A stretch of DNA of 64,000 bases, taken from the NCBI GenBank assembly GCA_943736015.1, contig OX031072.1:10195501-10259500 (forward strand), in the 5' to 3' direction. The notes below the pieces were generated by a model. That model was not told the DNA's origin and made no database searches. It saw only the letters and a list, made by a program, of their open reading frames with translations. Both the position numbers and the translations under genes were made by a program. Below, piece by piece: positions 1 through 64,000 of this stretch. The DNA comes from Tridacna crocea (lineage: Eukaryota; Mollusca; Bivalvia; Cardiida; Cardiidae). Within the stretch, counting starts at the first letter, position 1, and each line of letters opens with the position of its first letter.

Positions 1-192
1 CAACCCTGAAAGCCTTCTGAAAACATTGTAGGAAAAGGAGAAAATGCTGGTTACCAGCATTTTCTCCTTTTCCCACAATGTTTTCTACCCTTCACAGAAC
101 AAATTTCAAATTTTCAGTCACGTTTGTTTTGTCGTCTGCAAATGCTTTGGATTTGGACAAATCCAAAATATTGTCGTTTGGTAATGAGTTAA
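1..192. repeat. Hairpin TTAA MITE, cut by window start
   Basis: The copy shows the family's central palindrome (GGAGAAAATGCTGGTTACC and its mirror) and ends GGTAATGAGTTAA. The left end lies beyond the window. Confidence 0.85.
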
Positions 193-236
193 GCCCCCTT
201 TTGTCAGAGCAAAGGTCATTTGGTTTAGCTATTTAA

Positions 237-773
237 ACGACCAACCCCTCACTTAACATCTGAAATTGCGTCTCTTATTGGATGTATCTGTAGTTTTTAT
301 TTGTTTATAAAGAAAACTATTTTTAGTTGTTTTAATCAGTTATTACAAAGAATAATGACTAACGACCAATCAATCTAGTCAGATCATTTTAACCCTTTCC
401 CAAATGACAAATTTTAGACTCTTCCAAATTGAAAGAGTTTGCAGACGACAATTTCAACTTTCATAACAATGGCAGGAAAGTATCCGAAGGGGCAGAAAAC
501 ACTGTGGGAAAAGGAGAAATTGCTCGTTACGAGCAATTTCTCCTTTTCCCACAGTGTTTTCAAAAGACTTGTACTGCAAACAGGTAAAAACAAGGGCTTG
601 TTTTGGAGGGTTACACGACCAACCCCTCACTTAACATCTGCAATTACGTCTCTTATTGGATGTATCTGTAGTTTTTATTTGTTTATAAAGAAAACTATTT
701 TTAGTTGCTTTAATCAGTTACTACATAAAATTACGACTAACGGCAAATCAATCTAATCAGATCACTTTAACCC
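237..773. repeat. Direct duplication around MITE copy (237-397 and 615-773)
   Basis: About 160 bases starting ACGACCAACCCCTCACTTAA recur after 378 bases with few differences. Both copies end in the flank of a hairpin MITE, so flank and element were duplicated together. Confidence 0.85.
389..613. repeat. Hairpin TTAA MITE, subfamily B
   Basis: The left end is TTAACCCTTTCCC and the palindrome centre is GCTCGTTACGAGC instead of GCTGGTTACCAGC. The right end is GGAGGGTTA, so one TTAA is worn. Confidence 0.85.
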
Positions 774-994
774 TTTACCAGACAATCCCTATTTTTCACA
801 ACTTAAAGGAAGAGGCCTTCTGAAAACATTGTGTGAAAAGGAGAAAATGCTGGTGACCAGCATTTTCTCCTTTTCCCACAATGCTTTCTACTCCTGTAAA
901 GACAACTTTCAATTTTAAGTAACATTTATTTTGTCGCCTGCAAATGCTTTCAATTTGGACAAGTCTAAAATTTTGTCGTTTGGTATAGAGTTAA
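767..994. repeat. Hairpin TTAA MITE, full length
   Basis: TTAA is present at both ends (767 and 991), with left terminus CCCTTTACC and right terminus GGTATAGAG and the central hairpin intact. Confidence 0.9.
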
Positions 995-1047
995 GGTATA
1001 TTGCAATTCAAAACGTGGACTTACCTACATATCACCTATTACGCTTA

Positions 1048-1276
1048 TTAACCCATTACCACACAATCCCTACTTTTGACTCCCCTGAGAAAGAAGCCTT
1101 TTGAAAACACTATGGGAAAAGGAGAAAATGCTGGTAACCAGCATTTTCTCCTTTTCCCACAGTGTTTTCTTTCCTTCCCAAAACAAATTTCTATTCTTTA
1201 GTCACCTTTATTTTGTCGTCTGCAAATGCTTTCATTTTGGACCAGTCTAAAATTTTCTCGTGTGGTAATGAGTTAA
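1048..1276. repeat. Hairpin TTAA MITE, full length
   Basis: TTAA is at 1048 and 1273. The termini are CCCATTACC and GGTAATGAG. It lies 236 bases before the first Ly6 exon. Confidence 0.9.
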
Positions 1277-1512
1277 AGAGCCTCTTTTCTTCGAATCAAA
1301 TCGTTATATTTCAACAAACTGTGAGGCGTGACTTGAAACGTGGTTGGTTAATATGTATTCATAATGCCAAGTATAATGTGGTCTTTGAACGAAACCTTTG
1401 TTCTTTCCTGGTGAGACATTATTATGTGACTTTTGCCTTTCTGATTGATGCATACTGTATGTAAGTTAGAATATGATTCCTATCCTTTAATGTTTTTTCC
1501 ATTCACTTTCAG

Positions 1513-1677
1513 CTGGACTACAATGCTTTCAGTGCTCCGCTACGTCAAACGAATCACCGTGTGTGACTGACGCGTCTGTACTGGTCAACACAAAAAACCA
1601 TGGAGGGCCGTTCAGTAAAAATTGCACGATTGAAAAAGACCAGAGGTTTTGTTTGATAGAAAGTTCCAATAGCAGAG
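1513..1677 (+). CDS. Ly6/LU gene, exon with cysteines 1-5
   Basis: The acceptor is a TTTCAG and the donor is AG|GTATTT. The exon enters with two bases of a split codon and leaves with one (phase 1). It encodes GLQCFQCSATSNESPC onwards to SSNSR. No partner signal-peptide exon with matching phase was found in the 1.5 kb upstream, which is filled with MITE copies. Confidence 0.8.
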
Positions 1678-2863
1678 GTATTTGATCTAATTATTCATGA
1701 ACTGAAACTATCCAACACTTTTCCAAACAATCCCTGGTTTTTAAGACCCTGAAAAAAGAGCCTTTCTGAAAACATCGAGGGAAAAGGAGAAAATGCCGTT
1801 AACCAGCATTTTTTTTTCCTTTTCCCACAGTGTTTTCAACCCTCCCAGGACAAATTTCAATTTTTGATTCAGCCCAATTCTGTCGTCTGCAAATGCTTTC
1901 AATTTGGACCAGTCTAAATTTTTGTCGTTTGTTAAAGAGTTAACTCTTTGGGAAATGAAAACAGAATTATTATTGATACATTGTTTTTCTCTAAACTAAA
2001 TAGGATTGTTGTGTACAGTGCCTCTTAGAACATCCAGTTCTAAGCGTATAGATAAGTGCATTGGGCAACATAGGTAAAAGTCTGAAAACAGCCTATAAAC
2101 CGAATCAATCCACGAACTAAACATCATGCCTCTTAACAACTGTTCAGAGAAATAGGCAAAACAATCACAGTCTGAAAAGATTAATTGCGTCTACATGTAT
2201 AAAGGTTAAAGTATGAACAGAGAAAAAATATAAATTTGGTGTCGCACTGAATGTAATTCTTAGTTCCAGATATCAGTGGTAATTCGGTTATACAGTATCG
2301 TTTTGTAATTCATTTTTGGCTTGGTCTTCCGGAATCGACCTCTTTCGATTGTGGCCCGTTAATTTCCAGAATACCAGTAATTTTTATACCATGGACTTGA
2401 CTAAGCAATCGTACGATATAGATCCAGGTTTACACCGGGCGTTTTTAAAAGCTTTGGACTATGATACTGAAGCGCTAAAAGGTTTGGGAAAGCTTGTCTG
2501 TCCTTGCACTCCATGCATTTAAGTATGTAATTTTCAGCTTTGATTTTAATGGTAAAAAAATTAGCACAATACATGTACATCCTTTTCTGTTTTGCTTTAG
2601 GTCATCTCACGACGTTTATAAGAGATTGCAGTGATGGAGAGACATTTTCATTTGACTCCATAAGCCGCTTACAGCATATTGCACCGACAAATCAAACCAC
2701 GTGCGCTACTTTTGGTACTTCCGGTACAGTTGTGTGTATCACACTGTGTTCTACCGACTTTTGTAACGGCCCTCAGACAGCTTCCGCCATTTCCAGCGAA
2801 CAGCACGTTTCAAGAATTTTATTTCTGCTATTGATATGTTATACTTTCTTTATAATAAACTAA
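1513..2863 (+). CDS. GPI-anchored Ly6/uPAR (LU) domain protein, 3' part
   Basis: Two exons (1513-1677 and 2601-2863) join in phase 1 and encode about 141 residues. Ten cysteines are visible in the LU (three-finger) pattern: a start LQCFQC, then SPC, KNC and RFC in the first exon, and RDC, TTC, VVC, TLC and the closing TDFCN in the second. After the last cysteine there is a short polar spacer and a hydrophobic C-terminus (ILFLLLICYTFF) ending at the stop, as in proteins processed for a GPI anchor. Two N-glycosylation sequons (NCT, NQT) are present. The family (Ly6, and quiver/sleepless in insects) acts at the cell surface, often as a channel or receptor modulator; which role applies here cannot be told. 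The first exon begins inside a codon, so a signal-peptide exon must lie upstream, probably outside the window. It could also be a plain secreted LU protein, but the tail favours a GPI anchor. Confidence 0.8.
1713..1943. repeat. Hairpin TTAA MITE in Ly6 intron
   Basis: The right end carries TTAA (1940) and the left end is eroded. The right hairpin arm has a T-run expansion. Confidence 0.85.
2601..2863 (+). CDS. Ly6/LU gene, terminal exon with cysteines 6-10 and GPI signal
   Basis: The acceptor TTTGCTTTAG is followed by two bases that complete a Gly codon with the preceding exon, then HLTTFIRDC. The exon carries the closing CSTDFCN motif and the hydrophobic GPI-attachment tail. An AATAAA at 2854-2859 overlaps the last coding codons, and further candidate poly(A) signals are ATTAAA at 2962 and AATAAA at 3041. 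Confidence 0.82.
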
Positions 2864-3069
2864 GCTTCAGCATAATACAACTACAAATTACGGCTTTGTT
2901 GGTATTTTTGTGAATTGAACTTGTTGAATCGAGGACAGCCTCAATATGACTAAATTTCCTAATTAAAGGGGAAGTAAAAAAAAAACAATACCAAGGTATT
3001 GACGGAATCTTTCATTACATAAATGACAATCATCGGCAAAAATAAAATCATTCAGTGAGTAATAGCATT

Positions 3070-3150
3070 ACGACGGTTTACTAAAAAAACCTCGTAACTA
3101 CAGACTGAAACAAGCTGTAGTTACGCGGTTTTTGAAGTAAACCGACAATG
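3070..3150. repeat. Small hairpin repeat, related to one at 51.3 kb
   Basis: CCTCGTAACTACAG and CTGTAGTTACGCGG face each other. A similar hairpin with the same flanks lies at 51285-51365. Confidence 0.6.
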
Positions 3151-3277
3151 AAGGGTTAAACCTTAAAGTATCTTTCAAGACAAGTTGTTTTCAAAAAGTG
3201 GTGCTTTTATCGCAAGTAAGATGACACCACTTTATGTTGTAAAGTAATAAAAGATAACTTTACACCAAAAATGCGAA

Positions 3278-3490
3278 ATCCTTTATCACACAATCCCGAG
3301 TCTAAACGAACCCAGGGAAACAGCCTGATGAAACCTTGTTGGTAAAGAAGAAAATGCTGGTAACCAGTATTTTCTTCTTTTCCAACAAGACTTTCTATTC
3401 CTTTTAAAAACAAAATTTAAATAACCACATTCATTTTGTCATCAGCAAAATGATGACATGTGTAAAATCTAGTCGTCTGGTAAAAGATCA
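3278..3490. repeat. Hairpin TTAA MITE, diverged
   Basis: The hairpin is retained with paired changes in both arms (CTTGTTGG and CCAACAAG; AAGAAGAAAA and TTTTCTTCTT). The ends are eroded. Confidence 0.8.
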
Positions 3491-3738
3491 AGCATATTAT
3501 GACATATACGTAGACATTATCATTTTACCATTTTGTCACGAGTTTGTGCCTTTGCCAAAATGTAGCATTTAACGATCGAAGACAGCAGCTATTGGATCAC
3601 GGTCTTCACCTTCCAATAATTTGAGAGGTTTTCTCGCCTTTTTCCGCAGTGGAGTCGTCCATTTCAATTACAGTGCAAACAAGTTACTAAAGCACTTTTA
3701 TCAACCCTTTACCAAACGATTCCGAGGACAGGAAAATT

Positions 3739-3866
3739 TTCTAACTCTTTACACAACGATAACATTTTAGACTAGCCCAAATTAAAACATTTGTAGTCAA
3801 CAATGTTTTTTTTTCTCTGTAAGATTAGAAAACAATGTGGGAAAAGTAGAAAATGATGGTTACCCG
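3739..3866. repeat. Left half of hairpin TTAA MITE
   Basis: The left part runs to the hairpin apex (ATGATGGTTACCC) and stops where a different foldback element begins. Confidence 0.75.
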
Positions 3867-4150
3867 AAAAAATCTACAGAGCGGGAGATTCGAGCCAGCG
3901 ACCCCTGTAATGCAGAGAGATGACCCTCCCCTACAAAATGACCCGGGTCATTTCTCTACGTAGAGAAATGGCCCCAGAAGTAATCTCACTACGTAGAAAA
4001 ATGATCCGGGTCAATATTCTATGTAGAGAAATGACCCCCTGGAGTAATTTCTCTGCGTAGGAAAATGACCGGGTCATTCCTCTACGTAGAGAAATGACCC
4101 ATGGGTCATTTTGTAGGGGAGGGTAGTTTCTCTGCGTTACACCTCCCTAT
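3867..4150. repeat. Foldback element built of CTACGTAGAGAAATGACC units
   Basis: AATGCAGAGA...CCTCCCCTACAAAATGACCC on the left is mirrored by GGGTCATTTTGTAGGGGAGG ... TCTCTGCGTTAC on the right. Between them lie four or five short palindromes around CTACGTAGAG. Its edge reads GGGAGATTCGAGCCAGCGAC, a tRNA-SINE-like piece. Confidence 0.75.
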
Positions 4151-4359
4151 ATTTTGGTCACGGACGCCGCTACCGTGTCTCAGTCTTACACAAGGAATTT
4201 CATAAAATAAAGATAGAATTTGTTACAAAACTGGATGAAAACTAGTAAAAACGCATCTTTAAAGAAAAAACGAATACGACAAAACGAATCGTTCATCATG
4301 AAACCATATGAAGACAACAAACTGAATTTACCCAAGACGATTGATATTAACTTTGAAAG

Positions 4360-4445
4360 GGTAGAAACATTGTGGAAAAAGTAGAAAACGTTGTTTTACC
4401 ATCGTTGTCTCCCTTTCACACATCCTTTTCAAAAGCCTCCGTCCT
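4360..4445. repeat. Worn core of hairpin TTAA MITE
   Basis: GGGTAGAAACATTGTGG and a decayed right arm up to TTTTCAAAAGCC are recognisable. Confidence 0.6.
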
Positions 4446-4601
4446 CATGATATTCTTTTAAAATTACAGACTGTGATGAAAACCAAGAGCAATTTCAACT
4501 GTATGGCTAGTTATAAAACCTTTACATGCTTGGTCTTAATGGACATGTGCCTTATTGTTATAAAGAGAGCACGCAGAAACATCAATCGATTGACTGGCGT
4601 T

Positions 4602-4831
4602 TTAACCCATTACCACACAATCCCTACTTTTGACGCCCTTGAGAAAGAAGCCTTTAGAAAATATTGTGGAAAAAGGAGAAAATGCTGGTAACCAGCATTT
4701 TCTCCTTTTTCCACAATGTTTTCTACCCTTCACAAAACTAATTTCAAAATTTTCAGTCACTTTCATTTTGTCGTCTGCAAATGCTTTCAATTTGGACAAG
4801 CCTACAATATTGTCGTTGGGTAATTGGTTAA
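4602..4831. repeat. Hairpin TTAA MITE, full length
   Basis: TTAA is at 4602 and 4828. The arms show a matched extra A/T (GGAAAAAGG paired with CCTTTTTCC). Confidence 0.9.
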
Positions 4832-5233
4832 ACTAAAGATTTTCAAGAATACATGTATATCAGTCATAGCACAGCAACAGCTCGTATTTTCATGTCTTTC
4901 TAGCGTTTTGCAAGAACTGGGTTGAGGGCTCTTGCCAACGGTCACGCCCATCCTGAATTGTTTCGGTTCAGGATAAAACCCATAACCCCTGGATCGGTAC
5001 CTAATCTTACCCCATAACAAGGAGCCACTGAGAACACCTTTGGGTAGAAAAGAGAGCAGCCTAAAAACATAGGCTTCGGACTCGTTTTTCAACCGCATCA
5101 CACCCCATTCTAGTGACAGATATTAATATCACACAGCACCAGTTGATTATTCTATTTATAGAACACAATACAATTTATTTGCTCCAATGTAAACAGCACA
5201 TTTTGCAAGACAACGAAAACTAGTTAATACAAT

Positions 5234-5650
5234 CACGGCGGGGAATCACGTGACACAACAACAACAACAATGACCGTTATTTGAAAAAATTCCCCGACTT
5301 CAGGTAAGAAAATCTTCAATAATTCCAGAGAAGGCGGAAGGACTCCAGGGATTTGCTTGATGTGTTAGATTTGTTAAACAACACCTAATAAAAAAGTTAT
5401 TGACGAGCAAACAAATTTTTTACCCTGGATAATTTGTTTGCTCGTCAATAACTTTTTTTATCAGGTGTTGTTTAAAAAATCTAACACATCAAGCAAATCC
5501 TCGGATACCTTCCGCCTTCTCTGCTTCAAACCAAATTCAAATCGGTCACGTATTAACGGAATTATTGAAGATTTTCTTACCTGAAGTTGGGGATTTTTTT
5601 CAAATAACGGTCATTGTTGTTGTTGTTGTGTCACGTGATTCCCCGCCGTG
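5234..5650. repeat. Long foldback MITE, copy 1, with 5-bp target duplication
   Basis: The termini are CACGGCGGGGAATCACGTG and its mirror, with arms of about 180-210 bases around a spacer reading TTTTTTACCCTGGAT. The flanks carry ACAAT on both sides (5229-5233 and 5651-5655). The left arm lacks 34 bases present in copy 2. Confidence 0.88.
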
Positions 5651-5738
5651 ACAATAGACAACGTTACTTTTGAAGCACGGCCTACTTGAAACTATTCAAC
5701 AGGAAAGGAGTAATAATTGTAGTCATTTATGAATTCGT

Positions 5739-5966
5739 TTAACTCATCACCAAACAACAAAATTGTCCGTTTGTCCAAATCGAAAGCAGTTGCAGACGAC
5801 AAAAGAAAAGTGACTGAAAATTTGAAAATTTATTTTGTGAAGGGTAGAAAACATTGTGGAAAAAGGAGAAAATGCTGGTTACCAGCATTTTCTCCTTTTC
5901 CCACAATGATTTCTTAAGGCTTCTTTCTCAGGAGCGTCAAAAGTAGGGATTGTGTGGTAAAAAGTC
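5739..5966. repeat. Hairpin TTAA MITE
   Basis: TTAA is at 5739, the hairpin is intact and the right terminus reads GTGTGGTAAAAAG. The copy lies between the two long foldback elements. Confidence 0.87.
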
Positions 5967-6002
5967 TATTTGTTATATTCCTGTTTCTTTGTTAGCTATT
6001 AA

Positions 6003-6453
6003 CACGGCGGGGAATCACGTGACACAACAACAACAACAATAACCGTTATTTGAAAAAATTCCCCGACTTCAGGTAAGAAAATCTTCAATAATTCCGTTAA
6101 TACATGACCGACTGGAATTTGGTTTGAAGCAGAGAAGGTGGAAGGACTCCAGGGATTTGCTTGATGTGTTAGAGTTTTTAAACAACACCTGATAAAAAAG
6201 TTATTGACGAGCAAACAAATTTTTTACCCTGGATAATTTGTTTGCTCGTCAATAACTTTTTTATCAGGTATTGTTTGAAAAATCTAACACATCAAGCAAA
6301 TCCCCGGAGTCCTTCCGCCTTCTCTGCTTCAAACCAAATTCAAATCGGTCATGTATTAACGGAATTATTGAAGATTTTCTTACCTGAAGTTGGGGAATTT
6401 TTTCAAATAACGGTCATTGTTGTTGTTATTGTGTCACGTGATTCCCCGCCGTG
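6003..6453. repeat. Long foldback MITE, copy 2, with 6-bp target duplication
   Basis: It has the same termini as the copy at 5234 and complete arms of about 210 bases. The flanks are TATTAA at 5997-6002 and 6454-6459. The open frame of about 70 codons seen on each strand is the same arm read twice. Confidence 0.88.
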
Positions 6454-6807
6454 TATTAACTATCAAGAACGGTAGGTATACAACTATACCTAGGACCTAA
6501 ATTATGTCTTTACAATTACACGATATATTTTGAGCAGAAGCAGCTGACGCAACAGGTGACGCAACGCTCCACATCATATCATCACTAGTGATGTTATTCA
6601 CTATGAAAAACTAAAAAAAAAAATACCCGAGAAATCCTAATAATTGACTGATAGGAATATAATAAAACTCCGTATTTATCTAGTATTGAATTACCTATTA
6701 ATCAAAAACAAGTTTGATTGAGACGTCCACGAATAGTTCCGTTGTCAGCCAAGGATAACCAACGTGAAATGAGGATAAACATTATCAAGTTATGCAGGAA
6801 TATATTG

Positions 6808-6900
6808 GAAAATATTGTAGGAAAACGAGAAAGTGCTCGTTACAAGCAATTTATCCTTACCCCACAATACTTTTAAAAGTACTTTGCCTCAGGGTGAAAA
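6808..6900. repeat. Worn hairpin TTAA MITE
   Basis: GAAAATATTGTAGGAAAACG, GTGCTCGTTACAAGC and CCTCAGGG are recognisable, and the termini are gone. Confidence 0.6.
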
Positions 6901-9417
6901 AGTGGTATGGTCGCAGTGTTTTTCACCAAGCCAGACATAGATCCTCTGCGGCAAAAAGTTGAAAAAGTTAGATTTGCTATAAATCAATTTAAAAAAAATA
7001 GATAAACAGATAAAGTCCTGGTTTAATCCCCGGTTACGTCAGAGTGTCCTTGGGCAAAATACTACAAAGCCTTGTACAAGCAAAATCAACGAAAAACAAG
7101 AGAAAAGGTCACTTGTTTGTTTGGACGAGTTTATTTTCCAATGGCTGGTAGTTTTACAAAAAAAAAAACTCATGAAGTTCAGTTCATTTTTTTCTAGTAT
7201 CCAGTGATCATTGAATTACCGATTTCACAGAAAGGAAGTAAATTACCGATCTGGTTATCGGAAAATCTATTGATTTGTTAAGAAATTAATTACATGAATA
7301 AAAGGTGTAATAAACATATTTTGATTTATAATCGTCATAAAAAAGTAAATCTGGATATTAAAAGCGCTTAGGAAAAAAAAATCGAAAAAAGGTAAGAAAG
7401 TATGTGTGTATGTGTTTTGTTGTTGTTGCAAACGTCGATTTGTTTTGTTGTTGTTGTTGTTGTTGGGTTTTTTTGGTATTTCCACCACGGATATTATTAT
7501 TATTATTACTAAAAGTACTATTACAGTTCACTCTCAGATTGTCCGAAATCTTATCATTTTCAATTGCAAGCAGTAACATAATTTGTATCATTAACATTAC
7601 CCTCGATTTGACCATCACACTGTTACTTCATAACTTTTTATCTTTTTCATTATTACGACAACAAAAACAACAGGAACAACAATTTCTTTGCTACTTCTTT
7701 GACTACTTTAACCGTCATTATTTTATTTTTTTTTTCAATTAAATACATCACGAATGGTTTTTCCCTGCAATGTAGTAAAGATATCTATTTTAATGGCCAA
7801 TGGTGAGAACTGTTACTTAGTTTTTGTGGTATTTGTCGAGGACAATACCACTATGAGTTCAAGATTGAATTTTGATAACCACGTACCTTATTTTGTGCAT
7901 AGCCGAAGGAAATAAACCCAGTTAAACTAATGTTTTCTCAGTTAAATGAGTTTTTTGGTAGCACTCAGATATGTTTGAAATGGCATATTAAAATACATTG
8001 GGCGAGGCCATAGATCGTTGAGAACCTTACTTTTGATTGAAAATAGCTTCTCTCGCTCATAGTCTTTTATTGGTGCAATGATACAAATTTGCCAATTGAC
8101 CCTGGGCTTTTTCGTTCCAAAACTAATTCCTTCCATGGTTTGTTCATCCTATGATTGCGCACTACTCGATTTGATTGCTTATGAATATCTATAGATCGAG
8201 GTAATTGACTGTAGTGTTGGAGATTAAATGTAAAAGGCTAAAGATATTTCAAAATTATAGTTTTTAGGAAAGAGCTTAATTTTGTTCGATATATCAACAG
8301 GGTTTTTCTCTCTATTCGTCATGCATCCTACTGCCAAGGGGCGTTACTCCTGCTTCCTCCTAATGGTCAAAGGGAAACCACTTATACAAAAATAAACCAA
8401 ACTTTGTCATGAGTACTCACCCTTCAACCGAAAAGGTATTCATTTGCTTAGTGGGTTGACTTTTAAGCCAATATTTTTAACAATGTGTCTCTTTTTCTTT
8501 TAAACTATTAATTCCACACAATGGGTTTCCTTGACAAATACCACTTCAGCGTTCTCAACGCTTTGATTGAAGTTGTGGCTCAACCCATTTGCCGCCCTTC
8601 TGGATTGTTTTCTTTTTTTAACAGTGTATCTACGACTCGTATACATAGTTTGGCTATAAAGTATTGTTAAATTATTATTACTATATAGTCACTATTAATA
8701 GCAAACCTTTTTTAACGGTGCTATCGGCTTGAAAGTTTTGATTTAACATATCTAGCAGTATAAGGGTTAAAATTGTATACCTATGTACATGACATGAACC
8801 AAATTTGCTTTCTGTGTTCTAAAGATGACAAACATAAAGCAGTTTGTTGCTGCCTAATAAAAAGACACGTAAAGGAACCAATCCGTGTTCTAACATAGAA
8901 GAGGTCTGTGGGATGATGTGACATACATGTAAACAGACGATGGCCAGTACTAATGCATGCCCCTTTGAAACAGGCAGGGGTATAGAAGGATCTACCCGTA
9001 ATCCTATGATGATGAATTATAGAATGGAAATATTATCGTTACCTGACGGTCTGGTTTTACTTTCAAGCTAACCAAAGCGACAAGAAGAAATGTTCTAGAG
9101 TCAAGGAAAGGAACATGTAATTTTCGTATATAATATAAAACGTTGAGAAAACGTAATCGTTTATATTCTCTAAGAATTTATTTGAAAGGGTGTTACGTGT
9201 TGTTTATACATGTGCGATAGCTAAAATACAGACTTGTGCCCGTGCCAAATTTAGCCACTTAACTAAGTACTGATCTATTGATTATTATCGATCTGTGTTT
9301 GTATTTTTCTCTCCCAAAAAGAGGACTGACTGAAAAGAAATATTGAATTTTTGTTTTGGTCGAAATTCAGCCCGAGACATAAGAAAAGATCTGGGTCCGC
9401 CTCTCACATCCACAAAC

Positions 9418-9454
<37 letters not shown>

Positions 9455-9455
9455 C
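9418..9455. repeat. CTAT tetranucleotide microsatellite
   Basis: About nine and a half perfect CTAT units. Confidence 0.97.
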
Positions 9456-10009
9456 TAAAACAAGAAAAGTTTAAGTCCTTATTTGTTTGTCTCTAGAGAT
9501 GTTTTACACTTGATAACATGTCAAATGTTCCGTTGTTCTCCTTTATTCTGTGAAATTTCTCGCCCAATTAGAACTCAGTCGGTTAGTTACAAGAACACCG
9601 CTATCTTTGTCTACTTCTAAGGATAGAATAAGGTGTGACATTTGTTGGCATTTAAGATAAAATCTATTTGAAACAAGCCAAACAGCGAGCCTCTATAGCC
9701 AGCTTTATGGCGTCCTTATGCACAAGTTAACAAAAGAAAATCTCTAAGTCCAATACATGTCGCATTCCTCTTTTCACATAATCAATAGTTCCCTGGAATT
9801 GTGAGTCAAAATAAGTAAGCAAAGTCATATAAGCAAACATGGTAATGCCCATGAATAAAATCCGATCTTTCTCTGAAAGAAGTACATGTATATAAAAAGG
9901 CATCAAAAGGAACCACTCAATCTCAAACGTGTAAAAGATTCGTATTTAGTATACTGCAATGAAAACAAAGGAGGTTAAGTGATTAATGCTTTTACTGTCC
10001 TCTCTGTTG

Positions 10010-12245
10010 CAGACAAGGCGTTGGATCAACTTGGTGGCAACTGGGCGCACATAAACGGAGAATACGACTGAAGTCCACACGCGGCCAAGACGTGGAATGT
10101 GATCAACGCCCACCACGACAAGGCGTGGAATGGTATCAATGTCCATTTAGGCGCGGATAAGGTGCAGATAACTAAAATCGCCGTCTTAAAAGCTGACAAG
10201 ACGTGGTCTTCGATCATTCGGCGTTGATAGCGCGTAAATTACTATAACATTCACTGAGGTTCGAGCAAGGCACGGAATGCTATCTACGTCTACTTAAGAA
10301 CGGACAAAAGTGGAATGCTCAGACAATATGTAGATGTCTAGTATAACTGTTCAGGCGCGTCAAAAACATAAAATTCTATCTACAAAGACTTAGGCAGAGA
10401 CCAGGGCTTTGCACACCTTCACTGTGTCTAAGTGGGTGTAGATAAAATTTCATGTTATCTAGGTTCTTAGACACAGGCAAGATGTGGAATACTGCCCATG
10501 CCCACGTAGAATGCTATATATTCAAAAACTTAGGCATAGACAAGACGTAGAGTTTTCTCTGCGTACTCATAGACAAAATCACGATGTAAAATGCTATTCG
10601 ATGCCCACTTGAGCGCGAACATGAAACAGATTGTCAACAACGTCCATAGAGGCCTGGCTAAGACACTAGAATGCTATCTGCATCTACTTAGGCGCGGTTA
10701 AACGTAAAATGCTATCGACAACCTCTTTGACTACGTCTACACAGGCTTTGTATGCTATCCACGTCCACCTTGGTGCGGTGTAGACATGGAATGCTATTTA
10801 TGCCCACTTAGGCGCGGACAAGACGTGTAATATTTCACTAATAAAACATGATATGCTATGTACGTCTGCTAAGCTGTGGTAAAACTTGGAATGCTATCTA
10901 TAGCTTTTACGCGGAAAGTACACAGAAATTGCACGGAGAAATGCGTTCGACTTCTTTTTGGGCGGCGGGAAAGCGCGGAATGATATCAAATTTCACTTAA
11001 CGCGCGAACAAGCCGTGGAATGATATCGATGTCAAATTAGGCGAGGATAAGACGTATTATTCCAAATAGTCCATTTAGGTGCAGTCATGACGTGCAATGC
11101 TATGTTCTTCCACATGTAAAATGCCATCTACAGCAACTTGGGCGCGCACAAGCTGTCGCAAAAAAATGCTATTCATTGTTTGGATAAGAGTGGTGCTATC
11201 TACATTCCTTACAGCAAATAAATTGCAAGATATGGCATTATATCTACGTCAACTGGAGCGCGGATTAGCTTTGGAATATTCTGCATATCCACATCGGCGC
11301 GGACAACTGTTGAAAATGCTATCATTGCATAAGGCAATAAAGCATTATATAACGTTTTTCGCAAAATAAAGGATTTGATTTGACTTGACTTGTCCACGTC
11401 GGGTCAGATAAGACACTGCTTTGTTTGGACAGATCTTCAATAACAATGATGTACAAGCTGAAAAACTGATCGTACCTTTTTAAAACGAAAATGGCGGATT
11501 TAAAATGTATCCGATGACGTACATGCTATGACGTAGGTTGTTACCCCTGGCATATGGCACCTGACTACTGTCTTCGTTAGTATACAGTAATATTTTGTTC
11601 ATTAGTTTCGTTGATTTTGCAATTACCTCCCCACGATTTTCGAAGCCGGTGACAAATATGCGATTCAGCAATAGATGTCTTAAATACAATGCCATTAAGA
11701 ATAATTTTGTTGAAGTGTTTAGAGCTACAACATTGTTTCATGGCATTTTGATTTCACGAAAAGGACAAATATATTCACCTTCACCAGATGAAGTAGGTAC
11801 TCTAAGTAAATTTTAGATACATATATCTTTTAACAGTTATTAATCTGCACTTTCTTGCACAAAATCGCGGCTATTCCGACACCTCTGCTATTACGTAGGT
11901 TGTCACCCTTGATAACGTGGGATGCTCTTTATTTTCGCTTCGGCTTGGGGCGCGGACAAGGAGTGGAATGCTTTTTACATCTGCTCAGGCGCAATACAGA
12001 TATGGATTGCTATCGGTATCCGTTATACTCGCACAAGACATGAAATACTAGGGATATCAGCCTCAGTGGGGATAAGACGTGCAATGTTATCTACATCCAC
12101 TTTAGAGCAGTGAAAGCATGGAATAGTATCTACCTCAGCTTAGGAGCAGATAAGGCTCGGAATGCTCTTGACATTCCGTTAGGCGCAGTCAAGACGTGGA
12201 AGATTATATTCTTCTACTCGGGCGTAAATAAGAAGTGACCTTATG
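10010..12245. repeat. Degenerate minisatellite array, about 40-55 base units
   Basis: Recurring phrases are ACGTGGAATGCTATCTACG, TCCACTTAGGCGCGGACA and AGACGTGGAATG, with highly variable copies. A non-repetitive block at about 11.40-11.90 kb interrupts the array. It is richer in GC and CpG than its surroundings and ends about 240 bases before the first visible MIB-like exon. Confidence 0.85.
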
Positions 12246-12488
12246 ACGTTTACTTTGGCATGGACCACAACCGCAATGTTGCTCGGCAAATGAACAGTAA
12301 GATTGCCGTTTCATATCAAGCTGAGAGATTGTAAAAAGAGCTTGTAGTTAATCTAACGAACAAAACCATCAATGATATTATGTAAAACTTTATTCAACTT
12401 TTGTTACAGAAATAATCTCTAACAGACTTTTGTTACAAAATGATTATTTCACTTTTTTAAGAATATCTCGTGAATTTTAAATTTTCAG

Positions 12489-12714
12489 GACTAGATAGTT
12501 GGGATAGTTACAATGGTTCTTGGTTTGCGTGTAGTCCGCGGACCAGACTGGGACAAAAAAGATGAGGATGGCGGACAAGATCATGTCGGTACAATAGCAC
12601 GTGTTACAGGAGACACAAAGGTTCAGGTTGTGTGGGATATGGGAGGAATCACGACGTGCCGTGTGGGTGAAGGTGGCAAACATGACATCATTGTCTTTGA
12701 TAACGCTCCACTTG
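12489..12714 (+). CDS. MIB-like exon 1: start codon and first MIB/HERC2 domain
   Basis: The exon follows AATTTTCAG, has 24 untranslated bases containing an in-frame TAG (12492), then ATG at 12513 and RVVRGPDWDKKDEDGG, the hallmark of MIB/HERC2 domains. It leaves in phase 1 at a GGTATT donor. Because the exon starts at an acceptor, at least one untranslated exon probably lies upstream. Confidence 0.88.
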
Positions 12715-15700
12715 GTATTGATTTTTGTTTCTGAATATTTCTAGAAATTCTTATCAGGGGTTACTCTTAGATTTATTTCATCTGGTAAAATAAATCTCAG
12801 TTACATAATGACAGACCCTCAACTCACTAATAGCGATGCAAAAATTGAATACGAGCAAGATTGGAGCAATGTCTGTTTACATAGTGAGTCGGCGGATAGC
12901 TATGTATAAACGCCTGGCGTTAATTTTTTTTTGGCTTTTTTATTGTTAATAAAGCTTCTGATAGAAGTTTTATAACCATTGAGATAAATGCAAATTCAAA
13001 GGTCCTATAGCTACCTTGAGAAAAAAATGGGGTCATGAAATGCATTGAAAATTTAAAATCATACCATTTGAAAGCATGCAAAATATTGTGAGGATGACAA
13101 TGACATGTACGTGTTTTTGTACGGTTGGTCCAAGTGTTAGTCGCAAGCTGAAAAATTAATTTTCAAAATCAGGTAGAGAGTGCGTAAGATGGAAGGGCGA
13201 ATTTTAATCTAATTTTAGATCTCATTTTTCTGTCAGCGACTAAATATTGACCGGCCGTACAAAAATACATATTGTCATCTTCAAAATGATTCACTTTTAA
13301 ATGTGTATGTGATACAGCTTTTGAGAATTTTAATGGAACGAAACGCTACTGAAGTCATTGGCACATCCATGACTACATATCAGAAATGTTCACTCGGTAA
13401 CAATTTCATTTTTAAAGCAGTTCTTCAAGATCTTTAAGAGGAAAACTAAAAATTGGGTGGCTTTTTTTGTGCTTACAATTTGAGCAAACTTCCAATCATT
13501 TGCTTCAACTCGAAAGTTGTGTAGTTCGTTTTATACCGCGTGAAACAAGCGCTGTCAAAGATTTCAGGCAGTGATTTTGCAACATCATAACGGTAATGAT
13601 GTTTTCACCGCGAAATGAATCACTTATCCGGATTTTATGATTTAGAACACGGACTAAGTAAGACAAAATCTGTTTTGTGAAAGAAATTATATGAAAGATA
13701 TTCAGGGTATCTCAAATTGCAAATCGTTTGAAAATTGCTAATATAGATATTAAAACCCCAATACCTTCGGTGTAGCTGAATGTGCTGGATTTTTGCCTAC
13801 TTTTTGGTACTGATAACAAATGAATGAATAGAAATTTGTGATTGGTCAAAAATACATGTACATGTTTATTCTGAGCGTCCCTGTAGTAAAACATGTACAG
13901 ATGTTTATTCTAAAGGTACATGTCTCATTGCTGGCAAATTTACGCCGTCTACTTTTCATTTTAAAATAATTATGTTAATTTCTGTCCGGTTTTTCTTTGG
14001 AGAATTCTCCATCTTTATGAAGTATTTCTACACAATCGTCTCTTATTGATGAAAGATTTGCTTGACTTTTCCTGTATAAATCAATATAAACAGAGATCGT
14101 GGATCATATTTCAGCTTTTCAATTCTTGATCTCGTAATAACGTAATCCTGATGTCCATGGTGCGATATATGAAACAAAACGAGTGTCGACGCGGATGCGC
14201 AGCACTGCATGTAACACAAGGCATATTTCATCCCTCGAGACACTGATCAATGCGTTCAATGCACGGAATACACAGTACTGTGAACGATGGCTTAAAGATA
14301 TAAGTCATGGTCAGTGATAAGTGGGCTTAATGCATCTGCAAATCTATCAACTGATGTCAGCCTGTGCAGTCCTCGCAGACTTACATTGGCCGAAACTGTT
14401 TGCCATTAGTCAATTTTCTGTATGGTAAACGATATTCTGACTACAGGTCCGGTCATTTGTTAGACGAAATTGGCTCTTATGGATCCATAATTCTATAATG
14501 ACTTGGTTGGGTTAATGGATCAGGAAAATGTATTGATTCCCCTTTTGCCAGAGTATGGCTCATTTATTTTTCTAATACCGTTACAGGTCTTACACACAAG
14601 AATGTCGGCTGCGAGTCCTGCGAGGAAGTTTGTATCACTGGAACACTCTGGAAATGTGCAGAGTGCACTAATGTCAATCTTTGCACGTCTTGTTACTATG
14701 GTGACAGTCACGAAACTAAACACCATTTTAAGAGGATAGATTTTCCAGGGGCTGACCCGTAAATTTTAACTTTAGATAAATTTCTTTTACGTCACACAAT
14801 TAAACAGTCAGTTTTGCTTATGTGCAGTTGATAAGGCACATTGATTATTATGCATACTGCCTTCTATGCCTTCTTTCATGAAACTGCCATAACATATTTC
14901 TATTTCAGTTACAGTATAATTGTACTGCTTTGTAACTCAAATATCATATAGATAATTATATTATAATATAGATTAACCCATTACCACACAATCCCTACTT
15001 TTGACGCCCCTGAGAAAGAAGCCTTTAGAAAACATTGTGGGAAAAGGAGAAAATGCTGGTAACCAGCATTTTCTCCTTTTCCCACAATGTTTTCTACCCT
15101 TCACAAAACAAATTTCAAATTTTCAGTCACTTTTATTTTGTCGTCTGCAAATGCTTTCAATTTGGACCAGTCTAAAATATTGTCGTTTGGTAATGGGTTA
15201 ATGGCCAGGCATGAAAACATTATATCATTGTTTAGTCATGGAGTAAACCAAGGGTTCAAAAGATTTCAGTTATATTTCATTTATGAGTGTAGTATACATG
15301 CTTTGTGAATGGGGAGTTAAATGTGATTGTACATATATGTAGATTCATAATCATATGATGACTTGCTTCGTATTAAGCATCACGTAAATGCATCAAACTC
15401 CCTTTTGCCAAAGCATGACTCGTGCATTTTAATGCAGTGTTGCAGTACCTAAACGGGCAGCAAGTCAAAAATCAAGATCACTCGGTATATTTCCTTCCGC
15501 TGACGTGGTCCGGGGAACAGATTGGGAATATGATAAACAAGATGGTAGGAACTTTTATTATTTCTAACTATTACATTGACATCCTTGGTGTCGAAATGCG
15601 GGTCACTTTTTACTTAGTAGTCCAAAATTAAAGTAATTAACTTTACCTGATTCGCTATATACTTTCCCACTTGCCTGTTTGTCTAAAAAGTGTGTTGAGT

Positions 15701-18700
15701 GTTCGTTTCCGTATCTTTCATCTAAATCTAGCAGTCTCTGTGTTTGTCTGTGGATCACAATGTCACTCACAGTCTGATGATACTGAAAATAAATGTAGAT
15801 ATTGTAGTTGCAAAGCGCTCTATCTAAAGGATGTCATCGTGCTTAGTTCTTCAACTTGATGAATTAGACTAATGTCTCAAAATGAAATTCTAATGGATTA
15901 GACAATGAATTTTATCATACTTTAGTATCTGATAGAGAGCGATGTAGATCCAGGGCCAGATTGCAGGTTCTATTGATCTACTCTGTCTGCAATAGATACT
16001 TGAGTTGCCATTGGCAGTGATTAATTCTTTAACTATGTGCAGGTTTAGGCCTTTCATCATTGTATTATTACTGTGGTATTGATTTTACAATTTTTCTTAA
16101 GGAGGTCAAGGTCACGTGGGCAAGGTGGAAGACGTGGTCAGCTATGGAAAGGATCTGTCCAGTAGGAACGCGGTTCGAGTCCGATGGCCGAATAATCAGA
16201 CCAGCGTTTACCGATTGGGATACCAGGGAAAGGTTGATGTACGGTGCACGGAGGAAACACCCGGACCAGACTTCTACAAAGGACATCTGGCTTTTGTAGG
16301 TAAGCTGACATTTGCCTTTACCTATCCTTGGTACAAATCCCTTCACGATTTTCCTTTTCTACCATTCGGACGTTACTTTATCAAGAATGACGGCCTGTGG
16401 ACATTCGAAATCTGATCGTAGCGACATCTAGATACCCCAACTCACATTGGGGTAAGGTAGATGTCGCTGCAATCAACTTTTGAACGTAAAGGACCAAAAC
16501 TAGGTACGGAAATTCAGATAGCCTCAATTTGATGACTTTCTTTTTGTGGGCTTTCTTTGAAAATATTAATAACAAAACTTTAATAATGATGGCCTTCGGT
16601 GATACATTTCGGCCGTTTGACTGAAAGCTTCTCAATAGGATACTGTAACAACGAGTGTTGAAGACCACTATGAACTGGTCGAAAAATGCATTCAAACAAG
16701 TCTATAATTGGATTATTGGCACAACTGAAAATCATGGGGAAACTCTCAAATGTCCCCAGTAAAAAGTAATAAAAATGTAGCTGATAAGGATCAGTGGCGG
16801 AACACGATTCTAAGGAGAGTATGATACGAAGTAATCAAGTTATTACCGCCTTGACCCAAGCTAGTCTTTATGTCTACCGATGAAACAAAAGGGGGGGGGG
16901 GGAAAGCAAGACTTATCGACTTTTTAAGTAGAAATTTAGGCTGACTTTATCCTGTCTCGTAATGGGTGACCGGTCAAAATGTTGAGAAATGACTTTTTGT
17001 TACACTTTATTGAATATTATATTATTTTTGAATCATGCTCCATGGAAACGTCAGTCAATGCATCTGCAAAGTGTATCGACCAACGGTAGCCTGACTTAAA
17101 ACTGTTTGCTACAGGCATAATTACTTTCTGCATGTCAAAGAACCTTTCAACCTCATAATTCAGCCTTTTTTTTTCATCAACGTATCCATAAAGCGATGAC
17201 TTGATTTTTATAATGCAACGAAGATGCATGAAACACCTTCCTCCCAGACCACATCTCACCATTTTCATTTAAGTTATATGAAGGAGTCGGACAACTCTGT
17301 TTATTTATAATATAATCCAGATCTGAGCAAACTAACCGAGGCCGCCGAACGGGATGAGCCTCTTTCCGTTGGGGATCGTGTTTGTGTGCACGTTTCGGCA
17401 GCAGAACTAAGAAAACTACAACACGGACGGCTAGTTTGGAATACCGGCATGGAAGAGGTATTGTATGACTTGATTTTTCTTGAAAGACGAAGAAATTTTA
17501 TAATTGTTCACTCAGATATAATTTGCCAAATTAAAACAAATAGTACGCGTGGTTTTTAATTATGGGATTTACTTTTGAAGCTGCGAAAGGAGTTTTGGAA
17601 AGGGACAAAGTCTTGTTTACTATTATTTTTCCTCTTTCCATAATAATTGTAAATATATCACTACGGTGGAAAGGGCGCGTTAAAGGATTTCGCTTGATCA
17701 AGTGTGAACAATTTCATTTGATTTCTTTTTAAAACTTTATATGTATTATAAGGCTAAACATTTTGAATGACTGAATATAAAACACACTCACTTTAAGAGC
17801 TTAGTCTTTCGATGAAAACCCGTGAAGATACATTTATAGCAAGGAAACATTTTTTTCCAAGGGTTAAATAAGTATTTTGTATCTAGTTTCGTCATAATAA
17901 ATCCATTTATTACTCAACCCAAACTCTGAAAGACCACACGGAAAACTTTCTCTGAAAAAGTTATGGAAAAAAGGGAAAACAGCTTTTCACTTTTTCCCAC
18001 GGTTTTTTTCCCTGTACCATTGCGAAAAGACAAATATCAGTTACATCTAAATTATCCACTACAGATGCGCTCACATTAGAAATGTCTAAGATTTTGTCAT
18101 CCTGTAGAGGGTTACTGAAATGGGCATGTTGGGGACATGTCCCAAATATTACGAAGAACAGGCACAACAAACATTTTGCAAAGAAATACTAACTGAATAG
18201 ATACGACCACATTCCCAGACAAGACCACTACTTGCAGAGAACGAATCGCACTGAGCATAAAATGAGAATAAACATTTGACCTGACTATAAAGTTGAATCA
18301 AAATTGAAAGCATTTCTAGACAGCGAACTCTCTTTGGCTAAAAAATTCATATTCATTCAGAAGGTAAAACGGAATGGTTTCCAATGCCTTCTTTCTAACA
18401 GACGTTATTTAAACGCGGATGACTTGATAAAGGATTAACAACAATCTAACCTCACACCATGATATATAAAGGTTAAAGTTATTTGTTAAGTCCGACTCTG
18501 GCTTTAGAGGAACCTAAAACTTTATTTCATAACAATGAATACAACATACTAGTATTGCACCCACAAACCAAAAAGTATTTTGTCTGATCTTTTACAGCTG
18601 ATTGGAGAAATTGGCGTCCTGAAAAACATCACAATAGAGGGTCATTTAGAAGTGGAGTTTGAGGATGAAACTTGCACCCTGAACAAAGGAGCTGTTACAA

Positions 18701-21700
18701 AGGTCAGATCGCAATAACCACTTGCTTGCTCTCTGAATTGACTTAAATGGCAGCTGTATTAGGGGCATTACAATGACTGAAAACATATTTCAAATACAGT
18801 TACAAGCCCAAATATTCTTACACTATCTGAACGCATACGTGTAGATCCGTGCTCAAATGATGACTTTGTGCTGATCAATCTTGTCCTAAATTTTGCCCGT
18901 AAAATTTGGAATTTCCTACCAGGAGTGTAGGATTTTTCGGCAAATATACAATTTTTTCTTTACTCATTACACAAGCTGCACATAGGATTTCTGAGAGATT
19001 TGACAATTCTCATAGGAAAACGAAAAACAACATTATCTAGCATATTTTAACATTTTCCATTTTAAAGAGAACTGTCTGCTTTCTTAACCGACAGGTGAAT
19101 AACAACTTGATATTTAAATGTCATTTGATAACATTTGTAGACACTAGAAGATGAAGCATAACAGAAAAATGTGTACCGATAAATGAACCCATTCATAAAA
19201 AATGACAACAATATTTCGTTCCAAGCAAGCCGAAAAAAAAAAACATTACCATATTTTATAATTACTTACAGATATTACTAACAAATAACTAATTAGTATC
19301 GTGTTGAACTAAACCCAGGCAACCTTGCTTCAGTTTGAGTTATGACCAAAAAACAAAAAGCAAAAAGAAACACCAGAATTGTATGATACCTTTTGAAGCC
19401 TTTATATTATCTTTCATGTGTCTATTTTTTAGAAATGTTATGGGTACAGAAATGTCGTAATTTAAGCAGGAGGGAATAATTTCCCCTTCGCAGTGAATAT
19501 TTTGCTCCTGCCGAAAATCCAGTAAATTGACTAGAGATCGCAAGTTTTAAAAATGGCATTCGTTGACAAAATAATCAGAGGAAATATAATATATGATTCA
19601 TTTCATCGGCTTGTGGTGAATATGGGGAAATATTTGCCTCAAAAGGGAAAGGTCCGCGAAAATAACTCGTGCCTTACGGCACTCGTTATTTTCGCATACT
19701 TTTTCCTTTTTCGGCAAATATTTCCTCATATTAACCACAAGCTGATGAAATAAACTCTATATACATGTATTTACCCAAGTCTTTGAATAAAATCGAGAAT
19801 ATTAATTGGGTCAGAAAACGAACTGGATTTCTTTAGCCAATTCGATATTTCTCATGCTCTTCCGATTATAAGGTTGATGGCGAAGTTCATCGGATATACA
19901 GTAATGGCTACCAGCACAAAACCAAATTGAAAGCATTTGCAAACAACAATTTTAAAGTGGCTCAAATGGTGCAAATTTGCTTTGATAGGGTTGAAAACTT
20001 GGTGTGAAAAGGAGAAAATGATGGTTACCATCATTTTCTCCTTTTCCCACAATGTTTTCAAAAGGCTTTTTTTCTCAGGGGTGTTAAAAGTCGTCATTCT
20101 GTGGTAATGGATTAAAGCATCTGTCTGAAATACGAATAATCAAGAACATTAACGTGTAATACAGCAATCTAGACAAACTATTTCTTAAATGTATAAATTG
20201 TAACATGTTCTTTTGCCACAAATATTTCATCTTTAAACCTGATGCAAACCAAAAGAGGTCGGACTTCATCTGCAGAAAGTAATTTATTTAAATGCATTAA
20301 CGTAGAGTACGTTCCTTTACGTTATTAAGGTGCCAGAGTTCAGGAAGGGCGATGTTGTGAAGACTGTGCAGTCAAAAGAACTTTTAAAGCGCTTGCTACG
20401 TAATCATGGTGGTTGGGATGATGAGATTGTTAAAGTGAGTTTGCTGATACATTTGTTAAGCTCTACCTGTCTTCAGCCATATTTAGTTGCTTTTTAAATA
20501 ATCGTGGGGACCTTGAAAAATTGGCTTACCAGAATTCTAATGTAGTATGACTTTTTTGTAATTTACGACAAATGAGGTGAAATTGTAGCCTTTGGTTAAT
20601 GGAGAACAGAATTTCTCTTGAGAACTACAAGATAATGATAAGGTTTTTCATTATTGTTCTGAATTAAGTTTGAGGTTTTTTGCAAACCAGTAAAACTACA
20701 GAGTAAGCTATGACACGTTTTGTATGATTTTTAAATTCAGATTTTTCTCCTTTTACGAAGGAACAGAATTCGGAATATTGTCATTCGTGACAGATTCTTT
20801 TTGACTTTAGTAAAAGTATTTGTTTTAGACGATTGTGCATCCTGCATCTCAAGTATATTTCCTGCACAAAACAGGAACACGTATTATTATTATTTCTTCT
20901 TCTTTTTATGATAATGCCCGTGTTTGTATACTGCACTGATCAGGTAATTGGCAAAGCTGGAGTAGTCACTGTTATCGATGAAGATGGCGATGTTTGCGTG
21001 ACATTCACCGATACCGCATATGTTTTTCATCCCAACTGTCTAGTACATGCTGACGGAGAACCAGTTGATTCACAACTTGTAACAGCGATAATGGAAGAAG
21101 ATGGTGAAAACATTTGAAGCATGCTTTGGCAAAAGGGGACTTAATGCATCTGCGAAAAAAAATTATCTAGAGTAGCCTGTGCATTTCTGACCTGATCTGA
21201 AATTGTTTGCCATTAGTCTATTTTTTGTATGTCGAAGGACCCGTGTACCTCATGATTCAGACGGTTGTTATAGAAGATGTACCTTATGGATTCTTGATCT
21301 TGTGATGACTTGCATAATATGGCCTGCAACACGCGAAAAAGGGCATTCGGACATTTGTGTAAAGTGTCATCTCGGATCTGCCTGCGCAGTCCACGCAGGC
21401 TAATCCGAGACGACACTTTACGTTTTTAAGCAATTTTCTGTTTTGCGCAAGTCTACCGCAGCACAAAATCTAATGTAGTCGTAAAGTGCCGTCTAGGATT
21501 TAACAATAACTATAACGTTTTTATATCATGGTGTGGGGTTGGACTTAACAAATAACTATGACGTTTTTATATCATGGTGTGGAGTTGGATTGTTTTTTTT
21601 AACCTTTTATCAAGTCATCCGCATTTTAACGACTGTTAGAAAGAAGGCATTGGAAACCATACCGGGAAAAGAAGGAAACAGTGGTAACTTTTCCCAAATC

Positions 21701-24700
21701 TTTTTTTTTTTTTTACCTTTAAAATATTAATTTTTAGCCAAAGAGAGTTCGCCGTCTAGAAATGCAAGCCATATCATGCATGAAGGAGATGCATTAACCA
21801 CCATTTTGCCATTAGATGGCTCCTCTTGTAGTAAATATTTTCTATGGTGTTTTATAATGTTTTCAGCAGCATAATCAATAACGTCAAAATGTATGTCGCT
21901 GCATTAGTTCCTTAGCAGAACCATTATGTATTATCCGACCCAAGGAACAATTAATTGGATAACTCTGAACAAAAAGATTCTGTGCTTCAGGACCATGAAA
22001 AATATGGGGTGGGTGGAATTTGATAACATTCTTTAAAGTGGAAAAATGCTAGAAAAAATCAATCAATGGAACCATATTGAATTTCCTGCCATCACTACAC
22101 GATTTCATCAGGGATATTCTGAAATTTTGTCATTGTCTAAAATTCTGCTAAATTATTGAAAAAGCTATATACATAGGCGGAAGATATATACATGTACTTT
22201 TGCATCATCCAGATCTTTAAGTCTCAGTAATTTCACATCTAGAATTTTTCACAACATTGGGAAAGGCTACCTTAGTATCAAATTTTTCGAAGAGGTAAGC
22301 ACCGTAGTTCATGTTTCTAGTTCTGATTTGTTGCTGATAAAATATATGTAATGGAAATACGAGTAAATGTTCAATTTGAGGACAGCTTCAAACCAAATGG
22401 AGGGAATAAAAGTTCGTTCTTTCTTCTATATAAAAGAAAGCTATTAACATATGCTGTGAACACGAAAATAATGGAACATTTTGCCTTCAGACGAGGACTC
22501 TGAATCAGAAGACGATGATAATGAAGCTCCTGATGCTGGCGAAGGATTTTTACAGATGTTTGCTGGCCTTGTGCTTCTACAGGCACTTTCCGAGGCGACT
22601 GAAGCCACTCCAGACAATAAAGAAGAATTTCTAAACGCTGTTGTGCAGGGTAGAGTTGCAGATGTTCAGCGAATGCTTCAAGCTAATTCGAGTTTGGTTA
22701 GTATAAATCATCTTTGCCATGAATTGTAATTCACATGCTAATCTCATTACTTAAATATACATGTAGCATGTACACTAATATACTTTTTTCAAAATGTTTT
22801 GGCTTTAAAGTGAAACTGCTTGTAACTATCAGTTGCTAAAAATGTATAAGATGTGTGCCTTTTTACAGATTTTTATCATCTCACTATTGCACCACGGATT
22901 TTTTATGAAGTTAGCAGAAATACCATCAGTTAAGATGAAAAGCTCGAAAAAATGTATGAGAAAAACATTTTAGTGGCGTTACCTTTGTTTAGTAACATAG
23001 CCTCATCCTGTGTGCTTTAGATTTTGAAACAGTGTTTGGTAATGGTTTAAAGGAATGCCAATAACATGCTTGATCGTTTTCAGTTAAGTACAATGACTTC
23101 ACAGTTAATCTCATGACAAAAGACAAAGCTAGTGACCAATTCCAAAGTATCCAAGCTGTTATTTCAACGCCAAATTTGTACACTTGTACCATAAGAACCG
23201 TTCAATTTCTAAACGTGTGCAGAGAAAAACAACATTTCCTAGAATTTGTCTGTATTGATTGAACAAAAAATGTAATAATTTGCTAAAAAAAATCCCTTTA
23301 AAAGCAGGACATCTTTAAAGTTAAGAGAAACCAAATCTGACAAATAATGTCGCAAAGTGACAAACCATTTCTCAAAAAGTGTTGTCCAAATAATACAGAA
23401 ATTTCTAATCATTTATACAGTGCCAGCTAATGTATCGTGGACTTCCGACTCTACACTTGGCGGCTCACCAAAAGGTCATGCTGGGGTTGCTCAAGCTCTG
23501 CTGGACGCAGGAATACCCGTAGACGTCCGGGACGAAAAAAAGAATACAGCTTTGATAGTTGCTGTCGCTGCGTAAGAAAACCTTTCAGTCACTGTATTTT
23601 TCCCCCGAAAACAGTACTCTAAAATTGTTTACCCTTTATCAATCAGCAAAATTTTAGAAGTATCTCGATAATAAGCACTTGTAGGCGACTAAAATTAAAT
23701 GTATTTGCGAAGATGAAATTTAAAGAAAACATTTAAGGGTAAAGGATTAATAGCTGGTTTCAGGCAGTTTTTTTTTTTTTTAATTTTCCGACAATATTAC
23801 AAAAGCCTTCTGCCTAAGTGTCATTGAAATCTTGTATTATACTGTACATGTTTAAGTGTCTGGTACAGTTCAGATAATATTTTAACCTGATTATACGTAT
23901 TGGCTTTCGAAGACTCCCTGTAAACTATGATATTGATAGAAAGTACGATAAAAGCATTACTGGGTAGGTGCCTGCACATTTTCTTTTCTACTTCACTCAT
24001 CTGATTTGGTTTGATACACCGCACATAGAAACTTAAAAAAACCTTCTGAACTTCTTTTTCTATCGTCTTATGAAAAGCAATTCTTTATTTCTCATCGTAA
24101 GAAAGGCAAAAGCGCATATTAAATTAAAAGTTTGAACCCTAAGTTATTGAGCATGAACTCAAATTTTATAAGCACAGACCCAGTTGTTAATGTTTTCGTT
24201 CATGACGAAGTATATCACAATTTCTTTTTATAACGGACAGGTTTTATTTTTTTTAACTTTGCACATACAAAGCTCATTATGTCTTCAGTATGTAAAACAG
24301 TAAAAAAAATGTCTCGTTTCTTAGAAATTTGCCTTTGAAAAAGGTATATATACGGTTTCAAAATTCAGCTTATAATAGATTTATTAATTCTCTTTTCTAT
24401 AACAATTCGTCAAACAGGAAAGTAATTTGAAGAATGTACAAATACACATCATTTTGATGAAAATTAATTTACTTTTATACAAAAGATATGCAAAAACTTT
24501 TTTTGGGGCATAGTAAATGTAAAAATATGTATGTTATATACAGACCACTTAAATAAGATATCAGGTAATTTGACAGAATTAATGATAAATACATACTTTC
24601 TAATAAACAGACTTTTTTTTATTTCCACACTAATTGAATAGATTATTCTAAAAAGTAAAAAACAAAAACAACTGAAAATGGCACATATCCTTGCTTATTA

Positions 24701-27700
24701 CAGGGATGAAGGTCACTATGGAAGTTATTTTTAAGGAAAAATAGGATAAAAGCTCAGCAGATATAATGGGACATGGAGAAATTGCTCAATTGTAGGGATG
24801 TCTCCTTTTTCTAAAATAATTTTGAAAGTGCTTTACTTCCACAGCTTTCAATTTCCTGCTTTTGATTGCTCGTTTTGGTGTGTGATGCCGTGTCAACAGT
24901 ATTTTGATTTTTTCACTGTGAAAATTCACATATTCATTTTTTCGAAATTTGATTTATTATCCATGACGAAAACACAGGCACAGTAGGATGTGCGCGAACA
25001 TTTGTGATATACGCCGTTTACAACTTCATTGGAACAAAAAAAAAACCACTCATATCTGTGCTAGGCAAAGAACTGTGACCAGCATATTTTAGTTATTCAT
25101 TGGTTCTTTGCTGTATACAGGTTGAATCTAAACCACTTCTGTGCTTGTAGTGATGAATTTGTAGATAATCAGCTTATTCACGTACTTATTATTAATTGAT
25201 CTGCATCAAGATATTTTATCCTAACTTTTCTACAGAGATAAAATAATTGTGGCCCAAGTTCTGATAGACAAGGGAGCTGATGGTAAATGTCAAAATATAC
25301 ATGGTCGTACTGCTCTACATATAGCCGCTGTAAAGAATATGGCCGTCATCGTCAAGGCACTTTTGGACGGAAACTGCGATCCAAACATCCAGGTATGAGG
25401 AAGAAATTTGTCACAATTATATTGGGATGTTTTCTCCAACAGTTCTACGCATTAGACTTATTCTAGGTTATAAAACTAGTTGTTTGAATGGTCAAGATAG
25501 AATGTGACTGCAAATTAAACGTTTAGCCTAGAAGTTAAAAATTGAAGTATAAGCTAGATATCTCGTATCTCGTGCCAGAAATATGTCGCCATACCATGGC
25601 AATGATGTTCAAAGCCACAGCAATGTATACATGCATGTTGGTAAAACCCATGATACACATGAAACAGTCAGCTGCTGTTGTAGCATGATTAACTCTTTAC
25701 CACACGAGAAAATTTTAGACTGGTCCAAATTGAAAGCATTTGCAAACGACAAAATAAAAGTGACTAAAAAATAGAAATTTGTTCTGGGAAGGGTAGAAAA
25801 CACTGTGGGAAAAGGAGAAAATGCTGGTTACCAGCATTTTCTCCTTTTCCCATAGTGTTTTCAAAAGGCTTCTTTCTCAGGGGCGTCAAAAGTAGGGATT
25901 GTGTGGTAATGGGTTAAAGTATTGTTTAATTGGCATAAAATAGTGTTTAATCGAATTATCAGTCACGGTCCGTAGACCTGTATTGGTGTTAAAGAAATAA
26001 TAACAAATATTTCATTTTTTGCACATAGGACGAGGCTGGTGACACAGCTTTGCATGATGCCATTAGCGGAACAAAAGATGAAACCGCAGCACTGCTGATA
26101 GCATCCCCTAAAGTAAATCTGAAATTGCAAAATAAAAAGATGCTAAACCCGCTCGCATTTGCTTGTATGAAAGGCCATCATTTGTAAGGATAATTTGATT
26201 ATTACTTTCATTATATTTTGCTTGAGCAATTACTGGAGGATTCTTAAACTTCTTTAGAAGCAATGATACAGATTTTTTTCTATGCAATGAAATAATAGTA
26301 AGTCTAGTCTGTCGAGTGCAATGTAATGCAGTATAGTTCTATCATATCGAAAAGTTTACATTTTGTTTTCAATTAGACTATGTGCTGTATGAGGTTCTTT
26401 GTCTATGTTTTTTTTTTTCTATATTCAGTTTATTTTGTAAATGACCAAAGACATGTGCCTTGCCGGTCATGGTATGAAAAGTTCTATAACTCATCTTGTT
26501 TCTATGACGGTAATGTTTCGAGTATATAAAATCAACATTACAATACATTACGTAGTATAGAATGAGTTATTGTAAATATCGTATATATTAGAATAGTTTG
26601 GATTGTAATATTTGTAAGCCGTACTTCAGTGTTGTCTTTTATTACTCTTTGTAAGAATTAAGCTTTACCAAGGTGACAAAATAATTACTTTTCTAGTGTT
26701 TTATTGTAAAGATTATCATATAAAGCTATACAATTTAACTCTAGGGGAAATAGTTGAAGGACCAAAATTTTTTCCAACGTTGTGGAAATAATGAGGGAAA
26801 AGCAGCTTAGAACCGCTTTTTTCACACAGTGACTCCTGCATGAGATTTCAAAATAATTTTAGATTGACTATTTCTAGCACACGTTCTAACATTTTTTTTT
26901 TCTTTAACAGTGCACTTGACAAGATGCTTACCAAAGACATGAGCCTTGCGAACAGCAGAGCTTCCCACGGCCATCTTCCCTTGCATATTGCAGCAATTAA
27001 CAATAATCTAAACGAGGCTAGGACTTTAATGATCAAAGTTAGTGCACATAATTTTTTAACCTTCTGCATAACAGTCGGTATTTGTTTTGTTGATCAAGAT
27101 GAAACTGTTGAGAAAATGCAGTCTGACCTGCACTACCTTACGAGATATTCGGCCGACCTTTTTCCCCAAAATCACAAAAATGCGGCCTGTTGAAATAATA
27201 GAAAATACGAAATGCCTCCGTATCATTTTATTGTTTAGCAATTCGAGGAATGATCTCATTCTATTCCCTTGAGTGGTATCAATAACATATTTGGCATTGC
27301 GGGGATGATGTTCCACAAAATAATTGATCATTCTGCAAGGAATCCCCCTCTGTTCAACAGTTATGTACTGCGATGTTTCTTAATAGGGTACATGTAACTC
27401 TGATTCTATTTCTTTTTGAAGGGCTAGTCACATTGGTTTAGGACCCCTAGTCTTAAAAAGGCAAAAAGAAATGATCTGTCACCGTAATATGTCTGTCATT
27501 TTACAAAGAATGCAGTTGTCATCATGAAGAAATAGTTTGGATGTCGTTTGTCATTTATAGAAAAGAATTTGCTGATATTTCTTTGACACTTTCAGGCACG
27601 TGCTGACGTTGATGCAAGAAATGATACTGGAGTTACCCCTTTACACCTGGCTTGTAGTGAAGCCTTTTTTGACATGGTCGAACTTTTACTGACTCAAGGT

Positions 27701-30700
27701 TTGATAAAATGTTGTACCTTCTTGATTTCTGTTATTTTTTTTTTTATTTTAATATCTATCAAAACACATAGTTTTATAAGTTTATACTTCGATAAACAAA
27801 CTGAAAGCATTTTCCTAAGTGTGGCCAAAACGATGGGGTTTGTCGTGAATAAAAATTTTGAAAACATGGTCGGATAAGGAGAAAATAGTTGTTACAAGCA
27901 TTTTCTCATTTTCCACGATGACTTCAAACGCCTTTTAATTAGTTAAAAGTTGAAAATATTTACCCTTTCCGTAAAACATAGATCATCACAAAATAGACCA
28001 ACTTGCGACCCATTTACATAGATACCAGCAAATTTTTCGGCTCAAATGCATGTGTGGCAAGTGGATAATTAACACACATGGCAGTAAAAAGGTCCTTATC
28101 TACACAATGTGAAATACGGTTCCAAATATGGTATTATAAAGTAACTCCCGTACAGGCTATGCATACATACATTGACATGTGATTTGATAAGCCAAAATGT
28201 TACCCTAAGCTATTCATTCGCCATTCGTGAAAACAGGGTTGCAATGCTTGTTTGCCATTTTCGAATAAAATATCAATCATTTTGAAATTTTATCATCGAA
28301 AATTGTAGACATAAAATAAAAAGTATACTATGTTGCAGTAACCTTCCTGGTGCTTGCACTTACTCCTTACTTCCTAAGGAAATTTGACATCTAACTCGTC
28401 CGTCAGTCTCGCACAATATCATTTTTTCATACGCTGCTCGAATCAAATACAAACACAATGAAAGTAACTAGATAGATGATACTTGTCTTTTTCGGTGAAA
28501 GATCGAAATCTATTTCATCTTGTGAACACCATTACATCAGTAATATTTTCACGAATGGCGCACCGAAAAAAATCCAAAGATTCTATTTATTTCATGCTTT
28601 TAACCTTTTCTGGGAAGGGCTTCATCAAAATCCAGTACAGTTTTTTCCCTTATTCCCCGTGGCGTAACCCTCCCGCATAGCAACACATTACAATATTACG
28701 TCATGCGCAAGAAATGTAAGGTAAATGACGTCATATTTCCGTCTGGTTGTGAGGAACGCGTAATTTACCTAGGTAACAAGAACATGAAAATCGGTATTTT
28801 CACTGGTCGTATTTCACTGCTATTTCTCGATATCCTACCGAAAAGTATGAAATAAAGCATAATTATTCCGTGTGTACTTTCTAGGAGCCAGCTGGCAGGC
28901 AGCGGACAGCGATGGTGACACACCGTTACACTTTTGCATGGCAGGACGGCGTTCAAGCAATCTGGTATGTTAAATAGAAAGCTAATAGGAAATGTATGCC
29001 ACATGACACATGACACAAATATGAAGCAGACTTCTGAGAAGATGACAATATTGTAATGAATAACCAACAAAAAGTTACACATTTGCGAAACCATTGTAAA
29101 AGAAACAAAGGGTCGGGATTTGTCGCCCATTTTTCAAGTTGAGTCATATTTGCTTTTTTTTTTTTGCTTGATATTTTTAGTGCTTCTGGTATTATCCGAG
29201 ATTTGCAGAATTTTGTCGAGTTTTCTCGTGGTATTTCACCAAGCAGTAATTTAGAATTTTATACATGTTTTAGCGATGTTTGGTCTTGGGAGTCGTGCTT
29301 CTCCATCCCCAACTTTCAGCTGCAGGTCGAGCAAGAGTTACTCTCCTTGGAACTTATCGATTATCTGGTCCGAAAGGATTTCCGATAACGGCCTGTCATA
29401 TAGGATTCAGAAGGGAAATTTTTTTGATCGACTAAAACACATTTTTCTTCTAAAATGATTAAAATCTATAACGTCTTGAAGTATTCTGTAATATCTCTAC
29501 TTTACTTCAATATAATTTTAATTCCTTTAGCAAAATGGGAAGTTGCGTCCATTTTGATTTAAAGTTACTGACCCATTCTCCTTCTTATTTCTATAGAAAG
29601 GTTTAAGAAATTTGCTCTTGCGCCGTTTTTGACGCTAAATAACATAAAAATGAATTGCAAGAAAAAAATCTATAACGTCTTGAAGTATTCTCTGTTTTGT
29701 TGTGATTATGATCAAAGTATTCGTTTACATTTGTTAAATTGAGATCTTGCGTCCATTTTTGTTTGAAAACGACACTATCGTTAATTTTTGTATAAAAAAT
29801 GCTGCATCGAGCTAAGTGAGATTTTAAGACTGGGTGAAAAGATTTAGCAACGGATAAAGGGAAGATAAGAACTGATGACATGATAACCTTGTCTATATTG
29901 TTTTGTTAAACCTGGATCCTGTTTTTACACATTGTCCAAATATATAATGACTGTATTTATCAGTTATTTAGTAATTTAGTTAGCATAAATTTCTTTAAAT
30001 TGCATTTTTATTTATTTATTTTTCTTTAGTCTTTATTTCTAAAGAAGATTGAATTTGTTGTACTATTGGATCATTATAATAATTACGCAGTCAATAGACC
30101 AGTAACAAACTGTAAAAAACAAGCAGTCTGAACCTTGGGCCGAATCGGTTTTATTTTATGTGTCGAAATTCTTTTGGCTTAAAAAAATTGACGTTGCAAT
30201 ATCAATATGTGACTGAAATCAGAAGAAAACAATTTGCGTTTTGGGAGTATAGATGTGACCCGTACAGCACACTCCCGAATTTTAACGGTCCTGTATAAAA
30301 CCTTTTGTAAACATTGTGAGAAAAGGAGAAATTCCAATATTCAGCATTGTTCCCTTTTCCTACAATGTTTTCTACTCTTTTAAACTGAAGAATATCAATT
30401 GAGCTACATTTGATTTATTTCCTGAAATTGCTTTTTTTAAAAGTTGGTGAAGTCAACAGTTTTAAATTGTTGACTTTTTAAAAGACATGAGAGGGAGAAA
30501 ATACATGTGATCAGATTGAAAATAGCGAGGAAATTTGAATATGTGAGCTGTCGCCATAAAATACTTTTGAAAATGCATTAATCATCACACATTTGCAAGG
30601 AAAAGGCTAAAGAGAGAAGGCGGCAAATTGGACTTCCTTATACAAAAACCTTGTTAAACTTGACTTTAAATCCTTATAAATAATCTCATAAAAAAAAGTC

Positions 30701-33700
30701 TGATCTTAGTTTAAACATTTATTTTTAATTTATTCAATATAATAACATCATTCATTTACAACAACATATTGCGAAAAGGATTGAAACGAAAGCATCAAAG
30801 CTTATATAGTTCCTCTCCCTAAAGAAGTCTGATTTTTTTCCTGATACTTTCTTTCCGATTACCCTGTATAAATGTATCAATGTATACCATTACGTAACAC
30901 CAATCAAGATACCCGATAGGCCTCTTATCTAATCTCATCATCGGAGCATTCCGACACAATGCAAACGATCAGGGAAAAAAAATACGGTAGTTGCTTTAAA
31001 AAAGTGTAAAAAGAGCTAAAAATGTATTTTCTAAATGACTGAAAACTACGCCATATTAAATAACAATAAATAAGCTTTCTGACTTCCCTGAAGATAATTT
31101 TGATTTTCCAACACAATGTGCAGGCTGATTTATGTTTACCGTGTGCTCAAAAAAACCACTGACTTCTTCTAAAAAATGACGAAATTATTTTAAACAGAAC
31201 TGACCTATTGGACATAAAGGTTAAAAAGTACAATTTGTATTTGGTTGTTTTGTTTATGATAGATCAGACGATACCCGTGTGGTCTGATCTACCACCACAC
31301 TTTCCCCAGCCTAATATACATGCACGTACATGTATTTGTGACGATGCTATGCAAAACAATTACAATAAAATGCCGTCTGCTGACTATGTAATAGCTCTAT
31401 GCTACAGATTGGAGATAAATGTTTTCACAAACATTATAACAAGAGAAGCCTCTTTATAATATCCTTAACTTTGTGGGCAGCTATTCAGAAATATATCCTA
31501 CCGAAGTATTTTTACTATTGTACTATTTTTGTTGATAAATCAATAAAAATATCAGAGACTGAATTCAAAATTATGATGAAAAAATCAGAGATAAAATTCC
31601 AAAGATGCAGTAAACATATGTGCATGCTGTTACATTTCGAGCGTTCGTGTTGCGCTCCTTCCCCGGCTTTAGTCTCATCATAAGAAACTTGTACTGCGGA
31701 TATTTTTTTTTTTAACTCTTCAGGAACTGGCAATGTATGACTGTCCCAATATTTAAAGCAGTTGTAGACAACACAATAAATATGGCTCAAATTATTAAGG
31801 CATGACAACATTGCTTGAAAAAGAGCAAATGCTAGTCAAAAGCATTTCTATAGCTGACCATAATTTTAATTTTTCAAATGCGCGCTTTCGGTAAAATTTG
31901 AGGCAGATCAAATTGCAAGACCTGAAAGGAAAACAAATCCTACAAGTTTTGGTACCCCAGTAATTTACAACCCCAGATATCCCGCAGAGTTGTTTTCCAA
32001 TAAATTGAAACCCTCTACACTCGAAGCGCGAAATTTGGGTTATAAGTACAAAGGGTTTGCAGAGATCGCCAGTCAATATATCATTCCGTACGTGATCGAT
32101 TTCACGGCCAAAAGGGATCAAACTCTCATAATTTAATTGGCTTACATAGCGGTCAAATAACAGTTACCGGGTTTGATTTGCATGATAAAGTTGGCCATGG
32201 TATTTTCCGAGATTTGCAGAATTTTGTCGAGTTTTCTCGTGGTATTTTACCAAGTAATAATATAAAATTTTATACAGGTTTTGGCGGTGTTTGGTCTTGG
32301 GAGTCGTGCTGAAGACAGCGAAAGAATAAAGATAGCAAACTTACTGGTTCAACATGGCGCGAAAACTGATGTCGTGAACAAAAATGGCAAAACACCAATA
32401 TCGGTGTGCATTAATGATCAGATCAAGGAGGCTGTTATAACTTTTGCTAAAAACCAGTATGTATTATGTAAGACATGGATGGGTAGGTGGATGGGTTGAT
32501 AGGTGGATGGGTGGATTAATGACGCTATGACATCAGACTTTTGAAAACATTGTTGGAAAAAGGAGAAAATGCTGGTATTCAAATATGAAATGTTGTTGCA
32601 TATGCCTTGAATTTTTGATACACAAGTCTTAAATGTTGTCGTCTTGTAAAGAGTTATGAGTATAAATCTTAGGGGGATTTTATGATAATTTCCTCATTCT
32701 AATTATTTGATGATTTTAAACTCTTTCATCGACAAAAAGTTAAGCTTGGTCTCTTTCGACAATTATACGCATGCAATCCATTGAAATTGAGAAAGGTTTT
32801 TATTGTATAGGCTTGGCTAAATAAGCGAGTAGCATAGATCAAAGATATAGACCTATGCTGTCAGCAAATGTCACTGTTTTCGCCTTTGGCATCGTGGAAT
32901 CTCGACGACTGAATTAAGATATTGCTAATCATACAAGTACCTGAAGGCAGCGTAAAGTGCCTTTCAAATGAAAGAAAGGCTTTATTATATAAAAGTAAAT
33001 TTTCTGGATCCAAAACATGCGTTTCAATCGAGTAAAATAACAAAAAACAGAACAAAAAATCCGTATCTACACACTGTGAAATACGGTCCCAAATATGGTA
33101 CGATGACGTATCTTTGCACGGACTTAGCAAATATTGAGCTGTGGTTTGATTGGTCAAAATGTTACGCTATATAATATGAATCCATCATAAAGCACAGGGA
33201 TACTATCGCCCATAATATGAATTGTCTCATTTTGTCTGCCGTTTTCGAATAAAACGTAATAACTGTCCTGATGCTTGGATTTACTTCTGACCGCGGTCTC
33301 GCAGGATATCAAATTCTCTCTGACCGCGGTCTCGCAGGATATCAAATTCTCTCTGACCGCGGTCTCGCAGGATACCAAATTCTCTCATCATGTTGGAATA
33401 AAATACAAGCACCAGGAAAGTTACTAGAACATGATAATCTTTATACATGTACATAACCCTTTGCCAAACGACAAATTTTAGACTCTTCCAAACTGAAAGA
33501 GTTTGTAGACAACAATTTTAAATTTGATGAAAATGGCAGAAAGTTCTCATAAAGGGTAGAAAACAGTGTGGGAAAAGGAGAAATTGCTCGTTACGAGTAA
33601 TTTCTCCTTTTCCCACAGTGTTTTCAAAACTGCAGACACTTATACTGCAGACATGTAAAAACCAGGGCTTGTTTGGGAAAGGGTTAAACGAAAGAGACAC

Positions 33701-34691
33701 GAATAAATAGCGTATTTGTGTTACAGCAAGCCAACAAAGCCCGAAAGTCGTAGTACAAGACCGAAAACCCCAAAGGTTGTACAAGAGGCATTTACGTCGT
33801 TCAGCCAGAAATGTCACAAATGTGCCAAGAACATGGTGAATACCCGATTTCTTCCGTGCAGACATACAATATCGTGCACAAAATGCTGCTTCAAGTACAA
33901 GACATGCGCCATATGTGAGAAAGTAATTGCCTCACGAGTTGGTAAAGGTATCGTATGCTTTATTGTGCTTTATAACTTGGTAAAAGTACGAGTATTGTAT
34001 TGCTGCAGACTTGGTAAAGGTACTGTATTACTTCTCATGTTTTATGGCTTGATAAAGGTATTGCATGGCGTATCGAGTTGATAAAGGTATCGTATCTCTA
34101 GTTGATAAAGATATTGTGTCTCAAGTTGATGAAAGCGTTGTATTGTAGTTCTACATAAAATTGATATATATAACTGACATATAATATTGATAATGGTATT
34201 ATTGGACTCATTATATTTCGTGAACTGAAAAGGTATTGTATAGCGTCACAAGACTGTACATAAAGATATTGTTTTGCCTCACGAGTTAATAATATATAAT
34301 TTATTTCATCAGCTTTCGGTTAACATGGGGAAATATTTGCCTCAAAAGGGAAAGGTCCACGAAAATAATTCGTGCCTTACGGCACGAGTTATTTTCGCGT
34401 ACATTTCCTTTTTTCGGCAAATATTTCCCCCACATTAACCACAAGCTGATGAAGTAAACTCTATATATTGGTACACACAATTATAGATCCATAAAATCGA
34501 TTTCGTCTAATAATTGGTCAAATCATGAGGTTACAAATAGGAAAAAGTGTCGATTTATATCAAGCTGTGCAGTGTATGGGTCTACATGTTTAATGCAGAT
34601 GCACTAAATACTCTTTTTTTTAAAGTAAGGCTCAAATATATTTTTTCTAGATGACAAACCGGTTCAAGACACTGGCTGTGTGATTTCCTAA
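12489..34691 (+). CDS. Mind bomb-type E3 ubiquitin ligase (MIB-like), 18 exons, frame broken in exon 10
   Basis: Exons: 12489-12714, 14587-14758, 15438-15544, 16102-16299, 17321-17457, 18598-18702, 20330-20434, 20944-21103, 22491-22696, 23421-23571, 25236-25392, 26029-26183, 26911-27037, 27596-27698, 28885-28964, 32278-32456, 33727-33941, 34651-34691. The start ATG at 12513 has an in-frame TAG 21 bases upstream in the same exon. If the exon 10 frame is bridged the product is about 866 residues: MIB/HERC2 (about 6-67), ZZ zinc finger (about 70-118), MIB/HERC2 (about 143-226), Mib SH3-like repeats (about 230-390), an acidic linker, ankyrin repeats (about 415-781), and a C3HC4 RING (811-845). 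It ends CVIS, a possible prenylation box. Mind bomb proteins ubiquitinate Notch ligands so they are endocytosed; the true targets here are unknown. Vertebrate MIB1/MIB2 are about 1000 residues with three or two RINGs, so this is a shorter, divergent member, perhaps MIB2-like. Exon 10 carries a net one-base frameshift leading to a TAG at 23520, either an assembly error or a disabling mutation. Confidence 0.88.
13095..13290. repeat. Imperfect foldback element in MIB-like intron 1
   Basis: GATGACAATGACATGTACG ... GTTAGTCGC is mirrored by GCGACTAAATATTGACC ... ATATTGTCATC, with about 90 bases between the arms. Confidence 0.75.
14325..14580. repeat. Dispersed SINE-like repeat ending at exon 2 acceptor
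   Basis: Diagnostic phrases in order: CTTAATGCATCTGCAAA, GTCAGCCTGTGCAGTCC, GCCGAAACTGTTTGCC, GTCAATTTTCTG and CCCCTTTTGCCAGAG. The same order recurs at about 17.0, 21.1, 35.5, 36.1, 45.9, 55.9 and 59.5 kb. Confidence 0.75.
14587..14758 (+). CDS. MIB-like exon 2: ZZ zinc finger
   Basis: It encodes HKNVGCESCEE through WKCAECTNVNLCTSCYYGD and HETKHHFKRI. The pattern C-x2-C ... C-x2-C ... C-x2-C ... H-x3-H is that of a ZZ zinc finger, placed as in MIB1 between two MIB/HERC2 domains. It exits in phase 2 at GT 14759. A SINE copy ends within a few bases of its acceptor. Confidence 0.88.
14973..15201. repeat. Hairpin TTAA MITE, full length, near consensus
   Basis: TTAA is at 14973 and 15198, the termini are CCCATTACCACAC and TTTGGTAATGG, and the hairpin is perfect. 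It lies in MIB-like intron 2. Confidence 0.93.
15360..15425. repeat. 3' tail of the dispersed SINE-like repeat
   Basis: GATGACTTGCTTCGTATTAA ... CCCTTTTGCCAAAGCATG matches the tail of fuller copies. It ends just before the exon 3 acceptor. Confidence 0.6.
15438..15544 (+). CDS. MIB-like exon 3: linker and start of second MIB/HERC2
   Basis: The acceptor AATGCAG at 15431-15437 is chosen over TGCAG eight bases on, because only it restores phase 2 from exon 2. The exon encodes SQKSRSLGIFPSADVVRGTD, matching the MIB linker 'GIFxGARVVRGxDW', and ends inside DKQDGG at a GGTAGG donor. Confidence 0.85.
15935..16022. repeat. Dispersed repeat with GATC-type hairpin
   Basis: GTAGATCCAGGGCCAGATTG ... 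TGATCTACTCTGTCTGC matches a segment at 48815-48895 in order and orientation, and more weakly one near 39.90-39.98 kb. Confidence 0.55.
16102..16299 (+). CDS. MIB-like exon 4: body of second MIB/HERC2
   Basis: It continues with GGQGHVGKVEDVVSYG, then VRVRWPNNQTSVYRLGYQGK, and ends with FYKGHLAFVG. This corresponds to the MIB1 stretch ending 'FYRDHCPVLG'. Entry and exit are both phase 1, and the donor is GGTAAG. Confidence 0.87.
   Translation, partial: EVKVTWARWKTWSAMERICPVGTRFESDGRIIRPAFTDWDTRERLMYGARRKHPDQTSTKDIWLL
16891..16902. repeat. G12 homopolymer
   Basis: Twelve G in a row follow GAAACAAAA. Confidence 0.95.
17045..17270. repeat. Dispersed SINE-like repeat, worn copy
   Basis: It contains CAATGCATCTGCAAAGTGTA, GTAGCCTGACTTAAAAC and TTTCTGCATGTCAAAG in the family order. 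It ends about 50 bases before exon 5. Confidence 0.65.
17321..17457 (+). CDS. MIB-like exon 5: first part of Mib SH3-like repeat
   Basis: It encodes LTEAAERDEPLSVGDRVCVH and a following LQHGRLVWNTGMEE. VGDxV followed by LQHG...W is the start of the Mib repeat (SH3_15-type) in MIB1. It exits in phase 0. Confidence 0.82.
17914..18115. repeat. Hairpin TTAA MITE, strongly diverged
   Basis: Recognisable parts are AACCCAAACTCTGAAAG, a shortened hairpin (AGGGAAAACAGCTTTTCACT) and a right end GTCTAAGATTTTGTCATCC. Confidence 0.65.
18312..18498. repeat. Inverted repeat, left partner (mate at 21530-21768)
   Basis: Reverse-complement phrases shared with the mate include GCATTTCTAGACAGCGAACT, TTTCCAATGCCTTCTTTC and GATGACTTGATAAAGG. 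The two copies flank MIB-like exons 6-8. Confidence 0.8.
18598..18702 (+). CDS. MIB-like exon 6: Mib SH3-like repeat, strands
   Basis: This 35-codon exon (phase 0 at both ends) encodes LIGEIGVLKN, then EGHLEVEFEDETCTLNKGAV. It resembles the MIB1 segment with the 'GTVCGIDEDHDIVVQY' strand pattern. An inverted repeat partner lies just upstream at 18.3-18.5 kb. Confidence 0.8.
19587..19764. repeat. Foldback MITE (GGGAAATATTTGCC family), copy 1
   Basis: The arms CATCGGCTTGTGGTGAATAT and GGGGAAATATTTGCCTC mirror the right half, and the centre is TCGTGCCTTACGGCACTCG. A second copy is at 34293-34469. Confidence 0.88.
19915..20115. repeat. Hairpin TTAA MITE, left end shortened
   Basis: Both arms carry the same change (ATGATGGTTACCATCAT). 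The right end is GGTAATGGATTAA. Confidence 0.85.
20330..20434 (+). CDS. MIB-like exon 7: second SH3-like repeat, first half
   Basis: This 35-codon exon in phase 0 encodes PEFRKGDVVKTVQSKELLKR and HGGWDDEIVK. GDVV ... HGGW is the Mib-repeat signature. The acceptor TTATTAAG is weak but is the only one that fits, and the donor AAAGTGAGT is good. Confidence 0.82.
20944..21103 (+). CDS. MIB-like exon 8: second SH3-like repeat, second half
   Basis: It encodes VIGKAGVVTVIDEDGDVCVT through the VFHPNCLVHAD strand, then runs into an acidic tail (MEED). The exit at GATG|GTGAAA gives phase 1, which exon 9 requires. Confidence 0.82.
21133..21345. repeat. Dispersed SINE-like repeat
   Basis: It starts GGGGACTTAATGCATCTGC and has AGTAGCCTGTGCATTTCTG, TGTATGTCGAAGGACC and a tail near CTTGCATAATATGGCC. 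Confidence 0.7.
21350..21430. repeat. Hairpin repeat common in clam-type genomes
   Basis: GTAAAGTGTCATCTCGGATC is mirrored by ATCCGAGACGACACTTTAC around TGCGCAGTCCACGCAGG. I recognise this pattern from heterodont bivalve genomes; that is from memory and was not searched. Confidence 0.75.
21530..21768. repeat. Inverted repeat, right partner (mate at 18312-18498)
   Basis: It contains ACCTTTTATCAAGTCATCCG, GAAAGAAGGCATTGGAAACC and GAGAGTTCGCCGTCTAGAAA, the mirror of the left partner. A damaged MITE-like core with a T-run lies inside. Confidence 0.8.
22491..22696 (+). CDS. MIB-like exon 9: acidic linker and first ankyrin helix pair
   Basis: It encodes an acidic run (DEDSESEDDDNEAPDAGEG), a hydrophobic segment, then NKEEFLNAVVQGRVADVQRM, an ankyrin-like helix pair. 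It exits in phase 0 with a GTTAGT donor. Confidence 0.82.
23421..23571 (+). CDS. MIB-like exon 10: ankyrin repeat with internal frameshift
   Basis: The first part reads GLPTLHLAAHQK in the frame set by exon 9. The second part reads GHAGVAQALLDAGIPVDVRD in the frame needed by exon 11. The two match one ankyrin repeat ('TPLHLAA..GH..V...LL..GA.VN') but lie one base apart, with the switch in or next to the AAAA at 23470-23473. Without correction, translation stops at TAG 23520-23522. The exon is 151 bases, while 152 (or 149) would keep the frame. Confidence 0.85.
25236..25392 (+). CDS. MIB-like exon 11: ankyrin repeats
   Basis: It encodes IIVAQVLIDKGADGKCQNIH then GRTALHIAAVKNMAVIVKAL, which are the end of one ankyrin repeat and most of the next. 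It enters needing one base to complete an Ala codon and exits in phase 0 at CAG|GTATGA. Confidence 0.87.
25689..25917. repeat. Hairpin TTAA MITE, full length
   Basis: TTAA is at 25689 and 25914. The left terminus is CTCTTTACCACACG and the right is GTGTGGTAATGG. It lies in MIB-like intron 11. Confidence 0.93.
26029..26183 (+). CDS. MIB-like exon 12: ankyrin repeats
   Basis: It encodes DEAGDTALHDAISGTKDETA, matching the MIB1 repeat 'GDTPLHDAIS', then a second repeat with NPLAFACMKGHHF. It exits in phase 2 at a GTAAGG donor. Confidence 0.87.
26911..27037 (+). CDS. MIB-like exon 13: ankyrin repeat
   Basis: It encodes ALDKMLTKDMSLANSRASHG then HLPLHIAAINNNLNEARTLM, equivalent to the MIB1 'YTALHLAALNNHVEVAELL' repeat. 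It exits in phase 0 at AAA|GTTAGT. Confidence 0.86.
27596..27698 (+). CDS. MIB-like exon 14: ankyrin repeat
   Basis: It encodes ARADVDARNDTGVTPLHLAC and FFDMVELLLTQG, a textbook ankyrin repeat. It exits in phase 1 at CAAG|GTTTGA. Confidence 0.87.
27790..27965. repeat. Worn hairpin TTAA MITE
   Basis: ACTGAAAGCATTTTC, GAAAACATGGTCGGATAAGG, and TTTTCTCATTTTCCACGATG remain. Confidence 0.65.
28093..28480. repeat. Segment duplicated at 33.06-33.44 kb
   Basis: TGTGAAATACGGTTCCAAAT, CCAAAATGTTACC, CCATTTTCGAATAAAA and GAAAGTAACTAGA recur in the same order at 33057-33440. Confidence 0.65.
28485..28665. repeat. Dispersed repeat, relatives near 49.1 and 50.7 kb
   Basis: AAAGATCGAAATC, GTGAACACCATTA and TATTTATTTCATGCTT ... 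TCAAAATCCAGTAC are echoed at 49137-49200 and 50680-50770. Confidence 0.5.
28885..28964 (+). CDS. MIB-like exon 15: ankyrin repeat start
   Basis: This short exon encodes ASWQAADSDGDTPLHF then CMAGRRSSNL, the counterpart of MIB1 'DKDGDTPLHEALRHH'. It exits in phase 0 at CTG|GTATGT. The next real exon is 3.3 kb away, with a broken copy of it in between. Confidence 0.84.
29187..29299 (+). pseudogene. Decayed duplicate of MIB-like exon 16 and its 5' intron edge
   Basis: These 113 bases match 32198-32310, which spans the acceptor and first 33 bases of exon 16. TATTCCGAGATTTGCAG-like and TTTGGTCTTGGGAGTCGTGC stretches are shared. The acceptor TATACAG has become TATACATG, so it cannot be used, and sequence after the match is unrelated. 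Confidence 0.85.
29455..29800. repeat. Local direct duplication, period about 209
   Basis: ATCTATAACGTCTTGAAGTA occurs at 29464 and 29669, and TTGCGTCCATTTT occurs at about 29543 and 29747. Confidence 0.75.
30280..30385. repeat. Worn hairpin TTAA MITE core
   Basis: TAAACATTGTGAGAAAAGG and CCTTTTCCTACAATGTTTTC face each other around a damaged apex. Confidence 0.7.
32278..32456 (+). CDS. MIB-like exon 16: last ankyrin repeat
   Basis: It encodes VLAVFGLGSRAEDSERIKIA then NLLVQHGAKTDVVNKNGKTP, equivalent to the MIB1 'IMGLGTQG...[20 protein letters not shown]' segment. The donor is CA|GTATGT (phase 2). Its first 33 bases plus 80 bases of the upstream intron are duplicated, in decayed form, at 29187-29299. 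Confidence 0.86.
32535..32656. repeat. Hairpin TTAA MITE lacking its right hairpin arm
   Basis: The left part runs to the apex (AAAATGCTGGTA), then the sequence jumps to the right terminal region (GTCGTCTTGTAAAGAGTTA). Confidence 0.75.
33057..33440. repeat. Second copy of the 28.1-28.5 kb segment
   Basis: It shares the ordered phrases listed for 28093-28480. It has in addition three 33-base units inserted at 33284-33388. Confidence 0.65.
33284..33388. repeat. Three tandem 33-base units
   Basis: Each unit contains CTGACCGCGGTCTCGCAGGA. Copies 1 and 2 are identical over most of the unit and copy 3 differs by one base (ATAC for ATAT). Confidence 0.95.
33453..33687. repeat. Hairpin TTAA MITE, subfamily B, before RING exon
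   Basis: Termini are AACCCTTTGCC and GGGAAAGGGTTAA, with centre GCTCGTTACGAG. It ends 39 bases before the RING exon. Confidence 0.9.
33727..33941 (+). CDS. MIB-like exon 17: basic linker and RING finger
   Basis: A basic, Pro/Ser-rich linker precedes a C3HC4 RING: C-x2-C-x11-C-x-H-x3-C-x2-C-x6-C-x2-C, running from KCHKCAKN to CAICEKVIASR. The spacing equals that of the last MIB1 RING ('CLICKEQVQSR'). It exits in phase 1, and the donor GTTG|GTAAAG begins a degenerate tandem repeat in the intron. Confidence 0.9.
33936..34145. repeat. Degenerate tandem repeat starting at RING-exon donor
   Basis: Seven loose units of about 24-40 bases repeat the phrase GAGTTGGTAAAGGTATCGTA or variants (CTTGGTAAAAGTACGAG, AGTTGATAAAGATATTGTG). 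The first unit is the exon 17/donor junction itself. Confidence 0.75.
34293..34469. repeat. Foldback MITE (GGGAAATATTTGCC family), copy 2
   Basis: It is the close relative of 19587-19764, with central TCGTGCCTTACGGCACGAG and ends TTTCATCAGC and GCTGATGAAG. It lies in the last MIB-like intron. Confidence 0.88.
34651..34691 (+). CDS. MIB-like exon 18: C-terminus with CaaX-like box
   Basis: After TTTTTTCTAG the exon completes an Asp codon and reads DKPVQDTGCVIS followed by TAA at 34689-34691. Phase 1 from exon 17 matches. The last four residues fit the C-a-a-X prenylation motif, with Ser at X favouring farnesylation by the general rule. Confidence 0.75.
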
Positions 34692-35469
34692 ACCAGTAAA
34701 GGCGATGTTAAACTGGAGAAAAACAACGATCTGAAACCTAACACGGAGAAAGTCAGCTTATACAAAAGCATTTTCCTGTTGAACTGGTTATTACAGAAAG
34801 ACGCTTTAGATCCAACATCTGCTAAATTTTAGAACTGTATAAACCTCTTCAAAGACAAATTTCTCAGTAACGAGCACTATGACACACATGTTTTTTTTTT
34901 TTTACTGTATTCTGCTATAGACATGATGAGCCTTGTATGTGCAACGCTTCGGGAAAAAAATCTGTTTGTATATAAGTTTTTCATATACGTCGTTAACTAA
35001 TAGATGTTTCCCACTACTTATACCCAAACTTATGGTAAAACTGTTGACCGCCACCTGAAATACACAAATGCAAGATGCGGATTTCAAGAATTAAACGGTC
35101 GTTTGCCGGAGAAAGGAGTGTTTTTTTTTTTTTAACTCTTTCACAGCAATTGGCGAAAGTAGGGGCTTTTGCAGACTACACAGAATGTGCATTCCAATCT
35201 TATATAGCCAAGCCTTTGAAACAAAAATCTTTAGCCGTCCAAAGTGTTTTAGTGTAGATCTATATATTTGGCGCTGATAAGTCAGTAAGATTGATTGATT
35301 GAATGGTGTTTTACACCGCTTTCAATGTTTATTCAGTTAAATCACGGCAACAGCTCACATATTCATGTATTTCTTAGATCGGTATGGCGAATAAATTGTT
35401 TTTCTGATTGGACATATTTCACAAGATGTTTAATATTTGGCTCCTAGACCATTATACAGTTTTTTTCTT

Positions 35470-35735
35470 GTGAAAAGAGGTCTTAATGTAGCTGCAAAAA
35501 GTATTGAACCATGTCAGCCTGCGCTGTCTGCACTGACTGACATTGGTCGAAACTTTTTCCTTTTTGTAAATCTTCTGCATGCCGAAGGACCAATCTTCTA
35601 TCTTATGATTCAAAGGTTTGTGAGACGAAAAGAATTTTATGGAACCATAACGGCTAGCTTGGAATACTGCATCACGGAAATGCATTTAACCCCGTGTTTC
35701 CAGAACCAGCCTTTTTTTATAAATTTCTCTTGACT
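35470..35735. repeat. Dispersed SINE-like repeat
   Basis: In order: GGTCTTAATGTAGCTGCAAA, GTCAGCCTGCGCTGTCTGC, GGTCGAAACTTTTTCC, TCTGCATGCCGAAGGACC, GGCTAGCTTGGAATACTGC. Confidence 0.75.
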
Positions 35736-36065
35736 GAAGCAGTCAGACCTTCTTTCAAGTTCAGTTTTCACTTGAATAAGTTAACTATAAACTTTGGATA
35801 TCTGTAGGCATTCTACATTTTAAGCCATTTCCCTGACAAGCCCCTTCGAGAGTATATGTGTCGCTTTGCGTAGGTCTTTTTTATTCTCTTCATGTACGCA
35901 ATGAATGTAAAATATGTATGTAATTATAGTGTCTCTATATAGGCAATTTAACTTCCTAATTTTCATTGTACATGTATTGTAAAGAACGATGCATTCCTTT
36001 TCCAGATATGAGTCATGCTGTATGATATGTAGAATACTGTAATGTATAACGTGTGCAAACCATGC

Positions 36066-36345
36066 TCTGTAAAAAGGGGCATAATGCATCTGCAAAAAGT
36101 ATCGATCTAGGTCAGCATGCGCAGGCTGACCTGGGTCCATAAATTTTTGCTTTTGTTCAATTTTCTACATGTCAAAGGACCAGTTTACTTCTTTATTCAG
36201 TCGTTTCTTAGACAATTTTAACTTCATGGACTTGTCCTGCGATTACTTGCTTGGTATCATGCATCACAAGGATGTAATTAAGCCCCTTTTTGCCATTTGT
36301 ACCGTCATTTTTTTTTTACTGAGGTTGTATCTTGTATATAAGCTT
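36066..36345. repeat. Dispersed SINE-like repeat, well preserved
   Basis: It has GGGGCATAATGCATCTGC, the hairpin GTCAGCATGCGCAGGCTGAC, TTCTACATGTCAAAGGACC and TAAGCCCCTTTTTGCC. Confidence 0.8.
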
Positions 36346-37499
36346 AGACATGAATAAATTTTTATTCTGTGCTGATGTTTTTGTATAAATCCAGTTTAAA
36401 CAGCTAGACCATTTGACTGCTGAGAAAAATATTAGTATCATATTTCGTAAAAAAGGGAAAGTCGTAGTGTAGAAATAGAGAGAGCTTTGCTGTCCTTACA
36501 GCGTGAATTATTGCCTTTAACTTCTATATTGGCTGCTGGCAAAGAACTGACCATTAGGCCATTCGGCTAGTTAAAAGCTACGCAACAATAGCTTCAAAAT
36601 TTAGATAAACTAATGTTACACAGCATTTTTCAGATGTGATGATATCACTCCTTTGTATTTTCAGAAATTTGGTCACGTTTCATCAAACAAATGTATGCTC
36701 TAAATGTTTGAAAATAGACAATAAGCATTACTTTATTGACTTAAGCTCTACAGTTTCTCGTCAAACATTCAAAAGATAATAATACAGTGACTAGCAATAG
36801 AATAGTCAAACAAAAATCATTTATGTTAAAGATAATGCAATGATAAAAGTAGAAAGACAGATCATATTGACAATTCTGACAATGAAAGCAAATACGTCTT
36901 CATTTATGGAGAAAATAATGATAATAAATCAAATTATAGGAAGAGAAGTTGGAGTGAAGGGTATTAACGGGAATACAGAGCATATGTCTTAAATAATTAA
37001 CCGGTAACTATAGGTAGGCAAAACCCTCTCTCCTCTCTTATTTGCTAATTTAATGACAATTAATATAATTCTAAAAGCAAGTCTGATGTTTTTGAACCGA
37101 TACTTTCGGAGCTGGAAACCAACTAAAGATTTTCTCGTCAGAGACACTGGCTCTGAATATGAAGTTTCCTACCCCTGTAATGGATCACAAAATTAGAGAT
37201 CATTTGTAATCTAAAGCATATTGGATTATTATCTATTCTCACACGGATATTAGTCTAGAATGACTGAGTGAAACGTTTCATGCTATAAAATTAATATCAC
37301 ACCACAGAAAATGCTGTCGTGTCAAGATAAATTGAAATTACAATGCATGAAGAGTCTCTAGAAGATAGGTTCAAATCGTAAGAAACTGAATGTCAATCAG
37401 CAAGGTTTATTCGACAGAATTCCTGTTAAAGCAAGTAAATCTTTACATCACAACAGGGAATCGCCATCCCTGCACGCAGTGCAGTTCCATTTAAATATT

Positions 37500-37640
37500 T
37501 CGTAAACAACATCTTAAAGGTAGCTCAAATTATAATCTTGATTTGTCATGATGGGGCTTAGGGAAACGGAGAAATGCTGGTTACCAGCGTTTTATCCTTT
37601 TCCTACAATGTTTTCAGGGGCGTTTAGACCTCGAATTATA
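37500..37640. repeat. Worn hairpin TTAA MITE
   Basis: GGTAGCTCAAATTATAATC, GGAGAAATGCTGGTTACCAG and CCTACAATGTTTTCAGGGG remain. It lies about 250 bases upstream of the CEP15-like start. Confidence 0.7.
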
Positions 37641-37886
37641 TGAAAAAATAGTTGATTCCCTGCTATCATATCTATTTGTGAATATCAGGGCCAACTTCTT
37701 TTTGACGGTGTCCAGCTCCGGAGACTCGGGACTATGCTGCTGCTGGCAACTGCTACCCATATTGCTGTGGTTATCTCCCTTGTTTCAGCTCTCTAAGCAT
37801 ATAAGTCAAAAATAGACGCTCTATAGCGTCGTAAACAACGAAATATTTCACCAAATACCACCATTTTAATCGCGTTTAATGTTTGT

Positions 37887-37999
37887 ATGCGCGATGCAAT
37901 GACCGTGAACGATCTTAGAAATAAGACTGGACCATTTAGTCAAGCTCTTGCGGAATGGACTTCACGTGAACTTCAACTTGCACGTCTGCATGAGGAACT
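37887..37999 (+). CDS. CEP15: CEP15-like exon 1
   Basis: It encodes MRDAMTVNDLRNKTGPFSQA and the helix LAEWTSRELQLARLHEE. The exit CT|GTACGT gives phase 2, matching exon 2. An upstream 5' exon cannot be excluded because no in-frame stop was found directly before the ATG. Confidence 0.7.
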
Positions 38000-39494
38000 G
38001 TACGTCACTTCTTTTTTTTCACTGTTTCATCCGCTGAACCATCGAAAAAGCCTGAAAATTTTTCATGCATATTTGCCCAGGGTCAAAAGTGCAGACAGGA
38101 AGTTTCAATGGCTTAAAACAACAATATGATTTTTGGATCACTAAAAGATGGTGTTATTCGACAAAGGGTTAAGAACAGGCTATTTTTTTTTTTGTTTGGA
38201 CTTGTATCGCTATTTGAGTCAAGTGTATCATAAGATGCCGTAAATCAGCACCTTTCCTAACTCTTTCACCTTTCTTGTTTTAGTCAACATCTCGCAGTGT
38301 TTCAGTGTGCACATATTATCAATATTGAGACACTGATGTGATTTTTTTCATATTTGGATATTTATTGTATTAGTCTCAATAATGTGATGTTACGGTGATC
38401 TTTTTCATAATCTGACATTTACTGTACACCGAGGGGACCAGTCGAAAAGTAACATCACCTTTGGGGACAGTTATCTGTACTATTTATTGTACATACACTG
38501 TATCCTCTCAAGTCAATCATAAATTTTCTGATAGCAATGATAGTGTGCAAAAGTGACTTTCTATTGCATCTGTTTAATCTGTATTGCAGTGAAATGCAAA
38601 AAATGTTGCTTGTTGACATGCAGTAAGTTTAAATCAAGTTTTGGAAATTTGACCCTAAAGTACACACTAATTTGATTGAAATTGAACATGTTTGACTTTT
38701 CGATTATTTTTGTATATTTTCCATTTATAGTTCTGTTCCCAGATAGAGCTTAAGGGGGCCCAATTTTTGACATCCAAGGATACATATATATTTTTTTCTC
38801 TCTTTAGATTGAGTAAAAGAGAGGCTCTTTTGAACTGTTCTCAAGCCTATCAACAAAGTCAAGAAAACAGACTTTCAAATGGAGTTTTACCACAAAGGCA
38901 GGCCAACACAAGAAATCAAAAGCTTTTAGAGGTTTTTTCTTCATTACTAGCAAATTTTGTTTAGAATATGATTTATTAAATTTTAACAAAGACTTCTAAT
39001 TTTTTGTCAAAAGTCTAAACTTATGTCATGTGCTAAAGGGATAAAAAGTTTTATGTAACCCTTTATCAAACAATCAATGGTTTTCATGGCCCTGAGAAAG
39101 AAGCCATCTGACAACATTGTGGAAAAAGGAGAAAATGCTGGTGACCAGCATTTTCTCCTTTTCCCACAATGTTTTCTACCCTTCTACCCAAGGCTAAAAT
39201 TTTGTTGTCTGGTAAAGAGTTAATTGTCAAGTGCATTAGTCTATAAATTTTCAAGCAAAGTGCTTCCTTGATTATGAATTGATAAGTACACATTGCTGGC
39301 TGCCAATCTATTAGAAGTAAAAAATAACAGTTTTTCTGTCTTCTTTTCTTTTTTTATGAAATTTTACAAAGGGTTTCCTATTTCATATTGTTATAGGACA
39401 TTAAAAAAACACAACACTACCTGTTTGATGAAATGGACAAATCTCCAAGTCCCCGCTTTATGACTTTACAGGTAAACTAATTCATACTTGATAA

Positions 39495-39526
<32 letters not shown>

Positions 39527-40439
39527 CTCTCTCTCTCTCTCAAACACACACCTATATATAGCTTTTGATGATCAAAATATTTGGAAAGATCATTTATAAA
39601 TATCATATTCTTAGATATTAACAAGACCGTTTTTCTTCACAAGGACATAGAGCCATGAAAAAGCTAAAAATCATCTTTGGAAGGGCAGAAAACATTGTGA
39701 GAAATGGAGAAAATGCTGGTCACCAGCATTTTTTCTTCTTCGCATAACATTGAAATTTTTCTAAAGCCTTCTCCGTTAGGATCATTGAAACTGGGGATTA
39801 ATTGGTAAAGGGTTAAATGAAAATTCTAGACCAAGGATAAAGGCCAATGTGTTTGATTAGTCGTGTGTTTTAGACATAAAAAGGACACTTTCTCAGATGG
39901 TATAATATCACCATATCAGATCAGACTGCATCAATTGTGCTGCCTGGTCTTGGTCTATACTCTTTGAAAAAGAAAATTTAGTCATGCTTAACAGCCTAGA
40001 GGTTATTTGTAAAACAATATTTTTTGTGTTTGATAGCAGAGATATACATTATGTTGCTGTTTGTTTGGTTAATTATGTTATTTTTTTATTAATCAGAAGG
40101 CAACATTCGACAGTTTAAAACGGTACAGGGTTAATTACCCCAAAGGGAAGAATTTTGAAAACATTTTGGAAAAAGGAGAAAATGCCACTAAAAAGTTATT
40201 ACAGGTTTGGAAGAGTATGTGCATTGTTAATTTTGCTTTAAAACTTAAACATAACAAAATACAATTTTCAGAAGAACTATTGGGCAATGGTAAAGAGTCA
40301 AGTGCCAATGTGGGAGCAAGATCTGGGCATTCAAAGACCAAAGTCCCAGTCCAGAAGTAGAAGTACAGAAAGGAACTCCCGGCTAGGATCACAGAAACAG
40401 AAGAAGACCAGAAGTCGTCGGTCCAAGACCCCTAGATAA
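37887..40439 (+). CDS. CEP15: CEP15 (C3orf14) homologue, centrosomal/centriolar protein
   Basis: Four exons (37887-37999, 38808-38931, 39397-39471, 40272-40439) join in phases 2, 0 and 0 to give 159 residues. The mid-part reads LARLHEELLSKREALL, then a helical Gln-rich stretch, LLEDIKKTQHYLFDEMD, and KNYWAMVKSQVPMWEQDLG. This follows human C3orf14/CEP15 in order (a 'RLSKRHEEI' helix, 'LLKDIEAAEKSL', then '[20 protein letters not shown]'), as far as I recall that sequence. The family is small, coiled-coil and centrosomal; its molecular role is poorly known. The basic Arg/Ser-rich tail (SRSRSTERNSR ... SRRSKTPR) is not in the human protein as I recall it and could bind microtubules or be a nuclear-type signal. 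The start is the first Met of the exon; a second Met lies four codons on. Confidence 0.8.
38808..38931 (+). CDS. CEP15: CEP15-like exon 2
   Basis: It encodes LSKREALLNCSQAYQQSQEN through NQKLLE, an amphipathic coiled-coil-type helix. Entry needs one base to finish Leu and exit is phase 0 at GAG|GTTTTT, a weak donor. Confidence 0.75.
39055..39223. repeat. Hairpin TTAA MITE with internal deletion, in CEP15 intron 2
   Basis: Left end AACCCTTTATCAAAC, perfect hairpin, right end GGTAAAGAGTTAA. About 60 bases of the right inner part are missing. Confidence 0.87.
39397..39471 (+). CDS. CEP15: CEP15-like exon 3
   Basis: This 25-codon exon encodes DIKKTQHYLFDEMDKSPSPR then FMTLQ. It is in phase 0 with acceptor TTATAG and donor CAG|GTAAAC. 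A CT dinucleotide run starts 24 bases past the donor. Confidence 0.8.
39495..39541. repeat. CT dinucleotide microsatellite
   Basis: About 23 CT units interrupted by one TG/CC change, 24 bases after the exon 3 donor. Confidence 0.96.
39650..39816. repeat. Hairpin TTAA MITE, left end eroded
   Basis: GCAGAAAACATTGTGAG, centre GCTGGTCACCAGC, and right end GGTAAAGGGTTAA. Confidence 0.82.
40120..40200. repeat. Broken hairpin TTAA MITE beside CEP15 exon 4
   Basis: GAAAACATTTTGGAAAAAGG and AGAAAATGCC stop near the apex. Confidence 0.65.
40272..40439 (+). CDS. CEP15: CEP15-like exon 4 (terminal)
   Basis: After TTTTCAG it encodes KNYWAMVKSQVPMWEQDLGI, the family signature, then a basic Ser/Arg tail ending TPR and TAA. 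A 40-base G run begins 73 bases after the stop, inside the presumed 3' UTR. Confidence 0.83.
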   Translation, partial: KNYWAMVKSQVPMWEQDLGIQRPKSQSRSRSTERNSRLGSQKQKKTRSRRSKTPR

Positions 40440-40511
40440 GATTATATTAACACTATATATTACCTCACATGCAATATTTAATGGTATACCTTGGCGAAAA
40501 GAAAGCTATAA

Positions 40512-40542
<31 letters not shown>

Positions 40543-40551
40543 GATAAACTT
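40512..40551. repeat. G40 homopolymer in presumed CEP15 3' UTR
   Basis: Forty G in a row begin 73 bases after the CEP15-like stop codon. Confidence 0.97.
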
Positions 40552-40810
40552 GAATTGATGAATCTGTCTGACCATCTATCTGTCTGTATATATTCATTGT
40601 TGTGAAAAGTTTTACAGTTGTTAATGATGTTAATGAGACACTGTAGATATGCAGGATTCAAATTTTTAACTTTGCTGTTTTCGAAAAAAAAAAAAGCAGA
40701 TGTTTGTTATAGGCCTGTCACTGTCTGCATCATCTGACATCGTTGTTGTGGAAAAACTTTGGCATCTAAAAATGTAATATGTGTCATTACTGAAGACATT
40801 TACTTCAAAC

Positions 40811-41050
40811 TTAACCCTCTACCCCATAAGGTATTTCTATCGTATCTCTAATTGATCCTAAATAACAGCAAAGATGAAGCCGTTTCTTATGTGTATATGA
40901 CACCTTTTGATAGCATAGAAAACATTGTGACAAAAGGTGAAATTGCTCGTCACTTGCTCGTCACGAGCAATTTCACCATTTGCCACAATGTTTTCCAAAG
41001 GCTCCTACAAGCAATGCATAGAAATAAGCATCTATGGAGTAAAGGGTTAA
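40811..41050. repeat. Hairpin TTAA MITE, subfamily C
   Basis: TTAA is at 40811 and 41047. The apex is enlarged by a duplicated GCTCGTCACTT unit and both arms carry GGTGAAATT/AATTTCACC. Confidence 0.88.
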
Positions 41051-41062
41051 ACCAGTTGTGTA

Positions 41063-41288
41063 CTCTTTGCCAAAAGACCAAATTTTACACTGGCCCAAGT
41101 TGAAAGCATTTTGCAGACGATAAAATTAACATGACTTAAAAATTGAAATTTGTTCTGAGAGGGTAGAAAACAATGTGGGAAAAGGAGAAAATGCTGGTTA
41201 CTAGCAGTTTCTACTTTTTCTCATGATGTTTTCAAAATGCTTCTTTTTCGGGCTGTTGAAAATCAGGGATTGTTTGGAAAAGGGTTAA
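41063..41288. repeat. Hairpin TTAA MITE
   Basis: Left ACTCTTTGCCAAAAG, worn right hairpin arm, right end GGAAAAGGGTTAA. It sits 12 bases from the preceding copy. Confidence 0.87.
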
Positions 41289-41439
41289 CTATCAAAACAA
41301 GAATCCACAAAACAGGGACATATAACATCAAAATGTGTTTGACACAGTTATGCTTCTTTATGAACTTTAAATTGAGACCAAAATTCAATGTTTCTAATAG
41401 TAACTGCAGTCAAGCATTGGCATCTGGATGTGGTACCAA

Positions 41440-41646
41440 TCCATTACTAAATAAATCTTTTTTTCTAGGAAAAAAAAAAGGCAGAAGAATTTTGAAAACA
41501 TTTCAGGAAACTGAGACCAGCATTTTCTTCTTTTGCCACTGTCTTTTCGACAGCAAATCACACCATTTCTACCACATTTACTTTTTCATTTGCAGTTGCT
41601 TTGAATTTGGACAACTCTTACATGTTGTTGTTTGGTAAAGAGTTAA
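41440..41646. repeat. Hairpin TTAA MITE, worn
   Basis: GAAAACATTTCAGG, CAGCATTTTCTTCTTTTGCC and the right end TTTGGTAAAGAGTTAA. Confidence 0.8.
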
Positions 41647-41672
41647 ATATAATACTATCTCTTGATTTTCTT

Positions 41673-41888
41673 TTACTCTTTACCATACAATTTAGACCCT
41701 GAGAATAGAGTCTTTAGAAAACATTTTGGGAAAAGGAGAAATGCTGGTTACCAGCATTTTGTCCTTTTTCCACAATATTTTCTACCCTATAAAATACAAA
41801 TTCTTTCACAGGAGCTATGTTTAAATTGTGGTCTGCAAGTGCGCCCATTTTGGACCAGTCAAAAATTTTGTCTTTGGTAAAGAGTTAA
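41673..41888. repeat. Hairpin TTAA MITE, sharing its right TTAA
   Basis: The copy runs from CTCTTTACCATACAA to TTTGGTAAAGAG. Its terminal TTAA (41885-41888) is also the first TTAA of the next copy. Confidence 0.88.
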
Positions 41889-42114
41889 CCCTTTACCAAA
41901 CAACCCCTCGTTTTTACGACCCTGAAATAGAAGGCTTTGTAAACATGGTGGGAAAAGGAGAAAATGCTGGTTACCAGCATTTTCTCCTTTTCTCACAATG
42001 TTTTCTACCTTTTCCAAAACAAATTTCAATTTTTGAGTCACATTAATTTTGTCATCTGCAATTGCATCCAATTTGGACTAGTCTAAAAATATGTTGTTTG
42101 GTAAAGAGATAAAC
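41885..42114. repeat. Hairpin TTAA MITE, back to back with previous copy
   Basis: TTAACCCTTTACCAAACAAC at the left and TTTGGTAAAGAGATAAA at the right, with a perfect hairpin. Confidence 0.9.
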
Positions 42115-42507
42115 TGTTAACAAAAATTTTATATACTGTTTGTAACACTGAGTTCCAAGACCTGCTTCCTAATCATATATCATGCATATTACATTGACAT
42201 GTATTGTTGTTTACATATTATCCTAGGGGTTTTATCACTATTTTTTTCATTTTTATTTTTAATTACCTATATCCATATATATGTATTGGTTTTTATCACT
42301 TGTTCAATTTTTCCAAATAAAAAAAAATATTAGAGAACTTACATGTCATGGAGTATGAATACTTTTGACATCTTAGTTCAGTGTTTAACTAGTACATGTA
42401 TTTAGATGAAACAGAATGAGAAGATTTATCTTTGAATAAGATGAGCAATAAAAGCATGGTGCTATGATTGTTATAAAGCAGGCTATATAATCTGACTGTG
42501 GATGAAC

Positions 42508-42565
42508 ACTTAAGCCTGAGAGAGAAATCTTTTGAAACATTCTTGGAGAAGGAGAAAATGCTGGT
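42508..42565. repeat. Left hairpin arm of TTAA MITE ending at apex
   Basis: CCTGAGAGAGAAATC, GGAGAAAATGCTGGTA, then unrelated sequence. Confidence 0.7.
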
Positions 42566-42579
42566 AATTGTTTTCACTT

Positions 42580-42740
42580 GAGCCACCTTTACCAGACAAC
42601 AAGATTTTGGCTTTGTCCAAATTGAAAGCAGTTGCAGACAACAATTTCAGTCAGGATCAAATGCTGTAATAGTTGTTTCATAGAATAAAAAATATTGTGG
42701 GGAAAGGAAAAAATGCTGCCCGGTTACCAGCATTACCACT
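42580..42740. repeat. Left part of hairpin TTAA MITE
   Basis: CCTTTACCAGACAACAAG, CCAAATTGAAAGCAG, then GCCCGGTTACCAGCATT near the apex; the right half is lost. Confidence 0.72.
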
Positions 42741-43324
42741 AGTATTATTTTGCTTCATTTTTTTATTACTTTTTCCCAATGCTCTAAGCCACTCTAAACT
42801 AAGTTTTTGTCAGTTTGATTACTTATTTTTAATTAGTTTGCCTCTTGTCAGTTTTGTGGATCTACTCAGAAAAAATAATGAAAGGAAACATCTTTTACAT
42901 CTACTGTTATTCAAATTTGAGCGCTTTTTGCTTTGTAATGCATTTGGTAATTTTTTTTTCAAGACTACATGTGAACTTAGGGAGCCAATCAAAAATATTT
43001 CACCTCAGCTGAGCTTCAAAATTTTGTATGAAGCATCTGCTATCGTTTTTCCTGGCAAACTTACCAAATTTTTACTGTTTGTTATGGGCAATTTTATCAC
43101 AATTGTGCTTAGGTAAGCAATAAGGGGCCATCAGGGTGGTGATGTTTTTAATATTTTTTATTATCAGTATTATATGAAATGTATTCAAGTATATCCGCTT
43201 TAATTTGATATCTTTACATGTATTCTTGGTTTATGTTTGCTCTCTACTGCCACTGTATAACCCTTACCATATGTTATTAGAAAGTTGTAACTTACCATTG
43301 AATCTCTATGAGAAAAAAAAAGTA

Positions 43325-43553
43325 AACCTTCCCCAAACAAACCAAAGTTTGAACAATATAGGAGAAGAAAGTTTTTGAAAACATTGTGGGAAAGAAGAAT
43401 TTGCTGATATCCAGCATTTTCTCCTTTTCTTTCAATTTTTCAAACTTTTTAATGATATATGTAAATACCGTTACTTGACAAATATTAAATTTATATGCTG
43501 CATATGCTTTCAATTTGCAAAGTCTAGAATTTTGTCATGTTGTAAAGTTTTAA
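43325..43553. repeat. Hairpin TTAA MITE, diverged
   Basis: CCTTCCCCAAACAAACC, GAAAACATTGTGGGAAAG, and right GTCTAGAATTTTGTCATG. Confidence 0.8.
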
Positions 43554-43659
43554 TTTAAACAGCAGTTTTGACAACTTGTTCATACAATTCCAGGATTTAG
43601 GCAAAAACCTGTAGTGTAGCAGTTTGCCATCCTCAAAAAAACACAAGGGGTGTTTTAGC

Positions 43660-43859
43660 AAAGTTCTTCTACAAAACAGCAAAATTCTTGACTTGACCAA
43701 AATTGCTTTTGTAGACAACAAATTAAATATGGCTCAAATGGGATAATATTTTTTGTTGAAAGGAAAGGAAACATGTCAGCAATATCTCCTTTTTTCTAGT
43801 GTTTTCAAAAAACCTTCCTCAGGGTTGTTAAAACGTGGGATTGTTTGGTAAAGGGTTAA
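43660..43859. repeat. Hairpin TTAA MITE, first of three in a row
   Basis: Worn left half, right end TTTGGTAAAGGGTTAA; the final TTAA (43856) also starts the next copy. Confidence 0.82.
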
Positions 43860-44022
43860 CTCTTTATCAGAGGCAAAATTACTAACAAATCATGTATCAA
43901 ATAATGGGATATGCCTTTGAAATGGTGGGAAATATTATTTGACAAATGGTAAATGCTGGTTACCAGCATTGGTTTCCCTTTTTCTAAATGTTTTTAAAAG
44001 AGTTCATCTTACCATGCATTAA
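43856..44022. repeat. Hairpin TTAA MITE, second of three, shortened
   Basis: It begins TTAACTCTTTATCAG, keeps AATGCTGGTTACCAGCATT, and ends at the ATTAA that starts the third copy. Confidence 0.78.
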
Positions 44023-44256
44023 CACTTTATCAAACGACAAAATTGTAGACTGGTCCAAATTGAAAGCACTTGCAGAAGACAAAATAAACATATGCTTACT
44101 CAAAAATAGGAAATTTGTTTCTAGCAGGGTAGAAAACATTGTGGGAAACGGAGAAATTGGTGGTTACCATCCTTTTCTCCTTTTTCCACAATTTTTTTTA
44201 AAAGGCTCCCGTCTCAGGGTCGAAAAAACCAGGGTTTGTTTGGTATAGGGTTTAAA
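44019..44256. repeat. Hairpin TTAA MITE, third of three
   Basis: TTAACACTTTATCAAACGAC at the left, full hairpin with small changes, right end TTTGGTATAGGGTTTAA. Confidence 0.88.
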
Positions 44257-44867
44257 GATGGGATTGTTTTGTTAAATAGCAAGTTTCAATACTTTATGTA
44301 AATTTAATGCATGGATTACTTTTAAATGAATGAGTCAGCAATGTTGATGAAGATTTTTATATGCTATATATCAATATATTATTTAGAGTGAGAATTCTCA
44401 TGTATAGTGTCAATATTTGAAATCAGAATGAAACCATTAAATCCATTGCAATGCGTACAAGTATGGCAGCTTTGTATAAAAAAAAAGTAGAAAACATGGC
44501 AAGTTTTTGTTACAAGGAAATACTCCTATACCACACACCATTCCATATTATTCAAGAGCAATGTTTTGCTTTCGTTTAAGATTTTACTTTATCTTACGTA
44601 TGTTAATATTAGTAGTAACTCTGAAAATAATCTGATTGGTAATGGGTTGGCATTTTACCTGTTTTTGGCAATATTGAATGAACTGACTACACTTTCTGTA
44701 TTTTATCATAACCCTTTGTCTGGTATGCTTGACTCAATCAGCTTTTGTGGACAATGCAATCAGGATCAGACTGCACAGAATGGGTAAATAATCACAACAG
44801 GAGCACCTAGTCTAAGAAGAATACTTACTTATGTCTGTTAGCAAGCATATTACCTCTTTACTTATTC

Positions 44868-45095
44868 TCAACCCTATACCACGTAATGCCGACTTTTAAC
44901 AGCCTTGTGAAGGAAGCCGTTGAGAACAATGTGGGAAAAGGAGAAAATGCTGGTAACCAGCATTTTCTCCTTTTCCCACAATGTTTTCTTACCTTCCCAA
45001 AATAAATTTCAATTCTTTAATGACATTTATTTTGTTGTATGCAAATGCTTTCAGTTTGGACCAGTCTAAAATTTTGTTGTTTTATAAAGAGTTAA
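44868..45095. repeat. Hairpin TTAA MITE
   Basis: Left CAACCCTATACCACG, perfect hairpin, right TATAAAGAGTTAA. Confidence 0.88.
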
Positions 45096-45249
45096 GTCTC
45101 AGAGAATGGTTCCTTTTTCATTTTCTAATTATTTGTGCGAAGATATATGGTTTTCTTGTCTATTTGTATATCCTTATTTATTCTATTTATTCGTGCAATA
45201 AAATGTCATACGTATAATGCTGTTGTATTTTCTTCCCTTTTTTTTTTTT

Positions 45250-45400
45250 AAACCTTTACCACTCATTCCCTACTTGAAACGATCTTCAGAAATAAAAGAA
45301 GACATTTTTAACCATGTATTTTGAAAAGAAGAAAATGCTGTTGACCATCTTTTTTCCTTTTCCACTTTTTTGTAATCTTTCAAGGACAAATTCAACAACT
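45250..45400. repeat. Worn hairpin TTAA MITE
   Basis: AACCTTTACCACTCATTCCC and GAAGAAAATGCTGTTGACC remain; the right half is mostly unrecognisable. Confidence 0.65.
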
Positions 45401-45599
45401 TCAGCCACATTGTATATGATATCTGGAAATAATGTGGAGAACACAACTTATAAATACAAACTCTTGACCGATCGACAAAAAAGGGGAATATTCCATATTT
45501 ACAGCATTTGCAGACGGACAGATCAAATCGGGGATCATATATACACATCTACATACTAGTATACGATCCCTCATCAGATGCAGCTCAGTACGTGTATTT

Positions 45600-45765
45600 G
45601 GGAAGTTTCTTGAAAAAGTACTCGTAGTAATCGTTGTGAGAAAAGATGGATTTTGGTAAGCATTTTCGCCCTTTCCTACAACGTTTGCAGAAGACTTCCT
45701 CTCCAGGGTCGTTACTCAAAATATGGGCTTATTTGATTAGGGTAAATGCACAAATGAGAACCTCA
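45600..45765. repeat. Worn hairpin TTAA MITE
   Basis: TCGTTGTGAGAAAAG, CCCTTTCCTACAACG, CCAGGGTCGTTACTC remain. Confidence 0.55.
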
Positions 45766-45859
45766 CTGCTTAAGTTTAAGTTAAAGAAAAAGGGAAAAAG
45801 AAACCTGGTAAAGGAATTCTTCCCCTCAACAACAAATGCAGTCATGCTATATGAAAAGG

Positions 45860-46115
45860 GGGTTTAATGAATGTAGAAAAGGTTTCTACTCACATCAGCC
45901 TGCACAGACCTACTTTGGTCGAAACTATTTGCTTTTGTATGTTTTTTTTTTTTTTTTTTTCGTGTCACGGTACTATTCTACTCCACGATTCTGTCTCTTC
46001 ATAGACGAAATGGCGTTATGGATTCATTGTAGTATTAGAAAAATTGCTTGCTATAATGCACGCAGATGCATTAAATCCACTTTTGTCAGAGCGGGGCTCA
46101 TTTTCATTGCGTGGT
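45860..46115. repeat. Dispersed SINE-like repeat
   Basis: GGGGGTTTAATGAATGTAG, ATCAGCCTGCACAGACC, GGTCGAAACTATTTGC, a T18-type run, and TTTTGTCAGAGCGGGGCTC. Confidence 0.72.
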
Positions 46116-46136
46116 GAAAAAGGAAATTTTTTACCT

Positions 46137-46543
46137 CAACCTTTCACCACACAGTCCCGAGTTTTAACAACCTCGAAGAGAGAAGGCATTTAAAACGTTG
46201 TGGGAAAAGGAGAAAATGCTGGTACCCTTTACCAAACAATTCCTGGTTTTTGCGACCCTGAGATAGAAGCCTTTTGAAAAAATTGTGTGTAAAGGAGAAA
46301 GTGCTGGTAACCAGCATTTTTTCCATTTTCCACATTGCTTTCTACCCTGCTGGAAACAAATTTCAATTTTTGAGTAATTTTTATTTTGTCGTCTACAAGT
46401 GTTTCAATTTGGACCAGTCTGAAATTTTCTCGTTTGGTAGAGGATTAAAGACAGAATTCGACATTCGCATTACGTTTATTTTGTCGTCTGCATATGCTTA
46501 GAATTTGACCGAGTCCAATATTTTGTCGTTTAGTAAAGGTTGA
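46137..46543. repeat. Nested hairpin TTAA MITEs
   Basis: A left half (46137-46223) stops at its hairpin apex, GCTGGTA. A full copy (46222-46448) follows at once from ACCCTTTACCAAAC to GGTAGAGGATTAA. A right terminal half (about 46455-46543) comes next. This reads as one element opened at its apex with another inside. It ends about 100 bases before the FAM20-like start. Confidence 0.82.
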
Positions 46544-46645
46544 AAAATATAGTTCGCCACAATACGAAGCAAGTTGGCTGTAAGTGATGTAATGGATATT
46601 ACCATCTGCTTGTCTAGCGTTCGTAGTTACTTCTGCAAAGCCGCC

Positions 46646-46974
46646 ATGAACATAAGAAAATATATTAGAAGACGTCTACTTGCTTTTCTCTTCATAGTTA
46701 CTTTAATTTTCACACTGAATTCTCTAGTTTTTGAAAATCTGTCGAAATATTGTGTTTTGTTACGAATACCCGAGGAAAATACAGTTCAGAGGCAGTTTCC
46801 AGCAGAAAGTGGTATCTATAATAAAGATGATTTGGTTGATTCTATGATACGACTTTTAAGGAACAGCTCTTTCTTAACGGAAAAGTTTTGGACGATAGAT
46901 TACATAGCTACGAGAGAGGCTTTAAGCTGCGATCTAACTGGTGCTGAATATTTGTTTACAAAAGGAACAATTAG
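46646..46974 (+). CDS. FAM20C: FAM20C-like exon 1: signal anchor and stem
   Basis: It encodes [20 protein letters not shown] and a lumenal stem ending [11 protein letters not shown], leaving in phase 2 at AG|GTAAAT. The open frame continues upstream to an ATG at 46592, which would add an 18-residue N-terminal extension before the anchor. Confidence 0.8.
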
Positions 46975-49900
46975 GTAAATTCATTTATTTTCTCCATGAG
47001 AGTGGTAGATAAAGGGCAGGTGATAGTCCCCTGTTTTAGCTTCTATTTTTTTTTTATAGCTAACTGGTATTCTGGCCTCTCGCCCTCCATCTGATAACTG
47101 CATTATTTTTATTTCCTACATGTAATTTCGCAAAAAAAAAATATTTTGCTTGAAAATAAATTTTAATCCCATACGACAAATTAATTAACCCTTTTACCAA
47201 ACTATCCCTGGATTTTACGACCCTGAAATAGAAGCCTTTTGAAAACATTGTGTGAAAGGAGAAAATGCTGGTAACCAGCATTTTCTCCTTTTCCCACAAT
47301 ATTTATTTCATTTATGGAAACAAATTTCAATTTTTGAGTTACGTTTATTTTTGTCGTCTGCAACTGCATTCAATAGGATTACACATTGTTTAATACGTAC
47401 TTTGTGTAGTCGTTACAGGTCAGAAAAATATACACAAAGCTGGGTGAATTTCATTCAGAACATAAACGAACACTATCTATACGACTGGAACGATGAAAAT
47501 ATTGAAGAACTGCTAAACGACATGGCCACGCTCCAGCCTCGAAAAGTCGGTGAGACACTTTTAAATAATGCTTTTATACATGTATATCCGTACATGTATA
47601 AGCACTCACGTCTTGACAAAATCCGCTCTATGTTTCATGTCATGGCTTTTACTACATTTACTCGTACAGTTAAGTGAAAATAATTAGTACTTTCTTTGAC
47701 ACTCTGTTATAATTTTTAAAAAAGGCAAGCTCAAAGAATTGCTATCAGATATATGTACATGCTCGTCAACTGACTCGCATTAGAAATTCATTTATAAAGG
47801 GCCTCAACAGCTTGCGTTTTTGGGCGTAGCTGAATGTGCTGGTTGTTTACATACTTTCTGATACTGATAAAAATGAGTAGGCCTAAATCGAATATCTATT
47901 TTAACTTTTTTTAAGCCAGGACTGCCTATCATTGCGGGACAATTTAGCTCTACGCTGTCTATCTTTTTTTTACAGATATTTCTTGTTTTTATTTTTATGC
48001 TCATTGTTAGTGCCCTTGAAAAATCACAGTTAAAAAGAAACCTTGCCGATTGTGGAATATGCGTTCAGTTTTATGTGGTGTAGGGCGCAAGGTAGTTTCC
48101 TTAGAAATAACGACTTTCACCTAGTTTCAACGGAAAGCCAGCATCACAGTTTTGAACGGTACTTCAATTTTCTTCGGTAAAACATGCAGCAGAAGTGATT
48201 GATGTCAATTTTCTTTTTTCAATGGGTTACCGTGCGAATTTTGCCAAGAAGTTAATGACTAAAAAAGTCATGTCCGAAACATATATATGCTGCTGTGAAT
48301 CTGAAATTACTTTCACAAAGAATTCCGAGCCCCATGCTTTGTGATATCCGGGGCGTACAATAACTAATTATACACTCCGGATCTTGTTTACGAGCCCATC
48401 AAATTTTGTGTCAGATTTTTCAGCTGTTGGAGCCGTTTTGTAATTTCATTCAGTACTGATTTTTAATTGCATGCATTCTTACTTGTGGCTGAAAAGGTTG
48501 TACTGATTACCATGTAATGACTTTCTTTCTTGCCATAATGCTTCGAGAGTTAGCCTCCTTGTCACAGAGCACGGCTTTTAAACACTTGCTCTAAATTGCA
48601 AGAGTAGCCATCTAATTCAGTGGACGAGACGTTCGATCTCGAGCAATGAGACAGCTAATCATGGAACTAAAGCCATGCTAAAAAATGATCAGTATAACGT
48701 ACTCTTCTGGTCAGTGACAAATGTTCCTACTAGGAATTTAACTAGTAAAAAACCCGAATGTTGCTATTTCAACTAGACTATACTGTTTGGAGAATAATAT
48801 CATCCTTATCGGACGGTGTGGATCCAAGATCAGGCTGCACATTCTTTGTAGTCTTATCTTGATCTACACTGCCCGCTAATGGTACTTGGGTCGCATTTAG
48901 CAGCATAGGGATTTAAAAAAGATCAGTATCAAATCTTTAACCGTCTTTGTAAATGATTTACTTTTCAGTTCAAAATAAAGCTGGATCAGAGTTGAAATTT
49001 AACTTTATCTTTGATAAAAAGTTTTGGACAAACGTCAAACCAATGCGGTGAGTGCTCTGTTCGATAGGTCTAGATTGTTGGTTTTCAATAGATATAGAAG
49101 ATAGCCTTCTTGATGTTTTGTTTTTTTTTTTTTCAGTAAAAGATCGAAAATTATTCCAAGTGAACATCATTAGCATTTTTACGACTAGCGCAGCAACGAG
49201 TGAAAATATTACCGTATAATGTTTATAAGAATAATTTCCACACTGATCAACGTGAGCCGCGGACACCATGTGTTCTCGGTACACCAGATCTTATTTTCCA
49301 TGGAAGAACCGGAGGTGGTGTAAGTATTTTCATTTTTATGGACCTTATTAACCTAGATAGAGATGTTGAGTTACAGCAATGTCAAGACGAATGATTGATC
49401 TGTTTACACACATACTAGGGAATAATAACACCATCTTATAAGCGAGCTGTGGCTTTATGAGCAAATGGGGTCTTATTGTTTTGAAGTTTGTTGCCGAGTT
49501 TCGGACAAAATCCACTTGCTTTTTTGTAGCACTTGCTTTTTTGAAATATTTGCAATGTTACGGCAATTTACGAAGTAGACCTACGATGCTTGATCACAAT
49601 TGACCGGTCATTGCCTCCAATGTTGGTGCAAGACATGTTCTTTTTTATAGCGTTTCAGTTTTATGAATGGCGTATTAACCCATTACCACGCAATCACGAG
49701 CTTTAATGTCCCTGGGAAGATGGCTTCGAAAAACATTGTCTATAAAGAAAAACCCCTATTAACTAATACAGAGTGTACATTATTTACCACATTTGGCCCG
49801 ATTCTTAGTTTAAATAATTTTCAAATCTGCTTGGCCAACTGCCAGCGGGCTCTTAGAATGGCGTTCTACCCTTCGTACATTTGCATGCGTGCGTTTGTTC

Positions 49901-52900
49901 GTCTACGCGTTTATTTCTAAAAGTTTTATTTAATTGACTTCTCCTCAGAAACCACGTAGTGGAAATCAACAAAATTCAACGTGGATGATTCCATTCAAAT
50001 TTCTTTCGAGATACTTCGATGCTTTAAAAAGGATGGCTTAGGATGAAGTAATGAAATTGCGTTGAACATGCTCTTTATCAGGTAATGGACCGTAGTGACA
50101 TAATGTTTACAAAAATAGTCTTCGTATACAGCCCATGCATCGAGTTTCAGGCAGAAATATTGATGATTTAAAGGTTGGTGTTCAGTTACCACAATCTTTT
50201 TCTGATCTGGTGTCCATGTACATACTCTGAAAATGAAAATGGTGTCTTGTTAGCATATTCTCCTCTACCCAGGTCCATTCAAAAACGTATATCTTCGCTT
50301 TAGATGGACATTTCTAAGTGAAATTTTGTGTTCCTTTAGGAAATACATTTATCTTATCATACAAACTTGTAAAATGAACAATGGTTAGGGGATTTTGTCC
50401 GAAACTCGGCAACAAACTTCAAAACAATAAGACCCCATTTGCTCATAAAGCCACAGCTCGCTTATAAGATGGTGTTATTATTCCCTAGTATGTGTGTAAA
50501 CAGATCAATCATTCGTCTTGACATTGCTGTAACTCAACATCTCTATCTAGGTTAATAAGGTCCATAAAAATGAAAATACTTACACCACCTCCGGTTCTTC
50601 CATGGAAAATTCGATCTGGTGTACCGAGAACACATGGTGTCCGCGGCTCACGTTGATCAGTGTGATTTCGATATTTCACGAAAAAAAAAATATAGAAACA
50701 CACAAAGTGTATTTATTTCATGCTTCTGAAACATTTTTGTCGGTACCTAGCCAAAATCCATGGCGCAACCTCACATTAGACGGCATGTACAATGAGACTG
50801 TATTTAAATAACAGTTTATGTAGGCCTACAGAAAAAAATACATGTAGTTTATTAGTACAGACCAGAAAGTATGATCGAATTGTGTTTTAATCAGTTAACG
50901 AGAAAACCACTCTCAATTTGAACTTGATACATTTTTTTAATCGTTAATCTTCAGATTGTTATATATATCTTTCCGCGCTTGCAGTGTCATTAGTTTCCGC
51001 GATGTATTTCTATCCTAAGTGACGCAGTAAAATCAACAAACTAATAAACCTGAATTTAAAGGAATGTTTAATATTGTGAATAAGTGGTTTTTTCTTTCAT
51101 TACACGAGTTTCTCACTGTGAAATAGATTTGACGTGTTTGATAGGGAAAAGTTAAAAACATGGTGCAAGAATCTAGGTAGTTCCATACATAGGCACCTGG
51201 TTTCCGCGACTTCAAGTTTCACAACTTACATTTTTTTTCTGTATATTATAAATTCATTATATACAGAAATAAATCGTCGGTGTATTTCGAAAACCTCGTA
51301 ACTACAGCTTGCTACAAGCTGTAGAACTTTATGATGTTAAATTCGAAGTAAACCAACGAAATGTTTCTGTACCGTATATTGTGAAACTTAAAGTCATGGA
51401 AACCAGATGCCTATGGTTCCATACTGTTATATAGCTTTGAAATCGGTAAATTTCACGGGTGGAAACTAGATCTAGATCTATGAACTATCAAACTATAATC
51501 CACCATTATTTCCTGATTAGGTACCTAAAATCATGAAGAAGTGTTTACCACATTTTCTTAATTGTAAGAAATAACAACTTTTTAGTTGGCCTGAGAATTT
51601 AAGCGTGTAGATCTAGATTATATAATCCTTAAAGAAAGCAGAACTTTTAAACCCCTTATAATTATACCCCCCAAAACTCTGTTTGGGGGGTATATAGGAG
51701 TCAGCTTGTCGGTCGGTCCGTCGGTCCGTCCGTCCGTCCGTCGGTCGGTCGGTCTGTAGCATTTTGTCCGCTCTATTTCTCATAAACTACTGGACGAATT
51801 TTATTCAAACTTCACAGGTAAACTCAGTATCAAGCAGAGATGTGCATATGAAATGTTGGTTATGGTTCATTGATTTTTCACAGAGTTATGGCCCTTTCAT
51901 GAAATTTCTTGTCCGCTCTTTTTCTCATCAACTATTGGACAGATTTGGTTCAAACTACACAAATAGACTCAGTGTAAAGCAGAGATGTGCATATCCTATT
52001 TTGGTTATGGTTTATGTAGGTTTCATGGAGTTATGGCCCTTTGATGATTCTGGACAAATTTCTTTTTCATACTTGAATTTTGTCCGGAGCATATCTCCAA
52101 AACTATACTAGCTAGGGTTATGAGATTTCATGGGTGAATAGATCTCATCGAATGGGAGTGCAGTGCACAGGAATCATAACTCTTGCTAGCTTAATTTTTG
52201 AGTTATTGCCCTTTGTTGTTTTTTTTTATACTTGAATTTTGTCTGGAGCGTATCTCAAAAACTATACTGGCTAGGGTTATCAAATTTCATGGGTGAATAG
52301 ATCTCACCAAAGGGGAGTGCAGTGCACAGGAATGATAACTCTTGCTTGCTTAAGTTTTGAGTTCTTGCCCTTTGTCGTTTTTAATACTTGAAATTGGTCT
52401 GGAGCATATCTCCAAAACTAGCTAGGGTTATGAAATTTCATGGCTGGATAGATCTCACCAAGGGGGAGTGCAGTGCACAGGAATCATAAGTCCTGCTTGC
52501 TTAATTTTTGAGTTATTGCCCTTTGTTGTTTTTAATACTTGAACTGGGTCCGGTGAATATCTCCAAAACTATACTAGCTAGGGTTATGAAATTTCATGGG
52601 TGGATAGATCTCATCAAGGGGGAGTACAGTGCATAGGAATCATAACTCCTGCTCCCTTAATTTTTTAGTTATTGCCCTTTGTTGTTTTTAATACTTGAAT
52701 TTGGTCCAGTGAATATCTCCAAAACTATACTAGCTAGAGTTACAAAATTTCATGGATGGATAGATCTCATCAAGGGGGAGTGCAGTGCATAGGAATCATA
52801 ACTCCTGCTCCCTTAATTTTTGGGTTATTGCCCTTTGTTGTTTTTCATACTTGAATTTTGTCCGGAGCGTATCTCCAAAACTATACTAGCTAGGGTTATG

Positions 52901-55900
52901 AAATTTCATGGATGGATAGATCTCATGAAGGGGGAGTGCAGTGCACAGGAATCATAACTCTTGCTCACTTGATTTTTGAGTTATTGCCCTTTGTCGTTTT
53001 TTATACTTGAATTTGGTCCGGTGCATGCCCCAGCTTAACAACTAGGGGTAAGACGAGCGTATCTTGCGACAATTTGCCGCTCATGTTCAACTCTTACTTT
53101 TGTACTCAACCATTCTGCATTCTCTGACAAAGACCTGTTTGGTGGCAAGGAGCTGGTGGGGGTATGATCACGTTTAGTGATAGCTCTAGTTAACCTTGCT
53201 GGAAAAGGAGTGTTTTCTCCTTTTCCCACAGTGATTCTAAAAGGCATGTTTCTAGGGGTCATTGAAACGGGTTAAAGGGTTAAAACAGTGTAGGAAAGAA
53301 AGTTGATCATATGTGCATGTATATACAGGAATTTGACATTCTATAACCAAAATAAATGATAAAATATGAAAAGAAAATCTCCCCTGTATGTGTTTATATT
53401 ATATAGGGGAGATTTTTTTTTCATGTTTTATCATTAATTTTGGTTATAGAATGTCAAATTCCCGTGATATATACCACTCATGGTAGGCTTAAAAGGCCTC
53501 CATCAATTAAGATATTAAGGACTAGTCCTTTTGCAATATATCGCAGAAATTGGATTTCTTGTGATGGCATGAATGTTATATTTTCCAGGTATTCACGGGA
53601 AACAGAGACAAACCCAAACCATTTCGTATTTGATGAATTTGAACGACACTTTGCAGAAATAGCTGCTTTTCATTTGGACAGGTAGGTGGTGTAGCATTGC
53701 GAGTTATTGATAAAGGTGAAATACATTTAAAGGTGGCCCTTCAGATTTTGGGACGAAAAATATACATAAATGCAAAAAGAATCATCCCTATACTCCCAAA
53801 GCCTTTTAATTTGCGTTCATAAAACTACTGTAGTCGAATCCAAAACTATAATTTACAATGGTCAATAGCTCAGATAATAGAGGGAATGTCGTTATACTCA
53901 CTGTATATGAAGTTTGAAGTTACTACATGTAGCTTCTGTAGTTCACAACTTCATAAGTTATGCCTCAGATACAAATCCAAAGTTAAAATGTATATTTTAC
54001 AAAGGGCAATAGCTCTAAATATTGTGGGAACAGAATTATAGTTTTGTACAGTGCACAAACTGTTAATGGAGTCTATTTGTATAATGAAGTTTAAAGGCAC
54101 TAGCTTAATTATAATACCTGGGGAGTTATTCCTCAGACAAAAATCCAAAGTTTGAATTTATAAAAGGAAATAACTCTGAAATAGTGGGAATAGAGTTATG
54201 GTTCTTGCACAGTGCACTCTGATTTAATGTTTACTAATTGTATATGAAGTTTGAAGTTACAAGCTTTTGTACTTGGTAAGTTATGCCCTCTAGAGATAAA
54301 AATCAAAGGACAATAACTTAAAAAATAGATGGAACAGAGTAATATTTCTTGTATACTGCACTTCTGCTTAATATGAGCTCTCTTTGTGTGAATTTTAAAG
54401 TGACTAGCTTTTCATTATAAAGTATAGATTTTACACTTTGGAAGTAATGCCCTGAATAAAATCCAAAGTTATAAATTTAAAGGGGCTGTATAACACTAAA
54501 TATACTGATGAGAGAGTATTGGTTCTTGTATGCTGCAGGGTCATTAAAAGTCAGGATTGTGTGGTAAAGACTTAAATGATGACTTGCTTGATACAATACA
54601 GCTCATGCCACTTTTGCCAAAGCAGTGTTTAACTCTGTACCAAACAACAAAATTTTGGACTAGTCCAAATTGAAAGCATTTTCAGACGACAATATAAATG
54701 TGACTGAAAAATTTAGATTTGATTTGGGAATGGTAAAAAAAAACATTGTGGGAAAAGGAGAAAATGCTGGTTACCAGCATTTCCTCATTTTCCCCACAAT
54801 GTTTTCAAAGGCTCGTTTTCTCAGGGTCGTTGAAAGTTGGGATTGTGTGGTAAAGAGTTGAATCTTTATGTTGATAAACCATATTATTAAATATGTTCAT
54901 GGTATAGGATGTTGCAGTCCCATAAATGTATGAAGTAACCTGCTGCCCTTCAAATGACAATTATGAACTGAATCTGACCTTGCAAGATTAAGGGGAAACT
55001 ATGGCTGAACATAGAGGTTACATGGTTACAAGAAATAATTTCTAAAAGATCAGTCAACAAGATCAATGGAAAAGTCAATTTGCTGTTGTAGTATTCTTCT
55101 TTGACTCTACCCAAGGTGACCAGACTTAACCCTTTCCCAAACAAGCCCTGATTTTTACGTGTCTGCCGTAAAACTCTTTTGAAAACACTGTGGGAAAAAG
55201 AGAAATTGCGCGTAACAAGCAATTTCTCCTTTTCCCACAGTGTTTTCTACCCTTTTTGAGAACTTTCTGCCATTTTCTCAAAATCAAAAATTGTTGTCTG
55301 CAAACTCTTTTGTTTTGGAAGAGTCCAAAATTTGTCGTTTGGGAAAGGGTTAAGACTTATCAGTATTGAAAGCACTTGCAGACGACAATGGAAAGTTGCT
55401 ATAATAATTGAATTTGTTTTTTAAAGGGTGGAAAACATTATGAAGATAGAAGAAATGTTCTCCTATTTCAACTATGTTCTTTTGTAGGATGTAAAAGGCA
55501 ATGGATTATTTCATTAAGGGTTACAAAAGCAAAGAAGAGTGAACATTATTTTTTATTGACAAATTATTGGAAAAAAAATTGGAATGGCTGACTGAATCTC
55601 TTTATTGCACATGTAGTGTATCTACAGGGTCAAGCCAAGCAGAAAATGTTATACAGTATCTGTGCATTTAAAAAGTGATAGATTGTGTAAGAGATCCTAG
55701 AAAATGAACTAAGTCTGAAATTGTTTTGTGATTTAATAATGAAAGTAAGGATCACCAGTGGTTGCCTCCTTTTCCTTGTTATTTTGTATAATTGTTGAAA
55801 AACTGAAATTTTAAATTATATGAACAGTTATACATGTAGGCCCATTTTTTCCCCAAGACTAGGGATTAATCCAAATCATCACTGAATACTTCAACCTGGA

Positions 55901-58900
55901 TTGAAACTTTTTGCGATTTGTCAATTTTCTGCATTTTCAAGAATCAGTCTACCACATGATTCAGTCGATTGTGAGACAAAATATTTTTTAAAGGTGGGTA
56001 TTTAGAATTTTCACATAACACCAAATTGAAAAACATATGTCAATGAAATTTATATGAAAAAACAATAGAAATCATCAGTAATTCAGAATCATGAAATTAC
56101 AAAAAAAAATTTGTGGGTTGGTATTCCCTTAAAGGCTACGTAGCCTCTTAAGCTATTTTTAGATTTCCTGCCAAAATCAAGAAAGCATTGTGGGAATGTT
56201 AAGAGACTTGCAGGTGACTATTGACTATTAAATTCCATAACATAACAAAGATGTAATTATTTTCCATAATGTCTAGAACTTCGGACGCTATGTTTGAAGC
56301 TTCATCTGTATATTTCCGCTGTGTAAAGAGCGAGTTGTTCATGTAAAAATAGACCATGTTTCCCTCCATTGTTGACCTGGGCTGTAGTAAATCTCTAATC
56401 TTCCTAGTTATCGGATGGTTTTCGACTACTGGGGTTAAATGAATGAAAATTATAAGGCTTTGGGAGTATAAGGATGATTTTTTTGTATTTTGTAAAATTT
56501 TCGTCCCAAAATCTGAAGGGCCACCTTTAAGGATCTATATTAATATACCGGTAATGACTTGTTTGGTACTGTGCACCACAGAGAGGCACTTAACACTCTT
56601 TTGCCAGAGCACTGCTCTAGCGCATTTTTTGGGGGGTTTCACCAGAGTCAGACTGAGGCTATACAGTGTGTTGTTCATGGACTCCATCCCAATGTTATTT
56701 TTGCCATGAAAGGGATCATATAAGAAGGTCTTGGCTTTCAACACCTTTGCTACTGAGCCATACTGAGTCTAAGTCTACTTAGCCCTGGGGTAAATGTCTT
56801 CTCAATCAGAAGATTATTGATACCGACTTTAATGCCACACCCTATTTGAAAAAAATCAAATTTTAGGTTTTATTTATTTATCTATTGACTAGGTTACTAG
56901 GATTTTGTCGAGTGCCACTGACAACAGGACGATATATAAACCTGACACAGTTTAGAGACACTGTCCCTCAAGAAATGAGAGACTTTTTCTTTCAATCCCC
57001 AGGTAAATGCTTTTCCTACTTTGTCCACTTTGTTTTCAATGTTGGAACCTTTTATAAAACCTCACACAGCTGAACAGGATAGAACCACAAGAAATAAAAA
57101 ACATGAAGCCTTTTCTTTTGATCATTATTGAAAATTTGCTACCATGTGAAACCGTCATCTCTTTCAGAAGACATTTTTCATCTGCTAGCAATTATATTTT
57201 GTAGGAATTATAATTACAAGAGAAGCTTTTCAGAATAGGCATTTCATCCTTGGGCTTCATATTAGTCATGAATTGTCCAGCATCTTAGCAAAGTCACATA
57301 TGACAGTGATCGTCCAATATACAGTTTGAAATGATGTTTACTACATGCTTTTTGACTTTGCACCAACTGATGGCATTTTATTACTAAAAAACGTCCTAAT
57401 CCACAATTGATATTTTTCCTCTTGCCCCCCCCTTAGAGACAGCACTATATACATACATGAATTATATCTGCTCGCCTGTAAGGAAAAAAAAAAATGTCCA
57501 TTCATTGCACATTCTGACAATTTCCAGCCGGAAACACATGTTTCTATGGGAAATGTGATGAACACTGCAGTCCTAAATATGCATTCTGTGGACAAGGGGA
57601 TGAGATGGAATTGTCCCTGATGGTTTATATGCCAACATATGCAGGCAGACCAGGTGCTATCCGTGCCACAATTAATCCATACAGACAGCCCTACACGTAG
57701 GTATCATTCTCTGTCACATTAATCTGATTATTTCATGGAGACCTAGTTTTAAAGTGCAAAGCTCTCGGTCCGTTTTCTCCAACCATTCTAGTGTTTGCAT
57801 TCTTAATTTTAAAGTGGACTTAAAATTTAACGCAACTTATGATTGGCTTAATCATTTGGTTCAGCAACTCAGAAATTGCATTACTTGAGTGTTATAAAAT
57901 CTTTGGGAATTAGGCAAGAAATGTCTCTAAACATCGTTAGTGGTACATCCGTTGTTTGTTTATATACTACATCGTGTCAAATGTTTATTTTATTGTTTGT
58001 TTGTTTCCATGGATAGAAAGAAATTCTACAAAATTATAAAGAAAATTATCTTATACATTTGGTTTTGATTTAAGACTGAATGTACTGGTATTAAATCCTA
58101 AAATGTAGGGTAAAAAGAATTCTCCTATAAGAACCTGGTTTTATGAAGAAAATTGTATTTCAAAACTCATCGATTCACAGCTACATGGCAAAAGTTTTGT
58201 ATGAGAGATTTAATTTGTACTTTTTTAACCCAAACAGCTGAATGATCATCACCAATAATATGGATTCATGAAATAATTAAAAAAAAAAAAGAAAAAAAAA
58301 ATGCCATTAGAATTTATCTAATATACTCTTGTCAGTTTTAACAAATTATTTTCATCTCGGACATCTGTTAAAGTTACTCCATTCACTGGTACATTGCTTT
58401 GTTGTAGACGTTTTGAGAAACCAGAATGGGAACTGCAGCCTAACTATTGTTCTAAGGTTCAACAGGAGAAACCTTACAACCATCACCAAGTTTTACTGAA
58501 TCTGATAGATGTCCACATATTTGATTTTCTTATAGGTATGTGCATAAAATATATGTCAGACAGTCAGTCGCTTTAACCCTTTTCCAAACAATCCCTGGTT
58601 TTTACGACCCCGAGATAGAAGCCTTTTGAAAACATTTTGGGAAATGGAGAAAAGGCTGGTATGAGAAAGCCAGGAAACACATGTGTGTCACCGACCGCCA
58701 TGATATGACCTTAGCTGTTAGGTGGCGTTTAAAACTCAATACAACCAACCAACCAGAAATTTTGTCAATGTGAAAGTAACAGAACTTCTGATTGGCTAAA
58801 CCAAATGGTTTAGCCAATCTGAAGTTCTTTTACTTTCACTATCAGGAAATCTTGAAGAATAAGATCAAGAACGTTCTAAAGAATAGTAGGTGAATACAGA

Positions 58901-60203
58901 CCTCAGGTTTCTTTTGTATGTCTCTTTTCTCTTCTATATCAATAGGAAACCGAGACAGACACAATATCCACCATTTTACCAAATTTGGAGAGGCATCTAA
59001 TCCTATTCTTTATGATAATGGACGGGGGTAGGTTTGCTGGTTTTCTTCCCCTTCTTTTTGTGAAATGACGTCTTATACATCCAAATAGTCCTGTATTTTA
59101 AGGAACCCATAGAAAAGGGCCTTTGTAAACCAAAGGCCAGCAAGCTTATATGTCAAGGCCCTTCATCCCTTGTGCAGACTGTGTGTTCCTGCTTTAACTC
59201 TTTACCAAGCGACAAAATTTTAAACTGGTCCAAATCGAAAGCATTAATTTTTGCAGACAACAAAATAACAGTGACTGAAAATTTGACATTTGTTTTGAGA
59301 AGAGTAGGAAACATTGTGGGAAAAGGAGAAAATGCTGTTACCAGCATTTTCTCCTTTTCCCACAATGTTTTCTAAAGGCTTCTTTTTCAGGGTCGTCAAA
59401 AGTAGGGATTGTGTGGTAATGGGTGAACTTTTGTTTCAAACATCTTCTCTGAAACTTCTTTACAGTTTCAACCATACTTCACAGAAATGTTCTTGCCATG
59501 TGCAGTCTTCCCGGCCCGACTTGGCTTGAAACTTTTTGCAGATTGTGAATACTCTGCTTGTCAAAGAATAATTTTACTTCATGATTAAACAAGTGTCTGT
59601 CAAAAAGGATCCATACTGTGAGGTATATTGTTTGGCATGACACATTTCAAAGATGCATAAACCTTTTCCCAAACAGGCCCTGGTTTTTACATGTCAGCAG
59701 TGAAAGTCTTTTGAAAACACTGTGGAAAAAGGAGAAATTGCTCGTAACGAGCAATTTCTCCTTTTCCCAGTGTTTTCTACCATTTTGAAAATGTTCTTTC
59801 ACTTTCTTCTCCAAATCTAAAATTGTCATCTGCAAACTCATTTGTCGTTTCGGAAAAGGATAAATACCTTTTTCCCTAAGCATTGCATATGGTTGAAATT
59901 TCTATTTTCCTTTGCAGATTTGGCAGAAGTGACTATGACTATCACTCTATATTAAGCCCACTCAGACAATGCTGTCAAATCAAGAAATCCACATTATTAA
60001 AGCTTGTCAAACTCTACAGGGGCCCAGAAAAACTTAGTGACCTACTTAATGCCTCATTACAACATGACCCCGTGACCCCAGTGCTTCTTCCAAAACATCT
60101 GAGAGCTCTAGACAGAAGAGTTGTGAAAATATTGAAGGCAGTGGCTAAGTGTCTTTTACAAGAAAACCGTCCCCTGTATGAGGTGATCTGCAACCATATT
60201 TAA
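46646..60203 (+). CDS. FAM20C: FAM20C-like secretory-pathway (Golgi) kinase, 9 exons
   Basis: Exons 46646-46974, 47419-47549, 48969-49047, 53589-53681, 56893-57002, 57528-57696, 58408-58535, 58946-59027 and 59918-60203 join with matching phases into 468 residues. The start follows a GCCGCC context and is preferred to an in-frame ATG at 46592. Basic residues (IRRR) then a hydrophobic segment (about 11-29) form a type II signal anchor. The kinase core has SELK and [19 protein letters not shown] with Glu198 (Gln in the pseudokinase FAM20A), the catalytic Asp350 in GNRDRH, and the metal-binding Asp370 in YDNGRGFG. The eight cysteines of the family are present: four in [10 protein letters not shown]...FC, one in NYC, the QCC pair and one in AKC. 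NGRGFG favours the FAM20A/C clade over FAM20B. FAM20C phosphorylates Ser-x-Glu sites of secreted proteins, including biomineralisation proteins, so a shell-matrix role is an attractive inference. The stop codon lies in the TTAA of a MITE. Confidence 0.88.
47185..47376. repeat. Hairpin TTAA MITE, right end lost, before FAM20 exon 2
   Basis: TTAACCCTTTTACC at left, perfect hairpin, then the copy breaks off after GTCGTCTGCAACTGC, about 40 bases from the exon. Confidence 0.87.
47419..47549 (+). CDS. FAM20C: FAM20C-like exon 2: start of lumenal kinase region
   Basis: It encodes [20 protein letters not shown] then [17 protein letters not shown], matching the FAM20C stretch '[20 protein letters not shown]...LLHDLSSQRITSV'. 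A right-truncated MITE ends about 40 bases before its acceptor. Confidence 0.87.
48810..48900. repeat. Dispersed repeat with GATC-type hairpin, second copy
   Basis: GTGGATCCAAGATCAGGC ... TTGATCTACACTGCCCGC ... GGTACTTGGGTCGC, relative of 15935-16022. It ends about 70 bases before FAM20 exon 3. Confidence 0.55.
48969..49047 (+). CDS. FAM20C: FAM20C-like exon 3: N-lobe ATP-binding strands
   Basis: This short exon encodes [20 protein letters not shown] then TNVKPM and part of Arg. It aligns with FAM20C '[20 protein letters not shown]' followed by KPMK. Phases 1 in and 2 out both fit the neighbours. The donor is CG|GTGAGT. Confidence 0.86.
49228..50673. repeat. Large inverted repeat in FAM20 intron 3, arms about 288 bases
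   Basis: The arm 49228-49517 is mirrored by 50388-50673 with very high identity (e.g. TGAGCCGCGGACACCATGTG outer, GCCGAGTTTCGGACAAAATC inner). The spacer is about 870 bases. Each arm holds an open frame with [20 protein letters not shown]; the two translations differ at only one of about 55 residues. Confidence 0.9.
49675..49765. repeat. Left part of hairpin TTAA MITE
   Basis: TTAACCCATTACCACGCAAT then GAAAAACATTGTC, after which it stops. Confidence 0.7.
51176..51428. repeat. Foldback element in FAM20 intron 3
   Basis: CATAGGCACCTGGTTTCCGC and TTCAAGTTTCACAAC are mirrored by GTGAAACTTAAAGTC and GGAAACCAGATGCCTATG. Inside lies the small CGTAACTACAG hairpin also found near 3.1 kb. Confidence 0.82.
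51660..53030. repeat. Bivalve-style tandem array, about 155-base units
   Basis: It opens with the hairpin TACCCCCCAAAACTCTG/TTTGGGGGGTA and a GGTC/CGTC simple run (51708-51757). Then six to seven units follow with ATATCTCCAAAACTATACTA, AGTGCAGTGCACAGGAATCA and TTATTGCCCTTTGTTG. Confidence 0.9.
53190..53282. repeat. Hairpin TTAA MITE fragment with apex deleted
   Basis: GGAAAAGGAGTGTTTTCTCC brings the arms together without the usual apex; the right end GGTTAAAGG is present. Confidence 0.72.
53329..53461. repeat. AT-rich foldback element
   Basis: GAATTTGACATTCTATAACC is perfectly mirrored at the right end, with ATCTCCCC/GGGGAGAT near the centre. It ends about 130 bases before FAM20 exon 4. Confidence 0.9.
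53589..53681 (+). CDS. FAM20C: FAM20C-like exon 4: conserved helix with key Glu
   Basis: It encodes [18 protein letters not shown] and then [13 protein letters not shown]. Retention of Glu in FERH argues for an active kinase. A 4.5 kb intron rich in repeats precedes it. Confidence 0.9.
53860..54510. repeat. Degenerate tandem array, about 150-base units
   Basis: Units recur with CAATAGCTCTAAATA or GAAATAACTCTGAAATA, CAGTGCAC and TGAAGTTTGAAGTTAC. The style resembles the array at 63.1-63.9 kb. Confidence 0.75.
54536..54575. repeat. Right-end fragment of hairpin TTAA MITE
   Basis: GCAGGGTCATTAAAAGTCAG then GTGTGGTAAAGACTTAA. Confidence 0.75.
54629..54862. repeat. Hairpin TTAA MITE, full length
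   Basis: TTAACTCTGTACCAAACAAC to GTGTGGTAAAGAGTTGAA; the right TTAA is mutated. Confidence 0.9.
55126..55353. repeat. Hairpin TTAA MITE, subfamily B, full length
   Basis: TTAA is at 55126 and 55350. The termini are CCCTTTCCCAAACAAG and TCGTTTGGGAAAGGG. Confidence 0.92.
55355..55530. repeat. Worn hairpin TTAA MITE next to previous copy
   Basis: ATTGAAAGCACTTGCAGACG, GGGTGGAAAACATTATG and ATTTCATTAAGGGTTA remain. Confidence 0.65.
55850..56000. repeat. Dispersed SINE-like repeat, 5' part
   Basis: TTGAAACTTTTTGCG, TGTCAATTTTCTGCA, ATGATTCAGTCGATTGTGAG. A tail fragment of the same family is near 56560-56625. Confidence 0.65.
56893..57002 (+). CDS. FAM20C: FAM20C-like exon 5
   Basis: It encodes [20 protein letters not shown] then [16 protein letters not shown], the family 'RILDFRRVPPVAGRMVN...FFISPA' region. 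One N-glycosylation sequon (NLT) is present. Confidence 0.9.
57528..57696 (+). CDS. FAM20C: FAM20C-like exon 6: four-cysteine segment
   Basis: It encodes [20 protein letters not shown] followed by [16 protein letters not shown], with the four cysteines that form two disulfides in FAM20 kinases. The rest ([21 protein letters not shown]) corresponds to the loop 'RKTWRNPWRRSYHKR'. Confidence 0.9.
58408..58535 (+). CDS. FAM20C: FAM20C-like exon 7
   Basis: It encodes [20 protein letters not shown] then [18 protein letters not shown], matching 'KAEWEVDPDYCEEVKQ...ILDVMDMTIFDFLMG'. It exits in phase 1 at GTATGT. Confidence 0.9.
58573..58660. repeat. Left half of hairpin TTAA MITE, broken at apex
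   Basis: TTAACCCTTTTCCAAAC to AAAAGGCTGGT, then an unrelated SINE-like sequence. Confidence 0.82.
58661..58760. repeat. SINE-like repeat with AACCAACCAACC tail
   Basis: GAAAGCCAGGAAACACATG, ATGATATGACCTTAGCTG, AGGTGGCGTTTAAAACTC and a CAACCAACC tail, a layout I recognise from bivalve SINEs. Confidence 0.7.
58770..58839. repeat. 70-base palindrome in FAM20 intron 7
   Basis: GTGAAAGTAACAGAACTTCT then GATTGGCTAAACC is mirrored by GGTTTAGCCAATC, GAAGTTC and TTTACTTTCAC. Confidence 0.92.
58946..59027 (+). CDS. FAM20C: FAM20C-like exon 8: catalytic loop
   Basis: It encodes [20 protein letters not shown] then ILYDNGRG. It holds the catalytic Asp (in RDRH) and the metal-binding Asp (in YDNG). It exits in phase 2 with a GTAGGT donor in a G run. 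Confidence 0.92.
59194..59427. repeat. Hairpin TTAA MITE, full length
   Basis: TTAACTCTTTACCAAGCGAC to GTGTGGTAATGGGTGAA; hairpin near perfect. It lies in FAM20 intron 8. Confidence 0.92.
59435..59605. repeat. Dispersed SINE-like repeat, worn
   Basis: GCCATGTGCAGTCTTCC, GGCTTGAAACTTTTTGC, TACTTCATGATTAAAC. Confidence 0.6.
59658..59866. repeat. Hairpin TTAA MITE, subfamily B
   Basis: AAACCTTTTCCCAAACAGG, centre GCTCGTAACGAGC, right CGTTTCGGAAAAGGATAAA. Confidence 0.88.
59918..60203 (+). CDS. FAM20C: FAM20C-like exon 9: C-lobe, apparent terminal exon
   Basis: It encodes [20 protein letters not shown] through [20 protein letters not shown] and a final helix ending [18 protein letters not shown], then TAA. 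Known FAM20 proteins end 15-25 residues after the last cysteine, so this end is plausible. The TAA at 60201-60203 lies within the TTAA that starts a MITE. A splice at GAG|GTGATC (60181) to a further exon is the alternative. Confidence 0.82.
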
Positions 60204-60345
60204 CTATCTACCACACAAACCTGAGTTTTAACAACCCTGTAGGAGAAGGCTTTTGAAAGCATTGTGGGAAAAGGAGAAAATGTTGGTAATCAGCATTTTC
60301 TCCTTTTCCCACAATGTTTTCTCTCCAATCATACAACTTAAGTAC
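60200..60345. repeat. Hairpin TTAA MITE overlapping the FAM20 stop codon
   Basis: It begins TTAACTATCTACCACACAAA at the last codon of FAM20 exon 9 and has a perfect hairpin. The right half is shortened and ends around ACAACTTAAG. Confidence 0.88.
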
Positions 60346-60439
60346 ATGTGTATGTTTGTAGGACTTTTGAAATTATCATTAACAATCTTTGTTGGTTTTT
60401 CCAGTCACATTTGTTATCAGCAAAAGTGCCACATTTCAT

Positions 60440-60510
60440 CATTTCAAATCTCCTTTTCCCACTGTTTTCAAAAGGCTTCTTCCACAGGGTCAGACAAAGT
60501 TGTATTACAA
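60440..60510. repeat. Right hairpin arm of TTAA MITE
   Basis: CTCCTTTTCCCACTGTTTTC, AAAAGGCTTCTTCCACAGGG. Confidence 0.65.
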
Positions 60511-60797
60511 TGTACAATTCACTGGCATAGTTTTAGACATTTTCTCACAAAAAGTCGGACACTTGATGTATCTAATAGAGTAACTTGAACAAGCATGAAA
60601 ATTTGAAGCTATTTTATCTCCAGCACCAGGATTACAATTTACATGGAATTCTATAACAATTAATCACAGATTCTTCTTTTATCATTAATTTATATACGTA
60701 TATTTCACATGTTCTTACTAAAAACTTGTTAAAATGACTTTGAAATCATCACTGTAAAATACCTGTACAATTCAGTTAGTATCAACAATTTACAAAT

Positions 60798-61034
60798 TAT
60801 TTACCAAACAGCAGAAGTTTGGTCCCAGTCAATTTGAATGCATTTGTAGGAGACAAAATAACTGGCGTAAGTAATGATTTCTGTTTTGATAGGATAGAAA
60901 ACATCGTGGGGGTAGAAACCATTGTAGGTAAAGAGAAAATGCTGTTAACAGCATTTTCTCTTTTTCCACAAGGGTTTCACAATCCTTCTTCTTTAGCATT
61001 TGGTAAAAATCAGGATCCTGTGGTGAAGGTTTAA
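60798..61034. repeat. Hairpin TTAA MITE
   Basis: TTATTTACCAAACAGCAG at left, apex AATGCTGTTAACAGCATT, right GTGGTGAAGGTTTAA. Confidence 0.85.
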
Positions 61035-61121
61035 TACAGCAGTACATATGAAAACATAGCGATAAAAGGAAAAGTTCAGAATTGTGTGGTAAAAGGTTCA
61101 TAGTAAAACCCACCATTGGAT

Positions 61122-61328
61122 TAACCCACTACCAAACAATCCCCTAAAAGCTTTGAAAGATCTTTTGAAAAATTTCAAGTCATCAAAATTTTTATTACTT
61201 TTCCCACCATGTTTTCTATACTTTTGCAGCAAAATATCCTTATTTTAAATTCACTAAATAAATTTTTCTTGTCTGCATGATTATGCTATTAATTTGGACA
61301 AATCTTTTCATTGTGTGGTACAACAGTC
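61122..61328. repeat. Hairpin TTAA MITE, worn
   Basis: TTAACCCACTACCAAACAAT at left; the hairpin is degraded; GTGTGGTACAAC at right. Confidence 0.72.
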
Positions 61329-61392
61329 AATTTAAGAGTCAGAGTGGATTGCGATAACTCATTACTGTACACACTAAAGTGAAGATAATTAA

Positions 61393-61531
61393 TTTGTTAC
61401 CAAACAGCAGAATTTTAGACTAGTTCAAATTCAAAGCATTTGCTGACGACAAATTGAACATGACTGAAAAATTGAAATTTGGTTTGGGAAGGGTAGAAAG
61501 CATTGTGCGAAAAGGAGAAAATGCTGGTTAC
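61393..61531. repeat. Left half of hairpin TTAA MITE, broken at apex
   Basis: TTTGTTACCAAACAGCAG to AAATGCTGGTTAC, then a fragment of the SINE-like tail (CTTTTTTTGCCAGGGCATGG). Confidence 0.82.
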
Positions 61532-61729
61532 ATGTTTGCCTCATTAATTCAGTCAGCATCAATGAGCTGTATTCAACCTTTTTTTGCCAGGGCATGGCTC
61601 ATTTTTTGTGTCACAATGATAGTCATCAACCCAAAAAAGAGCTTGGTCAAGTAAGAATTAAGACTGTAAAATGTCAGTAAGAGGATTTGGGGATTAACAT
61701 AATATTATTAAAAATAACCCGAAGCCTTT

Positions 61730-61971
61730 ACAATACAAACCCCAACTTTCATGACCCTGACAGAAAAGGCATTTGAAAACATATTTGGAGAAGGAGAGAA
61801 TGCAAGTAATCAGCATTTTTCCCTATTTTCACTTTGTTTCATACACCCTCACAGATATATCCCCAGTTTGAATCAATATTGTTATCTAAATGTGTTTTGG
61901 ATAAGGACTGGGCTAAAAATTCTTGCAAATGTATTCAATTTGGACAAGTACAAAATTTGGTAAGGAGTTAA
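61730..61971. repeat. Hairpin TTAA MITE, worn, sharing its right TTAA
   Basis: CCTTTACAATACAAACC at left; right ATTTGGTAAGGAGTTAA. The TTAA at 61968 starts the next copy. Confidence 0.8.
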
Positions 61972-62195
61972 CCCTTTACCACACAATCCCTACTTTTAAC
62001 GACCCTGAGAAAGAAGTCTTTTGAAAAGAATGTAGGAAATGGAGAAAATGCTGATAACCAGCATTTTTTCCTTTTCCCACATTGTTTTCTAACATACTGG
62101 AAACAAATTTCAGTTTTTGAGTTACATTTATTTTTTCATCTGCAAGTGCTTTCAATTTGGACAGGTCTTAGATTTGTTGTTTGGTAAAGACTTAA
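61968..62195. repeat. Hairpin TTAA MITE, full length
   Basis: TTAACCCTTTACCACACAAT to TTTGGTAAAGACTTAA. Confidence 0.92.
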
Positions 62196-62235
62196 ACATT
62201 ATGATTTTCTACTTGCTCTCTAAGCAAAGATCAAT

Positions 62236-63134
62236 TTAAAACAAGAGGACCATCATGGTTCTATATCACTCACCTGAGTAGTGTTACGGGAGACCACTCC
62301 TTCCTGCATGGCATACTCCCGATTTAAATACAATACCTGGCTACTGCGTCAGGGAGATATCTCTTTGGCTCAGTGGTTAGGGTATTGGCTTTGCGTCCGG
62401 GAGTTCGGAGTTCGAATCCCGCTCCGATCCTTATTTCTGCCATGCATTTATTCATTTGTTTCTTTGTTACGGACTTCGTTCGTAAGATGGGGGCTCATCC
62501 AGGATTGGCCATTGAGCCATTAATCCCATTTGTTGTCCAAAATCGGACTTCCTGCCTAATAAGGCTTTGAGTCATCAATAAATGATGACTTTAAGAGGGG
62601 GTGTGTTACGGGAGACCACTCCTTCCTGCATGGCATACTCCCGATTTAAATACAATACCTGACTACTGCGTCAGGGAGATATCTCTTTGGCTCAGTGGTT
62701 AAGGTATTGGCCTTGCGTCCGGGAGTTCGGGGTTCGAATCCCGCTCGGTACCTTATTTCTGCCATGCATTTATTCATATGTTTCTTTGTTACGGACTTCG
62801 TTCGTAAGATGGGGGCTCGTCCGGGATTGGCCATTGAGCCATTAGTCCCATTTGTTGTCCAAAATCGGACTTCCTGCCTAATAAGGCTTTGAGTCATCAA
62901 TAAATGATGACTTTAAGAGGGGGTGTGTTACGGGAGACCACTCCTTCCTGCATGGCATACTCCCGATTGAAATACAATACCTGGCTACTGCGTCAGGGAG
63001 ATATCTCTTTGGCTCAGTGGTTAGGGTATTGGCTTTGCGTCCGGGAGTTCGGAGTTCGAATCCCGCTCCGACCCTTATTTCTGCCATGCATTTATTTATT
63101 TGTTTCTTTGTTACGGACTTCGTTCGTAAGAGTA
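62236..63134 (+). repeat. Tandem tRNA-derived SINE, 322-base unit, about 2.7 copies
   Basis: Units start at about 62282, 62604 and 62926 with TGTTACGGGAGACCACTCC. Each holds an RNA polymerase III A-box (TGGCTCAGTGGTTAGGGT) and a B-box (GGTTCGAATCCC or GAGTTCGAATCCC) 30-40 bases apart, and ends TGATGACTTTAAGAGGGG. A leader AACAAGAGGACCATCATGGT precedes the first copy. The tRNA part does not form a complete acceptor stem, so I do not call tRNA genes. Confidence 0.88.
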
Positions 63135-63139
63135 GTAAG

Positions 63140-63990
63140 CAGTAAAGGTCAACAATGAAGATAAATACCATATATCAAGTTCAAGGCCAAATGATAATGA
63201 AACTAGAGCAGCAAATTGTTGCAAGATATGCCCGTCTCAAAGCCAGTTGTCAAGGAGGTATAATAAATGCAAAGGGCAGGTAATGCAACAAATATGTTGA
63301 CAAAGTCTCAAGTCAATTTGACTTGAGGTAACAAAGTTCTGTTCCGGACAAGCAAGAAAATTAATACTGTATAAATGAAAATCAAAATGAAATCAGTGTA
63401 AAGTATTGTTCTTGAGCGTAATATTGCAACAAATACCAGTATGCATTCCAAGTTTGAAGTTGGTCTGACTTGAGATGACAAAGTTATATTCCTCACAAGC
63501 ACTAAATGCTGTAAAAATGAAGATCAAAGGGATATAACTCAAAGACAATACAAAGTAGAGTTAAAAATCTTGCACACTGCACTTCAAAATTTTGCAATAA
63601 ATAAGCGTACCATATTTCAAGCTATTCCTACTTAAGATGACAAAGTTTTGCTCCAGACAAGCAAGAAATGCTATAAAAATGAAGATGAAAGGGGGGAATA
63701 ACTCAAAATTCATGCTTGGTAGAGTTTTGGTTCTTTTGCACTGCACTCCGTATTATTGCAACAAACACAAATGCCAAGTTTTAGGTTTGGAGATGACAAA
63801 GTTATGCTCTGAACAAAGAACTACATGTATTTTAAAGAATTTTCATTTCAAGGGCAAATAACTCCAGCCATTCTATAAGACCAATAATAGAACCCGTCTG
63901 AGATCTTATCATCATATATATTTTGACCAAGTTTGGTGCTGATTGGCTAATAATTGTAGATGCTAAAGTGTAAACAAAAAGATTTTTAAA
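63140..63990. repeat. Degenerate tandem array, about 155-base units
   Basis: Units recur near 63.29, 63.43, 63.60 and 63.75 kb with GAGATGACAAAGTTATGCTC, AGCAAGAAATGCTATAAAAA and GGGGAATAACTCAAA. Confidence 0.8.
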
Positions 63991-64000
63991 GATTTCCTTC

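Follow-up and report, generated by a model that had tools for sequence, protein, structure and literature searches.

The two arms of a 67-bp palindrome, which lies inside a short and highly repeated transposable element, co-vary, and they do so in register. For the most part, this co-variation most likely goes back to founder lineages with a constrained palindrome, of which a few are large and many are probably small. We analyzed the element in a window of 64,000 nucleotides (C17:10195501-10259500 of a 1.05-Gb assembly) and in a sample outside this window, i.e., 30 ten-kilobase stretches (L001-L030) from C1-C17, which amount to about 0.03% of the genome.

The repeat is a TTAA-ended element of about 229 bp with an internal, near-perfect palindrome of two 33-bp arms and one central base, GAAAACATTGTGGGAAAAGGAGAAAATGCTGGT-A-ACC..., in which the central A is unpaired. 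Its termini read TTAACCCTTTACC... on the left and ...GGTAAAGAGTTAA on the right. When the TIRs were compared, TTAACCCTTTACCACACAAT versus TTAACTCTTTACCAAACGAC, 16 of the first 26 bases were identical, where the outermost two and one bases, respectively, had been appended manually to the model consensus. TTAA occurred at most nine bases from both ends in 68 of 95 full-length copies (left end 77, right end 85, raw counts). TTAA is a hallmark of piggyBac, whose TIRs adjoin it and begin with CCC or alike. Judged by its TTAA ends, TIRs, short length and copy number, we class the element as a predicted non-autonomous piggyBac-type MITE. The left TIR also resembled the right arm of the palindrome: this comparison, the best of four, scored 10, and shuffled sequences scored 5.9 on average, with 6 of 500 reaching 10. 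The TIR-like right arm suggests that the palindrome may hold putative inverted internal transposase-binding sites.

We dropped the idea that the palindrome is a nested element with TA target sites, as several stem-bearing fragments carry outer flank columns too. Truncated copies had seemed to stop at the palindrome centre, pointing to breakage there; columns 80-94, however, hold 14 of 190 break points, with 13.6 expected, and this idea was rejected as well. A palindromic MITE that gives hairpin RNAs is known from human MADE1 and the miR-548 genes, where MADE1 is the palindrome itself and has TA target sites. Our element shares with MADE1 a near-perfect palindrome of similar length and many copies, but it has TTAA ends and carries the palindrome in its interior. 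MITEs of the piggyBac type are likewise short, with TTAA ends, TIRs and many copies; the mPok MITEs of Daphnia Pokey (PMC4912750) are an example. What sets the present element apart is its internal 67-bp near-perfect palindrome, which varies less than the ends when distant copies are compared. A scan of the window against Rfam gave no family at the gathering score. Viral and GTDB genome contigs, from which records of the element's own genome were possibly excluded, held no exact inner-stem match, and a literature search found no paper naming this MITE and no match to two stem words of 20-21 letters.

A profile search found 67 element matches in the window, covering 10,649 of its 64,000 bases, and 272 in the sample, covering 44,669 of 300,000 bases (14.9%, about one seventh). 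The element was present in 28 of the 30 sampled stretches. With about 15% of 300 kb stemming from one MITE family, it constitutes a heavy load. A pattern search for the intact inner stem (31 bases) yielded 191,599 sites genome-wide and none for the reversed control; the sample contained 48 intact inner stems, compared with 66 predicted from the genome count, and six intact full stems. By extrapolation, the genome holds near a million element pieces. Even spacing as in tandem arrays was seen in L015:718-9046 (six matches, about 1.6 kb apart) and L017:813-8379 (five matches, about 1.85 kb apart). Window positions 46139-46539 show an apparent insertion of element into element, i.e., a left half, a complete element, and the right part of the first without its right arm.

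Table 1. Element copies in the window, with their palindromes and paired changes (examples are those of the initial annotation)
Copy	Position	Strand	Palindrome	Remarks
Best-preserved full element, subfamily A	14973..15201	+	15028-15094	perfect 33-bp arms
Subfamily B element	389..608	-	495-561	perfect arms; pairs 8, 26, 31 changed on both arms; example 1 (505-560), founder mark
Diverged element	3277..3485	+	3329-3395	both-arm changes at pairs 7, 12, 20; example 3 (3330-3390)
Subfamily A element	4602..4831	+	4657-4723	G>A on both arms at pair 14; example 2 (4670-4720)
Subfamily A element	5739..5961	-	5847-5913	pair 14 altered on a single arm only
Subfamily A element	19916..20115	-	19993-20059	C>A on both arms at pair 29; example 4 (20030)
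Subfamily A2 element	25688..25917	-	25796-25862	T>C on both arms at pair 8, single-arm change at pair 10
Subfamily B element	33454..33685	-	33559-33625	
Subfamily C element	40902..41047	-	40918-40995	11-base tandem duplication at hairpin tip; example 5 (40940-40975), founder mark
Subfamily A element, centre base T not A	41885..42112	+		
Subfamily B element	55126..55353	+	55181-55247	
Diverged element	60800..61031	-	60915-60978	G>A on both arms at pair 19; example 6 (60940-60965)
Element	61968..62195	+	62023-62089	T>A on both arms at pair 8

The initial annotation had described copies that depart from the consensus on one arm and often carry the paired change on the other, quoting six motif pairs. 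All twelve words are present at, or a few bases off, the places it named (500/548, 4668/4704, 3335/3382, 20018/20028, 40936/40969 and 60931/60954). Against the overall consensus, the 42 window copies in which 24 or more of the 33 pairs were lettered had 36 complementary doubles and 20 other doubles, including one G-T; single-arm changes numbered 118 on the left and 92 on the right. A column shuffle predicted 10.8±3.0 complementary doubles. Because this shuffle ignores copy age, and because the overall consensus mixes subfamilies, we replaced it by a null of swaps that keeps both row (copy) and column totals, and scored changes against the nearest of four stem types.

The four main stem types are A, A2 (pair 8), B (pairs 8, 26, 31) and C (pairs 14, 21, 26, 31), all defined as fully paired. 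B and C stems recur with flanks of their own. By eye, an unpaired change is seen near pair 13 in many C copies and at pair 10 in some A2 copies. Many copies have pair 14 altered on a single arm. From the 339 matches in window and sample, we dropped 126 in which fewer than 28 pairs were lettered, as well as nine near-duplicates (in L013, L015 and L017). The 204 copies kept had 60 complementary and 60 other doubles, 500 left-only and 465 right-only changes; the swap null gave 43.4±5.8 complementary doubles, and 7 of 1000 runs reached 60. The excess lay in the younger copies (at most ten changes, n=166) with 33 complementary doubles versus 15.5±3.5 (0 of 1000 runs), whereas the 38 older copies showed none (27 versus 28.4 expected). 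When the pairing was slid to 16 other offsets in the same 166 copies, 2-16 doubles were found compared with 33 at the true register. Complementary transversions numbered 12 in register and 0-8 at slides 1 to 6. A neutral simulation with independent decay, as the initial annotation had proposed, produced 14.4±3.8 doubles, and none of 300 runs reached the observed 33. Bootstrapping whole loci put the excess at 22.9 (95% range 10.7-37.3). Co-variation beyond chance was hence borne out, whereas "often" was too strong a word, as the 579 unpaired changes (311 left, 268 right) in these 166 copies far exceed the 33 paired ones. Among the copies without any unpaired stem change, 2 of 13 already carried paired changes, which speaks for founder marks.

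Genome-wide counts were taken at two pairs. For G>A at pair 22, there are 191,599 intact sites, 5,175 one-sided changes and 198 sites changed on both arms, where simple independence predicts at most about 35. The two ordered classes of the off-register double, i.e., pair 22 on one arm and pair 20 on the other, together have 285 sites, or about 142 per class; age mixture can therefore explain most of the ratio of 198 to 35. G>A on both arms at pair 20, however, occurs at 2,526 sites, about 18 times the off-register class and 13-fold the count at pair 22. Provided that rates factorise, the two in-register counts have a geometric mean five times as high as the off-register class, a factor that rests on pair 20. 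One-sided changes in 131 sampled copies were few, 11 at pair 20 and 18 at pair 22; from these small numbers about 233 both-arm sites are expected at pair 22 (198 seen) and about 87 at pair 20 (2,526 seen). Measured by sample frequencies, the both-arm count at pair 22 thus does not exceed what the off-register control leads one to expect, which makes a general templated process less convincing, while pair 20 shows a very large excess. The unevenness between the two pairs points to founder clades across the genome. The both-to-one ratio at pair 22 does not separate the readings: it was 0.038 in intact inner stems (198/5175) and the same in intact full stems (22/~558, i.e., 279 one-sided sites doubled under assumed arm symmetry), whereas a pure founder reading predicts a rise in the fully intact copies if these are younger.

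The initial annotation had allowed that paired changes might simply mark a few founder subfamilies. This applies to two of its six examples, those at 505-560 (B) and 40940-40975 (C). For the other four, the four nearest sampled flank relatives lacked the paired change, although sampling some 0.03% of the genome is not enough to class a change as private. Its proposal that arms are homogenised found no support for every inserted copy, given the lack of excess in the 38 older copies and the 13-fold uneven pair counts. A paired change is hence probably borne mainly by its lineage and not by per-copy repair.

Its other proposal, a selected structure, gained ground at the level of active source elements. 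Between copies with more than 25% flank difference, stem divergence amounts to 0.45-0.51 of that in the flanks, and at these distances the stem is also less different than the 40 terminal bases; in the ten closest copy pairs the ratio of stem to flank divergence was 0.81. Homogenising the arms would leave the rate of divergence from the consensus undiminished; the spreading elements therefore probably have a constrained stem.

The unpaired central base offers a view of the mutational event itself. Of 145 young A and A2 copies, oriented by their flanks, 23 have T in place of the central A, compared with A>T at 46 of 2892 (1.6%) other stem A sites (p=1e-14); six of the 145 have G. Flank identity was 0.61-0.89 for the 23 T-centre copies. 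A few of them are flank relatives (L011, L015, L017, L022); overall, T-centre copies were no closer in their flanks (median 0.356 versus 0.307 for all copies). Within subfamily A, the T share rose with the class of unpaired changes (0/8, 2/15, 3/22, 8/36, 5/21, 7/27; trend p=0.045 with the oldest class excluded) and went down to 4/35 in the most decayed class. No T centre was found among 16 young A2 copies, and the centre of sampled subfamily C copies is mostly G. Paired changes were not commoner in T-centre than in A-centre copies (0.34 versus 0.33). Among 66 A-majority columns, two flank columns exceed the T share of the centre (0.295 and 0.252 versus 0.159), so that a standing polymorphism at the centre is also possible. 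Given how far A>T at the centre exceeds that at the remaining stem A positions, a hairpin-templated event is probable. With a one-base spacer, inversion, mutational hot spot and standing polymorphism look alike, and the data suggest template-switch inversion as the most natural reading among them.

Such events have been described in other systems. In yeast quasi-palindromes, as outlined in PMC8604942, template switching homogenised the arms and inverted the spacer, and cases in RNA stems presented in PMC8794818 had both arms altered together. Arms change together there and here, and the spacer may be inverted here as in yeast. The cases outlined in these two papers followed single loci on trees; in contrast, we deal with about 190,000 intact inner copies, in which most paired changes were seemingly inherited by spread.

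Our explanation as a whole combines a palindrome constrained at its source, paired changes spread by founders, decay after insertion, and template switching as origin, and we see about an even chance that it is correct in full. Elements that spread would need the palindrome, which may serve as an inverted pair of copies of the transposase-binding sequence at the termini. Source lineages would keep it paired, and each would spread its own paired change as a founder mark, with A2, B, C and probably the pair-20 form as large lineages beside probably many small ones. Once inserted, a copy would lose its sequence one base at a time, as dead elements ordinarily do. The paired changes themselves would probably be made by hairpin template switching in replication; we favor this route since the unpaired central base turns to its complement far above the other stem A sites.

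Alternatively, inserted copies might be homogenised continuously, with a fold-back strand copying one arm and so pairing up or erasing single-arm mutations, and founders playing a minor part. The register-specific excess in younger copies fits this, as do the flanks of copies that share a paired change: 11 of 12 carrier pairs were unremarkable in flank distance (quantiles 0.29-0.83; first 200 kb and window), the remaining one (pair 8 T>A, 55 columns) being within the closest 3%. Moreover, the copy at L016:7816-7938 shows no unpaired change but paired ones at pairs 6 and 8, and a copy with neither of these lies 0.018 away in flank distance. The centre T share climbing over the first six decay classes and the yeast and RNA-stem precedents, as far as outlined in PMC8604942 and PMC8794818, also speak for it. 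We nevertheless consider it unlikely, given the old copies without excess, the strongly uneven genome-wide counts with pair 22 little above the off-register level, and T-centre copies that are not richer in paired changes; nor would homogenisation alone halve stem divergence relative to the flanks. A little less probable still is pure selection on source elements by classical compensatory change, i.e., two ordinary successive mutations with no templated step. It would account for the slow stem divergence and for the dominance of G>A, which in copies with at most seven unpaired changes makes up 18 of 31 paired versus 131 of 421 single changes, as two independent mutations would give. It fails to explain, however, why A>T is overrepresented at the unpaired central base, and complementary transversions are in excess in register as well.

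We regard as very improbable that chance and bookkeeping produced the pattern, with age mixture, mutational hot spots (e.g., G>A at the edges of A runs) and hidden subfamilies inflating the doubles. Off-register doubles are indeed common, with about 142 per class versus about 35 by independence if pair 20 mutates like pair 22; the many single-arm changes at pair 14 and the old copies that match chance point in the same direction. The null keeping copy ages and column rates and the slid pairings, which keep relatedness, both stayed below the observed number, though, and the paired sites at pair 20 outnumber their off-register class about 18-fold. As an account of the excess as such, chance is thus largely refuted.

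How stems stay paired is an old question, i.e., by two lucky mutations or by one templated event, and some 190,000 intact inner copies in one genome make it a counting problem. The counts so far tell that founders must be separated first, with the central-base flip suggested as a second, cleaner reporter. A bolder reading takes the nearly one million pieces as a reporter with the same 33-bp hairpin throughout, in which template switching during germline replication flips the centre and pairs the arms in place. We find this unlikely; if true, one assembly would suffice to measure how often, over what tract length and in which direction templates are switched in an animal.

The window contains further inverted repeats at 5326-5523, 19589-19762, 34327-34430 and 53325-53465, and a much larger one at 6002-6454 with 220-nt arms, which are 95% complementary, and a 13-nt spacer. 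Ten open reading frames were scanned against Pfam. Matches above the cut-off were found at 16101-34081 and 59880-60203 to MIB_HERC2, RING finger and Fam20C, and the mind-bomb SH3 repeat matched just under the cut-off in the same regions. A three-finger fold gave a weak match below the cut-off at 2531-2863. The exon-like matches in the window are to a mind-bomb-like ligase and a Fam20C kinase.
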